This document shows positions 1 through 64,000 of a DNA stretch of 64,000 nt, piece after piece. Source of the stretch: Rhizopus arrhizus (lineage: Eukaryota; Mucoromycota; Mucoromycetes; Mucorales; Rhizopodaceae); the NCBI GenBank assembly GCA_024220505.1, contig JAKZZE010000008.1:930001-994000 (forward strand), given 5' to 3'. Under the pieces are notes generated by a model. That model searched no databases. It was not told the DNA's origin and was given only the letters and a program-made list of their open reading frames with translations. Made by a program: the position numbers and the translations under genes. Each line of letters starts with the position of its first letter. Within the stretch, counting starts at the first letter, position 1.

Positions 1-200
1 GACCTGAGGTTAGATGACGAAAATAGTTACGACCGATATGATTTGACATGTATAAGAAAAATTTTATAGACTGATGTTAATAATCAACTGTTGAGATGAA
101 AGTGAAACTTGGCTGTTTAGGGCAGTGATAATTATCAGGTTCTATTCTTATTCAAACTCATTTGTAAAGATTTAGTCCAGAAGGATAAGACTGTATCTTA
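1..200. other. No recognisable gene
   Basis: I see no convincing coding region, RNA gene or terminal repeat here. It precedes a truncated Tc1 transposase fragment and is probably decayed sequence. Confidence 0.4.
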
Positions 201-220
201 TTGACATGTCAAAACATGAC

Positions 221-770
221 ATGGTCCAACATTTACTTTCAGCATGATAATGATCCAAAGCACAAGGCAAAATCCACAATAGCCTGGTTAGATAATCATC
301 AAGTGCGCTATATTAGCGATTGGCCAGCTCAGAGTCCGGACTTAAATCCAATAGAACATGTATGGCATCAACTGAAGTTAAAGCTCAGCTGTTACGAACG
401 TAGAGCAAAGAATACGGATGAGCTTTGGGAACGAGTAGAAAAAGCATGGAATGAATTTGATAAAGAACTTTGCCAAAGGTACATCGATAGCATGCCGGCA
501 AGAATTCAAGAGGTTATTAATAGAAAAGGAGGACCAACTAAATATTAATAAATAAACCCATTTCGTTCAAATTTTCGTTTTTTCAAATTTTCAAATTGCG
601 CGCCTCATACTTCCTTCAATACGTATCCAATGGGGCTTAAACTCTTTCGGATTTTTCAAGACATGTAGGAAATCTACTATGTAGAAACAGAAGCAGTTTG
701 TACCATTGTGACAGGATGTACGCTACAAAAACTGAGAAAAATGGATTCCTTGCAGCAATTTTTTGACCTA
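221..770 (+). pseudogene. Truncated Tc1/mariner copy (A2), transposase C-terminus
   Basis: This is the 3' part of a Tc1-like transposase gene, open to its stop at 546-548, followed by the 3' UTR of the element. It carries the second catalytic Asp (motif FQHDND) and the catalytic Glu in the SPDLNPIEHVW motif. The N-terminal DNA-binding half and first Asp are missing. It is almost identical to the same part of copies A1 (2067-3705) and A3 (7746-9384). Its 3' inverted repeat is cut after GACC TA at 769-770, exactly where element B1 begins, so B1 appears to have inserted into a TA inside the terminal repeat of A2. Not functional. Confidence 0.85.
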
Positions 771-2066
771 CAGTAGCGGACAAAACTGGTGCACAAAAAT
801 TAAAATCAACATTGTATCTCCGCCATATGTCTGCGACTTTTGTGGCATATACCATCTGAAAGACAGTCCAAAATATACATTATGTTATGTAAACCGGAAC
901 TGTGTCGGACATCCTTCAGGCATAAGGTCATTTTTAGTGATTTTTTGCATATTTCAATTTTCGCCAAAAATGTGGTGCTTGTCTAGCCTTCTTTCAATTT
1001 TCCCCATATCTCTCCCGTTTGCTTTCAGATTTCACCGCATATTAGTGAATTTTAGTAGCTCTTAAAAAATATATAAAACCGTAGTTATTTTGTACTTCCC
1101 ATTGAATCCCCCCTCTTGTTTTTACCCTATTCACTATAACAAAGTACTAGCCTTATATGTTTAAGAAAATAAGCAACTGTAAAAACGAAACTCTGAGATC
1201 TCGAATACACTTAGTTCGTACGACAACAGATATTTCTAGAATAACAAGAATCTCTAAATGGACAATCAACAGGAGAAAGAGGGAAGAAAGAAACTTAATG
1301 TCTTGTGATCATGAAGGTCTCCCGCTTTTAGTCTGAAAGTTACTAGCTCAATCACCAACCTAAAGCTTGGACAAGGTCCGTTACACACAGTTTCCGATGC
1401 TCAGCACATTTTGAGGACCTTAAGATACAGTATTAGCAAATTGTCAGTCTGAAGGCACTGTAGGAAGCTAGATTTTGAGTCTGGAAGTAAGGAATCGAAG
1501 AATTTCATCAGCTGTATTAGCCGGAAAAAGCGATGAATGTGGTATCACGACAAGCCATTGTATACAATAGAGGGCTGGAAGTCTGCTATCTTTAGCAATG
1601 AAACAAATATGAACATTATGGATGCAGATAGTATACACTAATATTGAAAGCAAGTCGAGCAACCTGAGCGATTTTTTCACAGTGATCAAACAATGAAGCA
1701 TGCTGGCTGCTCTGTTATGTTTTAAGGCTGTATTAGATATTGAGGACCGGAATATGCGTGTCAAGTATATGATGGTATAATGAACTCATAAATATACACA
1801 TATATTTCGCTTACTTCATACCACAAAAGCCTAGCGTATAGTGGTCTAAAACGTCGTAATCTCTCGTTTCAGTATGACAATGACACAAGGCACAAGTCGA
1901 CGCATGTCACAAACTCAATATTTGATAACAGCGCTTCTGTGCTACAAGTTTAGCCGCCACTAATCCCGGCCTAAGTCCGCTTAAGCATGCCAGGTGGCAA
2001 TTGATGGCAAAGGTATGATGACACGACACTAGATCAAAAAGGGTCGATGATCTTTGGAAAAGAGTA

Positions 2067-3705
2067 CAGTAGGTCAAAAAATTGCTGCAAGGAATCCATT
2101 TTTCTCAGTTTTTGTAGCGTACATCCTGTCACAATGGTACAAACTGCTTCTGTTTCTACATAGTAGATTTCCTACATGTCTTGAAAAATCCGAAAGAGTT
2201 TAAGCCCCATTGGATACGTATTGAAGGAAGTATGAGGCGCGCAATTTGAAAATTTGAAAAAACGAAAATTTGAACGAAATGGGTTTATTTATTAATATTT
2301 AGTTGGTCCTCCTTTTCTATTAATAACCTCTTGAATTCTTGCCGGCATGCTATCGATGTACCTTTGGCAAAGTTCTTTATCAAATTCATTCCATGCTTTT
2401 TCTACTCGTTCCCAAAGCTCATCCGTATTCTTTGCTCTACGTTCGTAGCAGCTGAGCTTTAACTTCAGTTGATGCCATACATGTTCTATTGGATTTAAGT
2501 CCGGACTCTGAGCTGGCCAATCGCTAATATAGCGCACTTGATGATTATCTAACCAGGCTATTGTGGATTTTATCTTGTGCTTTGGGTCATTATCATGCTG
2601 AAAGTAAATGTAGGACCAGTCGAAATTATAGTGCTCCATAGTATCACGAAGCGTGGTGTCCAAATTATGCTGGTAAACATCCGAATAAATGCTTCCATCG
2701 TAAATTTGGCAGTCATATCCTGGACTTCCGCATGTTATACAGCCTCACGTCATCAACTTGCTAGCTCTATGCTTGACTGTAAATTTCAGGTCACGATGTT
2801 GAAAAAGACCACTTGGCCTTTTCCAATAGTAGTTACCACCATCAGATCCCCATACATTGATCTTAGTACCACTAGAGAACACTGTTTGCTGTAAGCCATC
2901 CACTGTCTAACCCTGATGATCGTTGACACATTCTAACTGATGCTACATATGTGCTTTTGTCGGAAATAGCTTCTTTTTTTCTATTGAAAAATGGAACTGC
3001 ATTGATTTCAGTACCTTAATTGCTGACTGGTATGAGATATCATAGCCTAGTGCAGCCAGCTCCCGGCATACCTTTTTGGCAGTCTTTAGAACCCCTTCAA
3101 CGAATTTTCTTTTGATTAACCGCTTCGTCACTTTGGAGACTATTGTAGGTCTCCCACCTGTATTTATTGTCCTGTTTAAAAACAACCTTCTAAAGTGTCT
3201 ACTAACAGTTGTTTTATGTACTCCAGTCTCCTTAGCAATATCGTACGCTGATGTGGGCTCAGTTAATGTTTGTTTGAGATCGTTTACTTTCTCGTTTGAT
3301 AGTCATTTAGGCATGTGGTTGATGATAGGGTAAAAAAGAGAAATAATTTGAATAAGACAATTTAAAATTTAGAATAAAGGAATTTTAAGCGCTTTTATAT
3401 ACTGGCAACATTCTAATCATGTCAAGTATGTGAAAAATTATAATAACAACCGGTTGGGTCGTATTAAAATTCGTCATTCCAAACATATGTAAACAAGTAA
3501 AAAATGCCGGATGTTTATAATATTCCCTTTAACAATCTCAAATTCCACCAATAATCATTGCTCATATCAGATAATCGACGAATAAATGCCCTTTCTAGTG
3601 AGGTACAAACAATCAATGTTTGAGATAGTTTCATGCAGTATCCATAGACAACCAGCTGTAAAACAGGTATTTTGCAATTCCTTGCAGCAAATTTTTGACC
3701 TACTG
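2067..3705 (-). mobile_element. Tc1/mariner element A1, nested in B1
   Basis: A 1639-bp element bounded by CAGTAGGTCAAAAA-type inverted repeats (about 28 bp), with TA at 2065-2066 and 3706-3707. The pre-insertion site, with a single TA, is preserved in element B2 at 5910-5911, which proves the ends. The transposase gene inside is broken. Confidence 0.93.
2292..3314 (-). pseudogene. Tc1 transposase of A1, inactivated
   Basis: Likely start is the ATG at 3314-3312. It is followed after three codons by an in-frame stop; the helix-turn-helix part (DIAKETGVHKTTVSRHFRRL) then reads on to a stop at 2943. The catalytic C-terminus is open again at 2292-2663 (QHDND ... SPDLNPIE). The middle, with the first catalytic Asp, is broken by frameshifts. 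There are 35 residues between the second Asp and the Glu, one more than classical Tc1 (34). Both A1 and A3 share the lesions, so the element was already dead when it was duplicated along with B. Confidence 0.85.
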
Positions 3706-4040
3706 TAGTTAAAGAGCCGGGTTCTTTTATTGAAAATGATATACACGCATATTATTAGCATATGCAAAGAAGAACATCCGATGATATCAAGAGATGAGAT
3801 GATTATATAAAGTCTAAGGTCTTAGCCACTTTTGCGGTTTTTAGAAAATATAAAATTTTATAAATTTAAAGCACGCTTATCGCTCAGTTTTAACAATGTC
3901 ATGCTTAGAACATACATAGATTACAATGACTAGTATATCCTCCTTCTAGTACAGTTTCATGGCTATTACAATTACCATGAGCAGGTAATGGTAGTTAAAA
4001 GCTGAAAAAAAGTTTTGTGCACCAGTTTTGTCCGCTACTG

Positions 4041-4612
4041 TAGATGGCATCACATAGTTGTTGATGGATATCATCGATATATTCATAGGCTGCAGAGCTA
4101 TAAGAAAAAGGAAGAGATGAATGAGGTGGTAAGATAAGCCCTAAGTTTTCTTTGAATACGTCCCTGTAAGAATATCTGTTTTTAGAAAGTTTGAGTCTGC
4201 CCAGATTCCAGGTAACACGCTGTGGAGGTAGACGGTGTTGAGTGATATCGGGGAGCCTGAAAGAGAAAGTCATGAACTTGTGATTAGAAGAAAGAGATAG
4301 ATCATGGCGAATGGTCAATGAAGGCGAGACCAGGTCCGTATCACTTAGGAAAAAGTCGATAATGCTTGTTCCCTGAAATGTATAGGATGTAGGTTGCTTG
4401 TAAGTGAAACGTTGATTCCATAGTGTACGATTTTGAGTTTAAATCCAGTTTGAGAAGACACGGCCGCGAGAGTCGAGTCATGTGTCATCAGTGATCTGTC
4501 CCAGCCGAGCATTAAAGTCACCGCAAAGTATTATCGTAGTAGTAGAAGCATATTGCATAGGTAATTCATCAAGGATTGCAGTAATTGGTACATCCTCTTC
4601 TAACTCAGGAGG
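4041..4612 (-). pseudogene. LINE N ORF2 fragment (endonuclease, middle and end)
   Basis: On the minus strand this reads as the second half of an apurinic-endonuclease-type LINE endonuclease: CGDFNARLG, then IIDFFLSD and LSLSSNHKFM, then WNLGRLKLSK, collinear with the ORF2 proteins of the L and M elements further right. Two in-frame stops interrupt it, TGA after ITDDT and TAA after FSNWI; both fit single C-to-T changes from CGA and CAA. It is separated from its N-terminal part (6247-6583) by B2 and cut at a TA by B1 at its 3' side; the RT part is absent. Confidence 0.8.
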
Positions 4613-4614
4613 TA

Positions 4615-6244
4615 CAGTAGCGGACAAAACTGGTGCACAAAACTTAAAATTAACATTGTATCTCCGCCATATGTCTGCGACTTTTGTGGTATATACCATC
4701 TGAAAGACAGTCTAAAATATACATTACGTTATGTAAACCGGAACTGTGCCGGACATCCCTCAGGCATAAGGTCATTTTTAGTGATTTTTTGCATATTTCA
4801 ATTTTCGCCAAAAATGTAGTGCTTGTCTAGCCTTCTTTCAATTTTCCCCAAATCTCTCCCGTTTGCTTTCAGATTTCACAGCATATTAGTAAATTTTAGT
4901 AGCTCTTAAAAAATATATAAAACCGTAGTTATTTTGTATTTCCCATTGAATCCCCCCTTTTGTTTTTACCCTATTCACTATAACAAAGTACTAGCCTTAT
5001 ATGTTTAAGAAAATAAGCAACTGTAAAAACGAAACTCTGAGACCTCGAATACACTTAGCTCGTACGACAACAGATATTTCTAGAATAACAAGAATCTCTA
5101 AATGGACAATCAACAGGAGAAAGAGGGAAGAAAGAAACTTAATGTCTTGTGATCATGAAGGTCTCCCGCTTTTAGTCTGAAAAGTTACTAGCTCAATCAC
5201 CAACCTAGAGCTTGGACAAGGTCCGCTATACACAGTTCCTGATGCTCAGCACATTTTGAGGACCTTAAGATACAGTATTAGCAGACTGTCAGTCTAAAGG
5301 CACAGTAGGAAGCTAGATTTTGAGTCTGGAAGTAAGGAATCGAAGAATTTCATCAGCTGTATAAGTCGGAAAAAGCGATGAATGTGGTATCACAACAAGC
5401 CATTGTATACTATAGAGGGCTGGAAGTCTGCTATCTTTAGCAATGAAACAAATATGAACATTATGGATGCAGACAGTATACACTAATATTGAAAGCAAGT
5501 CGAGCAACCTGAGCGATTTTTTCACGGTGATCAAACAATGAAGCATGCTGGCTGCTCTGTTATGTTTTAAGGCTGTATTAGATATTGAGGACCAGAATAT
5601 GTGTGTCAGGTATACGATGGTATAATGAACTCATAAATATACACATATATTTCGCTTACTTCATACCACAAAAGCCTAGCGTATAGTAGTCTAAAACGTC
5701 GTAATCTCTCGTTTCAGTATGACAATGACACAAGGCACAAGTCAACGCATGTCACAAACTCAATATTTGATAACAGCACTTCTGTGCTACAAGTTTAGCC
5801 GCCACTAATCCCGGCCTAAGTCCGCTTAAGCATGCCAGGTGGCAATTGATGGCAAAGGTATGATGATACGACACTAGATCAAAAAGGGTCGATGATCTTT
5901 GGAAAAGAGTAGTTAAAGAGCCGGGTTCTTTTATTGAAAATGATATACACGCATATTATTAGCATATGCAAAGAAGAATATCCGATGATATCAAGAGATG
6001 AGATGATTATATAAAGTCTAAGGTCTTAGCCACTTTTGCGGTTTTTAGAAAATATAAAATTTTATAAATTTAAAGCACGCTTATCGCTCAGTTTTAACAC
6101 TGTCATGCTTAGAACATACATAAATTACAATGACTAGTATATCCTCCTTCTAGTACAGTTTCATGACTATTGCAATTACCATGAGCAGGTAATGGTAGTT
6201 AAAAGCTGAAAAAAAGTTTTGTGCACCAGTTTTGTCCGCTACTG
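4615..6244. mobile_element. Tc1-like element B2 (1630 bp)
   Basis: Complete element with the same inverted repeats as B1, flanked by TA at 4613-4614 and 6245-6246. It lies within the endonuclease region of LINE N, whose reading frame resumes on each side. It lacks the A insertion and shows the uninterrupted target GAG-TA-GTT at 5910. Its own transposase frame is decayed. Confidence 0.92.
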
Positions 6245-6246
6245 TA

Positions 6247-6583
6247 TATAAGTGCAGTGAATCAGTACAGTTGAGGATAAAACAATAGATAAAGTATACT
6301 TAGCTAATAAAGGATGAGAATGTTCTATTTGACAGACAGGGAAGTCACATCTGGGATTAACCAGTAAGGCAAGACCAAGATGTCCCTGAAGGCCTCTTGA
6401 GGTTGTCAATGGTAAGCCATAAGTATGATACTCCTTCCAGGTAGGTTTGAATCTCGTTGGAGAAAGTAAACAGGTTTCAGTAAGAAAAAGAATGTCAGAG
6501 TTCGGTGCAAGTTGTAAAATCGGATACATCGATTGTTTTGGTATTCCGGTAGTATTAAATAATGAAATTGTTGGTCGACTCAT
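6247..6583 (-). pseudogene. LINE N ORF2 N-terminus (endonuclease start)
   Basis: Starts at ATG 6583-6581 and reads SDILFLTETCLLSP, EYHTYGLPL and LALLVNPRC, matching the endonuclease N-terminus of the L elements (LIFITETWLLSP, QYHTYGVPL, ISLLVNPDC). The usual WNANG motif is not seen. The frame is broken by B2 at TA 6245-6246, after HCTYI. With the 4041-4612 piece it forms one endonuclease domain of a third LINE family, distinct from L and M. Confidence 0.8.
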
Positions 6584-6586
6584 TAT

Positions 6587-6820
6587 TTAATGTTGGGAAG
6601 ATTCAGGGGCAGCTTCGTCAGACATGTTAAGGTCATTGTCCAAAAGCATTTGGCCGATATCGTCTGGAAGTGATGGAGAAGAGGTGTTTGATGTTTGATT
6701 GAATATGCTACCAGTCTGTGGGTAGCGATCCGAAGCTAGAGAATCGTAAAGCTTTTTGGTGATGTACACTAGGTGAAAAAATAGGGACAACCTTTTCGAA
6801 AATTTCATTTCATGCAGCAT
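6587..6820 (-). pseudogene. LINE N ORF1 C-terminal fragment
   Basis: A short frame ending four codons before the ORF2 start, the place where ORF1 ends in the related L and M elements. Its text (SLFFHLVYITKKLYDSL, then an acidic Ser-rich tail ending SSQH) resembles the end of L ORF1 (SFFVKNWITLDQYKEV, ending TSSQ). The upstream part of ORF1 is not recognisable. Unlike L and M, stop and start do not overlap here. Confidence 0.55.
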
Positions 6821-7145
6821 ATAGCATTAAGAGAAGGTCGCCTCATGACGCTAGCAATATATTAAACCGAGGTTAATGTATGAAGTATTTCATCAAAATA
6901 TGATGAGCCAACTATGGAAAATGAGGGAGTAATGCATATATAATTGGCCGAATTTTAGATACTCCACAGCTCAGTTTTAGACAATATTTAGTACTCTTCT
7001 AGTTTGACCTGGAATGTCAGTTATAATTAAAATGCAAACCAATTCTAATATTAGCTATGCACGTTCCTATAATTAATAATATAAAATGGATGTTGTTTTC
7101 CCTCATTCATACATTCTTTTTTTTCGTTATATTCTTCTTACTTCC
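6821..7145. other. AT-rich spacer, no gene seen
   Basis: Between the LINE N remnant and the Tc1-C fragment. It may hold the decayed remainder of LINE N ORF1 and the unrecognised 5' end of Tc1-C; I cannot identify terminal repeats. Confidence 0.35.
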
Positions 7146-7410
7146 TGCGAAATTTCTCTTACTTATGCTTCGCGCTTTACTTCAAGACACGCAAGACAGC
7201 ATCAAGTCTGCACTGATGAGCAATAGAAGCCCAAAGGATATTGTTGGTAAATTTGGTATCCATCCCAAGACAGTTAGGAGATATAGAAACAAGCTATTTG
7301 GGCCAATGGTACCCGCAACACGTGGTAGACATACACTTGTGTCATCTGCTACGAAGGAATATATCATGGTATTACTGATTAAAGGAGCCCTAAAGATAGC
7401 CAAGGATGTA
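7146..7410 (+). pseudogene. Tc1-type transposase N-terminus (element C), cut by B3
   Basis: The frame reads a bipartite helix-turn-helix DNA-binding region: DSIKSALMSNRSPKDIVGKF, then HPKTVRRYRNKLFG, then a RGRHTLVSSATKEYI linker (GRP-box-like position), as in Tc1/mariner transposases. It stops at TA 7409-7410 where B3 starts. The catalytic half is not found on the other side of B3, where a Tnp2-type gene begins, so the rest of C was lost. It is a different family from A, B and D. Confidence 0.7.
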
Positions 7411-7745
7411 CAGTAGCGGACAAAACTGGTGCACAAAACTTTTTTTCAGCTTTTAACTACCATTACCTGCTCATGGTAATTGTAATAGCCATGAAACTGT
7501 ACTAGAAGGAGGATATACTAGTCATTGTAATCTATGTATGTTCTAAGCATGACATTGTTAAAACTGAGCGATAAGCGTGCTTTAAATTTATAAAATTTTA
7601 TATTTTCTAAAAACCGCAAAAGTGGCTAAGACCTTAGACTTTATATAATCATCTCATCTCTTGATATCATCGGATGTTCTTCTTTGCATATGCTAATAAT
7701 ATGCGTGTATATCATTTTCAATAAAAGAACCCGGCTCTTTAACTA

Positions 7746-9384
7746 CAGTAGGTCAAAAATTTGCTGCAAGGAATTGCAAAATACCTGTTTTACAGCTGGT
7801 TGTCTATGGATACTGCATGAAACTATCTCAAACATTGATTGTTTGTACCTCACTAGAAAGGGCATTTATTCGTCGATTATCTGATATGAGCAATGATTAT
7901 TGGTGGAATTTGAGATTGTTAAAGGGAATATTATAAACATCCGGCATTTTTTACTTGTTTACATATGTTTGGAATGACGAATTTTAATACGACCCAACCG
8001 GTTGTTATTATAATTTTTCACATACTTGACATGATTAGAATGTTGCCAGTATATAAAAGCGCTTAAAATTCCTTTATTCTAAATTTTAAATTGTCTTATT
8101 CAAATTATTTCTCTTTTTTACCCTATCATCAACCACATGCCTAAATGACTATCAAACGAGAAAGTAAACGATCTCAAACAAACATTAACTGAGCCCACAT
8201 CAGCGTACGATATTGCTAAGGAGACTGGAGTACATAAAACAACTGTTAGTAGACACTTTAGAAGGTTGTTTTTAAACAGGACAATAAATACAGGTGGGAG
8301 ACCTACAATAGTCTCCAAAGTGACGAAGCGGTTAATCAAAAGAAAATTCGTTGAAGGGGTTCTAAAGACTGCCAAAAAGGTATGCCGGGAGCTGGCTGCA
8401 CTAGGCTATGATATCTCATACCAGTCAGCAATTAAGGTACTGAAATCAATGCAGTTCCATTTTTCAATAGAAAAAAAGAAGCTATTTCCGACAAAAGCAC
8501 ATATGTAGCATCAGTTAGAATGTGTCAACGATCATCAGGGTTAGACAGTGGATGGCTTACAGCAAACAGTGTTCTCTAGTGGTACTAAGATCAATGTATG
8601 GGGATCTGATGGTGGTAACTACTATTGGAAAAGGCCAAGTGGTCTTTTTCAACATCGTGACCTGAAATTTACAGTCAAGCATAGAGCTAGCAAGTTGATG
8701 ACGTGAGGCTGTATAACATGCGGAAGTCCAGGATATGACTGCCAAATTTACGATGGAAGCATTTATTCGGATGTTTACCAGCATAATTTGGACACCACGC
8801 TTCGTGATACTATGGAGCACTATAATTTCGACTGGTCCTACATTTACTTTCAGCATGATAATGACCCAAAGCACAAGATAAAATCCACAATAGCCTGGTT
8901 AGATAATCATCAAGTGCGCTATATTAGCGATTGGCCAGCTCAGAGTCCGGACTTAAATCCAATAGAACATGTATGGCATCAACTGAAGTTAAAGCTCAGC
9001 TGCTACGAACGTAGAGCAAAGAATACGGATGAGCTTTGGGAACGAGTAGAAAAAGCATGGAATGAATTTGATAAAGAACTTTGCCAAAGGTATATCGATA
9101 GCATGCCGGCAAGAATTCAAGAGGCTATTAATAAAAAAGGAGGATCAACTAAATATTAATAAATAAATTCATTTCGTTCAAATTTTCGTTTTTTCAAATT
9201 TTCAAATTGCGCACCTCATACTTCCTTCAATACTTATCCAATGGGGCTTAAACTCTTTCGGATTTTTCAAGACATGTAGGAAATCTACTATGTAGAAACA
9301 GAAGCAGTTTGTACCATTGTGACAGGATGTACGCTACAAAAACTGAGAAAAATGGATTCCTTGCAGCAATTTTTTGACCTACTG
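7746..9384 (+). mobile_element. Tc1/mariner element A3, nested in B3
   Basis: 1639 bp with the same ends as A1, TA at 7744-7745 and 9385-9386. It is nearly identical to A1 except for a cluster of substitutions at about 9119-9235, where A1 and A2 agree with each other. Confidence 0.92.
8137..9159 (+). pseudogene. Tc1 transposase of A3, inactivated
   Basis: Same broken gene as in A1: ATG at 8137 with an in-frame TGA at the fourth codon, a helix-turn-helix segment to 8508, and a catalytic C-terminus at 8788-9159 with a D-35 residues-E spacing. The frame around 8509-8787 is shifted. No functional product is expected. Confidence 0.85.
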
Positions 9385-10682
9385 TACTCTTTTCCAAAGA
9401 TCATCGACCCTTTTTGATCTAGTGTCGTGTCATCATACCTTTGCCATCAATTGCCACCTGGCATGCTTAAGCGGACTTAGGCCGGGATTAGTGGCGGCTA
9501 AACTTGTAGCACAGAAGCGCTGTTATCAAATATTGAGTTTGTGACATGCGTCGACTTGTGCCTTGTGTCATTGTCATACTGAAACGAGAGATTACGACGT
9601 TTTAGACCACTATACGCTAGGCTTTTGTGGTATGAAGTAAGCGAAATATATGTGTATATTTATGAGTTCATTATACCATCATATACTTGACACACATATT
9701 CCGGTCCTCAATATCTAATACAGCCTTAAAACATAACAGAGCAGCCAGCATGCTTCATTGTTTGATCACTGTGAAAAAATCGCTCAGGTTGCTCGACTTG
9801 CTTTCAATATTAGTGTATACTATCTGCATCCATAATGTTCATATTTGTTTCATTGCTAAAGATAGCAGACTTCCAGCCCTCTATTGTATACAATGGCTTG
9901 TCGTGATACCACATTCATCGCTTTTTCCGACTTATACAGCTGATGAAATTCTTCGATTCCTTACTTCCAGACTCAAAATCTAGCTTCCTACAGTGCCTTC
10001 AGACTGACAATTTGCTAATACTGTATCTTAAGGTCCTCAAAATGTGCTGAGCATCGGAAACTGTGTGTAACGGACCTTGTCCAAGCTTTAGGTTGGTGAT
10101 TGAGCTAGTAACTTTCAGACTAAAAGCGGGAGACCTTCATGATCACAAGACATTAAGTTTCTTTCTTCCCTCTTTCTCCTGTTGATTGTCCATTTAGAGA
10201 TTCTTGTTATTCTAGAAATATCTGTTGTCGTACGAACTAAGTGTATTCGAGATCTCAGAGTTTCGTTTTTACAGTTGCTTATTTTCTTAAACATATAAGG
10301 CTAGTACTTTGTTATAGTGAATAGGGTAAAAACAAGAGGGGGGATTCAATGGGAAGTACAAAATAACTACGGTTTTATATATTTTTTAAGAGCTACTAAA
10401 ATTCACTAATATGCGGTGAAATCTGAAAGCAAACGGGAGAGATATGGGGAAAATTGAAAGAAGGCTAGACAAGCACCACATTTTTGGCGAAAATTGAAAT
10501 ATGCAAAAAATCACTAAAAATGACCTTATGCCTGGGGGATGTCCGGTACAGTTCCGGTTTACATAACATAATGTATATTTTGGACTGTCTTTCAGATGGT
10601 ATATGCCACAAAAGTCGCAGACATATGGCGGAGATACAATGTTGATTTTAACTTTTGTGCACCAGTTTTGTCCGCTACTGTA

Positions 10683-13479
10683 GGTTGTTTCGAAGCCTGT
10701 CTTAAAATTAATGTTTATATTTTTTATGTTACCATTAAGGCGTTCGAAACCATAAAGCCAAAAGGCATAAGAAGGACCAAAGTCCAAAAAGCATTCCTTG
10801 AGATGCATATGCATGTGCATGTTTGGTGTTGCCATAGAGTTTCCATATAGTCGAACACAAGTCTTGCCAAAATTTTTAAAGAGTGAATGGGCTATGTCTA
10901 TGTCTTCATTTGTAACAAGGGGCCCAGTGACCAATTTCACCGCTTCAACGTACAGCATCCAATTGTCAAAGTGCTCTCTTGCCAGTTTCTGTTTCAAGAG
11001 AAATGGAGACAGCACAACGCACCACGTTCTCCACTCGTCTGATTTCATGTTACTGAAACAACTTTCAATCTTGGCTTTTTTTTTTAAAAAAAAAAAAAAT
11101 TGTTAGCTTGAACATGAATTAAAGTTTTTTATATTTGTTACATACATCTAGATATCTTGCAGTATTGAGAAGGAATGATAACTGAGCTAGATTCATCAGC
11201 CATTGCCTTGAAATCATTTACAGTGAGCAAACCACGGCCTTCCCAAACTTCAATCATTCTTTTTGGTGTACCAAGAAACAAGTTGTGCATTGGATCCACA
11301 GCTGTCAATGTCACCACATCAAAATAACAAATTCTATGGAGCTCACTCCATTTACTCCCCGTGCTCGTCTGTAAGGCTCTTTGCTGAGTGATGTGAGTTG
11401 CATTCAGCCAGTCAAATGCTTCTTGTCTTTGTTGAATACTGTCCCTCATTATCCAGTGTTCATCATCAAAGTTGGAAAAATCAGGCTTGGATGAATTCAC
11501 ACCAGTACTGATTCTAGGAAAGACAGTTGAGCATTTGTTACAAGCCTTATGAGCTGACTGCCCCATAAACCCGGCTACTTTACGCGCTGCAGGTATGTCG
11601 CAATTGACTGATATTAAAGCAACACGAACAAGCACACCATTTGGGCATTGATAGGTGGGTATAACCACACCATCGTACAGGACAATCAACTCATCCACCA
11701 TTGGCCGCAAGAAGTTTTGAATTTGGTCATCCGTGGGCTCGCCAGGACCAGGAATCATACCAACAAGAATAACGTTGGAAGTCTTCATCCTTGAACTTCT
11801 TGGGAGATTGTTGATAGTGAGGTACACACCACCACAAGAATAGTGCATACCGTCACTAGGCTGAAACCAGTCCACATTCAACGACACCATCAACGACCTT
11901 TCTTTGTTGACAAATGGCTGAGCATTTGAGTCGGCAAGCTGACTCCAAACTCTACCATCATAGATGTCGTAAAGAACATCCTCTTCCACCGATCTACTTC
12001 TCCACTGCTCAATTTGGAACTCGAAGGCAGGACGAGCAAAAAACTTCTTTAACGTTTCCAAAATTGAGTTATAAGGGTGTTTAGGAAAGGGGAGTTTTAG
12101 GCAAATATAATATAGCAATCAAAGATAAAGAAATACTGTTAGAACTTGGTATCTCTTTATTAAGTTAAGATAACTATGATTAGATAAAAAAAAATTCTAC
12201 ATGTAAAAAATGAGAGTATTTATAGACATGATACGGATAAAGAATTAGGACAGATTTATAATCAACTTGACAGAATAGATGATTACGATTTCTAATTATT
12301 AGTTTAGCCTGTTCCTAGCTTGTATCGTCAATCATGCTATTGGGATGGTTTCAGATAACTATTTAAGGAGACGGTACGGATGAATATAAAGACTTTTAGT
12401 TCAGTGATTGGATATCATTGCTAACAATAATATCTCAGTCAGGATAAATGTTTTCATGACTAATGATGATCCGGTAAGTAATCGTCATTCCTTATTCAAC
12501 ATGCTCATACTATCACTAAACTATATTACAACCATGTCATCTTATTTGACTATGTGAAGCTAATATGAATAAAGCTTAATATAAAAATCTAATCAAAGTA
12601 TTTTATTGATCTGTGTTGGGAATAATGTTATAAATGATTCCAAGTTATGTCAATATATTATTCAGGATCATATATGATTCCTTTTACTAAAATAAAGTGA
12701 CTATAATCTTATGTATCCTTAACAAAGGGTACTCAAGAGCAGGCTTGACGGTGCTTCCAACAAAAAGAGGATTACCACATGGTTGTTCTTGGCGGTGAGG
12801 GTTGTTTGCAAACCTGACATAAGAGCATTGTCGGGCATGCAAACTTCCCGTGGTGTAAACGCTTCTGCAAAGGGAACAGACAAGAAAACGAGAAACACCA
12901 CTGCTGGCAGACGAGTAGTTGACCATGACACGAGCCGTGGAGATCTTTGTTGGTATCTCCATGTCATGGCCAAGAGCACGAACAAAGAAAGAGAGAAAGG
13001 CCAACAATTCTTCACCAGCTTGTACAGAGAGGTACTTTGCTTGAAAAAGAACCACGTAGAGCACCAAAAGATGCTTGAGCTGTTCTTCGTGGCTCAATTC
13101 CTCCTCTCCATCAACATTCATGTGGTCTAACAAATTGTAAAATACAGTTCAATAAATAAATCCTTTCTAATGTAAAATGCTTTGTCGACTGAAAATATAC
13201 CTTCAAAGGTGGTATGCTCACTTTCGTTTTCAGGGACGGCTGTTGGTTGTTGCATGACTTCGGCTACTTGTCTTCTGGACTCTATTTTTTTTTTTTTTTT
13301 TTTTTACATTAACACGAGTGCGTTTATACGAAAAAATAAAAACTATAACCTCTTCCTCTGAATCTGTCCAGACGCTTATGAGTAAGAACGGTTCTCTTTG
13401 CAAGTCTTCTAAATCCACCGGGATGCATGCTGCATTCGGTACAAGTGCAAGCGATTTTAATGTTGTTGATGTTGTTCAT
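10683..13479 (-). pseudogene. Tnp2-type (CACTA/Plavaka-like) transposase gene, broken
   Basis: A transposase gene in pieces. Exon 1 is 13350-13479 (ATG 13479), with a Cys-rich start (CTCTEC ... PGG ... H). Exon 2 is 13201-13281. The main exon is 13126 down to 11146, interrupted by a solo LTR (12078-12724). A last exon runs from 11074 to the B3 insertion. Introns 13282-13349, 13127-13200 and 11075-11145 (68, 74 and 71 nt) have GT..AG ends, and the first two join the frame exactly. Signature stretches of the Tnp2 family are clear: LNVDWFQPSDG, LTINNLPRSSRM, GMIPGPGEP, CDIPAARKVAGFMG, DPMHNLFLGTPKR, then HMHLKECFLDFGPSYAFWLYG and FERLNG. The C-terminal end is missing beyond B3. The third intron is less certain than the others. 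Confidence 0.85.
12078..12724 (-). mobile_element. Solo LTR (647 bp) in the Tnp2 gene
   Basis: Read on the minus strand it starts TGTTAAGGATACATAAG and ends CCTTTCCTAAACA. It is flanked by a perfect 5-bp duplication AAGGG (12073-12077 and 12725-12729). A near-identical copy in the other orientation is at 15904-16548. No internal retroelement sequence remains, so it is the product of LTR-LTR recombination. Confidence 0.93.
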
Positions 13480-14757
13480 TTTGAAGAATTTAGTATTTTG
13501 TAAAGAAATAAAGAAGGAAAAAAAAATGCGCCTGATAAAAAACGAGTAGTAAATTTGCAAAAACAGTCGGTGCTTAAACAATGAAATAAGGCAGTAAAAC
13601 AACTTCTTTTTTTTTTTCCCTTGTTTTGTTTCATGGAATACTCTAGATGCCAAAGGCACAAAACAAAAAAAAGGAAAGCTCAAGCACTGGTCAAATGTAA
13701 GCTTATAAAAAAGTAATAACAACCAAGTCTAATGTCGGTTTCTTTTTTTTTTTTTTTACATTAGGAATTCCTAATGGGACACATTCGGATGACGAACATG
13801 AGCCACATGAGCAAAGTTGTTCGTTTTAACACGATAAAACTATAAGAATATCAAACTTATATTGTTGCTTGTTGTTGAAAAGCCCTTTTTGGTAAAGGAA
13901 GTTGGCAATGTTAACATCTCTAATGGCTAATGGCTAATGGCTAATGGCTAATTGCAAATTACACCCATGTGCAAACATAAAGTAAGTAATGAACCAATAT
14001 AAGCTTAAAAACATATATTCTTTTATATTATTTGTCATAAAAAAATAATAAAGCAATATATTTACTTGAAAAACAAAAAAATTGTGCTTGTATCTATTAA
14101 TTATAATTGCCTTGTAACAAGATGTTAACAAAGCTTCTTTTTTTTTATTCTTTTTAGAATATACACATATTCTTTTGTTACAATGTAAAAGCATTTGTAT
14201 TTTTATAAAACATGTTTACTGTTAGGTTATTGTTTTCATTTGAATAAGTAACCTTTTATTGCTATGCTCTTTTTTTTTTTTTTTTACTTCTAATTTTCCA
14301 GCTTCTTTTTTTTTCCCCAAACGCAACTATTTTGTTACGTTCTGTTACACGCTTCAAATGAACTAAGCTAAAGATCACAGACTGCCTTCCTAATATGTAT
14401 TCTTCTGATCAAAATAATCGCATGGTGCTTTTGATTTCCGCATTTTGCCCTCAAAAATAAAAAAAAAAGATACCGGTCTTTCAACGATAGAGGAGAACAA
14501 GCTTTCCAAAAAAAGATCATCTGTAAAAAAGACATTTTTTTAAAACGTGAATAACTTTATGAATATTTACCCTACAATGAAAAAAATAACATTACTTAAT
14601 TTCTTTATTTTTTCGCATCTAAATCTTTTTTCATATTTCGAAAATGACCAATACAGCAAGATATAATGTTTTTTTAAAAAAAAACTTTAAAATCTGTGGA
14701 CCTATGACTGTCACCGATATCAGAATTCTACGTCAAAGGTGCAACATTATTTGCAGT
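13480..14757. other. AT-rich non-coding stretch
   Basis: Long T runs (around 13742-13757, 14272-14286 and others), a perfect 16-bp palindrome at 13760-13775 and a heptamer repeat at 13921-13955. Short open frames here have homopolymer-rich translations and I do not accept them as genes. It probably contains the promoter side of the Tnp2 gene and the left flank of the LINE array. Confidence 0.5.
13921..13955 (+). repeat. Short tandem repeat, heptamer TAATGGC x5
   Basis: Four perfect TAATGGC units followed by one variant (TAATTGC). Confidence 0.9.
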
Positions 14758-14816
14758 GACAGCGGACCAGAAGACAGAGTTTCGCAAAATTGCTTCCAAG
14801 TAGCACGACGACGACA
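14758..14816 (-). mobile_element. 5'-truncated LINE remnant (L0)
   Basis: 59 bp matching an internal part of L-family ORF2 (residues reading CRRRATWKQFCETLSSGPL). Its upstream end joins directly to the tRNA head CCCGTTTAGCACAG, with none of the usual LINE 5' tip sequence. This is what a 5'-truncated insertion at the same tRNA site would leave. The rest of its 3' part is lost. Confidence 0.7.
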
Positions 14817-14831
14817 GCCCGTTTAGCACAG
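14817..14831 (+). repeat. tRNA-Thr head copy 1 (target duplication)
   Basis: GCCCGTTTAGCACAG, identical to nucleotides 1-15 of the tRNA-Thr at 63216. It lies between L0 and the 3' end of L1. The first G could also belong to L0. Confidence 0.9.
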
Positions 14832-15029
14832 ATAAAAGATTTTTGTTTATTAAATGGCAAGGAGACGTTACAGTATATGTCTCGCCATGAGGTGCAATAC
14901 ATTTTACAAAAAAAATAAAACAAGATAAAAGAGTAATAAGAGTTAAGAAATAAAAAAACTAGACATAGCTAGAGAAAAAAAGAAAAGGCAAAGTAAATAA
15001 AGAGAAATAAAGGCAGCAATTAACAATTG

Positions 15030-18000
15030 TTAATCTTGTACTGATTCAAAGAACAAATGATCGACTGCACTTGACAGTGATATTGGACGAATCTTGTCCA
15101 AGAAAAGAGAACCAGATGTGTCGATAGACGATCCAACAAATGTGCCTTCGGGAAGGCAAATCTGTTCGATTTCAAGGAGGACTTGACAGACAACAGGCCA
15201 CCAAAGGGACCAACGAGAGAACAGTGCTTCTGATGGATATGCTGGAAGTTTCCTTGGCAACATATTCAGAACATGATCCAAAGGATTGGGCTTGATGTCA
15301 ACAGGCAAGCTTAATCTTTCAGCAACACGGAGACAGGACAAGAGATGAGCACGAGAGGCATGAATCGGACCACAGCTACAGTCGATAGGACGAGCAGGAA
15401 GCCACCCCATACGCCATCGAAGGATGCGACTACGGTCAGAGAGGAGCATTGGGATGAAGAACATACCATCAATGCCAATACTTGGACGACAAGCAGAGAG
15501 AAGGACAGGTGGATCAGGACGATCCAAGATTCGATACAGAAGGTCATTGCGGTAAGCAAGCACACTCTGCTTGACATGGGCATCGGTGGAGAGATGTGCA
15601 AGGCGATCATCAACAGAAGTATACCCACCCGTATACCGAGGGTTCGACCAGAGAGGGTTCTGCTTCAGCAATGCCGGCCATCGGAAACGGTTCTTGATGG
15701 GGGCAGCAGCGACAAAGGGAACCAACTTGGCAAGCAGACAATCATCAGGAAGATGGTGGACACGGACAATCATCTTGAGTACCAAAGTATGGGCCCGTAC
15801 ATGCATCGATGGAGTACTTGTCAAGTGCTTGAACACCGTGGTAGAGGCACGAGGATGACCACCGAACGCCAAACGAAGACACTGATCTTGGGCACGATCC
15901 AATTGTTAAGGATACATAAGATTATAGTCACTTTATTTTAGTAAAAGGAATCATATATGATCCTGAATAATATGTTGACATAACTTGGAATCATTTATAA
16001 CATTATTCCCAACACAGATCAATAAAATACTTTGATTAGATTTTTATATTAAGCTTTATTCATATTAGCTTCACATAGTCAAATAAGATGACATGGTTGT
16101 AATATAGTTTATTAATAATATGAGCATGTTGAATAAGGAATGACGATTACTTACCGGATCATCATTAGTCATGAAAACATTTATTCTGACTGAGATATTA
16201 TTGTTAGCAATGATATCCAATCACTGAACTAAAAGTCTTTATATTCATCCGTACCGTCTCCTTAAATAGTTATCTGAAACCATCCCAATAGCATGATTGA
16301 CGATACAAGCTAGGAACAGGCTAAACTAATAATTAGAAATCGTAATCATCTATTCTGTCAAGTTGATTATAAATCTGTCCTAATTCTTTATCCGTATCAT
16401 GTCTATAAATACTCTCACTTTTTACATGTAGAATTTTTGAATCATAAAATAGTTATCTTAACTTAATAAAGAGATACCAAGTTCTAACAGTATTTCTTTA
16501 TCTTTGATTGCTATATTATATTTACCTAAAACTCCCCTTTCCTAAACACCAATAGAGCCAGTTGCTTTTGTAGAAAGGTACAGATGCACAAACCATACTC
16601 GAATCTAGGTCTAATAAAGATAGTATAGAGACGAGTAGCAGTAAGGCGAGAGAAGCCAGGAGAGCGGATACCGACAGGCAAAAGGAAGCGACGCATAGCA
16701 GAGACAGCAGAGGTAACATTCCGTTGGATCAGCAGACCAGTAGCGATGGTGCCAGTATCATCAAATGGGACGCCGAGATAGTTGAAGGTAGATTGAATGG
16801 GAATGTCATCACCATACAACTTTAGCTGGGGACCACCAAGAGAGAAAGCAGAGTTGAGCACCACACACTTGGCAGGATTCCATCGGTAACCCAAGGAGAA
16901 AGAATGTTCTTCAGCTGCCTTGAGAAGACGAGGCATGACTTCAGGTGCTCCTATAAGGACAACGTCATCAGCGTACAAGAGACAGTTCAACCAGAGGCCA
17001 TCGAATTCACGTTGTGGTTTGGAGCTGTAGTACCTTGCCGAGATTGGTAGTCGAACAGAACGAAGCAGAGCTGGGAGGCTGTTGATGTAGATGGAATACA
17101 AGAATGGCGAAAGGATTGAACCTTGAAGCACACCAGTTCTTGGCCAGAAGACAGGAGAGGTGAAACCAGAGACCAAGACTTCTATACTTACTTTGTCAAA
17201 CAGACATTGGAGTAGACCAAGTAGAGCAGGAGAGATGTAGGTCTCTAGAGCACGCCATATGATTGCTCGATCGACGGTGTCATAAGCAGACTTGATATCT
17301 AAGAAGGCCAAGACAGGAGGTTCACCGTGATGATCGATAGCATGCTGTCGACAGAGCTCATTCAGACAGAGCGCTTGATCCAGAGCACTACGACTATGAC
17401 GGAAGCCGCCTTGGACAGGGTCGAGTGATGGAGCGGTGTCTTCAAGAGTTGTCTGCAAGCACAGTTCAAAGAGCTTTCGCAATACCGATGTCAGGCTGAT
17501 CGGTCGATAGTTTGCTGGTTGCAGTGGATCACCCTTCTTGTAGATCGGGACCACTTGAGCAGTGCACCATGCAGCAGGGACAGCAGACCATATCCAGCAC
17601 AGACGAAAGAGCAAGGTAAGAACAGGGACCAGATCATCAGCAATTGGCAATAGCATCTCTGTTCGTAAGTGATCACAACCTGGAGCCTTGCGACGCGAGA
17701 GACGTTTGAGAAGCGCAGTGCGCACCGTTTCTATATCCACTGGACACGGATCATCTTCAAGACAATGAGGGCCAGAGGGGATCGGTGGTGCATTGTACCT
17801 AGTCGATGGTAATGACGAGCCAGAGAATACTTGCTTCAAGTGATTAGCCATGGTTATAGCCGCAACAGTGGGACCCTCCGGATGGGAGTAAGAAGGAGAC
17901 AATGTGCGGTTGCGTCTAATTCTCTTGATAGTAGCAGTGGTGTCAGACAGCGGACCAGAAGACAAAGTTTCGCAGAATTGCTTCCAAGTAGCACGGCGAC

Positions 18001-19180
18001 GACAGTACAAGGCACTTTTGAACCGATGGGCAGCAACTTCATATTCTTGCCATCGAAGTACTTTGTTGATACCAACGGTTCTTTTCCACTTGCGACGGGC
18101 TTGTTCACGACGGTCAAACAGAGCTTGAAGATCATCAGTCCAGAACCAGGCATTGGCAGAACCACGAGGCTTCTTTGGACCAACAGAGTCATCCAGACAA
18201 GAGTGAATGATGGTAGTCAACTCGTTGGCAAGGAGATCCATGTCGGGTGCTGTGCTATTGGTAGATGATGCATATGTTGTCAAGCATTCACGAAACGGTT
18301 GGATACGATCCCGGAAGAGGTCAACATAGAGGCAGTCAGGCTCGGTCAGTCTACTCAGATTCCATAAACGACGAGGATGAGCAGGTGGAGGCGGTGGTGG
18401 AGGCAGGACACAGGACAACGACACAGGATGATGGTCTGAACCAAGAGAGAGGTCTTCATGTACAAGCATCTTTGGGTTCACCAGTTGCTGTGAACTGAGA
18501 AACAAGTCGATGACACTGTTGCAGTGTTCACCGGTGGTAGCATTGACACGGCCTTGAGCACAATAGGTTGGGATACCATAGGCTAGTTGAGTATTCCAAC
18601 ATGTCATTCCATTCTCCAGGATCCAGCTGAACAACTTGATGCCACGAGTGGTAGTTCTTGAATCACCAAGAAGGTGTTGGTGTCGAGCGTTAAAGTCACC
18701 GCACACAATCATGTTGGTCTGTGATGGATGTGTTTGGTGAGGAAGTCCATCGAGTATATCCATTGCTTCGAGGTCAGAGAGCGACGGCGGTAGATAGGCA
18801 CAGTGAACAAGCAAGGTGGAGACTTGACAGCTGAGCACATAAGGATTGTCAGAGGGAAAGTGAGTGACAGGATAGGGACAATCAGGATTGACAAGCAGAC
18901 TGATGCCCATCTGTCCTCGACTTTGACCCTCAAGCGGTACGCCATAGGTATGGTATTGTTGCCATAAAGTCATAAGCCTGAGTGGAGATAACAACCAGGT
19001 TTCAGTGATAAAAATGAGTGACGATGTAAGGAGCGAATTGGTGGTTTGATCAACAGTGTAGCGATTACAGCCATTGGCATTCCACAGGGTCATAGTAAGC
19101 ATATTGTTGTTTGTACAAGTACGGGTATCTTGGTTGGGCAGAGGCATATTTAAATCTTCAATAGGTGAGACACTCATCAT
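15030..19180 (-). pseudogene. L1 ORF2 (endonuclease/reverse transcriptase), split by solo LTR
   Basis: ORF2 of the LINE: endonuclease and reverse transcriptase. The N-terminal 880 or so residues (16549-19180) hold the endonuclease and the RT with YADD; the C-terminal 290 (15030-15903), with the Cys-His cluster, lie on the other side of the LTR. The frame resumes exactly after removing the LTR and one CCAAT. The start ATGATG overlaps the ORF1 stop. The RT in this truncated form ends soon after the thumb region. Confidence 0.92.
15904..16548 (+). mobile_element. Solo LTR (645 bp) in L1 ORF2
   Basis: Starts TGTTAAGGATACATAAG, ends CCTTTCCTAAACA, with a perfect 5-bp duplication CCAAT (15899-15903 and 16549-16553). 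Same family as 12078-12724. Intact L copies show the empty site at the homologous place in ORF2. Confidence 0.95.
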
Positions 19181-20616
19181 TGGGATGAGGTCGATTCACC
19201 GACATCGAGAGGATCAAGTTCTGTAGTGCTGAATGTGCTATGGATTTCTTCCATCGTGGCATCTTGGGTCGATCCAGTGGTTCTAGCAGCACGGGTAACA
19301 GTAGGTACAACTTCTTTGTACTGATCAAGGGTGATCCAATTCTTCACAAAGAAGGAACGAGCAACAGCAGGGCGGACAGACTCACGGATGTGTTGTAAAG
19401 CACGGACAAGGCGAGCTTGATGTACTTCGGTACACTTGGCAGCACGATCAGATTCAGATAAATCAGCAAACTTGGGATCACGCAGGAGATCAGGGTTCAA
19501 AGGATTGAATCCTTGAATTGGTTCGACCTTGGCTTTGGCAAAGGCAGCAAGCAGATCAGCAGTGTATTCTGTGTGCACCAAAAGAGCAACCACTTGACGG
19601 TCAGGGTAATGTACATCCAGCACACGAGCGTTGTTAATTTTAAGCTTATGTAGCTTGCTACGAAGACTGGATATGGGTTCACGGTATCGACTTGGCAAGT
19701 ACACGTACTCATAGTCATGATGAGCAGCGACAGGGACAAAGCGGCGGTGTATGGCTTCCATTTGACGAGCAGTAGTCTTGCGACGGCGTGATGGTGCCTT
19801 GCTCTTTGGTGCAGGTGCATCCTTACCTTTTGTTGCCACAGCAGCGAAAGAAAGTGGTTCAGTCGATGAAGTCAACGAGGTATTGGGACATGCGTACTTG
19901 GATGCTTCGGTACCTTGAGTGACTTTGGAATCCAGTACCAAGGTGGGGATGGCTTCGGTAGATACCTGGGCTTCAAGTTCTGCTATACGTTGCTGAGCAA
20001 TGTCCAAGTCGGTGCGCAAACGTTTGTTTTCTGCCATGACTTCTTCAAGAGCGTTCAAACGTTGGTTTAAAAAGCGTGTTTGATCTTGTTGCTGCTTTTG
20101 ATATACTATAAACCAATCTGGAATACCAGATTGGGAGCTAAGATCAAGTATTTGAGTATCGCATAGAGCTAAAGGGTTTACTTCCCTGGTAAATAATGGT
20201 TTGAGTGCGGAGTCATTCTGACTAAATGAAAAGTCTACAGGCTTGTCTAAACTGAGCTTGAAAGAAGAGGTGCTAGGATTCAAGTTCTTGTTCTTGGTCT
20301 TGAGGATTTGACTACGGGTAGTAGGCTTGGTGATGGTCTGTTTAACATTCGTAGGAACGTAAGGTGGAGTTCTGTCAGCAATTGTGCGCTTGCTGGGAAT
20401 TTCAATTGGTGTGCCCATAGTGAGTGCGGACTGAACAGTTGGTGCGGGTTGAACAAATGGTCCGGGTTGGACAACTGGTGTGCCCTTAGGGTGTGCGGAC
20501 TGAACAATTGTTTCGGGTTGAACAACTTGTCCGGGCTGAACAAGTGGTGCGGACTGGACATGTGGTGCTGGCACGGACGTGCCATTGCCGCTCTGATCTT
20601 GAGAATTTTTTTCCAT
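19177..20616 (-). CDS. L1 ORF1 protein (LINE nucleic-acid-binding partner)
   Basis: 479-residue ORF1 of the LINE, expected to bind the element RNA. I chose ATG 20616 (MEKNSQ) because all L copies share it; here the frame happens to stay open further upstream. Parts in order: a proline/glutamine-rich repeat of VQPG/VQSA-type units (about residues 15-75), a coiled coil with heptads (QTRFLNQRLNALEEVM ... RIAELEAQ), a basic Arg/Lys patch (SRRRKTTARQ) and a conserved globular part (YVYLPSRYR ... RVLDVHYPDRQVVALLVH) that is also in M1 ORF1. The stop overlaps the ORF2 start by 4 nt (ATGA). Confidence 0.85.
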   Translation of the reverse strand: MEKNSQDQSGNGTSVPAPHVQSAPLVQPGQVVQPETIVQSAHPKGTPVVQPGPFVQPAPTVQSALTMGTPIEIPSKRTIADRTPPYVPTNVKQTITKPTTRSQILKTKNKNLNPSTSSFKLSLDKPVDFSFSQNDSALKPLFTREVNPLALCDTQILDLSSQSGIPDWFIVYQKQQQDQTRFLNQRLNALEEVMAENKRLRTDLDIAQQRIAELEAQVSTEAIPTLVLDSKVTQGTEASKYACPNTSLTSSTEPLSFAAVATKGKDAPAPKSKAPSRRRKTTARQMEAIHRRFVPVAAHHDYEYVYLPSRYREPISSLRSKLHKLKINNARVLDVHYPDRQVVALLVHTEYTADLLAAFAKAKVEPIQGFNPLNPDLLRDPKFADLSESDRAAKCTEVHQARLVRALQHIRESVRPAVARSFFVKNWITLDQYKEVVPTVTRAARTTGSTQDATMEEIHSTFSTTELDPLDVGESTSSQ

Positions 20617-20843
20617 GAGAGATCTCGAAATGTCAATATTCAAACGATTCGTTTTTTGGATATAGCTTGACGAATACGCTTCTATTTGGGTTGTAGTTTG
20701 TAATAAAGTTGTTTTGGATGTTGTATCTATCTTGCTAATGATGGATGGATGCGATTTAACAGATGGATGTAAAAGATATTTGTGCGGATAAACGTTTAAC
20801 CATGTGGATGTTGGTGTAACGGTTAAGAACACGAAAGAAAGGC

Positions 20844-20858
20844 GCCCGTTTAGCACAG
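20844..20858 (+). repeat. tRNA-Thr head copy 2 (target duplication)
   Basis: GCCCGTTTAGCACAG between the 5' tip of L1 and the 3' end of L2. Confidence 0.95.
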
Positions 20859-21054
20859 ATAAAAGATTTTTGTTTATTGAATGGCAAGGAGACGTTACAG
20901 TATGTGTCTCGCCATGAGGTGCAATAACTTTTAGAAAAGATAAAACAAGATAAAAGAGTAATAAGAGTTAAGAAATAAAAAAACTAGACATAGCTAGAGA
21001 AAAAAAGAAAAGGCAAAGTAAATAAAGAGAAATAAAGGCAGCAATTAACAATTG

Positions 21055-24000
21055 TTAATCTTGTACTGATTCAAAGAACAAATGATCGACTGCACTTGAC
21101 AGTGATATTGGGCGAATCTTGTCCAAGAAAAGAGAGCCAGATGTGTCAATAGATGACCCAACAAATGTGCCTTCGGGAAGGCAAATCTGTTCGATTTCAA
21201 GGAGGACTTGACAGACAACAGGCCACCAAAGGGACCAACGAGAGAACAGTGCTTGAGATGGATATGCTGGAAGTTTCCTTGGCAACATATTCAGAACATG
21301 ATCCAAAGGATTGGGCTTGATGTCAGCAGGCAAGCTTAATCTTTCAGCAACACGGAGACAGGACAAGAGATGAGCACGAGAGGCATGAATCGGACCACAG
21401 CTACAGTCGATAGGACGAGCAGGGAGCCACCCCATACGCCATCGAAGGATGCGACTACGGTCAGAGAGGAGCATTGGAATAAAGAACATAGCATCAATGC
21501 CAATACTTGGACGACAAGCAGAGAGAAGGACAGGTGGATCAGGACGATCCAGGATGCGGTGAAGAAGGTCAGTGCGGTAAGCGAGCACACTCTGCTTGAG
21601 ATGGGCATCAGTAGAGAGATGCGCGAGGCGATCATCAACCGAAGTATACCCACCTGTATACTGAGGGTTTGACCATAGAGGGTTTTGCCTCAGCAATGCC
21701 GGCCATCGGGAACGGCTCTTGATCGGTGCAGCAGCGACAAAGGGAACCAACTTGGCAAGCAGACAGTCATCAGGAAGGTGATGGACACGAATGATCATCT
21801 TGAGTACCAAAGTATGGGCCCGTACATGCATTGATGGGGTGCTTGTCAAGTGCTTGAACACCGTGGTAGAGGCACGAGGATGACCACCGAATGCCAAGCG
21901 AAGACACTGATCTTGAGCACGATCCAGTAGAGCCAGTTGCTTTTGTAAAAAGGTGCAGATGCACAAACCATACTCGAATCTAGGTCTAATAAAGATAGTA
22001 TAGAGACGAGTAGCAGTAAGGCGAGAGAAGCCAGGAGAGCGGATACCGACAGGCAAAAGGAAACGACGCATAGCAGAGACAGCAGAGGTAACATTCCGTT
22101 GGATCAGCAGACCAGTAGCGATGGTGCCAGTATCATCAAATGGGATGCCAAGATAGTTGAAGGTAGATTGGATGGGAATGTCATCACCATACAACTTGAG
22201 TTGGGGACCACCAAGAGAGAAAGCAGAGTTGAGCACCACGCACTTGGCAGGATTCCATCGGTAACCCAAGGAGAAAGAATGTTCTTCAGCTGCCTTGAGA
22301 AGACGAGGCATGACTTCAGGTGCTCCTATAAGGACAACGTCATCAGCGTACAAGAGACAGTTCAACCAGAGGCCATCGAATTCACGTTGTGGGTTTGAGC
22401 TGTAGTATCTTGCCGAGATTGGTAACCGAACAGAACGAAGCAGAGCTGGGAGGCTGTTGATGTAGATGGAATACAAGAATGGTGACAGGATTGAACCTTG
22501 AAGCACACCAGTTCTTGGCCAGAAGGCAGGAGAGGTGAAACCAGAAACCAGGACTTCTATACTTACTTTGTCAAACAGACATTGGAGTAGTCCAAGTAGA
22601 GCAGGAGAGATGTAGGTCTCTAGAGCACGCCATATGATTGCTCGGTCAACGGTATCATAAGCAGACTTGATATCCAAGAAAGCCAAGACAGGCGGTTCAC
22701 CGTGATGATCAATAGCATGCTGTCGACAGAGCTCATTCAGACAGAGCGCTTGATCCAGAGCACTACGACTATGACGGAAGCCGCCTTGGACAGGGTCGAG
22801 TGATGGAGCGGTGTCTTCAAGAGTTGTCTGCAAGCACAGTTCAAAGAGCTTTCGCAATACCGATGTCAGGCTGATCGGTCGATAGTTTGCTGGTTGCAAT
22901 GGATCACCCTTCTTGTAGATCGGGACCACTTGAGCAGTGCACCATGCAGCAGGGACAGCAGACCATATCCAGCACAGACGAAAGAGCAAGGTCAGGACAG
23001 GGACCAGATCATCAGCAATCGGTAATAACATCTCTGTTCGTAAGTGATCACAACCTGGAGCCTTGCGACGTGAGAGACGTTTGAGAAGCGCAGTGCGCAC
23101 CGTTTCTATATCCACTGGACACGGATTATCTTCAAGACAATGAGGACCAGAGGGGATCGGTGGTGCATTGTACCTAGTCGATGGTAAGGACGAGCCAGAG
23201 AATACTTGCTTCAAGTGATTAGCCATGGTTGTAGCCGCAACAGTGGGACCCTCCGGATGGGAATAAGAAGGAGACAATGTGCGGTTGCGTCTAATTCTCT
23301 TGATAGTAGCAGTGGTGTCAGACAGCGGACCAGAAGACAGAGTTTCGCAGAATTGCTTCCAAGTAGCACGGCGACGACAGTACAAGGCACTTTTGAACCT
23401 ATGGGCAGCAACTTCATATTCTTGCCATCGAAGTACTTTGTTGATACCAACGGTTCTTTTCCACTTGCGACGGGCTTGTTCACGACGGTCAAACAGAGTT
23501 TGGAGATCATCAGTCCAGAACCAGGCATTGCTAGAACCACGAGGCTTCTTTGGACCAACAGAGTCATCCAGACAAGAGTGAATGATGGTAGTCAACTCGT
23601 TGGCAAGGAGATCCATGTCGGGTGCTGTGCTATTGGTAGATGATGCATATGTTGTCAAGCATTCACGAAACGGTTGGATACGGTCCCGGAAGAGGTCAAC
23701 ATAGAGGCAGTCAGGCTCGGTCAGTCTACTCAGATTCCATAAACGACGAGGATGAGCAGGTGGAGGCGGTGGTGGAGGCAGGACACAGGACAATGACACA
23801 GGATGATGGTCTGAACCAAGAGAGAGGTCTTCATGTACAAGCATCTTTGGGTTCACCAGTTGCTGTGAACTGAGAAACAAGTCGATGACACTGTTGAAGT
23901 GTTCACCGGTGGTAGTATTGACACGGCCTTGAGCACAATAGGTTGGGATACCATAGGCTAGTTGAGTATTCCAACATGTCATTCCATTCTCCAAGATCCA

Positions 24001-24555
24001 GCTGAACAACTTGATGCCACGAGTGGTAGTTCTTGAATCACCAAGAAGGTGTTGGTGTCGAGCGTTAAAGTCACCGCACACAATCATGTTGGTCTGTGAT
24101 GGATGTGTTTGGTGAGGAAGCCCATCGAGTATATCCACTGCTTCGAGGTCAGAGAGCGATGGCGGTAGATAGACACAGTGAACAAGCAAGGTGGAGACTT
24201 GACAGCTGAGCACATAAGGATTGTCAGAGGGAAAGTGAGTAACTGGATAGGGACAATCAGGATTGACAAGCAGACTGATGCCCATCTGTCCTCGACTTTG
24301 ACCCGCAAGCGGTACGCCATAGGTATGGTATTGTTGCCATAAAGTCATAAGCCGAAGTGGAGACAATAGCCAGGTTTCAGTAATAAAAATGAGTGACGAT
24401 GTAAGGAGCGAATTGGTGGTTTGATCAACAGTGTAGCGATTACAGCCATTGGCATTCCATAGGGTCATAGTAAGCATATTGTTGTTTGTACAAGTACGGG
24501 TATCTTGGTTGGGCATAGGCATATTTAAATCTTCAATAGGTGAGACACTCATCAT
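21055..24555 (-). CDS. L2 ORF2: endonuclease-reverse transcriptase (1166 aa)
   Basis: The enzyme of target-primed reverse transcription: it nicks DNA and copies element RNA from the nick. Residues 30-255 form an apurinic-endonuclease-like domain (WNANG 33-37, ITET 58-61, GDFN 161-164, SDHH 248-251). A run of seven prolines follows at about 262. The reverse transcriptase spans about 490-770 (RKAPGCDHLRTEM, NYRPISLTSVLRKLFE, FLDIKSAYDTVDR, GVLQGSILSPFLYS, YADD near 735). A Cys-His cluster (CSCGPIHASRAHLLSC) lies near 1060. It has all expected catalytic motifs and no stops, so it could be active. Start ATGATG overlaps the ORF1 stop. Confidence 0.95.
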   Translation of the reverse strand: MMSVSPIEDLNMPMPNQDTRTCTNNNMLTMTLWNANGCNRYTVDQTTNSLLTSSLIFITETWLLSPLRLMTLWQQYHTYGVPLAGQSRGQMGISLLVNPDCPYPVTHFPSDNPYVLSCQVSTLLVHCVYLPPSLSDLEAVDILDGLPHQTHPSQTNMIVCGDFNARHQHLLGDSRTTTRGIKLFSWILENGMTCWNTQLAYGIPTYCAQGRVNTTTGEHFNSVIDLFLSSQQLVNPKMLVHEDLSLGSDHHPVSLSCVLPPPPPPPAHPRRLWNLSRLTEPDCLYVDLFRDRIQPFRECLTTYASSTNSTAPDMDLLANELTTIIHSCLDDSVGPKKPRGSSNAWFWTDDLQTLFDRREQARRKWKRTVGINKVLRWQEYEVAAHRFKSALYCRRRATWKQFCETLSSGPLSDTTATIKRIRRNRTLSPSYSHPEGPTVAATTMANHLKQVFSGSSLPSTRYNAPPIPSGPHCLEDNPCPVDIETVRTALLKRLSRRKAPGCDHLRTEMLLPIADDLVPVLTLLFRLCWIWSAVPAAWCTAQVVPIYKKGDPLQPANYRPISLTSVLRKLFELCLQTTLEDTAPSLDPVQGGFRHSRSALDQALCLNELCRQHAIDHHGEPPVLAFLDIKSAYDTVDRAIIWRALETYISPALLGLLQCLFDKVSIEVLVSGFTSPAFWPRTGVLQGSILSPFLYSIYINSLPALLRSVRLPISARYYSSNPQREFDGLWLNCLLYADDVVLIGAPEVMPRLLKAAEEHSFSLGYRWNPAKCVVLNSAFSLGGPQLKLYGDDIPIQSTFNYLGIPFDDTGTIATGLLIQRNVTSAVSAMRRFLLPVGIRSPGFSRLTATRLYTIFIRPRFEYGLCICTFLQKQLALLDRAQDQCLRLAFGGHPRASTTVFKHLTSTPSMHVRAHTLVLKMIIRVHHLPDDCLLAKLVPFVAAAPIKSRSRWPALLRQNPLWSNPQYTGGYTSVDDRLAHLSTDAHLKQSVLAYRTDLLHRILDRPDPPVLLSACRPSIGIDAMFFIPMLLSDRSRILRWRMGWLPARPIDCSCGPIHASRAHLLSCLRVAERLSLPADIKPNPLDHVLNMLPRKLPAYPSQALFSRWSLWWPVVCQVLLEIEQICLPEGTFVGSSIDTSGSLFLDKIRPISLSSAVDHLFFESVQD

Positions 24556-26027
24556 TGGGATGAGGTCGATTCACCAACATCGAGAGGATCAAGTTCTGTA
24601 GTGCTGAAAGTGCTGTGAATTTCTTCCATCGTGGCGTCTTGAGTTGATCCAATGGTTTTAGCAGCACGGGTAACAGTAGGCACAACTTCTTTGTACTGAT
24701 CAAGGGTGATCCAGTTCTTTACAAAGAAGGAACGAGCAACAGCAGGGCGAACAGACTCACGGATGTGCTGCAATGCACGGACAAGGCGAGCTTGATGAAC
24801 TTCGGTACACTTGACAGTACGGTCAGATCCAGATAAATCAACATATTTGGGATCACGCAAGAGATCAGGGTTCAAAGGATTGAATCCTTGGATTGGTTCG
24901 ACCTTGGCTTTGGCAAAGGCAGCGAGCAGATCAGCAGTGTATTCTGTATGTACCAAAAGAGCAACCACTTGACGGTCAGGATAATGAACATCCAGTACAC
25001 GAGCGTTGTTGATCTTAAGCTTATGTAGCTTGCTACGAAGACTGGATATAGGTTCACGGTAACGACTTGGCAAGTACACATACTCATAGTCATGATGAGC
25101 AGCGACAGGGACAAAGCGGCGGTGTATGGCTTCCATTTGACGAGCAGTAGTCTTGCGACGGCGTGATGGTGCCTTGCTCTTTGGTGCAGGTGCATCCTTA
25201 CCTTTTGTTGCCACAGCAGCGAAAGAAAGTGGTTCAGTCGATGAAGTCAAAGAGGCACTTGGGGTGGCATACTTTGAGGCTTCTGTTCCTTGAGCAACTT
25301 TGGAATCCAGTACCAAGGTGGGGATGGCTTCGGTAGATACCTGGGCTTCAAGTTCTGCAATGCGCTGTTGTGCCAGGTCCAAGTCGGTGCGTAAACGTTT
25401 GTTTTCTGCCATGACTTCTTCAAGAGCGTTCAAACGTTGGTTTAAAAAGCGTGTTTGGTCTTGTTGTTGCTTTTGATATACTATAAACCAATCTGGAATA
25501 CCAGATTGGGAGCTAAGATCAAGTATTTGAGTATCGCATAGAGCTAAAGGGTTCACTTCCCTGGTAAATAAAGGTTTGAGTGCGGAGTCATTCTGACTAA
25601 ATGAAAAGTCTACAGGCTTGTCTAAACTGAGCTTGAAAGAAGAGGTGCTAGGATTCAAGTTCTTGTTCTTGGTCTTGAGGATTTGACTACGGGTAGTAGG
25701 CTTGGTGATGGTCTTTTTAACATTCGTAGGAACGTAAGGTGGAGTTCTGTCAGCAATTGTGCGCTTGCTGGGAATTTCAATTGGTGTGCCCATAGTGAGT
25801 GCGGACTGAACAGTTGGTGCGGGTTGAACAAATGGTCCGGGTTGGACAACTGGTGTGTCCTTAGGTTGTGCGGACTGAACAGTTGGTCCGGGTTGAACAA
25901 CATGTCCGGATTGAACAATTGGTCCGGGTTGGACAGCTTGTCCGGGTTGGACATGCAGTGCGGACTGGACAAGTGGTGCCGGCACGGACGTGCCATTGCC
26001 GCTCTGACCTTGAGAATTTTTTTCCAT
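24552..26027 (-). CDS. L2 ORF1 protein (491 aa)
   Basis: Same layout as L1 ORF1, but with a longer set of VQPG/VQSG-type repeats near the N-terminus, which accounts for its 12 extra residues. Coiled coil, basic patch and conserved C-terminal domain are intact. ATG at 26027; ends TSSQ with the stop inside the ATGA overlap with ORF2. Confidence 0.87.
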   Translation of the reverse strand: MEKNSQGQSGNGTSVPAPLVQSALHVQPGQAVQPGPIVQSGHVVQPGPTVQSAQPKDTPVVQPGPFVQPAPTVQSALTMGTPIEIPSKRTIADRTPPYVPTNVKKTITKPTTRSQILKTKNKNLNPSTSSFKLSLDKPVDFSFSQNDSALKPLFTREVNPLALCDTQILDLSSQSGIPDWFIVYQKQQQDQTRFLNQRLNALEEVMAENKRLRTDLDLAQQRIAELEAQVSTEAIPTLVLDSKVAQGTEASKYATPSASLTSSTEPLSFAAVATKGKDAPAPKSKAPSRRRKTTARQMEAIHRRFVPVAAHHDYEYVYLPSRYREPISSLRSKLHKLKINNARVLDVHYPDRQVVALLVHTEYTADLLAAFAKAKVEPIQGFNPLNPDLLRDPKYVDLSGSDRTVKCTEVHQARLVRALQHIRESVRPAVARSFFVKNWITLDQYKEVVPTVTRAAKTIGSTQDATMEEIHSTFSTTELDPLDVGESTSSQ

Positions 26028-26264
26028 GAGAGATCTTGAAATGTCAATATTCAAACGATTCGTATTTTGGATATAGCTTGACGAATACGCTTCTATTTGG
26101 GTTGTAGTTTGTAATAAAGTTGTTTTGGATGTTGTATCTATCTTGCTAATGATGGATGGATGCGATTTAACAGACGGATGTAAAAGTTATTTGTGCGGAT
26201 AAACGTTTAACCAGGTGCAAATTGGTGTAACGGTTAAGAACACGAAAGATGACAGTTGCTAATA

Positions 26265-27867
26265 CAGTAAGGGACAAAATCAGTCCGTTTTTTGGTTTTT
26301 TTCGCAATGCCTCGCCGGGAATTAAGCTTAGAGCTCTGCTTTGCTGACGAAAAATTTGTCTCTTCCTTCAACAAAGTTGACAATATTTGTCGGAAATGGT
26401 ATTTTTTATTTTCCGCCATGTTATAAGAAGATATATTGAAAATAATGTATTTTTATTTTTTTGAATTTCGATTAGTACTTGGTATCGCGGCCCTTACGCT
26501 GGATTACGTCCCGAACTCGACGGGGCATAGAGTGAATAAGGTTTCTACAGTACTCTGGAGTTGCTAGGTCATACCAAAGCTTCGAAACCCGGTCAAAAAA
26601 TGCTTGGTCAGTCTCAACCACAGAAGAAGGTGGTCTTGTCATCTGTTCCTTCTTTTTAAGCATGGCCCATGCATTTTCAATTGGGTTAAGGTCAGGGGAG
26701 TATGCTGGCCAACTCAGGAGCTTAATCTTGTTCTTTTGGAACCATTTTGAAGGAGCTGAAGCACAATGGATGCTTGCATTATCTTGTTGAAAGATCATGT
26801 CCTTACTTTGCAGGCCATAATACTTCAATGTCTCCTTGTATTCCTCCTCAAGTACTGACGTGTATAGCTCACCATTTACATTACTTTGTAGCCAGGACAT
26901 GTAGCCCCCTCCATGTATAGTTATGCAACTCCAAAGCATGATCCCGCCTCCTCCATAAGCATGTTTCTTTTTGTAGTGATGGTCTCGATAAGGTGCATTA
27001 TCCTCTTTCCAAGCGTATTCTAGGCCATTAGACCCTCTTTTTTGGATCTTTGTCTCATCAGAAAAGACAACGCGTTCCCAATCAGTCTCGGACCAGTCTT
27101 TATGAGCCTTTGCCCAATCATATCGTGCCTTTTGCTTGTCATTATTAAGTGGAAGTACCGTCTTTTTCTTAGTCGATTTTAGACCTTTGCGTTTCAAAGT
27201 ACGAGCAATTGTTTTTGGATTGACCATTTGATCTGGTTTTTTAACGCCAAAGGAAGCATCGGCTGCGCTTTTAGATAAGCTAAATCTTATGTCTCTAGCT
27301 GCTTTGGTTTCCTCCCTAGGTGTGAGTAAACGATGTCTACCCGCGCTATTTTTTGACTGCAACTTGGTTTTCCTTGCAATTCTTCGAATCATGGACTTTT
27401 CACAGCCTACTTTTTTTAAATTACATCCCATGGAATGGAGTGGTTCAACATGTTTTCAATTTGGGCATGTTTGTCGGCATTCTTTGCTGTCATGGCGTGT
27501 TTGGCTAATCTGAGATGAGGTAAATGAGGAAAAGAAAAAATGTAAAAAAATAAAAGAAGCTAAAATATGAGAACACGTTAGCGTTCACTGACGTCATAAG
27601 ACGTACCAAACTAAATCTCAAGTCAGTCCAGTGACTGTTTCTGGAGATATGGTGTCTAATGCAAAATCGGGCGTTAGCAACAATCACGGAAAATCACTTT
27701 TTCCGCCATAACTACAGAGAAAATGGTGGTAGAAGCAATTAGGTTACATCAATAATTTTGTTTAGCTTGCGTGCAAATGTTTCGTCAGCAAAGCGAAGCC
27801 CTAAGTTTAATTCCCGGCGAGGCATTGCGAAAAAAACCAAAAAACGGACTGATTTTGTCCCTTACTG
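26265..27867 (-). mobile_element. Tc1/mariner element D (1603 bp)
   Basis: Complete element with long inverted repeats (about 90 bp, starting CAGTAAGGGACAAAATCAG), flanked by TA at 26263-26264 and 27868-27869. The empty site is seen in the second 705-bp LTR at about 57112 (GCTAATATG). It contains one large transposase frame. Confidence 0.95.
26472..27431 (-). CDS. Tc1-D transposase, nearly intact
   Basis: 319 residues from ATG 27431. The DNA-binding helix (KKVGCEKSMIRRIARK) opens the frame. The catalytic triad is complete: FSDETK, FQQDNASIH and SPDLNPIENAW, with 34 residues between second Asp and Glu (DD34E, classical Tc1). The open frame lacks the first helix of the domain. Just upstream, ATG 27493 opens another frame (MTAKNADKHAQIENMLNHSI) that runs into this one with a one-base offset at an A-run near 27415-27422. 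So the true start is probably upstream and a small indel, or a sequence error, has split it. The rest looks functional. Confidence 0.88.
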   Translation of the reverse strand: MGCNLKKVGCEKSMIRRIARKTKLQSKNSAGRHRLLTPREETKAARDIRFSLSKSAADASFGVKKPDQMVNPKTIARTLKRKGLKSTKKKTVLPLNNDKQKARYDWAKAHKDWSETDWERVVFSDETKIQKRGSNGLEYAWKEDNAPYRDHHYKKKHAYGGGGIMLWSCITIHGGGYMSWLQSNVNGELYTSVLEEEYKETLKYYGLQSKDMIFQQDNASIHCASAPSKWFQKNKIKLLSWPAYSPDLNPIENAWAMLKKKEQMTRPPSSVVETDQAFFDRVSKLWYDLATPEYCRNLIHSMPRRVRDVIQRKGRDTKY

Positions 27868-28564
27868 TATGTATGTTATGTCTAGTTTCGCTATACGGTG
27901 AAGTGATAACAGAAACCAATTAATAGAAGACTGTAAAGACTATTAATGTACAATAACAACAAAGTTAACAATATAAACTAGTTCTTGACTTCAATTGCTT
28001 GAACGTGCAAAAAGAATTTACTCGGCACCCAAAATTAATTTTGGCGGGAAGAAAGCCTTTTTATTTATTACTTTACAACAATAGATACTTTGGAATAACA
28101 TATTAATATAAAGGTAATTGGGGAAAATATACAATTGTAAAGAGGATTATGGTGATTTTTGATAAATAAAGTATATGATGTATCAATTGAGTATTCGTCT
28201 TCATGTTGATTTTAATGGTGTTCTTTTCTGTTTAGTGTGCTGGCACATTGGGTGAATAATGCGTCCAGAGATCGTCTTCTTGATGTATCCTATGAGGGAT
28301 AGAAAATAATAGGTAAGAAAAATAATGTCGGCCAATTGTGACGTGTGTCTTTTCAATTCCCGATGCGGTGAAGCTGATTATTTTCCTTTCCCCTTATTTT
28401 CTTTTACATTTTCTTCAATAACGTCTGTTAGAGTTATCCAACCACACCGAAAAGCATACCATTCGAATCGCCATGAAAAGGAGTATCTTTTGAATACAAA
28501 ATAAGCTTTAAAAATCAAAAAGGAATCAAAGGCGATCATCGACCAAAATCCGACTTCGTCAAAG

Positions 28565-29064
28565 TGAGACAATTGGTACTTGGGTGTTATAATATTACTG
28601 GTTTCGATATATATATTTGTTGCTCTACTGCTACACGTAGTGATTGATTTGAATATAGCAATAATTCCACCAATTCCTTCTGAGTATATTATTGTAGTAT
28701 ATTCGTCAAAAATAATCTCTTCCTTCAGATTAAGTCAACAGATTCTTCACGAGTCGTAATAGAATAAACGTAGTATTTAGGGATTGTTCAGTTAAAATAT
28801 ACAATAAAGATTATATATAAATTTAATTGAACGTGAACACAAAGGATCGAGACAATAAGTATTTGTTTGTTACAATAACCCAAAAATGGAATTAAGGTTT
28901 TGTTTTATGAAAAATAAAGTTTTTGAATAAAAATTAAGATTAAAAAAGTTGAAAATTCTCTTCTCAATTCAGCACACCTTTAAGCACACCTCTTCTACTC
29001 AGCTTTTTGATGACGTCGGCAGCATCTACGCAAAGGCGCACTCCACCTACTATACCATTTCTCA
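28565..29064 (-). repeat. Gypsy-1 3' LTR
   Basis: 500 bp, plus-strand ends TGAGACAATTGG and CCATTTCTCA (TGAGA..TCTCA inverted ends). The polypurine tract GGAAGGGGGCA lies just upstream in the element direction (29063-29075). Confidence 0.95.
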
Positions 29065-29110
29065 TGCCCCCCTTCCAGCCTTGAGTAGTGTTGAAGACGA
29101 CATACCACCA

Positions 29111-29800
29111 TCAGATCGTTCTTCGTTCTTCATAAAATCTTCTATATTGTTCATATGCACCACTAACAGCTACATCAGGTTTCAACCTCACATGATCTCT
29201 CCAGGGTTTCAGTTCATCACCATTGACTGCACCCATCACTTTCTTTCCTCCAGCACCATCCAACCAGTAAGTTCCATGAACATTGACACGTACCACCATA
29301 AATGGGCCAATCCAGCAATACGAAAACTTGTTATCCTTTACCTTATCCCTATACAGCACTTTATCACCAAGCTCGTATCTTCTAGGGGTAATCTTCTCAT
29401 CATAATGCTTCTTTCTTCTTTGTTGCATCAAGCCACTTCTTTCCTTCGCTTCTGCACGAAATTCATTCATCAATCCAGTAATCACGCGGATACGACTTTC
29501 CACTTCTAATACCATTTCGCCTTGTACGTAATCTTTTCTTGGAGCAGGCCAATTACTTGGAGTCCTCATTTCATATCCAAAAAGGAGCATCGAAGGAGTA
29601 AACTTGGTCGTCTCGTTAGGCATCGTCCTCACCGCAAGAACCGTTTCATCTAAGTATTCATCCCAATCACGATTGTCTTCACTAGTAGCAATGATCTTTG
29701 ACAAGGCTTGCACCACCGTTTGATTCATTCGTTCACACAGACCATTCGTCTGCGGTCGATACGCCGTGGTCGTCAAATGTCTACAACCCATACGTTTCAA
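29111..29800 (-). CDS. Gypsy-1 integrase C-terminal part (frameshifted)
   Basis: Continues the integrase: YRPQTNGLCERMNQ with the catalytic Glu, then WIGPFMVVRVNVHGTYWL, the GPY/F-type module of gypsy integrases. It is out of frame with the upstream half by one base, at a T-run (in element direction) at 29823-29826; one extra T would restore the frame. It could be an inactivating mutation or a homopolymer sequencing error. No chromodomain follows. Confidence 0.85.
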   Translation of the reverse strand: MKRMGCRHLTTTAYRPQTNGLCERMNQTVVQALSKIIATSEDNRDWDEYLDETVLAVRTMPNETTKFTPSMLLFGYEMRTPSNWPAPRKDYVQGEMVLEVESRIRVITGLMNEFRAEAKERSGLMQQRRKKHYDEKITPRRYELGDKVLYRDKVKDNKFSYCWIGPFMVVRVNVHGTYWLDGAGGKKVMGAVNGDELKPWRDHVRLKPDVAVSGAYEQYRRFYEERRTI

Positions 29801-29808
29801 GAAAAACG

Positions 29809-30444
29809 CTACATGATCGGATAAAAGTTCGAACCTCTGTCAGTCAAAATGTAACTTGGCACACCAAAATCTTTCACCACACAGTGGAACAAAAACCAAG
29901 ACACCGTTTCAGCAGTTATATCCGGTACAGCAGCTACCACAGGCCATCTAGTCAAATAGTCCACCGCTACCAATATGTTCTTGTTACCAGTCTTCGATTC
30001 CACCACAGGTCCTATAGCATCACAACCAATCATAAAAAATGGAGCATTAGGTGTAGGAATCGGGTTGGCTTGAACAGTCTTGATACGTTGTCGTTTTGCT
30101 CTTTTCTGACATGCTTCGCATCCAGCAACAAATTCTTTCACAAATTCATACAGTCCAGGAGCATCATATTGAATTCTTAATCTCCTCCAGGTATTCAATA
30201 CACCAAAGTGACCTTCGTTGTGTAATCGTTGCACCACTTCGAATATATTACCTGTGTTTAAAATCTCCACCCCAGGACTTCCATCAACTTGTTTCTTGTA
30301 TAATATACCATCGATCGCGACACATTTGCTTGATTGATCTCTTATACGCCGTTTCGCCTTCGAGTTTAGGTCATGACCATCACCTTCAGGGTACTTACGT
30401 GAGACAAGGTAGTTATTGATAGCGATATATAACGATAATTCCAT
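29809..30444 (-). CDS. Gypsy-1 integrase N-terminal part
   Basis: The zinc-binding HHCC module (HNEGH ... CEACQKR) and the first two catalytic Asp (IGCDAIGPV, LTDRGSNF). ATG 30444 is the likely start of real protein; the frame is open a little further upstream. It is separated from the RT-RNase H frame by about 335 nt including a very A-rich stretch, and is in another frame, so how integrase would be joined to pol is unclear. Confidence 0.85.
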   Translation of the reverse strand: MELSLYIAINNYLVSRKYPEGDGHDLNSKAKRRIRDQSSKCVAIDGILYKKQVDGSPGVEILNTGNIFEVVQRLHNEGHFGVLNTWRRLRIQYDAPGLYEFVKEFVAGCEACQKRAKRQRIKTVQANPIPTPNAPFFMIGCDAIGPVVESKTGNKNILVAVDYLTRWPVVAAVPDITAETVSWFLFHCVVKDFGVPSYILTDRGSNFYPIM

Positions 30445-30528
30445 AGCAGTAATTCTTCTTGATATTGATGATACACACGATAATAATACAAATAATAATA
30501 TATTCTTGATTGATTTTTTTTTTCTCAT

Positions 30529-30778
30529 TTACATGCCGACCTCCCACCCTCAGATAATTTGTTCAATAATAAATTTTTTTTTTTCTTTTTGTCTCACTAT
30601 CATCATTTTTTTTTTTGTTTTATTCTTTATTCTTTTTTTTTTGGTTTATTCTCTTATTCCTCTTTTTTTTTTTTTTTGTTTTATCTTTTTATTCTCTTTT
30701 TTTTTTTTTTTTTTTTTTTATATTGTCACTACCCACCCAACCTCCTGTGATTCTATATATATTTTTTTTTTTTTGAAA
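30529..30778 (-). repeat. A-rich homopolymer spacer in gypsy-1 pol
   Basis: On the element strand this holds at least seven runs of 10 or more A, separated by short A/G-rich words, between the RNase H end and the integrase frame. No coding signal is seen. Confidence 0.85.
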
Positions 30779-33556
30779 TCATACCAAACGCGATAAAGCG
30801 TCAGCAGGATTCTCCTCACCCCTTCTATACCTGGTATCAAAATCATATTCCATCATGGCAGCAGCCCATCTTGCTAGTTTAGGAGCAGGCTTCGGATTAT
30901 TGAATATATATTGCAAAGCAGAATGATCAGTATACAATACGAAACGTCTCCCAGCCAGATAATGTCGGAAATGTTGTACTGCCCATATAACACCCAGTGC
31001 TTCTAAATGCGTTGGTGGGTATCTCACCTCTGGACCTCGTACAGTTCTTGACGCATAACCGATTATCTTTTCATTTTCACCAGTACCATCAGGCGATTGT
31101 GATAGAATAGCACCCAAACCTTTACCACTGGCATCCGTAGTCAAAATTTGCACTTGATCACGATCAGGGTAATCCAACAAAGGCGGCGTTACTAGACTAT
31201 TCTTCAAAGAGTCGAAAGCAGCTTCACAATCTTGGTTCCAATCAAATACAACACCTTTCTTGATCAACGATGTCAACGGATGAGCAGTATCAGCAAAATT
31301 AGCTATGAATCTCCTATAATATCCGACTAGACCCAAGAACGAACGAACTTCATCACTTGTAGTAGGAGCAGGCATATCCATAATTTTTTTTACATTCTTA
31401 TCCGTTGGTAACAATCCATCTTTAGTGATTTGATGACCCAAGTACTCCACACCTGATACACCAAAACGACACTTAGCACCTTTCAATTTTAGACCAGCAG
31501 CTTCACACTTGTCAAACACTCTTTGCAGATCAAGCACATGTTGTTCCACCGTCTCAGAGAAAATGATAATATCATCAATGAATACATAAGCACAGTCACC
31601 GATCAATTCACCCAAAATGTTCACCATCATACGTTGATAAGTACTAGGAGCCGTTGTGAGACCAAAAGGTAAGACCTTCCACTTGAAAGTACCAAATTTG
31701 GTAACAAATCCAGTCTTGTCCACAGAGTCTTTAGCCATTGTCACTTGCCAATACCCACTAGCAGCATCCAACGTACTGAATACTTTGGCACCACCTACCG
31801 CATCCAGTAATTCATCAATAAAAGGTAGTGGATACGCATCCTTGACCGTTATAGCATTGACCTTTCTGTAATCTATGCACAACCTTTTGCTTCCATCCTT
31901 CTTCTGTACAAACAAAATAGGTGAAGCGTATAGACCATCCGATTTCTCAATTAACCCTTGATCTAGCAATTTTTCCAACTCTTCTTTCAGAACCTTCTCT
32001 TCTTCCCAGGTCAGTCGATATGGCTTGCAACGAATTGGTTCATCAGTCTTCAAGCGGATATGGTGTTCGACACCAACTACACGACCCAACCCAGACACCT
32101 CCACAAAGCAGTTTTTGTTCCTCAGAACTATTTCTTCTACTTCTTTCGGTGTACCAGTCATATCACATATCTCCCATTTCTCACCCTCGTCCTCAGACCC
32201 AGAAAGTGAACTTTCACCATCATAACAATTACTGACAGCCATTGGTTCTGGCGCACTGTGCGCCCCTTCTGCCAGATTCAAACTGTACACAGGTCGAGAG
32301 ACCCACCTGTCTCGTTGACCTTCCACCACATCATCAGTACCACGTTGGGTAGTCAAGACCACCTGTCCTGCCTCCCTCACCACCGCACCTTTGTAGTCAA
32401 CCCTCCTACCATAGGGCACTGTCACCGTACCACTTTCAGGATCAGGTATGATCCCATAATTTTTCAACCATGTCATACCCAAGATAAGTAGCTCATCTTT
32501 TCTTCCTTTTTGTATAGCAAAATGCTCTGTTCGTAATTTACCACCTATAGGAACCGGAACATTCGGCACCACACCACCAGGCTTACTGTTCGTACCGTCC
32601 AATAATTGTATGGATACAGTATCATCGTTGGTTTTCAGATCCAACTTTTTCACCAAGGCTTCACTCATCACAGAAATAGCAGCACCAGTGTCGACTATTG
32701 CTGACAACTCCTTGTCATGTATGATCACCTTAACAGTGAGCGGCTCACTTTTACTCATTTCCCTATAGTCATAGGAGTATTCAAATTCGGTGTCTGCATC
32801 ATCACCACTATCACCATCGAATTCACTTTCTTCTACATTCGAACCAGTATTGGCAATACAAGATGAAACTTCATCACCAAAAGAACAATCTGACACTTGA
32901 GCGTCATCTTCATCGTCACCATCTTCATCTTCTTCAAAAGCACCATCTTCCATTTCATCATCACTATAATCATAAGAGTCTAGAGTTAGTACATCTGGGG
33001 CAGGTCTCGCCATGTTGACTTGGCGCACGTTCTGCTTTCGACCATGCATCCCCCTTATCCCATCAATGAGATCCTTGGCTACAACTTTGTTCATCGCTAA
33101 CAGTTGAGCACAACTGACGTCAGCATTTTTTCCTTTTAAAATTTCCCAAATGTCAACACTGGGTACGTCCACTTCCAATCTTCGAGCGGGTGCTCTTTTC
33201 TTTTTCGCTTTTATATTTTTTTGAACAGGCGGATCAACAATTATTGGTTCAACCATTGAGTTATGCAGTTGTTGCGGGGTAGGGTTTGACGCATTTTGAC
33301 GTAATTGCTGCATGTATTGTTGGTTTGGTTGTTGTTGTCGTTGCTGCATCAGAATCTGTTGGTAATCCTGCACTGGCTGTTGTATAGGTACAGGTTGTTG
33401 TTCTTTTCTTTGTCGCTTTTGGGTTACTGTCTGCTTACCCTTATCAGAGGACAACTCAGAACGAGTTCTTACCGCGCCTCTGTTATTCCAGACTTGCACC
33501 CCTTGCACAACATTTATTTTTCTTCCATGGTTTTCTTGTTTCTTCGCATAATTCAT
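30779..33556 (-). CDS. Gypsy-1 pol: protease, reverse transcriptase, RNase H
   Basis: 925 residues from ATG 33556, but the frame is open from about 33660, inside gag. An N-terminal glutamine-rich part (about 45-95) and an acidic stretch (about 200-260) precede the aspartic protease (IVDTGAAISVM). Then comes the RT (CIDYRKVNAIT, VFIDDIIIFS as the catalytic Asp pair, GLVGYYRRFI) and RNase H (TTDASGKGLGAILSQ, YTDHSAL, ending NPADALSRLV). It is in the -1 frame relative to gag, and is expected to be made as a gag-pol fusion by frameshifting at 33643-33649. Confidence 0.93.
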   Translation of the reverse strand: MNYAKKQENHGRKINVVQGVQVWNNRGAVRTRSELSSDKGKQTVTQKRQRKEQQPVPIQQPVQDYQQILMQQRQQQPNQQYMQQLRQNASNPTPQQLHNSMVEPIIVDPPVQKNIKAKKKRAPARRLEVDVPSVDIWEILKGKNADVSCAQLLAMNKVVAKDLIDGIRGMHGRKQNVRQVNMARPAPDVLTLDSYDYSDDEMEDGAFEEDEDGDDEDDAQVSDCSFGDEVSSCIANTGSNVEESEFDGDSGDDADTEFEYSYDYREMSKSEPLTVKVIIHDKELSAIVDTGAAISVMSEALVKKLDLKTNDDTVSIQLLDGTNSKPGGVVPNVPVPIGGKLRTEHFAIQKGRKDELLILGMTWLKNYGIIPDPESGTVTVPYGRRVDYKGAVVREAGQVVLTTQRGTDDVVEGQRDRWVSRPVYSLNLAEGAHSAPEPMAVSNCYDGESSLSGSEDEGEKWEICDMTGTPKEVEEIVLRNKNCFVEVSGLGRVVGVEHHIRLKTDEPIRCKPYRLTWEEEKVLKEELEKLLDQGLIEKSDGLYASPILFVQKKDGSKRLCIDYRKVNAITVKDAYPLPFIDELLDAVGGAKVFSTLDAASGYWQVTMAKDSVDKTGFVTKFGTFKWKVLPFGLTTAPSTYQRMMVNILGELIGDCAYVFIDDIIIFSETVEQHVLDLQRVFDKCEAAGLKLKGAKCRFGVSGVEYLGHQITKDGLLPTDKNVKKIMDMPAPTTSDEVRSFLGLVGYYRRFIANFADTAHPLTSLIKKGVVFDWNQDCEAAFDSLKNSLVTPPLLDYPDRDQVQILTTDASGKGLGAILSQSPDGTGENEKIIGYASRTVRGPEVRYPPTHLEALGVIWAVQHFRHYLAGRRFVLYTDHSALQYIFNNPKPAPKLARWAAAMMEYDFDTRYRRGEENPADALSRLV

Positions 33557-33607
33557 ATTTTCTTTTTTTATAATTTTACCTGTAGAGGAGCTTTGATTAT
33601 TCTCTTC

Positions 33608-33649
33608 GACAGCAGACTCCTCTAGTACTGCTGTCTCGAGTCTTTTCCC
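33608..33649 (-). promoter_or_regulatory. Probable -1 ribosomal frameshift signal, gag-pol
   Basis: In gag phase the heptamer is G GGA AAA (33649-33643), a canonical X XXY YYZ site. After a 7-nt spacer comes GACAGCAG (33635-33628), a 12-nt loop and CTGCTGTC (33615-33608), a perfect 8-bp stem. The gag stop TAG (33624-33622) lies in the loop. The -1 frame is open through to pol without a stop. Confidence 0.8.
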
Positions 33650-34491
33650 AAACTCGATACATTATTATTATTTTCTATACCACGATTGGGGCAGTGAAAC
33701 GACTTATGACCAACTTGGCCACAACTATAACAAGTAAAATTTGCTTGCCCGTTCATATTTCGATTTGGAGTGGCATAAATCTTCAATGCATTCAGCTGTT
33801 GGGTTAGACTTTTCACTTCAGATGACAGTGAAGAGACAGCATCCTGACTAGCATTACTGCTTTGATTAACAGGAATACTGCTCATTGATTCACTTCCAAA
33901 ATCCTTAGTGTGTACAATATTTTCTTTTTTATTTTTAATACCATTATACTTTAAACTCAAGGATTCTAATTGTTTGGCATCTTTTACAGCCGCTTCCCAA
34001 GTCAAAGGACGAGCTCTTTCCACCTCGTAGGCGTATTCTTCTTTCAAAGCAGAGATAAAAACTTCAATTTTATCGCCTTCATCTGCCCAGCCAAGTCTTT
34101 GAAACATATCTAACTGATACGTCACCAATTCGTCAATTGACTCATTTTCGCATTGTTTTTTGTTCTTTAGCTCCTTCCTCCACTGCATTTTCGTTTCTTC
34201 ATTTATATAATTTCCCAAGAACTTGGTCTTGAATTCACCCCAAGTTGTAACATAGTCTTCGATGGAATCCCACCAGATTCCCGCATTTCCTTTTAATAAG
34301 GTTCCCACAATCAGCAAAATATCCAGATCACTGGCCTTTGTCCCCTTCCTTATCCTATCAATTGACCGCAGCCAAGAACCAGGGTTTTCTCCTTTCACAC
34401 CGTAGAATGGCTCAGGTCTAGCCATAAAGGACTTGATTGTGGTGAAGTTATTGAACATATCACCGTTTTCGCTTGTAATTTCTTTAACCAT
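33622..34491 (-). CDS. Gypsy-1 gag
   Basis: 289 residues. A Ty3-type capsid region (WDSIEDYVTTWGEFKTKFLGNY-like, YQLDMFQRLGW) is followed by a single zinc knuckle CYSCGQVGHKSFHC (CX2CX4HX4C) near residue 260, which binds genomic RNA. ATG 34491 follows an A-rich leader. The last ~13 codons overlap the pol frame and contain the frameshift site. Confidence 0.9.
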   Translation of the reverse strand: MVKEITSENGDMFNNFTTIKSFMARPEPFYGVKGENPGSWLRSIDRIRKGTKASDLDILLIVGTLLKGNAGIWWDSIEDYVTTWGEFKTKFLGNYINEETKMQWRKELKNKKQCENESIDELVTYQLDMFQRLGWADEGDKIEVFISALKEEYAYEVERARPLTWEAAVKDAKQLESLSLKYNGIKNKKENIVHTKDFGSESMSSIPVNQSSNASQDAVSSLSSEVKSLTQQLNALKIYATPNRNMNGQANFTCYSCGQVGHKSFHCPNRGIENNNNVSSLGKDSRQQY

Positions 34492-34660
34492 ATCTTTTTT
34501 TTTAAACGGATGGATGCCCCTTGATATTCTCTTGATTTTTTTTTTTTATACGATTCCTTCTCTTTGACGCTCTTCAACTTTATCGGCCTTCCAAAAAGTT
34601 TTTCTTCAAAAAAAAATTTTTTTTTTTTATAGTACGAATTGAATGATTTATTTATGTGCA

Positions 34661-34678
34661 CGCCCAGCTTCTCCACCA
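34661..34678 (-). promoter_or_regulatory. Candidate primer-binding site of gypsy-1
   Basis: On the element strand TGGTGGAGAAGCTGGGCG starts 3 nt after the 5' LTR. The complement ends CTTCTCC-A-CCA, as expected for a tRNA 3' end; I cannot name the tRNA. Confidence 0.6.
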
Positions 34679-34681
34679 AAC

Positions 34682-35181
34682 TGAGACAATTGGTACTTGG
34701 GTGTTATAATATTACTGGTTTCGATATATATATTTGTTGCTCTACTGCTACACGTAGTGATTGATTTGAATATAGCAATAATTCCACCAATTCCTTCTGA
34801 GTATATTATTGTAGTATATTCGTCAAAAATAATCTCTTCCTTCAGATTAAGTCAACAGATTCTTCACGAGTCGTAATAGAATAAACGTAGTATTTAGGGA
34901 TTGTTCAGTTAAAATATACAATAAAGATTATATATAAATTTAATTGAACGTGAACACAAAGGATCGAGACAATAAGTATTTGTTTGTTACAATAACCCAA
35001 AAATGGAATTAAGGTTTTGTTTTATGAAAAATAAAGTTTTTGAATAAAAATTAAGATTAAAAAAGTTGAAAATTCTCTTCTCAATTCAGCACACCTTTAA
35101 GCACACCTCTTCTACTCAGCTTTTTGATGACGTCGGCAGCATCTACGCAAAGGCGCACTCCACCTACTATACCATTTCTCA
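34682..35181 (-). repeat. Gypsy-1 5' LTR
   Basis: 500 bp, identical by eye to the 3' LTR at 28565-29064, which implies a recent insertion. Confidence 0.95.
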
Positions 35182-35191
35182 AAAGAAAGGC

Positions 35192-35206
35192 GCCCGTTTA
35201 GCACAG
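35192..35206 (+). repeat. tRNA-Thr head copy 3 (target duplication)
   Basis: GCCCGTTTAGCACAG between the displaced 5' tip of L2 and the 3' end of L3. Confidence 0.95.
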
Positions 35207-35412
35207 ATAAAAGATTTTTGTTTATTGAATGGCAAGGAGACGTTACAGTATGTGTCTCGCCATGAGGTGCAATAAATTTTAGAAAAGATAAAACAAGATA
35301 AAAGAGTAATAAGAGTTAAGAAATAAAAAATAAAAATAAAAACTAGACATAGCTAGAAAAAAAAGAAAAGGCAAAGTAAACAAAGAGAGATGTTGACGGC
35401 AATTAACAATCG

Positions 35413-38400
35413 TTAATCTTGTACTGATTCAAAGAACAAATAATCGACTGTACTTGACAGTGGCAGTGGGCGAATCTTGTCCAAGAAAAGAGAGCCAGAT
35501 GTGTCGATAGACGATCCAACAAATGTGCCTTCGGGAAGGCAAATCTGTTCGATTTCAAGGAGGACTTGACAGACAACAGGCCACCAAAGGGACCAACGAG
35601 AGAACAGTGCTTGAGATGGATATGCTGGAAGTTTCCTTGGCAACATATTCAGAACATAATCCAAAGGATTGGGCTTGATGTCAACAGGTAGATTCAATCT
35701 TTCAGCAACACGGAGACAGGACAAGAGATGAGTACGAGAGGCATGGATGGGACCACAGCTACAGTCGATAGGACGAGCAGGAAGCCACCCCATACGCCAT
35801 CGAAGGATGCGACTACGGTCAGAGAGGAGCATTGAGATGAAGAACATCGCATCAATGCCGATACTTGGACGACAAGCAGAGAGGAGGACAGGTGGATCAG
35901 GACGATTCAAGATTCGATGCAGAAGGTCATTGCGGTAAGCGAGCACACCCTGCTTGACATGGACATCAGTAGAAAGATGTGCAAGGCGATCATCAACAGA
36001 AGTATACCCACCTGTATACTGAGGGTTCAACCATAGAGGGTTTTGCCTCAGCAATGCCGGCCATCGGAAACGGTTCTTGATCGGTGCGGCAGCGACAAAG
36101 GGAACCAACTTGGCAAGCAGACAATCATCAGGAAGATGGTGGACACGGACAATCATCTTGAGTACCAAAGTATGGGCCCGCACATGCATCGATGGAGTAC
36201 TTGTCAAGTGCTTGAACACCGTGGTAGAGGCACGAGGATGACCACCGAATGCCAAACGAAGACACTGATCTTGGGCGCGATCCAGTAGAGCCAGTTGCTT
36301 TTGCAAAAAGGTGCAGATGCACAAACCATACTCGAATCTAGGTCTAATGAAGATAGTGTAGAGACGAGTAGCAGTAAGGCGAGAGAAGCCAGGAGAGCGG
36401 ATACCGACAGGCAAAAGGAAGCGACGCATAGCAGAGACAGCAGAGGTAACATTCCGTTGGATCAGCAGACCAGTAGCGATGGTGCCAGTATCATCAAATG
36501 GGACGCCGAGATAGTTGAAGGTAGATTGAATGGGAATGTCATCACCATACAACTTTAGCTGGGGACCACCAAGAGAGAAAGCAGAGTTGACCACCACACA
36601 CTTGGCAGGATTCCATCGGTAACCCAAGGAGAAGGAGTGTTCTTCAGCTGCCTTGAGAAGACGAGGCATGACTTCTGGAGCACCTATAAGGACAACGTCA
36701 TCAGCATATAGTAGACAGTTCAACCAGAGGCCATCGAATTCACGTTGTGGATTTGAGCTGTAATATCTTGCCGAGATTGGTAATCGAATAGAACGAAGCA
36801 GAGCTGGGAGGCTGTTGATGTAGATGGAATACAAGAACGGTGACAGGATTGAACCTTGAAGCACACCAGTTCTTGGCCAGAAGGCAGGAGAGGTAAAACC
36901 AGAAACCAAGACTTCTATACTTACTTTGTCAAACAGACATTGGAGTAGTCCAAGTAGAGCAGGAGAGATGTAGGTCTCTAGAGCACGCCATATGATTGCT
37001 CGATCAACGGTATCATAAGCAGACTTGATATCCAAGAAGGCCAAGACAGGAGATTCACCGTGATGATCAATAGCATGCTGTCGACAGAGCTCATTCAGAC
37101 AGAGCGCTTGATCCAGAGCACTACGACTATGACGGAAGCCGCCTTGGACAGGGTCGAGTGGTGGAGCGGTGTCTTCAAGAGTTGTCTGCAAGCACAGTTC
37201 AAAGAGCTTTCGCAATACCGATGTCAGGCTGATCGGTCGATAGTTTGCTGGTTGCAGTGGATCACCCTTCTTGTAGATTGGGACCACTTGAGCAGTGCAC
37301 CATGCAGCAGGGACAGCAGACCATATCCAGCACAGACGAAAGAGCAAGGTCAGGACAGGAACCAGATCATCAGCAATTGGCAATAGCATCTCTGTTCGTA
37401 AGTGATCACAGCCTGGAGCCTTGCGACGTGAGAGACGTTTGAGAAGTGCAGTGCGCACCGTTTCTATATCCACTGGACACGGATCATCTTCAAGACAATG
37501 AGGACCGGAGGGGATCGGTGGTGCATTGTACCTAGTCGATGGTAAGGACGAGCCAGAGAATACTTGCTTCAAGTGATTAGCCATGGTTGTAGCCGCAACA
37601 GTGGGACCTTCCGGATGGGAATAAGAAGGAGCCAGTGTGCGATTGCGTCTAATTCTCTTGATAGTAGCAGTGGTGTCAGACAGCGGACCAGAAGACAAAG
37701 TTTCGCAGAATTGCTTCCAAGTAGCACGACGACGACAGTACAGGGCACTTTTGAACCGCTGGGCAGCAACTTCATATTCTTGCCATCGAAGTACTTTGTT
37801 GATACCAACAGTTCTTTTCCACTTGCGACGGGCTTGTTCACGACGGTCAAACAGAGCTTGAAGATCATCAGTCCAGAACCAGGCATTGCCAGAACCACGA
37901 GGCTTCTTTTGGCCGACAGAGTCATCCAGACAAGAATGAATGATGGAGGTCAACTCGTTGGCAAGGAGATCCATATCGGGTGCTGTGTTATTGGTAGATG
38001 ATGCATATGTTGTCAAGCATTCACGAAACGGTTGGATACGGTCCCGGAAGAGGTCAACATAGAGGCAGTCAGGCTCGGTCAGTCTACTCAGATTCCACAA
38101 ACGACGAGGATGAGCAGGTGGTGGCGGTGGTGGAGGCAGGACACAGGACAATGATACAGGATGATGGTCTGAACCAAGAGAGAGGTCTTCATGTACAAGC
38201 ATCTTTGGATTCACCAGTTGTTGTGAACTGAGAAACAAGTCGATGACACTGTTGAAGTGTTCACCGGTAGTAGCATTGACACGGCCTTGAGCACAATAGG
38301 TTGGGATACCATAGGCTAGTTGAGTATTCCAACATGTCATTCCATTCTCCAGGATCCAGCTGAACAACTTGATGCCACGAGTCGTAGTTCTTGAATCACC

Positions 38401-38913
38401 AAGAAGGTGTTGGTGTCGAGCGTTAAAGTCACCGCACACAATCATGTTGGTCTGTGACGGATGTGTTTGGTGAGGAAGCCCATCGAGTATATCCATTGCT
38501 TCGAGGTCAGAGAGCGATGGCGGCAGATAGACACAGTGAACAAGCAAGGTAGAGACTTGACAGCTGAGCACATAAGAATTGTCAGAGGGAAAGTGAGTAA
38601 CTGGATAGGGACAATCAGGATTGACAAGCAGACTGATGCCCATCTGTCCTCGACTTTGACCCTCAAGCGGTACGCCATAGGTATGGTATTGTTGCCATAA
38701 AGTCATAAGCCGAAGTGGAGACAATAACCAAGTTTCAGTAATGAAAATGAGTGACGATGTAAGGAGCGAATTGGTGGTTTGATCAACAGTGTAGCGATTA
38801 CAGCCATTGGCATTCCACAGGGTCATAGTAAGCATATTGTTGTTTGTACAAGTACGGGTATCTTGGTTGGGCATAGGCATATTTAAAGCTTCAATGGGTA
38901 AGACACTCATCAT
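35413..38913 (-). CDS. L3 ORF2: endonuclease-reverse transcriptase (1166 aa)
   Basis: Same domains and motifs as L2 ORF2, uninterrupted: endonuclease 30-255, RT with YADD near 735, Cys-His cluster near 1060. It starts MMSVLPIEALN, where L1 and L2 have MMSVSPIEDLN. Its C-terminus (RPLPLSSTVDYLFFESVQD) differs slightly from the other copies except L5. Confidence 0.95.
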   Translation of the reverse strand: MMSVLPIEALNMPMPNQDTRTCTNNNMLTMTLWNANGCNRYTVDQTTNSLLTSSLIFITETWLLSPLRLMTLWQQYHTYGVPLEGQSRGQMGISLLVNPDCPYPVTHFPSDNSYVLSCQVSTLLVHCVYLPPSLSDLEAMDILDGLPHQTHPSQTNMIVCGDFNARHQHLLGDSRTTTRGIKLFSWILENGMTCWNTQLAYGIPTYCAQGRVNATTGEHFNSVIDLFLSSQQLVNPKMLVHEDLSLGSDHHPVSLSCVLPPPPPPPAHPRRLWNLSRLTEPDCLYVDLFRDRIQPFRECLTTYASSTNNTAPDMDLLANELTSIIHSCLDDSVGQKKPRGSGNAWFWTDDLQALFDRREQARRKWKRTVGINKVLRWQEYEVAAQRFKSALYCRRRATWKQFCETLSSGPLSDTTATIKRIRRNRTLAPSYSHPEGPTVAATTMANHLKQVFSGSSLPSTRYNAPPIPSGPHCLEDDPCPVDIETVRTALLKRLSRRKAPGCDHLRTEMLLPIADDLVPVLTLLFRLCWIWSAVPAAWCTAQVVPIYKKGDPLQPANYRPISLTSVLRKLFELCLQTTLEDTAPPLDPVQGGFRHSRSALDQALCLNELCRQHAIDHHGESPVLAFLDIKSAYDTVDRAIIWRALETYISPALLGLLQCLFDKVSIEVLVSGFTSPAFWPRTGVLQGSILSPFLYSIYINSLPALLRSIRLPISARYYSSNPQREFDGLWLNCLLYADDVVLIGAPEVMPRLLKAAEEHSFSLGYRWNPAKCVVVNSAFSLGGPQLKLYGDDIPIQSTFNYLGVPFDDTGTIATGLLIQRNVTSAVSAMRRFLLPVGIRSPGFSRLTATRLYTIFIRPRFEYGLCICTFLQKQLALLDRAQDQCLRLAFGGHPRASTTVFKHLTSTPSMHVRAHTLVLKMIVRVHHLPDDCLLAKLVPFVAAAPIKNRFRWPALLRQNPLWLNPQYTGGYTSVDDRLAHLSTDVHVKQGVLAYRNDLLHRILNRPDPPVLLSACRPSIGIDAMFFISMLLSDRSRILRWRMGWLPARPIDCSCGPIHASRTHLLSCLRVAERLNLPVDIKPNPLDYVLNMLPRKLPAYPSQALFSRWSLWWPVVCQVLLEIEQICLPEGTFVGSSIDTSGSLFLDKIRPLPLSSTVDYLFFESVQD

Positions 38914-40367
38914 TGGGATGAGGTCGATTCACCAACATCGAGAGGATCAAGTTCTGTAGTGCTGAAGGTATCGTGGATTTCTTCCATCGTGGCGTCTTGA
39001 GTTGATCCAATGGTTTTAGCAGCACGGGTAACAGTAGGCACAACTTCTTTGTACTGATCAAGGGTGATCCAGTTCTTTACAAAGAAGGAACGAGCAACAG
39101 CAGGGCGAACAGACTCACGGATGTGCTGCAATGCACGGACAAGGCGAGCTTGATGAACTTCGGTACACTTGACAGTACGGTCAGATCCAGACAAATCAGC
39201 AAACTTGGGATCACGCAAGAGGTCAGGGTTCAAAGGATTGAATCCTTGAATAGGTTCGACCTTGGCTTTAGCAAAGGCAGCGAGCAGATCAGCGGTGTAT
39301 TCTGTGTGCACCAAAAGAGCAACCACTTGACGGTCAGGGTAATGTACATCCAGTACACGAGCGTTGTTGATCTTAAGCTTATGTAGCTTGCTACGAAGAC
39401 TGGATATAGGTTCACGGTAACGACTTGGCAAGTACACGTACTCATAGTCATGATGAGCAGCGACAGGGACAAAGCGGCGGTGTATGGCTTCCATTTGACG
39501 AGCAGTTGTCTTGCGACGGCGTGATGGTGCCTTGCTCTTTGGTGCAGGTGCATCCTTACCTTTTGTTGCCACAGCAGCGAAAGAAAGTGGTTCAGTCGAT
39601 GAAGTCAACGAGGTATTGGGACATGCGTACTTGGATGCTTCGGTACCTTGAGTAACTTTGGAATCCAGTACCAAGGTGGGGATGGCTTCGGTAGATACCT
39701 GGGCTTCAAGTTCTGCAATGCGCTGTTGTGCCAGGTCCAAGTCGGTGCGCAAACGTTTGTTTTCGGCCATGACCTCTTCAAGAGCATTCAAACGTTGGTT
39801 CAAAAAGCGGGTTTGATCTTGTTGCTGCTTTTGATATACTATAAACCAATCTGGAATACCAGATTGGGAGCTAAGATCAAGTATTTGAGTATCGGGTAAA
39901 GCTAAAGGGTTCACTTCCCTGGTAAATAATGGTTTAATTGCGGAGTCATTCTGACTAAATGAAAAGTCTACAGGCTTGTCTAAACTGAGCTTGAAAGAAG
40001 AGGTGCTAGGATTCAAGTTCTTGTTCTTGGTCTTGAGGATTTGACTACGGGTAGTAGGCTTGGTGATGGTCTTTTTAACATTCGTAGGAACGTAAGGTGG
40101 AGTTCTGTCAGCAATTGTGCGCTTGCTGGGAATTTCAATTGGTGTGCCCATAGTGAGTGCGGACTGAACAGTTGGTGCGGCTTGAACAAGTTGTCCGGGT
40201 TGGATAACTGGTGTGTCCTTAGGGTGTGCGGGCTGAACAGCTGATCCGGGTTGAACAGCTGGTCCGGTCTGGACAAGTGGTCCGGTCTGGACACGCGGTG
40301 CGGACTGGACAAGTGGTGCCGGCTCGGACGTGCCATTGCCGCTCTGATCTTGAGAATTTTTTTCCAT
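38910..40367 (-). CDS. L3 ORF1 protein (485 aa)
   Basis: As in L1, with its own arrangement of VQTG/VQPG-type units at the N-terminus (including VQTGPLVQTGPAVQPGSA). ATG 40367; 4-nt ATGA overlap with ORF2. Confidence 0.87.
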   Translation of the reverse strand: MEKNSQDQSGNGTSEPAPLVQSAPRVQTGPLVQTGPAVQPGSAVQPAHPKDTPVIQPGQLVQAAPTVQSALTMGTPIEIPSKRTIADRTPPYVPTNVKKTITKPTTRSQILKTKNKNLNPSTSSFKLSLDKPVDFSFSQNDSAIKPLFTREVNPLALPDTQILDLSSQSGIPDWFIVYQKQQQDQTRFLNQRLNALEEVMAENKRLRTDLDLAQQRIAELEAQVSTEAIPTLVLDSKVTQGTEASKYACPNTSLTSSTEPLSFAAVATKGKDAPAPKSKAPSRRRKTTARQMEAIHRRFVPVAAHHDYEYVYLPSRYREPISSLRSKLHKLKINNARVLDVHYPDRQVVALLVHTEYTADLLAAFAKAKVEPIQGFNPLNPDLLRDPKFADLSGSDRTVKCTEVHQARLVRALQHIRESVRPAVARSFFVKNWITLDQYKEVVPTVTRAAKTIGSTQDATMEEIHDTFSTTELDPLDVGESTSSQ

Positions 40368-40594
40368 GAGAGATCTTGAAATGTCAATATTCAAACGATT
40401 CGTATTTTGGATATAGCTTGACGAATACGCTTCTATTTGGGTTGTAGTTTGTAATAAAGTTGTTTTGGATGTTGTATCTATCTTGCTAATGATGGATGGA
40501 TGCGATTTAACAGATGGATGTAAAAGTTATTTGTGCGGATAAACGTTTAACCAGGTGCAAATTGGTGTAACGGTTAAGAACACGAAAGAAAGGC

Positions 40595-40609
40595 GCCCGT
40601 TTAGCACAG
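40595..40609 (+). repeat. tRNA-Thr head copy 4 (target duplication)
   Basis: GCCCGTTTAGCACAG between the 5' tip of L3 and the 3' end of the other family, M1. Confidence 0.95.
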
Positions 40610-40878
40610 TCGAAAATTTATGTTTTTATTTAAAGATTAATGCAATCGACCTTTAGGCCATTATTTGCTAATCAAAGTACAAAAAGAGGATATGCATGAT
40701 ACGAAAAAAAGTCCTAGCGACCATTTGATGGACCAAAAAAGAGGAGAGAGAAGAGAAGCCAAAAGAGAAACCAAAAGAGCTAATTTGTAGGATGTCATGT
40801 TCATGGTCTCCTCCGCATCGTGCACTAAGTGGTTGTGGCAGTGGGAGGTAGAAGCCAGAGGAACAATCAAAACACATT

Positions 40879-43800
40879 TCACCGAGAACGAGAAGTCGAC
40901 CTTTCATACCAAAGTAATCCAGGTGAAGGATCATTGGTGTAATCACCATCAGGGTTGCAAAGCTGGTCAAAGTGCCAAAGGATGGTACAAAGACTGACCC
41001 AGAACGGAGGACAACGAGCAGAAGGAGAAACAGGCAACAAAGACAAGAGATAATCGATGTGCAGCTCGGTAGAACCAGCAGGAGGGAAAGGAAGACAACA
41101 CCAGAGAGCCGATGGGACCTGAGGACAGACCATGAGATGGGCACGAGTGGTATGACCAAACAGACAAGCACAAGGACGAGGATCACCAGGCAGCCAACCC
41201 ATACGCCAACGTATAAGTCGACTACGATCAGCGCGAGAAGCAGGAACATAGAGGATTGGATCCACACGCAGCACAGGACGACATGCCTTGATCAAGACTT
41301 GAGAAGTCGAAGCCAGGAACTGATCAAACTCTTGCTGACGATACGCATGTAACCAGGTTTTAAGCCGAGAAGGAGCCGTAACTTCTGGTGGGTGATCGAG
41401 CACAATGCGTCGAGAGCGAAGAGTTGATAGTAGTGACGATGGCAGCGAAGAAGAAAGCAGCGACAGGAGACAGTCATCAGGCAAGGACTGGACACGGAGA
41501 CAAAACTTGAGCACCAAGGTATCAGCACGGAAACGCATCGACGGTAGATTACAGATGTGCCGAAGCACAACCGTCGACGAGGTCTTGTGGCCACCAACGA
41601 TCAGACGCAGACACCGACTTTGAGCGCGCTCTAGCTCGTCATAGTCCTTTTTGAGCAGCTTCGAGATGGCTAGGCCATACTCTAACTTGGGACGTACAAA
41701 CATAGCATAGAGGCGAGAAGAGAACAGCAGCGAGAAACCAGATCGATTGGCACCAATAGCAGACAGTTGAGCCATCTTGAGCTGAGCACCAGGCTTGCGG
41801 TGGGCTACCAGACGAGACGGAGAGATACCATTACGCACGAATGGCACGCCAAGGTAAACGAACTCATCGACAGATGGTATGTCTTCATCATAGAGTGTGA
41901 GACGGACGTACCTTGACGACATCGGATTTGGTGCATTGAGAATAGCACACTTGGTAGGACTCCATCTGTAGCCAAGTACCTGTGAATGGATTTGGGCCAG
42001 GTCAAGCATCTGTTTGACTTCGCTTGCAGAACCGAGAATAGCCACATCATCAGCATAAAGGAGAGAATTGATGGCTGTGGGTGACAAAGACAAAGAGGAG
42101 ACATCCAATGTCGGACCAAAAGGAAGACCAGGAGAAAGACCAAAGCCAGAACCAGGAGGACCAGAAGGAGACAAGGACGAGACCATTGTTGTAGTACGCG
42201 TGGCAGCAGAACGAAGAAGAGCAGGCAGCGTGTTGATGTAGATCGAGTACAGATGCGGACTCAAGACAGAGCCTTGAAGTACACCTGTACTCGGAGTGAA
42301 TGGCGTCGAGACTTGATTAGACATCAGGACCGAAATTGAAACATCATCAAAGAGGTGAGCCAAGACAGAGACCAGAGCAAAAGGAGCGGAGACAGCCAAG
42401 AGTGATTGCCATATGACACGTCTGTCGACGGTATCATAGGCAGCCTTGATATCAAGAAAAGCCACGACAGGGAAATGACGCTTTCGACGATAGTACTCCT
42501 GTATCAAGTCATGCAAGCAGAGGGCTTGGTCAAGAGCACTTCGCTGTGGACGGAAACCACCTTGAGCAATGTCCAATGGAGGCGAGACATCTTCTAAATG
42601 TGGAAAGAGACACATTTCAAACAGCTTTCGGATGATGGACGTCAAGGAGATCGGCCTGAAGTTTGACGGTTGATGAGGATCGCCCTTCTTGTAGATAGGC
42701 ACGACCTGCGCATGACGCCAAAGAGAAGGAGTGTAAGACCATTGGCAGCAGATATCAAAGAGACGAGCCAGGAGAGCAGCTACTTGTTTGCGAATGGGAA
42801 TAAGCATCTCTGTACGCAGATGATCAGAGCCAGGAGCTTTGCGTAAAGGGAGTCGACGCATTGTGTCAGCAACAGTGTCAGCCGAAAAAGAAGAAAGACC
42901 AGAACCAGAGCCAGAACCAGGACCAGAACCAAGACCAGAGCCAAGACTAGAGCCAGATGGATCACCCTCAGAAACGGACGCAAGATCGAATGGGACATGA
43001 TCATCAGGAGATGGAAGAGGAGGAGGACGAGTGGCTGGTAGACCAGAGCCAGAGTAGACGGATGCAAGATGATCTCGCATAGCATTAGCACCAGCGACAG
43101 GACCATCAGGATGAGCATATGAGACTTGAGGACGACGACGGTTATGGACTTGCTTGACCCTACGCACCGCAGAAGAAAAGTCGCCACGAGCGAGGGAGTC
43201 ACAAAAGGCACGCCAAGATTCTCGTTTAGCTCGCTTGACAGCCGTGCGGAAACGGACATGAGCTTCTTGATGAAGACCCCACCAGTAAGCTTTGTCAATC
43301 CCAAGAGACCAACGCCACTTACGGTAGAGCCAGTCTCGACGATCAGCCAATGCTTGCAGTTGAGATGTCCAAAACTTCTTCCATTGCTTGGGTCGAGAGA
43401 CACGAGATCCAACAGACTTGTCCAGAGCAGAGTAGATGGCCGCATTGAGTTCATCGTTAAGATGGTCAATGGGTGGACGTGTTGACGGTGGACTTGCACA
43501 CAGCTGTTGAAGCTGGTCAAGCAAAGCAGCAGATAAGGAACCAAAGGTGGACACATACAGCTTCTGGACTTCTGGTTCTTTCAACCGAGAAAGGTTCCAA
43601 AGGCGACGAACTTGACTTGAAGAAGGAGAAGACTGCATGGAATGAACCACAGGGACCGAGTACTCAAAAGAGAGAGACATCAGTTTGTGATCTGACCCCA
43701 AAGAAAGATCCAAGGCGACCGAGATACTTGCTGAACGAACCAGTGGCATGTTGGTGATGTAGTAGTCTACAATGCTGCTTACCTCAGCATGACCACGACA

Positions 43801-44490
43801 AGTCAGGTATGTTGGTATACCATAGGCAAGAGTCTTGTTCAGGATGTTGAGACCATGATCGTCGCACCAACGACGAAGGACAGAGCTACGCATGTTAGTA
43901 CGAGAGTCACCGACGAGACGACCAAGACGAACATTCAGATCACCACAAATGATCGTATCGTCAGTGAGTGGCAGAGAATCCAGAGCAGACTGTACCTCAG
44001 CAGTAGACAGAGAAGGAGGCAGGTAGAGACAGATGAGCCGTAGAGAACGACCCAACTGCAAACCAAGAGCATACTTACAGTTTACCGAGAATTCGACCAC
44101 AGGAAGAGGACACCGAGGAGAGACCAAGGCAGAGACACCCATAGAACCACGATACTGACCTGCAACGGGAGAGCCATACAGATGGAACTGCTGCCATGAG
44201 GTCGGAAGGCGAGCAGGAGGAAGCAACCAGGTTTCGGTAATGAAGACCAACGAGAACGACTGGCAGTGACGGAGGAGGTCATCGACTGTGGAAGCCTGGA
44301 GACCGTTGGCATTCCACAAGCCGATGGTGAGCGGAACGAGTGATGATGATAATGAAGAACGAGAGGATGAACCATGGAAGCCATGAGAACCAAGAGAAAC
44401 CAAAGGAGAGGAAGGGGTTGACGAATCTGGGACCATACCAGATGTAGAGACCGAGGATACATTATAATGACAAGTATTACTACTCATCAT
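40879..44490 (-). CDS. M1 ORF2: endonuclease-reverse transcriptase (1203 aa)
   Basis: Endonuclease at the N-terminus (WNANG 59-63, FITETWLLPP, ICGDLNVRLG, LSLGSDHKLM). A Gly/Ser-rich linker near 510-535 precedes the RT (RKAPGSDHLRTEM, NFRPISLTSIIRKLFE, FLDIKAAYDTVDR, GVLQGSVLSPHLYS, YADD near 811). A second Gly/Pro/Ser-rich insert lies just before YADD, which L lacks. The Cys-His cluster CACLFGHTTRAHLMVC is near 1107. The start shares one base with the ORF1 stop (TAATG). No stops; plausibly functional. Confidence 0.94.
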   Translation of the reverse strand: MMSSNTCHYNVSSVSTSGMVPDSSTPSSPLVSLGSHGFHGSSSRSSLSSSLVPLTIGLWNANGLQASTVDDLLRHCQSFSLVFITETWLLPPARLPTSWQQFHLYGSPVAGQYRGSMGVSALVSPRCPLPVVEFSVNCKYALGLQLGRSLRLICLYLPPSLSTAEVQSALDSLPLTDDTIICGDLNVRLGRLVGDSRTNMRSSVLRRWCDDHGLNILNKTLAYGIPTYLTCRGHAEVSSIVDYYITNMPLVRSASISVALDLSLGSDHKLMSLSFEYSVPVVHSMQSSPSSSQVRRLWNLSRLKEPEVQKLYVSTFGSLSAALLDQLQQLCASPPSTRPPIDHLNDELNAAIYSALDKSVGSRVSRPKQWKKFWTSQLQALADRRDWLYRKWRWSLGIDKAYWWGLHQEAHVRFRTAVKRAKRESWRAFCDSLARGDFSSAVRRVKQVHNRRRPQVSYAHPDGPVAGANAMRDHLASVYSGSGLPATRPPPLPSPDDHVPFDLASVSEGDPSGSSLGSGLGSGPGSGSGSGLSSFSADTVADTMRRLPLRKAPGSDHLRTEMLIPIRKQVAALLARLFDICCQWSYTPSLWRHAQVVPIYKKGDPHQPSNFRPISLTSIIRKLFEMCLFPHLEDVSPPLDIAQGGFRPQRSALDQALCLHDLIQEYYRRKRHFPVVAFLDIKAAYDTVDRRVIWQSLLAVSAPFALVSVLAHLFDDVSISVLMSNQVSTPFTPSTGVLQGSVLSPHLYSIYINTLPALLRSAATRTTTMVSSLSPSGPPGSGFGLSPGLPFGPTLDVSSLSLSPTAINSLLYADDVAILGSASEVKQMLDLAQIHSQVLGYRWSPTKCAILNAPNPMSSRYVRLTLYDEDIPSVDEFVYLGVPFVRNGISPSRLVAHRKPGAQLKMAQLSAIGANRSGFSLLFSSRLYAMFVRPKLEYGLAISKLLKKDYDELERAQSRCLRLIVGGHKTSSTVVLRHICNLPSMRFRADTLVLKFCLRVQSLPDDCLLSLLSSSLPSSLLSTLRSRRIVLDHPPEVTAPSRLKTWLHAYRQQEFDQFLASTSQVLIKACRPVLRVDPILYVPASRADRSRLIRWRMGWLPGDPRPCACLFGHTTRAHLMVCPQVPSALWCCLPFPPAGSTELHIDYLLSLLPVSPSARCPPFWVSLCTILWHFDQLCNPDGDYTNDPSPGLLWYERSTSRSR

Positions 44491-45461
44491 TATAATGATC
44501 CAAAGCTGGAGCGAGAGGCAGGACGGTCTTGATCATACTGATCCAGAAGCATTTCATCGTCAGGTTGGTCACGATGGCGCGGGAAGGCAGGACGGTCTTG
44601 CTTGGCAGCCAAGACTTCAGAGACAGCCTCATCAGACACCATGGCATTGGCCAAAAAGAAACGAGAGACAGCAACAGCAACAGGATAGCGCAAGCGCTCA
44701 AGGGTACGAAGACAACGCTCATTAGAAATGTGCGCCATCTTTTCTTGACGTACCTCAAGAGGCGCAGAGGCAAAAGCAGGGTCAGCAACGTTGTCCGGAT
44801 CTAAGGGATCGAACTGATCAAGGACCTTGATCTTTGCTTTCTCCAGCAAAGAGATGAGAGCAGGCTTGTACTGAAGATGGACAAGCAGACCAACAACGGA
44901 GTGTGCGGGAAATGAAACATCCAACACCCGCCAGGTGTCAACACCCAAGCGACCAAGTCGACGACGAGCTTCAGTGTATGTCATTTTGCGAGATCTAGGT
45001 ATGTAGACATAGTCAAACCCTTGTTCACCTGTGACAGGCTGGAAGCCTCTTGCAGCAGCGGCACGACGACGGAGTTTGTTCTTGGAACCACGTGAAGCCA
45101 CAGTAGCCCAAGAGGAAGCAGCAGTACCCAAGGAAGGCGAAGAAGCGGTCTCTTTAGCACCATTTGGGGCAGCAGGAGAAGAAGCAGCGGCATTTGAACT
45201 TGGGGTGTCCCTAGGAGTTCCGGCAGATCGTGCGGCCAGTTGGGCACGCAAGGAAGCAATCTCATTGGCCTGACTGTTGGTCAGTTCCAAAAGGCGAGCG
45301 TTTTCGAGCTGGAGCTGCTCTAAGGCACTCAAGCGGGCAGTGAGGTCTTCGTAGGCTGCAGCCAAAGACTGAAGAGTGACGTCAGCATTGGAATTTGCTG
45401 AGTTTGTTGAGGCGGCGGCGTTGGGGATCCTTGAACCCAAGGTTTTTCTTAAAGGTCCCAT
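44490..45461 (-). CDS. M1 ORF1 protein (323 aa)
   Basis: ATG 45461. A coiled coil at about 30-80 (DLTARLSALEQLQLENARLL), an Ala/Ser-rich linker, a basic patch (KNKLRRRAAAARG) and a conserved domain (FDYVYIPRSRK ... WRVLDVSFPAHSVVGLLVHL ... FDPLDPDNVADP) that aligns with the same part of L ORF1. It lacks the proline repeat of L. Expected role: element RNA binding. Confidence 0.85.
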   Translation of the reverse strand: MGPLRKTLGSRIPNAAASTNSANSNADVTLQSLAAAYEDLTARLSALEQLQLENARLLELTNSQANEIASLRAQLAARSAGTPRDTPSSNAAASSPAAPNGAKETASSPSLGTAASSWATVASRGSKNKLRRRAAAARGFQPVTGEQGFDYVYIPRSRKMTYTEARRRLGRLGVDTWRVLDVSFPAHSVVGLLVHLQYKPALISLLEKAKIKVLDQFDPLDPDNVADPAFASAPLEVRQEKMAHISNERCLRTLERLRYPVAVAVSRFFLANAMVSDEAVSEVLAAKQDRPAFPRHRDQPDDEMLLDQYDQDRPASRSSFGSL

Positions 45462-45660
45462 CTTTTGTGATTAACTTCAAACTGATAAAAAGCGATGTAA
45501 AGTTGATGTATTCGAAAAATTAAAGATACCAAAAGGTGTGTTCTTGAAAGATGAATCGAATGGTGTAAAAACTGGAGATGGATGGCTTGATTTGGCGGAG
45601 TTATCGGCTTTTTTGAAAAATAAACAAGTTTACCTTTTTAACCAAAAGCGAAAGAAAAGT
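45462..45660 (-). other. M1 5' UTR
   Basis: 199 nt upstream of M1 ORF1. A plus-strand open frame here runs into the next element and is spurious. Confidence 0.6.
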
Positions 45661-45675
45661 GCCCGTTTAGCACAG
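45661..45675 (+). repeat. tRNA-Thr head copy 5 (target duplication)
   Basis: GCCCGTTTAGCACAG between the 5' tip of M1 and the 3' end of L4. The bases just before it (AAAGAAAAGT) differ from those at the L copies (AAAGAAAGGC), showing that they belong to the element tip and not to the duplication. Confidence 0.95.
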
Positions 45676-45870
45676 ATAAAAGATTTTTGTTTATTGAATG
45701 GCAAGGAGACGTTACAGTATGTGTCTCGCCATGAGGTGCAATAAATTTTAGAAAAGATAAAACAAGATAAAAGAATAATAAAAGTTAAGAAATAAAAAAA
45801 CTAGACATAGCTAGAAAAAAAAGAAAAGGCAAAGTAAACAAGAAGAGATACAGGCAGCAATTAACAATCG

Positions 45871-48800
45871 TTAATCTTGTACTGATTCAAAGAACAAATG
45901 ATCGACTGCACTTGACAGTGACATTGGGCGAATCTTGTCCAAGAAGAGAGAGCCAGATGTGTCAATAGACGATCCAACAAATGTGCCTTCGGGAAGGCAA
46001 ATCTGTTCGATTTCAAGAAGGACTTGACAGACCACTGGCCACCAAAGGGACCAGCGAGAGAACAGTGCTTGAGATGGATATGCTGGAAGTTTCCTTGGCA
46101 ACATATTCAGAACATAATCCAAAGGGTTGGGCTTGATGTCAGCAGGTAGATTCAACCTTTCAGCCACACGAAGACAGGACAAGAGATGAGCACGAGAGGC
46201 ATGGATGGGACCACAGCTACAGTCGATAGGACGAGCAGGGAGCCACCCCATACGCCATCGAAGGATGCGACTACGGTCAGAGAGGAGCATTGGGATGAAG
46301 AACATACCATCAATACCAATACTTGGACGACAAGCAGAGAGGAGGACAGGTGGATCAGGACGATTCAAGATTCGATGCAGAAGGTCATTACGGTAAGCGA
46401 GCACACTCTGCTTGACATGGGCATCGGTAGAGAGATGTGCAAGGCGATCATCAACAGAAGTATACCCACCCATATACTGAGGGTTCGACCATAGAGGGTT
46501 TTGCCTCAGCAATGCCGGCCATCGGAAACGGTTCTTGATCGGGGCAGCAGCGACGAAGGGAACCAACTTGGCAAGCAGACAGTCATCAGGAAGGTGATGG
46601 ACACGAATGATCATCTTGAGTACCAAAGTATGGGCCCGTACATGCATTGATGGGGTGCTTGTCAAGTGCTTGAACACCGTGGTAGAGGCACGAGGATGAC
46701 CACCGAATGCCAAACGAAGACACTGATCTTGGGCACGATCCAGTAGAGCCAGTTGCTTTTGTAGAAAGGTACAGATGCACAAACCATACTCGAATCTAGG
46801 TCTAATGAAGATAGTGTAGAGACGAGTAGCAGTAAGGCGAGAGAAGCCCGGAGAGCGGATACCGACAGGCAAAAGGAAACGACGCATAGCAGAGACAGCA
46901 GAGGTAACATTCCGTTGGATCAGCAGGCCTGTAGCGATGGTGCCAGTATCATCAAATGGGATGCCAAGATAGTTGAAGGTCGATTGAATGGGAATGTCAT
47001 CACCATACAACTTGAGTTGGGGACCACCAAGAGAGAAAGCAGAGTTGAGCACCACGCACTTGGCAGGATTCCATCGGTAACCCAAGGAGAAAGAATGTTC
47101 TTCAGCTGCCTTGAGAAGACGAGGCATGACTTCAGGTGCTCCTATAAGGACAACATCGTCAGCATACAAGAGACAGTTCAACCAGAGGCCATCGAATTCA
47201 CGCTGTGGGTTTGAGCTGTAGTATCTTGCCGAGATTGGTAGTCGAACAGAACGAAGCAGAGCTGGGAGGCTGTTGATATAGATTGAATACAAGAATGGTG
47301 ACAGGATTGAACCTTGAAGCACACCAGTTCTTGGCCAGAAGGCAGGAGAGGTGAAACCAGAGACCAAGACTTCTATACTTACTTTGTCAAACAGACATTG
47401 GAGTAGACCAAGTAAAGCAGGAGAGATGTAGGTTTCTAGAGCACGCCATATGATTGCTCGATCAACGGTGTCATAAGCAGACTTGATATCCAAGAAGGCC
47501 AAGACAGGAGGTTCACCATGATGATCAATAGCATGCTGTCGACAGAGCTCATTCAGACAGAGCGCTTGATCCAGAGCACTACGACTATGACGGAAGCCGC
47601 CTTGGACTGGGTCGAGTGATGGAGCGGTGTCTTCAAGAGTTGCCTGTAAGCACAGTTCAAAGAGCTTTCGTAATACCGATGTCAGGCTGATCGGTCGATA
47701 GTTTGCTGGTTGCAGTGGATCACCCTTCTTGTAGATCGGGACCACTTGAGCAGTGCACCATGCAGCAGGGACAGCAGACCATATCCAGCACAGACGAAAG
47801 AGCAAGGTCAGGACAGGGACCAGATCATCAGCAATGGGCAATAGCATCTCTGTTCGTAAGTGATCACAACCCGGAGCCTTGCGACGTGAGAGACGTTTGA
47901 GAAGCGCAGTGCGCACCGTTTCTGTATCCACTGGACACCGATCATCTTCAAGACAATGAGGACCAGAGGGGATCGGTGGTGCATTGTACCTAGTCGATGG
48001 TAAGGACGAGCCAGAGAATACTTGCTTCAAGTGATTAGCCATGGTTGTAGCCGCAACAGTGGGACCTTCCGGATGGGAATAAGAAGGAGCCAGTGTGCGA
48101 TTGCGTCTAATTCTCTTGATAGTAGCAGTGGTGTCAGACAGCGGACCAGAAGACAAAGTTTCGCAGAATTGCTTCCAAGTAGCACGACGACGACAGTACA
48201 GGGCACTTTTGAACCGCTGGGCAGCAACTTCATATTCTTGCCATCGAAGTACTTTGTTGATACCAACAGTTCTTTTCCACTTGCGACGGGCTTGTTCACG
48301 ACGGTCAAACAGAGCTTGAAGATCATCAGTCCAGAACCAGGCATTGCCAGAACCACGAGGCTTCTTTTGGCCGACAGAGTCATCCAGACAAGAATGAATG
48401 ATGGAGGTCAACTCGTTGGCAAGGAGATCCATATCGGGTGCTGTGTTATTGGTAGATGATGCATATGTTGTCAAGCATTCACGAAACGGTTGGATACGGT
48501 CCCGGAAGAGGTCAACATAGAGGCAGTCAGGCTCGGTCAGTCTACTCAGATTCCACAAACGACGAGGATGAGCAGGTGGTGGCGGTGGTGGAGGCAGGAC
48601 ACAGGACAATGATACAGGATGATGGTCTGAACCAAGAGAGAGGTCTTCATGTACAAGCATCTTTGGATTCACCAGTTGTTGTGAACTGAGAAACAAGTCG
48701 ATGACACTGTTGAAGTGTTCACCGGTGGTAGTATTGACACGGCCTTGAGCACAATAGGTTGGGATACCATAGGCTAGTTGAGTATTCCAACATGTCATTC

Positions 48801-49371
48801 CATTCTCCAGGATCCAGCTGAACAACTTGATGCCACGAGTCGTAGTTCTTGAATCACCAAGAAGATGTTGGTGTCGAGCGTTAAAGTCACCGCACACAAT
48901 CATGTTGGTCTGTGACGGATGAGTTTGGTGAGGAAGCCCATCGAGTATATCCATTGCTTCGAGGTCAGAGAGCGATGGCGGTAGATAGACACAGTGAACA
49001 AGCAAGATAGAGACTTGACAGCTGAGCACATAAGGATTGTCAGAGGGAAAGTGAGTAACAGGATAGGGACAATCAGGATTGACAAGCAGACTGATGCCCA
49101 TCTGTCCTCGACTTTGACCCTCAAGCGGTACGCCATAGGTATGGTATTGTTGCCATGAAGTCATAAGCCTGAGTGGAGATAACAACCAGGTTTCAGTAAT
49201 GAAAATGAGTGACGATGTAAGGAGCGAATTGGTGGTTTGATCAACAGTGTAGCGATTACAGCCATTGGCATTCCATAGGGTCATAGTAAGCATATTGTTG
49301 TTTGTACAAGTACGGGTATCTTGGTTGGGCATAGGCATATTTAAAGCTTCAATGGGTAAGACACTCATCAT
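45871..49371 (-). CDS. L4 ORF2: endonuclease-reverse transcriptase (1166 aa)
   Basis: Full length with all motifs given for L2. In roughly the first 460 residues its variant residues match L3/L5 (MMSVLPIEAL, NNTAPD, AAQRFKS, RTLAPSY). Further on several match L2 (NYLGIPFDD, KMIIRVHH), so it looks like a mosaic. Confidence 0.94.
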   Translation of the reverse strand: MMSVLPIEALNMPMPNQDTRTCTNNNMLTMTLWNANGCNRYTVDQTTNSLLTSSLIFITETWLLSPLRLMTSWQQYHTYGVPLEGQSRGQMGISLLVNPDCPYPVTHFPSDNPYVLSCQVSILLVHCVYLPPSLSDLEAMDILDGLPHQTHPSQTNMIVCGDFNARHQHLLGDSRTTTRGIKLFSWILENGMTCWNTQLAYGIPTYCAQGRVNTTTGEHFNSVIDLFLSSQQLVNPKMLVHEDLSLGSDHHPVSLSCVLPPPPPPPAHPRRLWNLSRLTEPDCLYVDLFRDRIQPFRECLTTYASSTNNTAPDMDLLANELTSIIHSCLDDSVGQKKPRGSGNAWFWTDDLQALFDRREQARRKWKRTVGINKVLRWQEYEVAAQRFKSALYCRRRATWKQFCETLSSGPLSDTTATIKRIRRNRTLAPSYSHPEGPTVAATTMANHLKQVFSGSSLPSTRYNAPPIPSGPHCLEDDRCPVDTETVRTALLKRLSRRKAPGCDHLRTEMLLPIADDLVPVLTLLFRLCWIWSAVPAAWCTAQVVPIYKKGDPLQPANYRPISLTSVLRKLFELCLQATLEDTAPSLDPVQGGFRHSRSALDQALCLNELCRQHAIDHHGEPPVLAFLDIKSAYDTVDRAIIWRALETYISPALLGLLQCLFDKVSIEVLVSGFTSPAFWPRTGVLQGSILSPFLYSIYINSLPALLRSVRLPISARYYSSNPQREFDGLWLNCLLYADDVVLIGAPEVMPRLLKAAEEHSFSLGYRWNPAKCVVLNSAFSLGGPQLKLYGDDIPIQSTFNYLGIPFDDTGTIATGLLIQRNVTSAVSAMRRFLLPVGIRSPGFSRLTATRLYTIFIRPRFEYGLCICTFLQKQLALLDRAQDQCLRLAFGGHPRASTTVFKHLTSTPSMHVRAHTLVLKMIIRVHHLPDDCLLAKLVPFVAAAPIKNRFRWPALLRQNPLWSNPQYMGGYTSVDDRLAHLSTDAHVKQSVLAYRNDLLHRILNRPDPPVLLSACRPSIGIDGMFFIPMLLSDRSRILRWRMGWLPARPIDCSCGPIHASRAHLLSCLRVAERLNLPADIKPNPLDYVLNMLPRKLPAYPSQALFSRWSLWWPVVCQVLLEIEQICLPEGTFVGSSIDTSGSLFLDKIRPMSLSSAVDHLFFESVQD

Positions 49372-49537
49372 TGGGATGAGGTCGATTCACCAACATCGAG
49401 AGGATCAAGTTCTGTAGTGCTGAAGGTGCTGTGAATTTCTTCCATCGTGGCGTCTTGAGTTGATCCAATGGTTTTAGCAGCACGGGTAGCAGTAGGCACA
49501 ACTTCTTTGTATTGATCAAGGGTGATCCAATTCTTTA

Positions 49538-49997
49538 TGTTGTAAACATAGTTATTTTCTATATGATATCAGTTGTATTAAAATAAATAACGATACACAA
49601 AAGATTAAACTATGATTGAACAATTCCACACTTTTCCAAATTTAGAACAATAAGATCAATATCTGTCATCCTAGAGAGTCTAATCAATTGTCAACCCCAA
49701 AAGTAATTAGATCAAAGTTAATTGACTGGTTATTATTTCTATTGTTCAACTTCAGATGCATATATTAGAACATCGACAAGCTTTAGCTTAATCATTGGTT
49801 CTTCAGCACGACATCGTGACCGAGTCTATATCTTTTATATCTACGCTCACAAAGAATATAAATAGATGCCAACTTTTTATCCATAAAGCGAGGCCTTTTC
49901 GCAATATAAAGAAATCTGCAATAAAGAAGGATTTTAATTTTATATTGCTGCTATTGTTTTTTTGTTTAATTTTTTATTTAATCTTGCGATTAAAACA
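49538..49997 (+). repeat. Gypsy-2 5' LTR
   Basis: 460 bp, starts TGTTGTAAACATAG, ends CTTGCGATTAAAACA. Confidence 0.96.
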
Positions 49998-50044
49998 TTT
50001 TTTAAAATTAATCATCCTTCTGGTTCCTACCCTGGTAAACTGCT

Positions 50045-51427
50045 ATGGAAAGCCCTAAACAAGAAGATCGACCCATGGAGCATGATCCATCCGATATGGA
50101 GATCGAACAAGCAAGTCAAGACCCCTCTCTTACTGAAGATGGCTCTGAAGTAACCCCAAAAATAAATGCCAATGCGCATGAAATTACCTCTGATCATGAT
50201 GACATTGATGCTGAAGTTTCAAAACTCATAAGGTATAAAAAGGAAGAATCTGCTCGGTTATATCAAAAACATATAATGGCTGGTGAAGAAGAACAAGCAG
50301 ACTTGGCGTTTAAGAAAATGAGAAAATATGGTGCACAGTTGCTTGCTCTCTCTGGTAAATTTGTTTCTCCTGTAATCACTCCTGTCAAGAAGGAAATTGG
50401 TTTGCGTTTGACCCAAAATGACATACCCAAGTTTCAACTCTCTTCTTGGCCTGATATCCCATTTCCTGGTGAGAAATGTTACGAATCTGTCGAACACTTT
50501 TTGCGGTCCTTTGAAAAGGTAATCTATTCTGCTGCCTTGGACATTCAAGAGGTTTGGCGCCGGTATCTCCCTGTTTCTTTGGCCTTCGACCATGATGATT
50601 GGATCGAAAAAGAGCTCAAAAGATGTGATACATGGAACACAGCTAGAATTGTCTTTACGAACAAATTCCTGACTGATAATGCTAGAACAGATGCTATGCA
50701 TCGTCTATTCACTATGACAATGAATAAAAATGAATCTGTCTCTTCGTATATGACCCGATTTTTAAGCACTTGTATTGAGGCTGGGGCAAATAAAAATGAT
50801 CCAATGGTGGCTGCTAGATTTAAAGCATCATTCTCTGAACCTGTTCTTGAGAAGTGTAAGACAGCTTTTGTTTTAAAAGAAAATAAGAACATACCATGGA
50901 CTGTAGAGAGAGCTGCTGAAATAGCAAGAAATTTGCTAGGAGATGACCCGAGAACATATTCAGGAGCATCCTATGCCAATGTCGCCAGTGGTAGTAAAAG
51001 AATCCACACAAATGCTGGTCCTTTCAGTGTTCAAAAAAGAAACAAAGGTCATGGTTCGTCTGGTGCTTTCTTTTGTTCAAGACATGGTGGTACAGCTGCA
51101 AATCACAATGAAGATGATTGCTATAGTAAAACAAAAAAGAAAAATGATGCTGCGTCGACCATAAACAACAAATATTATGGCAATAAAAATTTTCCTCATA
51201 AGGCAAGCACAAGTAAACCCTGTCGCTATTGCGGTAGAAGTTGGTCTCATGGCCATCATTGTCAAGAATATGCAGACTATAAAAGAAAACTTCATGTCGA
51301 TCCAAAAAATCCAAGAGATTCGGACAAGTCAATTTATGCCATTGTTCGTACTGCAAATGAAGAAAATGATCATGATCATGATATGACAGAAGCTGAAAAT
51401 CACTCATATGACTGTAAGGCATTATGA
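50045..51427 (+). CDS. Gypsy-2 gag (460 aa)
   Basis: ATG 50045. Acidic N-terminus, a capsid-like centre (RSFEKVIYSAAL ... TARIVFTNKFLTDNA ... SVSSYMTRFLSTCIEAG) and a Cys/His-rich end (FFCSRHGG ... DDC, and CRYCGRSWSHGHHC, a variant zinc knuckle). The stop TGA at 51425-51427 is in the same frame as pol, and is the only stop between them. Confidence 0.9.
   Translation: MESPKQEDRPMEHDPSDMEIEQASQDPSLTEDGSEVTPKINANAHEITSDHDDIDAEVSKLIRYKKEESARLYQKHIMAGEEEQADLAFKKMRKYGAQLLALSGKFVSPVITPVKKEIGLRLTQNDIPKFQLSSWPDIPFPGEKCYESVEHFLRSFEKVIYSAALDIQEVWRRYLPVSLAFDHDDWIEKELKRCDTWNTARIVFTNKFLTDNARTDAMHRLFTMTMNKNESVSSYMTRFLSTCIEAGANKNDPMVAARFKASFSEPVLEKCKTAFVLKENKNIPWTVERAAEIARNLLGDDPRTYSGASYANVASGSKRIHTNAGPFSVQKRNKGHGSSGAFFCSRHGGTAANHNEDDCYSKTKKKNDAASTINNKYYGNKNFPHKASTSKPCRYCGRSWSHGHHCQEYADYKRKLHVDPKNPRDSDKSIYAIVRTANEENDHDHDMTEAENHSYDCKAL
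51425..51427 (+). promoter_or_regulatory. In-frame UGA between gag and pol
   Basis: Gag (from 50045) and pol share one frame; TGA is the only interruption, followed by AATAAAAAAACT. Either a readthrough codon that sets the gag:gag-pol ratio, or a point mutation. Confidence 0.7.
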
Positions 51428-54400
51428 AATAAAAAAACTGAAGATGAAGATACTAATCCATTTAAACTTTTGACTCCTATATTAATAGAGGGCAAGAAAT
51501 TAATTGGAAAGATTGACACTGGCAGTGATATCACTTGTATATCAAAAATTTGTTTGAATAATAAATTGAATATTGACAAAGTGAATTCTGTAAATGGTTC
51601 TTTAAATTTTTTGTCTTCAGATAATAATTGTAAACGAATTGGACAAACTGATCCTCTCACTTTAACATATATGAATAACATCTCTTTTAAACATTCTTTT
51701 GAAGTTGTAAATTTTAATGAGACAATGAAACAAGAATTTGATGTCTTGCTTGGAACTGATGTTCTTGGAAAAATGAATATCGGTCTCACTGGGGTAGCAT
51801 ACAAGTACCCAGGTAATGAAGATGATTATTCAAATAGATTAAAAGAAGACGCACAATTCCTTAATATGAATTTTGACGCTAATAATGAGATTGAACCTAA
51901 CAACTCACCCTATGGTACCGAAGATCAACAAAAGCAATTCATGGCTTATATCCAGAGTGCAATTGATGACAACCAAAATATTCCTGCTGGATCTTTCTGC
52001 ACAGTACCAGAATCTGTAGTAGAGTTACCAATGGAAAAGGGAGCAAAGTCCTATAAGAGACAATACCCAATTGCTCACCGACAAATGCCTGAATTAGAAG
52101 AGCAAATAAATGAATGGTTAGAAGCAGGTATCATCAAAGAGAACCGCGCTAACACATCATTTAATAGTCCTTTATTAATGGTACCAAAGAAAGATGAGAA
52201 CAATGAGATAACGAGCCACAGAGTATGTTTAGATGTTCGTGGTATCAACAAACTAATCCCTGATGTCGTATATCCTGTTCCAAAAATAAGAAGCATATTT
52301 GACAACTTAGCTGGTGGTGAAGTATTCACTAAGATTGACTTGAAGAATGCATACAATAGTTTCCTTGTAGCCCCTAAAGATCAACACAAACTCTCCTTCC
52401 AATTTAAGAATCGAACATATACCTTCCAAGGATGTTGTTTCGGTCTAAAAACAGTTACTGCAATATTCTGTAAAGTGATGAAAATACTCTTTGCGGATAT
52501 GGATTTCATCGAGACCTATGTTGATGACTGTGTAATTAAAGGAACAGCTGAAAACCATGCTTCAAATGTAAAAAAAGTGATTGAACGATTAACTTCCGTC
52601 AACCTAAAAATCAATGTAAAGAAATGCAGTTGGTATCAACGATCAATCTATCTTTTAGGATTTGTAGTTGAAAGTGGTGGTATCATCAAAGTAGATCCAC
52701 GCCGCTTAACAAACATCGATAGTTGGCCTATACCACGCAATAAAAAAGAAGTAATGCGATTAATGGGCATTGTATCATATATGAGAGACTTTATACCTTT
52801 AATCTCTCGTGTAGCTGCACCTATCGACAGACTTCGTAATGATCCTGATGTAGAGAACAACTGGACACAAGAGCATACTGATGCATTCATTGCTTTGAAA
52901 GAGATTCTAAAATCAAAGACACTGTTGCACACTCCAGACTTATCCAAAAAATTCTATGTGGCTACTGATGCCTCACAATATGGTGTTGGTGCAGTATTGA
53001 CCCAAAGAGATGAGCTGAATAGAACTTTACATATTGCATTTGCATCTAAATCTTTGTCACCCTCTCAACGTAAGTGGAATACAACTAAACGTGAACTGTA
53101 CGCGGTAGTGTTTGCACTAGAAAAATATCGTGAGTTTTTATGGGGAAATAAATTTGAATTACGTACTGACCATAAGGCTTTAATGTATTTACATACCCAA
53201 GAACAAGCAAACCCTATGATGATAGGCTGGTTAGAAACTTTATTAGATTTCAACTTTGATGTGATTCACATACAAGGAATTCTCAATCAATTACCAGATT
53301 TACTTTCTAGACTTTATGAACCTTGCTTGAATAATGAGTTCATGCTGGGTGGGGGTGATGCTGCGCAAAAAGAAAATAAAAAAGAAAAAAAGGAAAATAA
53401 AAGTAAAAATAAAAATAAAATAAAAGTTAAAAGACAGACAAACTCTACAGCAAAGAGACACAACTTGATCTATAGTCAGGACAAGAAACTAAATGTGCTA
53501 GCTGTGAAAATAAAAAATAAAAAGTTTGCTAATAATCCCACAACTGACTATATGACTCCTCCACCTGAGAAGAGAGCACGTCTACTTGAAGATGCTCATA
53601 CCTTCGGACACTTCGGTAGTACGAGTATTGTGGAGCAGTTACATTCCCAAGGACTTCATTGGAATAATATTTATAAAGATGCTACTGAGACAATCAAATC
53701 ATGTATTGAATGCCAGAGACACAATGTAAGCAAGAAAGGTTATCATCCTTTAAAAAACATTCTTGCATATCTACCATTTGACCATATTGGAATTGATCTT
53801 TTAGGACCTTTACCTGTCACGGCAAATGAAAATGTCTATGTCCTTGTGATGATAGATGTATGTACCAGGTACATCATACTGCGTCCATTAAAAAATAAAC
53901 AAAGTGACACTGTAGCAAAAGAATTAATAAAAATCTTTGGTGACTATGGCATACCTAAAATTATTCAAAGTGATAACGGCAGAGAGTTTAAAAATAGCCT
54001 CATGCACTCATTATCCAAGCACCTAGGAATAGATCGCAGATACAGTACAGCCTTTCACAGTCGAGGTAATGGCGTGAGCGAGAGCGCTGTAAAGACGACA
54101 TTAAACACTATAAGAAAAATGGTTAATTCTAACAGCAATGATTGGGACGATGTATTGCCAATTGTCCAACTAGCGTCGAATTATAAAATAAGACACCGTT
54201 CAAAGAGTGCTCCATTTTCCTTGATGTTTGCTCGAAGACTTAATAGCTTTGAGGATTACAGTGATCAGAGTATAGCTGATAAGATTCCTAATAGACCTGT
54301 TACAGAACAAGAGCTGATTGAGAGAACTGATCGCATGTACCAGATAGTGTTTCCTGCCATTCGTGAAAGAACACAGAAGATCATAGAGGAAGCAAACAAG

Positions 54401-54979
54401 AGGTTCAATGACAGAAATATGATCATAGATCTTCCGAAGGATACTGCAGTTATGGTTAGATTACCAGGACGGACTAGTAAGTTGTCACCTCTTTATGAAG
54501 GGCCTTACATTGTCGTTCGAAAAACTCAAGGTGGTTCCTATGTCTTAAAAGATGAGCAAAATGAACTGTTACATCGTGAATATGTCCCATCAGAACTTAA
54601 GATAGTCTCTATTGACGAAACAGCTATAGAAGATGAATACTATGAAGTTGAGGATATTAGAGATCACAGAGGCGGTCCAGGACAAAGAGAGTACCTTGTA
54701 AAATGGGCTGGTTATGGTGAAAGAGAGAATACGTGGGAAAAAGCATCATCCTTCTCCAGCACAGTACCCATTGATAAATATTGGCTTAAGAGAAAAAAGT
54801 TGAAGGAATTAGAGCAAGCAAGAAAGCAAAAGATGATAGCTAACGAAATAGACTACACTAAAAAGACTTCTGCTAGACCTAATGTGACTGAAGAAAACAA
54901 GAATTATAAAAGAAAGGACATGGTACAAGATAGCACAGTCCTTAGAAAAAGTAAAAGAATAAGAAACAATAGAAACTAA
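51428..54979 (+). CDS. Gypsy-2 pol: protease, RT, RNase H, integrase, chromodomain
   Basis: Open from just after the gag TGA, with no good ATG near the protease, so it is probably made as a gag-pol fusion. Counting from 51470: protease KIDTGSDITC near 17; RT with YVDD near 350; RNase H ATDASQYGVGAVL near 498; integrase zinc module (HTFGHFG ... CIECQRH) near 708-745; catalytic IGIDLLG near 775, SDNG near 835 and SESAV near 870, with a D-35-E spacing; and a C-terminal chromodomain (VEDIRDHRG ... REYLVKWAGYG ... NTWEKASSF) near 1060-1105. Chromodomains direct such elements to histone-marked heterochromatin. All motifs are intact. Confidence 0.95.
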   Translation, partial: NKKTEDEDTNPFKLLTPILIEGKKLIGKIDTGSDITCISKICLNNKLNIDKVNSVNGSLNFLSSDNNCKRIGQTDPLTLTYMNNISFKHSFEVVNFNETMKQEFDVLLGTDVLGKMNIGLTGVAYKYPGNEDDYSNRLKEDAQFLNMNFDANNEIEPNNSPYGTEDQQKQFMAYIQSAIDDNQNIPAGSFCTVPESVVELPMEKGAKSYKRQYPIAHRQMPELEEQINEWLEAGIIKENRANTSFNSPLLMVPKKDENNEITSHRVCLDVRGINKLIPDVVYPVPKIRSIFDNLAGGEVFTKIDLKNAYNSFLVAPKDQHKLSFQFKNRTYTFQGCCFGLKTVTAIFCKVMKILFADMDFIETYVDDCVIKGTAENHASNVKKVIERLTSVNLKINVKKCSWYQRSIYLLGFVVESGGIIKVDPRRLTNIDSWPIPRNKKEVMRLMGIVSYMRDFIPLISRVAAPIDRLRNDPDVENNWTQEHTDAFIALKEILKSKTLLHTPDLSKKFYVATDASQYGVGAVLTQRDELNRTLHIAFASKSLSPSQRKWNTTKRELYAVVFALEKYREFLWGNKFELRTDHKALMYLHTQEQANPMMIGWLETLLDFNFDVIHIQGILNQLPDLLSRLYEPCLNNEFMLGGGDAAQKENKKEKKENKSKNKNKIKVKRQTNSTAKRHNLIYSQDKKLNVLAVKIKNKKFANNPTTDYMTPPPEKRARLLEDAHTFGHFGSTSIVEQLHSQGLHWNNIYKDATETIKSCIECQRHNVSKKGYHPLKNILAYLPFDHIGIDLLGPLPVTANENVYVLVMIDVCTRYIILRPLKNKQSDTVAKELIKIFGDYGIPKIIQSDNGREFKNSLMHSLSKHLGIDRRYSTAFHSRGNGVSESAVKTTLNTIRKMVNSNSNDWDDVLPIVQLASNYKIRHRSKSAPFSLMFARRLNSFEDYSDQSIADKIPNRPVTEQELIERTDRMYQIVFPAIRERTQKIIEEANKRFNDRNMIIDLPKDTAVMVRLPGRTSKLSPLYEGPYIVVRKTQGGSYVLKDEQNELLHREYVPSELKIVSIDETAIEDEYYEVEDIRDHRGGPGQREYLVKWAGYGERENTWEKASSFSSTVPIDKYWLKRKKLKELEQARKQKMIANEIDYTKKTSARPNVTEENKNYKRKDMVQDSTVLRKSKRIRNNRN

Positions 54980-55136
54980 AAAAAAAAAAAAAAAAAAAAA
55001 AAGTTCATGTAGCAGAGCGGCCGCTGACTTCATAAACTTGCTGAGCATCAAGATACATAAATTAACCAATAAGAAAATAACATTTAGTATCTGCATGAAT
55101 GCCGACCTGACTATTGTCAAGTCTGGGGGAGGATAA

Positions 55137-55596
55137 TGTTGTAAACATAGTTATTTTCTATATGATATCAGTTGTATTAAAATAAATAACGATACACAAA
55201 AGATTAAACTATGATTGAACAATTCCACACTTTTCCAAATTTAGAACAATAAGATCAATATCTGTCATCCTAGAGAGTCTAATCAATTGTCAACCCCAAA
55301 AGTAATTAGATCAAAGTTAATTGACTGGTTATTATTTCTATTGTTCAACTTCAGATGCATATATTAGAACATCGACAAGCTTTAGCTTAATCATTGGTTC
55401 TTCAGCACGACATCGTGACCGAGTCTATATCTTTTATATCTACGCTCACAAAGAATATAAATAGATGCCAACTTTTTATCCATAAAGCGAGGCCTTTTCG
55501 CAATATAAAGAAATCTGCAATAAAGAAGGATTTTAATTTTATATTGCTGCTATTGTTTTTTTGTTTAATTTTTTATTTAATCTTGCGATTAAAACA
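55137..55596 (+). repeat. Gypsy-2 3' LTR
   Basis: 460 bp, same as the 5' LTR by eye. The polypurine tract GGGGGAGGATAA lies just before it (55125-55136). Confidence 0.96.
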
Positions 55597-57098
55597 CTTT
55601 ACAAAGAAGGAACGAGCAACAGCAGGGCGAACAGACTCACGGATGTGCTGTAAAGCACGGACAAGGCGAGCTTGATGAACTTCGGTGCATTTGATAGCAC
55701 GGTCAGATCCAGATAAATCAGCAAACTTGGGATCACGCAAGAGATCAGGGTTCAAAGGATTGAATCCTTGAATTGGTTCGACCTTGGCTTTAGCAAAGGC
55801 AGCGAGCAGATCAGCAGTGTATTCTGTATGCACCAAAAGAGCAACCACTTGACGGTCAGGATAATGAACATCCAGCACACGAGCGTTGTTGATTTTGAGC
55901 TTGTGGAGCTTGCTGCGCAGACTGGATATAGGTTCACGGTAACGACTTGGCAAGTACACATACTCATAGTCATGATGAGCAGCGACAGGGACAAAGCGGC
56001 GGTGAATAGCTTCCATTTGACGAGCAGTAGTCTTGCGACGGCGTGTAGGTGCTTTGCTCTTTGGTGCAGGTGCGTCCTTACCTTTTGTAGCCACAGCAGC
56101 AAAAGAAAGTGGTTCAGTCGATGAAGTCAACGAGGCACTTGGGATAGCGTACTTGGATGCTTCTGTGCCTTGGGGCTCCTTTGTATCAAGAGTAAATGCT
56201 GGGATAGCATCAGTACAGATTTGGGCTTCAAGTTCTGCAATGCGCTGTTGTGCCAGGTCCAAGTCGGTGCGCAAACGTTTGTTTTCAGTCATGACTTCTT
56301 CAAGAGCATTCAAACGTTGGTTCAAAAAGCGGGTTTGATCTTGTTGCTGCTTTTGATATACTATAAACCAATCTGGAATACCAGATTGAGAGCTAAGATC
56401 AAGTATTTGAGTATCGCATAGAGCTAAAGGGTTCACTTCCCTGGTAAATAAAGGTTTGAGTGCGGAGTCATTCTGACTAAATGAAAAGTCTACAGGCTTG
56501 TCTAAACTGAGCTTGAAAGAAGAGGTGCTAGGATTCAAGTTCTTGTTCTTGTTCTTGTTCTTGATGATCTGACTACGGGTAGTAGGCTTGGTGATGGTCT
56601 TTTTAACATTCGTAGGAACGTAAGGTGGAGTTCTGTCAGCAATTGTGCGCTTGCTGGGAATTTCAATTGGTGTGCCCATAGGGTGTGCGGGCTGAACATG
56701 TGGTCCGGGTTGGACAACTGGTGTGTCCTTAGGGTGTGCGGGCTGAACAGCTGGTCCGGGTTGAACAGCTGGTCCGGTCTGGACAAGTGGTCCGGTCTGG
56801 ACACGCGGTGCGGACTGGACAAGTGGTGCCGGCTCGGACGTGCCATTGCCGCTCTGATCTTGAGAATTTTTTTCCATGAGAGATCTTGAAATGTCAATAT
56901 TCAAACGATTCGTATTTTGGATATAGCTTGACGAATACGCTTCTATTTGGGTTGTAGTTTGTAATAAAGTTGTTTTGGATGTTGTATCTATCTTGCTAAT
57001 GATGGATGGATGCGATTTAACAGATGGATGTAAAAGTTATTTGTGCGGATAAACGTTTAACCAGGTGCAAATTGGTGTAACGGTTAAGAACACGAAAG

Positions 57099-57803
57099 TG
57101 ACAGTTGCTAATATGTATGTTATGTCTAGTTTCGCTATACGGTGAAGTGATAACAGAAACCAATTAATAGAAGACTGTAAAGACTATTAATGTACAATAA
57201 CAACAAAGTTAACAATATAAACTAGTTCTTGACTTCAATTGCTTGAACGTGCAAAAAGAATTTACTCGGCACCCAAAATTAATTTTAGCGGGAAGAAAGC
57301 CTTTCGTTTATTACTTTACAACAATAGATACTTTGGAATACATATTAATATAAAGGTAATTGGGGAAAATATACAATTGTAAAGAGGATTATGGTGATTT
57401 TTGATAAATAAAGTATATGATGTATCAATTGAGTATTCGTCTTCATGTTGATTTTAATGGTGTTCTTTTCTGTTTAGTGTGCTGGCACATTGGGTGAATA
57501 ATGCGTCCAGAGATCGTCTTCTTGATGTATCCTATGAGGGATAGAAAATAATAGGTAAGAAAAATAATGTCGGCCAATTGTGACGTGTGTCTTTTCAATT
57601 CCCGATGCGGTGAAGCTGATTATTTTCCTTTCCCCTTATTTTCTTTTACATTTTCTTCAATAACGTCTGTTAGAGTTATCCAACCACACCGAAAAGCATA
57701 CCATTCGAATCGCCATGAAAAGGAGTATCTTTTGAATACAAAATAAGCTTTAAAAATCAAAAAGGAATCAAAGGCGATCATCGACCAAAATCCGACTTCG
57801 TCA
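57099..57803 (+). mobile_element. Solo LTR (705-bp family), clean copy
   Basis: TGACAGTTGC ... ACTTCGTCA with a 4-bp duplication AAAG (57095-57098 and 57804-57807). Second copy of the LTR at 26250-28561. It sits 10 bp upstream of a tRNA head, inside the 5' tip of L4. It differs from the first copy by only a few bases and shows the empty site of Tc1-D. Confidence 0.9.
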
Positions 57804-57813
57804 AAAGAAAGGC

Positions 57814-57828
57814 GCCCGTTTAGCACAG
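57814..57828 (+). repeat. tRNA-Thr head copy 6 (target duplication)
   Basis: GCCCGTTTAGCACAG between the displaced 5' tip of L4 and the 3' end of L5. Confidence 0.95.
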
Positions 57829-58033
57829 ATAAAAGATTTTTGTTTATTGAATGGCAAGGAGACGTTACAGTATGTGTCTCGCCATGAGGTGCAATAAATT
57901 TTAGAAAAGATAAAACAAGATAAAAGAGTAATAAGAGTTAAGAAATAAAAAATAAAAATAAAAACTAGACATAGCTAGAAAAAAAGAAAAGGCAAAGTAA
58001 ACAAAGAGAGATGTTGACGGCAATTAACAATCG

Positions 58034-61000
58034 TTAATCTTGTACTGATTCAAAGAACAAATAATCGACTGTACTTGACAGTGGCAGTGGGCGAATCTTG
58101 TCCAAGAAAAGAGAGCCAGATGTGTCGATAGACGATCCAACAAATGTGCCTTCGGGAAGGCAAATCTGTTCGATTTCAAGGAGGACTTGACAGACAACAG
58201 GCCACCAAAGGGACCAACGAGAGAACAGTGCTTGAGATGGATATGCTGGAAGTTTCCTTGGCAACATATTCAGAACATAATCCAAAGGATTGGGCTTGAT
58301 GTCAACAGGTAGATTCAATCTTTCAGCAACACGGAGACAGGACAAGAGATGAGTACGAGAGGCATGGATGGGACCACAGCTACAGTCGATAGGACGAGCA
58401 GGAAGCCACCCCATACGCCATCGAAGGATGCGACTACGGTCAGAGAGGAGCATTGAGATGAAGAACATCGCATCAATGCCGATACTTGGACGACAAGCAG
58501 AGAGGAGGACAGGTGGATCAGGACGATTCAAGATTCGATGCAGAAGGTCATTGCGGTAAGCGAGCACACCCTGCTTGACATGGACATCAGTAGAAAGATG
58601 TGCAAGGCGATCATCAACAGAAGTATACCCACCTGTATACTGAGGGTTCAACCATAGAGGGTTTTGCCTCAGCAATGCCGGCCATCGGAAACGGTTCTTG
58701 ATCGGTGCGGCAGCGACAAAGGGAACCAACTTGGCAAGCAGACAATCATCAGGAAGATGGTGGACACGGACAATCATCTTGAGTACCAAAGTATGGGCCC
58801 GCACATGCATCGATGGAGTACTTGTCAAGTGCTTGAACACCGTGGTAGAGGCACGAGGATGACCACCGAATGCCAAACGAAGACACTGATCTTGGGCGCG
58901 ATCCAGTAGAGCCAGTTGCTTTTGCAAAAAGGTGCAGATGCACAAACCATACTCGAATCTAGGTCTAATGAAGATAGTGTAGAGACGAGTAGCAGTAAGG
59001 CGAGAGAAGCCAGGAGAGCGGATACCGACAGGCAAAAGGAAGCGACGCATAGCAGAGACAGCAGAGGTAACATTCCGTTGGATCAGCAGACCAGTAGCGA
59101 TGGTGCCAGTATCATCAAATGGGACGCCGAGATAGTTGAAGGTAGATTGAATGGGAATGTCATCACCATACAACTTTAGCTGGGGACCACCAAGAGAGAA
59201 AGCAGAGTTGACCACCACACACTTGGCAGGATTCCATCGGTAACCCAAGGAGAAGGAGTGTTCTTCAGCTGCCTTGAGAAGACGAGGCATGACTTCTGGA
59301 GCACCTATAAGGACAACGTCATCAGCATATAGTAGACAGTTCAACCAGAGGCCATCGAATTCACGTTGTGGATTTGAGCTGTAATATCTTGCCGAGATTG
59401 GTAATCGAATAGAACGAAGCAGAGCTGGGAGGCTGTTGATGTAGATGGAATACAAGAACGGTGACAGGATTGAACCTTGAAGCACACCAGTTCTTGGCCA
59501 GAAGGCAGGAGAGGTAAAACCAGAAACCAAGACTTCTATACTTACTTTGTCAAACAGACATTGGAGTAGTCCAAGTAGAGCAGGAGAGATGTAGGTCTCT
59601 AGAGCACGCCATATGATTGCTCGATCAACGGTATCATAAGCAGACTTGATATCCAAGAAGGCCAAGACAGGAGATTCACCGTGATGATCAATAGCATGCT
59701 GTCGACAGAGCTCATTCAGACAGAGCGCTTGATCCAGAGCACTACGACTATGACGGAAGCCGCCTTGGACAGGGTCGAGTGGTGGAGCGGTGTCTTCAAG
59801 AGTTGTCTGCAAGCACAGTTCAAAGAGCTTTCGCAATACCGATGTCAGGCTGATCGGTCGATAGTTTGCTGGTTGCAGTGGATCACCCTTCTTGTAGATT
59901 GGGACCACTTGAGCAGTGCACCATGCAGCAGGGACAGCAGACCATATCCAGCACAGACGAAAGAGCAAGGTCAGGACAGGAACCAGATCATCAGCAATTG
60001 GCAATAGCATCTCTGTTCGTAAGTGATCACAGCCTGGAGCCTTGCGACGTGAGAGACGTTTGAGAAGTGCAGTGCGCACCGTTTCTATATCCACTGGACA
60101 CGGATCATCTTCAAGACAATGAGGACCGGAGGGGATCGGTGGTGCATTGTACCTAGTCGATGGTAAGGACGAGCCAGAGAATACTTGCTTCAAGTGATTA
60201 GCCATGGTTGTAGCCGCAACAGTGGGACCTTCCGGATGGGAATAAGAAGGAGCCAGTGTGCGATTGCGTCTAATTCTCTTGATAGTAGCAGTGGTGTCAG
60301 ACAGCGGACCAGAAGACAAAGTTTCGCAGAATTGCTTCCAAGTAGCACGACGACGACAGTACAGGGCACTTTTGAACCGCTGGGCAGCAACTTCATATTC
60401 TTGCCATCGAAGTACTTTGTTGATACCAACAGTTCTTTTCCACTTGCGACGGGCTTGTTCACGACGGTCAAACAGAGCTTGAAGATCATCAGTCCAGAAC
60501 CAGGCATTGCCAGAACCACGAGGCTTCTTTTGGCCGACAGAGTCATCCAGACAAGAATGAATGATGGAGGTCAACTCGTTGGCAAGGAGATCCATATCGG
60601 GTGCTGTGTTATTGGTAGATGATGCATATGTTGTCAAGCATTCACGAAACGGTTGGATACGGTCCCGGAAGAGGTCAACATAGAGGCAGTCAGGCTCGGT
60701 CAGTCTACTCAGATTCCACAAACGACGAGGATGAGCAGGTGGTGGCGGTGGTGGAGGCAGGACACAGGACAATGATACAGGATGATGGTCTGAACCAAGA
60801 GAGAGGTCTTCATGTACAAGCATCTTTGGATTCACCAGTTGTTGTGAACTGAGAAACAAGTCGATGACACTGTTGAAGTGTTCACCGGTAGTAGCATTGA
60901 CACGGCCTTGAGCACAATAGGTTGGGATACCATAGGCTAGTTGAGTATTCCAACATGTCATTCCATTCTCCAGGATCCAGCTGAACAACTTGATGCCACG

Positions 61001-61534
61001 AGTCGTAGTTCTTGAATCACCAAGAAGGTGTTGGTGTCGAGCGTTAAAGTCACCGCACACAATCATGTTGGTCTGTGACGGATGTGTTTGGTGAGGAAGC
61101 CCATCGAGTATATCCATTGCTTCGAGGTCAGAGAGCGATGGCGGCAGATAGACACAGTGAACAAGCAAGGTAGAGACTTGACAGCTGAGCACATAAGAAT
61201 TGTCAGAGGGAAAGTGAGTAACTGGATAGGGACAATCAGGATTGACAAGCAGACTGATGCCCATCTGTCCTCGACTTTGACCCTCAAGCGGTACGCCATA
61301 GGTATGGTATTGTTGCCATAAAGTCATAAGCCGAAGTGGAGACAATAACCAAGTTTCAGTAATGAAAATGAGTGACGATGTAAGGAGCGAATTGGTGGTT
61401 TGATCAACAGTGTAGCGATTACAGCCATTGGCATTCCACAGGGTCATAGTAAGCATATTGTTGTTTGTACAAGTACGGGTATCTTGGTTGGGCATAGGCA
61501 TATTTAAAGCTTCAATGGGTAAGACACTCATCAT
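58034..61534 (-). CDS. L5 ORF2: endonuclease-reverse transcriptase (1166 aa)
   Basis: Protein identical, as far as I can compare, to L3 ORF2, with all catalytic motifs. Together with its place beside an intact tRNA target this makes it the best candidate for an active element in the window. Confidence 0.95.
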   Translation of the reverse strand: MMSVLPIEALNMPMPNQDTRTCTNNNMLTMTLWNANGCNRYTVDQTTNSLLTSSLIFITETWLLSPLRLMTLWQQYHTYGVPLEGQSRGQMGISLLVNPDCPYPVTHFPSDNSYVLSCQVSTLLVHCVYLPPSLSDLEAMDILDGLPHQTHPSQTNMIVCGDFNARHQHLLGDSRTTTRGIKLFSWILENGMTCWNTQLAYGIPTYCAQGRVNATTGEHFNSVIDLFLSSQQLVNPKMLVHEDLSLGSDHHPVSLSCVLPPPPPPPAHPRRLWNLSRLTEPDCLYVDLFRDRIQPFRECLTTYASSTNNTAPDMDLLANELTSIIHSCLDDSVGQKKPRGSGNAWFWTDDLQALFDRREQARRKWKRTVGINKVLRWQEYEVAAQRFKSALYCRRRATWKQFCETLSSGPLSDTTATIKRIRRNRTLAPSYSHPEGPTVAATTMANHLKQVFSGSSLPSTRYNAPPIPSGPHCLEDDPCPVDIETVRTALLKRLSRRKAPGCDHLRTEMLLPIADDLVPVLTLLFRLCWIWSAVPAAWCTAQVVPIYKKGDPLQPANYRPISLTSVLRKLFELCLQTTLEDTAPPLDPVQGGFRHSRSALDQALCLNELCRQHAIDHHGESPVLAFLDIKSAYDTVDRAIIWRALETYISPALLGLLQCLFDKVSIEVLVSGFTSPAFWPRTGVLQGSILSPFLYSIYINSLPALLRSIRLPISARYYSSNPQREFDGLWLNCLLYADDVVLIGAPEVMPRLLKAAEEHSFSLGYRWNPAKCVVVNSAFSLGGPQLKLYGDDIPIQSTFNYLGVPFDDTGTIATGLLIQRNVTSAVSAMRRFLLPVGIRSPGFSRLTATRLYTIFIRPRFEYGLCICTFLQKQLALLDRAQDQCLRLAFGGHPRASTTVFKHLTSTPSMHVRAHTLVLKMIVRVHHLPDDCLLAKLVPFVAAAPIKNRFRWPALLRQNPLWLNPQYTGGYTSVDDRLAHLSTDVHVKQGVLAYRNDLLHRILNRPDPPVLLSACRPSIGIDAMFFISMLLSDRSRILRWRMGWLPARPIDCSCGPIHASRTHLLSCLRVAERLNLPVDIKPNPLDYVLNMLPRKLPAYPSQALFSRWSLWWPVVCQVLLEIEQICLPEGTFVGSSIDTSGSLFLDKIRPLPLSSTVDYLFFESVQD

Positions 61535-62988
61535 TGGGATGAGGTCGATTCACCAACATCGAGAGGATCAAGTTCTGTAGTGCTGAAGGTATCGTGGATT
61601 TCTTCCATCGTGGCGTCTTGAGTTGATCCAATGGTTTTAGCAGCACGGGTAACAGTAGGCACAACTTCTTTGTACTGATCAAGGGTGATCCAGTTCTTTA
61701 CAAAGAAGGAACGAGCAACAGCAGGGCGAACAGACTCACGGATGTGCTGCAATGCACGGACAAGGCGAGCTTGATGAACTTCGGTACACTTGACAGTACG
61801 GTCAGATCCAGACAAATCAGCAAACTTGGGATCACGCAAGAGGTCAGGGTTCAAAGGATTGAATCCTTGAATAGGTTCGACCTTGGCTTTAGCAAAGGCA
61901 GCGAGCAGATCAGCGGTGTATTCTGTGTGCACCAAAAGAGCAACCACTTGACGGTCAGGGTAATGTACATCCAGTACACGAGCGTTGTTGATCTTAAGCT
62001 TATGTAGCTTGCTACGAAGACTGGATATAGGTTCACGGTAACGACTTGGCAAGTACACGTACTCATAGTCATGATGAGCAGCGACAGGGACAAAGCGGCG
62101 GTGTATGGCTTCCATTTGACGAGCAGTTGTCTTGCGACGGCGTGATGGTGCCTTGCTCTTTGGTGCAGGTGCATCCTTACCTTTTGTTGCCACAGCAGCG
62201 AAAGAAAGTGGTTCAGTCGATGAAGTCAACGAGGTATTGGGACATGCGTACTTGGATGCTTCGGTACCTTGAGTAACTTTGGAATCCAGTACCAAGGTGG
62301 GGATGGCTTCGGTAGATACCTGGGCTTCAAGTTCTGCAATGCGCTGTTGTGCCAGGTCCAAGTCGGTGCGCAAACGTTTGTTTTCGGCCATGACCTCTTC
62401 AAGAGCATTCAAACGTTGGTTCAAAAAGCGGGTTTGATCTTGTTGCTGCTTTTGATATACTATAAACCAATCTGGAATACCAGATTGGGAGCTAAGATCA
62501 AGTATTTGAGTATCGGGTAAAGCTAAAGGGTTCACTTCCCTGGTAAATAATGGTTTAATTGCGGAGTCATTCTGACTAAATGAAAAGTCTACAGGCTTGT
62601 CTAAACTGAGCTTGAAAGAAGAGGTGCTAGGATTCAAGTTCTTGTTCTTGGTCTTGAGGATTTGACTACGGGTAGTAGGCTTGGTGATGGTCTTTTTAAC
62701 ATTCGTAGGAACGTAAGGTGGAGTTCTGTCAGCAATTGTGCGCTTGCTGGGAATTTCAATTGGTGTGCCCATAGTGAGTGCGGACTGAACAGTTGGTGCG
62801 GCTTGAACAAGTTGTCCGGGTTGGATAACTGGTGTGTCCTTAGGGTGTGCGGGCTGAACAGCTGATCCGGGTTGAACAGCTGGTCCGGTCTGGACAAGTG
62901 GTCCGGTCTGGACACGCGGTGCGGACTGGACAAGTGGTGCCGGCTCGGACGTGCCATTGCCGCTCTGATCTTGAGAATTTTTTTCCAT
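61531..62988 (-). CDS. L5 ORF1 protein (485 aa)
   Basis: Same as L3 ORF1, including the arrangement of N-terminal proline repeats. ATG 62988; ATGA overlap with ORF2. Confidence 0.87.
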   Translation of the reverse strand: MEKNSQDQSGNGTSEPAPLVQSAPRVQTGPLVQTGPAVQPGSAVQPAHPKDTPVIQPGQLVQAAPTVQSALTMGTPIEIPSKRTIADRTPPYVPTNVKKTITKPTTRSQILKTKNKNLNPSTSSFKLSLDKPVDFSFSQNDSAIKPLFTREVNPLALPDTQILDLSSQSGIPDWFIVYQKQQQDQTRFLNQRLNALEEVMAENKRLRTDLDLAQQRIAELEAQVSTEAIPTLVLDSKVTQGTEASKYACPNTSLTSSTEPLSFAAVATKGKDAPAPKSKAPSRRRKTTARQMEAIHRRFVPVAAHHDYEYVYLPSRYREPISSLRSKLHKLKINNARVLDVHYPDRQVVALLVHTEYTADLLAAFAKAKVEPIQGFNPLNPDLLRDPKFADLSGSDRTVKCTEVHQARLVRALQHIRESVRPAVARSFFVKNWITLDQYKEVVPTVTRAAKTIGSTQDATMEEIHDTFSTTELDPLDVGESTSSQ

Positions 62989-63215
62989 GAGAGATCTTGA
63001 AATGTCAATATTCAAACGATTCGTATTTTGGATATAGCTTGACGAATACGCTTCTATTTGGGTTGTAGTTTGTAATAAAGTTGTTTTGGATGTTGTATCT
63101 ATCTTGCTAATGATGGATGGATGCGATTTAACAGATGGATGTAAAAGTTATTTGTGCGGATAAACGTTTAACCAGGTGCAAATTGGTGTAACGGTTAAGA
63201 ACACGAAAGAAAGGC

Positions 63216-63287
63216 GCCCGTTTAGCACAGTGGTAGTGCGTCAGTCTTGTAAACTGAAGGTCGGTTGTTCAATCCAGCCAACGGGCA
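63216..63287 (+). tRNA. tRNA-Thr (anticodon UGU), intact
   Basis: 72 nt including discriminator A. Acceptor GCCCGTT pairs with AACGGGC (7/7). D-stem GCAC/GTGC, anticodon stem TCAGT/ACTGA with loop CTTGTAA (anticodon TGT), T-stem GGTTG/CAGCC with loop TTCAATC. No intron, no encoded CCA. The A-box (TAGCACAGTGG) spans the LINE insertion point after nucleotide 15. Its original 5' flank has been replaced by the 5' tip of L5. A T-run terminator lies downstream. Confidence 0.97.
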
Positions 63288-63329
63288 GAAAATGAAAGTG
63301 AGCGGTTGTAAAAAAAAACAGTTCCTTTC

Positions 63330-63346
63330 TTTTTTTCTTTTTTTTT
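63330..63346 (+). terminator. RNA polymerase III terminator for tRNA-Thr
   Basis: Seven T (63330-63336) and nine T (63338-63346) separated by one C, 43 nt after the tRNA 3' end. Confidence 0.75.
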
Positions 63347-63351
63347 CGCAG

Positions 63352-64000
63352 TGTCGTGCTGTTGTCATGTCTTTTATTTTCTAAATTTGGCAATGTTACA
63401 ATTCGTTCCTTATCAAGACTTTTGTACGAGTTACTGAAGATGACTCATGAAGTAGACAATAATGAACTTCCATCATGACTCACAAAATATAACTATTACT
63501 GTAAATAATTCACTTTGTAAAATAATATAAATACGCTTAGAATTTGAATATCAATAAAGAGGATCTAATTACCTAATAATCTAAAAGTCTTATTTTCATA
63601 TCTTAAAAGTAAAGTACAAGAACAAGCACGACAATTGGTAGCATCTGTTGTAGTCAAATAATTTACAACAGACATAATATAAGTTTATGCCAAATAATAG
63701 TTTATCACAACAACAAAGGACATTTGAAATAGAAGAAAGAACACAGGAGTTACTTAAGCCTGAATTAAAAAGCAAATTTATATCTTATCGACAAACCCTG
63801 ACATTTCCGGAAGATCAACGCAAACAATTGAACAGATTACAATCCACGTACATAGAACGAGAAGCAGAAAAACTAGCAAAAGAATTTATATCTCATAACA
63901 ACAAGCAATTAATAAATAAAGAAGACAACATGGACTCCAATAACTTGAATATGCAAGATCTAGCACAGTTGATAGCTTCAGCTGTTGCAACAGCAATAAA
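63352..64000 (+). mobile_element. LTR retrotransposon, 5' part (runs off the window)
   Basis: A 282-bp LTR (63352-63633) with 9-bp inverted ends TGTCGTGCT/AGCACGACA. Two bases later comes a likely primer-binding site TGGTAGCATCTGTTGTAGTC (63636-63655), and then the start of a gag-like frame. It begins 64 bp after the tRNA, just behind its terminator. Family (Ty1 or Ty3) cannot be decided from this part. Confidence 0.8.
63687..64000 (+). CDS. Gag-like protein, N-terminus (partial)
   Basis: Open from ATG 63687 to the window end (104 codons). Hydrophilic, Gln/Glu/Lys-rich, with an end (NMQDLAQLIASAVATAI) like the start of retrotransposon gag capsid regions. No stop; continues beyond the window. 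A second ATG exists at about 63930 (MDSNNLNM). The placement after LTR and primer site supports gag, but no definite domain is visible. Confidence 0.65.
   Translation, partial: MPNNSLSQQQRTFEIEERTQELLKPELKSKFISYRQTLTFPEDQRKQLNRLQSTYIEREAEKLAKEFISHNNKQLINKEDNMDSNNLNMQDLAQLIASAVATAI

Follow-up and report, generated by a model that had tools for sequence, protein, structure and literature searches.

LINE arrays at tRNA genes of Rhizopus arrhizus point to insertion that regenerates its target

In rDNA, site-specific LINEs of the R1/R2 type use target-primed reverse transcription to insert at a single base of their target, R1 with an AP-type endonuclease; they break the rRNA unit and, despite the target duplication, leave the gene unrepaired. 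Phages and ICEs that enter tRNA genes are recombinase-based and carry part of the tRNA gene in their own DNA. The LINE families of Rhizopus arrhizus described here, named L, M and K, resemble R1 and R2 in their precision but appear not to leave the target broken. Like phages and ICEs, they leave a whole copy of the gene entered; the latter supply the tRNA part themselves, whereas the 5' part here seems to be regenerated from a duplication of host sequence.

Several mobile elements with a preference for tRNA genes have been described. The NeSL-clade families reported in PMC4640811 (NeSL-1_TV at tRNA-Pro, LIN15_SM at tRNA-Arg and LIN25_SM at tRNA-Glu) are, like L, M and K, non-LTR retrotransposons specific to a tRNA gene, so tRNA-gene targeting as such is not new. 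That work is set among restriction-like-endonuclease elements, whereas L and M carry an AP-type enzyme. The Dictyostelium elements TRE5/TRE3 and NLTR-A/B are likewise non-LTR elements tied to tRNA genes, but as described in PMC5006619 they insert outside the gene (TRE5 and NLTR-B about 50 bp upstream, TRE3 about 100 bp downstream, NLTR-A 2-6 bp upstream), unlike L, M and K, whose junctions lie inside the gene at one A-box base. Dada DNA transposons include several lineages at tRNA nucleotides 8-13 of several tRNA species, the same A-box region; they use a DDE transposase with a short duplication (nt 8-13), in contrast to a LINE with duplication of nt 1-14/15, and their target genes are described as disrupted, hence not remade (PMC8869645, PMC3706591). 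Our literature search found no self-repairing LINE radiation.

The window, the whole 64-kb stretch of DNA analysed, had been described in an earlier note as holding six LINEs of one orientation between exact copies of the start of a tRNA-Thr gene, the seventh copy opening an intact gene. All coordinates matched. The 15-mer GCCCGTTTAGCACAG (tRNA-Thr nucleotides 1-15, below called the head) is present at all seven positions (7/7, 0 mismatches), with no further copy in the window at up to 2 mismatches (chance expectation 0.06 matches). The sole tRNA that ARAGORN found in the window is tRNA-Thr(UGU), and the gaps between heads correspond to six elements in a single orientation, of which five are L and one is M:

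14817..14831, + strand: outermost tRNA-Thr head in the window, nt 1-15 (exact match)
14832..20843, - strand: L element with an insert of about 0.6 kb, ORF2 frame 16526-19180 shortened (blastn to innermost L, extra length, ORFs)
20844..20858, + strand: tRNA-Thr head, nt 1-15 (exact match)
20859..35191, - strand: L element whose body (20859-26249) is separated by 8.9 kb of other transposons from the final 10 bases of its 5' tip (35182-35191) (blastn)
35192..35206, + strand: tRNA-Thr head, nt 1-15 (exact match)
35207..40594, - strand: whole L, ORF1 38910-40394, ORF2 35413-38913 (ORFs, blastn)
40595..40609, + strand: tRNA-Thr head, nt 1-15 (exact match)
40610..45660, - strand: whole M, ORF1 44490-45461, ORF2 40879-44490 (ORFs, Pfam domains, blastn)
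45661..45675, + strand: tRNA-Thr head, nt 1-15 (exact match)
45676..57813, - strand: L element interrupted twice, at 49538-55596 within ORF1 by an LTR retrotransposon and at 57099-57803 within the tip by 705 bp of LTR-like sequence (blastn)
57814..57828, + strand: tRNA-Thr head, nt 1-15 (exact match)
57829..63215, - strand: innermost whole L, ORF1 61531-63015, ORF2 58034-61534 with AP-type endonuclease and reverse transcriptase (ORFs, Pfam, blastn)
63216..63287, + strand: intact tRNA-Thr(UGU), the putative regenerated target (ARAGORN; three other genomic copies match it at 100%)

Of the five L copies, those at 35207-40594 and 57829-63215 are whole and uninterrupted. The spacing of heads is irregular because the other three hold about 0.6, 8.9 and 6.8 kb of inserted sequence.

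In both families, ORF2 has the LINE order of an endonuclease domain ahead of a reverse transcriptase (Pfam Exo_endo_phos_2 at 3.9e-15 in L and 6.7e-11 in M, RVT_1 at 2.4e-25 in L and 8e-24 in M), and the Pfam search of ORF2 returned no domain beyond these two. Target-site duplication, common 3' ends and occasional 5' truncation (2/25 array elements) are further LINE characters. Among proteins of solved structure, the best relative is human LINE-1 ORF2p (2.3e-13), with R2 near behind (1.7e-12).

The genome-wide search for heads and 3' ends took exact matches, so mutated copies escape these counts. Every exact tRNA-Thr head is accounted for (29/29): 18 are joined to L, 7 to M, and 4 open tRNA-Thr(UGU) genes. 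These are the four such genes found in the genome, each the inner end of an array, and none of them provides an empty site for comparison. All 18 exact L 3' ends adjoin a head after nucleotide 15, as the earlier note had predicted, and the contrary outcome that it had named, most L copies lying away from such heads, did not materialise. One further L body, on C39, is without its 3' end and stands outside this count. The same prediction for M held for seven copies on Thr heads but not in general: of 23 exact M 3' ends, 20 lie at an intact Thr or Cys head, one at a mutated Cys head and two at neither. Among 23 exact tRNA-Cys heads, 18 are joined to M, and five, each at the end of an array, are the start of a gene that looks intact (ARAGORN confirmed three of the five).

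That the 15-mer is identical at all 29 places would also fit a tRNA fragment captured by the LINE and belonging to it, with no target duplication. However, M bears a Thr head in Thr arrays and a Cys head in Cys arrays, and K bears the head of its host tRNA gene wherever that gene was read. Because heads follow the host gene, we rejected this explanation and give it practically no credence.

The insertion system is not specific to tRNA-Thr. Family K (62% to L) adjoins tRNA-like heads at 13 of 15 3' ends, one of them with five extra bases, and the genes read at K sites are tRNA-Lys, -Phe and -Met; other related LINEs were located at Gly(UCC), Gln(UUG) and Asn(GUU) tRNA genes. Exact 3' ends at heads, as expected of site-specific LINEs, thus characterise L (18/18), M (21/23, one mutated) and K alike. 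ORF2 identity across the related families of this genome is about 41-71%, with L and M at 41%. Outside the Thr arrays, 6 of 52 ORF2 matches have an opposite-strand tRNA 1.2-1.6 kb upstream against 0.03 expected, and none has a same-strand tRNA within 18 kb, in both cases among the matches and tRNAs listed. Five further sequences, GCCTTCTTGGCTCA, GCCTGCTTGGCTCA, GGCTTCTTGGTTTA, GACAATTTGACCGAG and GGTTTCTT, resemble tRNA starts and are candidate tRNA heads, known from the heads alone; GCCTGCTTGGCTCA continues tRNA-like as far as its read goes. Asn-type 3' ends at C7 and C23:4238 are preceded by ATCTT, with no tRNA identified there, and the sequence read on the 5' sides of C22:668362, C7, C23:4238 and C20 has no tRNA at the expected place. 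The 5' side at C19 carries another head, with an M variant. A scan of IMG/VR found no relatives. In other fungi, 323 related proteins at E <= 0.001 were found among 7992 scored candidates; a tree was built from 24 proteins, drawn from 120 listed of the 323, plus L and M. Going by this tree, LINE 3' ends on tRNA heads would be expected in Rhizopus, Mucor, Lichtheimia and Absidia genomes, in its L part as well as its M part.

In the arrays, the LINE 3' end meets an orphan tRNA head. The LINE 5' end adjoins the next head or, in the innermost copy, a whole tRNA gene on the opposite strand, with no more than a few extra bases between. Of the 25 elements in the four arrays, 16 have unlike bases directly before the head in their left and right flanks. 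This sets the limit of the duplication at nucleotide 1 and agrees with the earlier assignment of the preceding bases to the element tip; in the other nine the match extends 1 to 15 bases further, mostly where one L tip faces another. All junctions read in L, M, K and the Gly and Gln families show a duplication that starts at nucleotide 1. The single copy read at tRNA-Asn is different: its 3' junction follows nucleotide 7, and its matching flank takes in 5 or more bases upstream of the gene. Copies of L, M, K and the Gln family have similar 5' tips (GAAAGAAA[AG]G[CT]), although L and M are only 41% identical in ORF2.

From these data, we consider it highly probable (about 0.92) that L, M and their relatives, LINEs of the AP-endonuclease type, enter tRNA genes at one internal base by target-primed insertion and regenerate their target. 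Judging from the junctions, the endonuclease would nick the sense strand of the tRNA gene within the A box, that of L and M after nt 15 and that of K and the Gly and Gln families after nt 14; most predicted nicks fall after A14 or one base later. The freed 3' end would prime cDNA synthesis from the 3' end of the LINE RNA, the antisense strand would be cleaved opposite nt 1, and fill-in would duplicate nt 1-14/15 and remake the tRNA gene. The 18/18 L junctions and the bound at nt 1 support the earlier proposal of a sense-strand nick after nt 15 and a cut at the mature 5' end. Since the target is remade, the same tRNA gene could be struck again, and related families could have spread over several tRNA species via their common A-box sequence.

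Arrays might instead have grown by tandem duplication, in which one insertion is followed by unequal crossing over between 15-mers or LINEs that multiplies the unit of LINE and head. The head-to-tail order in one orientation would fit, as would the 100.0% identity of the two whole L copies in the window, and some exchange or conversion between array copies may have occurred. Yet L and M follow one another in no regular order, the 5' tips differ among copies right at nt 1 (ggc, ggcc, ggccc, gag and aag, for instance), two copies with 5' truncation are joined straight to a head (the innermost L on C28 and a 3.7-kb M on C4), and like junctions occur at other tRNA species on many contigs. The truncated copies, the alternation and the variable tips favour target-primed insertion over unequal exchange; with the truncated copies on heads and the insertions at other tRNA genes, we rejected tandem duplication as very improbable.

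A further possibility is that the Pol III machinery (TFIIIB/TFIIIC) steers integration, as proposed for Dictyostelium TRE5, and that the sequence at the nick carries little weight. Every confirmed target is a tRNA gene, and the window contains LTR-like ends 10 bp upstream of nt 1, where elements guided by Pol III would be expected. On the other side, L, M and K junctions at heads are exact to one base, apart from the one K copy with five extra bases, and of the four off-target copies (2/23 M and 2/15 K 3' ends without a tRNA head) three carry CTCAG, TTCAG or CCTCA before the junction, which indicates direct reading of sequence; the fourth has ATCCA. We regard steering in this strong form as unlikely. 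A weaker form, in which the factors serve approach and the endonuclease selects the base, is compatible with target-primed insertion at the A box.

Under target-primed insertion, new copies should land beside the tRNA and displace older copies outward, giving head-to-tail arrays in rough age order. Damage or interruption, scored ad hoc as defined for this analysis, is commoner farther from the tRNA (within-array permutation p = 0.0097, 25 elements), and the rank-2 copy in the window is itself interrupted. For the length of inserted sequence by itself, no correlation with rank was seen (Spearman 0.28, p = 0.17).

Taken together, the observation reported in the earlier note is confirmed and the pattern is wider than it stated, while its interpretation is supported with three corrections, concerning specificity, the start of the Asn duplication and the prior report of tRNA-specific elements. 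More tentatively, and with the odds somewhat against the whole, the data may reflect a mucoralean LINE radiation that regenerates tRNA genes, with the A box (to A14) as a common address for hopping between tRNA species. The LINE 5' tip would become the new upstream region of the tRNA, perhaps selected for Pol III start, the tRNA would perhaps act as a divergent promoter of the innermost, sole active LINE, and retrotransposition would be recorded in the arrays in datable form.

By restoring the target it uses, a parasite never exhausts it and does little lasting damage there. Even low-copy genes, such as the four tRNA-Thr(UGU) genes found, would become permanent safe harbours, a eukaryotic LINE counterpart to the phages and ICEs that keep tRNA genes whole. 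The related families with their different tRNA addresses form a natural series on how a LINE endonuclease reads its target, an understanding relevant to tools for precise gene insertion. If growth takes place at one end, each array would preserve an ordered history of insertion.

The array in the window consists of six LINEs separated by copies of GCCCGTTTAGCACAG, which is present at all seven sites claimed in an earlier note and at no further site in the window even when two mismatches are allowed. As that note had proposed, this 15-mer (hereafter the head) is the first 15 bases of tRNA-Thr(UGU), which lies at 63216-63287 and is the sole tRNA that ARAGORN finds in the window. The LINEs between heads share one orientation, all lying on the minus strand; five belong to family L and one to family M. 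In both families ORF2 (1166 aa in L, 1203 aa in M) combines an AP-type endonuclease domain with a reverse transcriptase; identity between the two is 41% in ORF2 and 32% in the aligned part of ORF1.

An exact search of the genome (50.26 Mb, 41 contigs) recovered 29 Thr heads, spread over four arrays. Full matches to tRNA-Thr(UGU) number four, all 100% identical and run through ARAGORN, and each forms the inner end of one array. Reading all 29 head junctions showed that 18 lead into L, 7 into M, and 4 into the intact genes. The earlier note's own check, whether L copies abut the tRNA-Thr head, was made by searching independently for exact L 3' ends, and 18 of 18 abut a Thr head; mutated heads and ends escape such searches, and a further L body (about C39:2027820-2031889), which lacks its 3' 1.3 kb, falls outside this count. 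The structure is real, precise, and repeated, and the interpretation in the earlier note is supported and extends beyond tRNA-Thr.

The base that follows the head is A in L and T in M, and is also T in the intact tRNA-Thr gene. This T is part of M, because M copies at tRNA-Cys keep it though the Cys gene continues with C. On the other side, the proposal that the bases preceding nt 1 are element tip is borne out by flanks that differ in 16 of the 25 array elements; in the remaining nine, they are identical over 1 to 15 bases. Together, the base after the head and the flank differences therefore delimit the duplicated stretch to nt 1 to 15. Judged from these junctions and the element orientation, standard target-primed reverse transcription would need the tRNA sense strand to be nicked first, after nt 15, and the antisense strand to be cut second, opposite nt 1. 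Two of the 25 elements are 5'-truncated and joined straight to a head, as expected from target-primed reverse transcription. At a tRNA-Phe junction (L061, contig C3), the first eight tRNA bases, GCGGGTAT, are doubled before the gene, perhaps by a slip during second-strand start.

As a target, tRNA-Thr accounts for every exact L end, but it is not exclusive, since M and other families use further tRNAs. The tRNA-Cys head GAGGGATTAGCTCAG adjoins 14 of the 23 exact M 3' ends and the Thr head adjoins 6; of the last three, one follows a Cys head that carries a mutation and two lie elsewhere. Conversely, M follows 18 of the 23 exact Cys heads, with its exact end in 14 cases and a variant end in 4. 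The five other heads continue into tRNA-Cys where an array ends; three of these are confirmed by ARAGORN and the other two were read over 33-38 bases only. Family K, 62% identical to L in ORF2 (five K ORF2s among the matches listed), has 15 exact 3' ends. Met heads take five of these (one of them with five additional junction bases), Phe heads three, and the tRNA-Lys head two; one lies at GCCTGCTTGGCTCA, two at GCCTTCTTGGCTCA, and two elsewhere. At K copies, whole genes are confirmed twice for Lys and once each for Phe and Met. Furthermore, tRNA-Gly(UCC) is occupied by an M-like family, tRNA-Gln(UUG) by an L-like family (read at two 3' junctions and one gene), and tRNA-Asn(GUU) by another LINE family. 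Judged by coordinates alone, outside the Thr arrays 6 of 52 listed ORF2 matches (from the best 40 of 1281 and best 38 of 1216 candidates) have an opposite-strand tRNA 1.2-1.6 kb upstream, against 0.03 expected (tRNAs being the best 63 of 2878 candidates). Two more have one at 3.3 and 6.8 kb, and the 6.8-kb case is the next LINE at a tRNA that is already in the count; no same-strand tRNA lies within 18 kb among these listed matches and tRNAs.

Before the nick, K heads share T[AG]GCTCA and M heads TTAGC[AT]CAG, and off-target junctions retain less: CTCAG or TTCAG in M, CCTCA or ATCCA in K. Judging from these shared motifs and short remnants, the endonuclease itself probably reads the end of the A box. 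In tRNAs A14 is invariant, and the K, Gly, and Gln junctions have it immediately 5' of the nick; L and M join one base later. The tRNA-Asn copy is an exception, with its 3' junction after nt 7 and a flank match of 12 bases that begins 5 bases upstream of the gene. Though one copy is a thin basis, it suggests that the two cuts are staggered by about 12-15 bases and that the mature 5' end is not what is measured.

Since the whole target exists only at the innermost position, each new insertion would adjoin the tRNA. Across the 25 elements, damage is commoner away from the tRNA (p = 0.0097 by permutation within arrays; plain Spearman 0.46, p = 0.02). The damage score, devised for this analysis, takes in elements with a stop, with a broken ORF2 alignment, or with >200 additional bases; 5' truncation does not count as damage. 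Inserted length alone shows no significant trend with position (Spearman 0.28, p = 0.17).

Other transposons in the window include:

26472-27431, transposase with DDE_3 and HTH_Tnp_Tc3_2 domains
49538-55596, LTR retrotransposon with identical 460-bp LTRs and a chromodomain, inside an L ORF1
11138-12118, Transposase_21 (tnp2) reading frame

LTR-like ends (TGACAGTTGC start, ...CA end) also occur inside LINE tips, at 26250-35191 and 57099-57813. The first contains a nested complex (26250-35181) with an LTR element carrying 505-bp LTRs on the tRNA side, the second a 705-bp piece flanked by AAAG on both sides. As these ends lie 10 bp from tRNA nt 1, the insertion point of LTR elements seems to be immediately 5' of the tRNA, in the manner of Ty3; comparable ...CA ends are found 5' of heads at other loci. 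One tRNA-like antisense sequence, ending in GACAAACACCCACACCT, recurs directly left of two different heads, at L048 (C1) and at L085 (C32); it may be a SINE whose front derives from a tRNA and which shares LINE targets.

Earlier work describes tRNA-specific elements of the NeSL clade (PMC4640811), dictyostelid elements beside tRNA genes (PMC5006619), and Dada transposons that occupy the A box (PMC8869645, PMC3706591). Passages of a review of Pol III-targeted retrotransposons (PMC5911963) contain neither “inside tRNA” nor “within tRNA”. LINEs and tRNAs both come up in excerpts of Mucorales genome papers (PMC5604411, PMC4133162), with no link drawn between the two. In the full-text papers searched, a body that excludes Repbase and most subscription papers, no title, abstract opening, or passage found describes mucoralean LINEs in tRNA genes.

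Among the protein matches listed, the nearest relatives with an organism name come from Mucorales, with Rhizopus delemar first (77% over a partial protein), followed by R. microsporus, Mucor, Lichtheimia, and Absidia, and also Umbelopsis. The host is probably a mucoralean fungus. The 5' tip GAAAGAAA[AG]G[CT] near tRNA nt 1 is common to LINE families whose ORF2 proteins are only 41-71% identical, and is seen in the four arrays and at loci L043, L047, L049, and L059; the tips of the tRNA-Asn copy and beside the head on contig C12 differ from it. In a midpoint-rooted tree of 26 proteins, L and M fall into two separate parts: L is placed with proteins of R. delemar, R. microsporus, and Mucor, whereas the companions of M come from R. 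delemar, R. stolonifer, and Mucor. The two families may have reached the same base of tRNA-Thr independently, or may have retained an old A-box habit.
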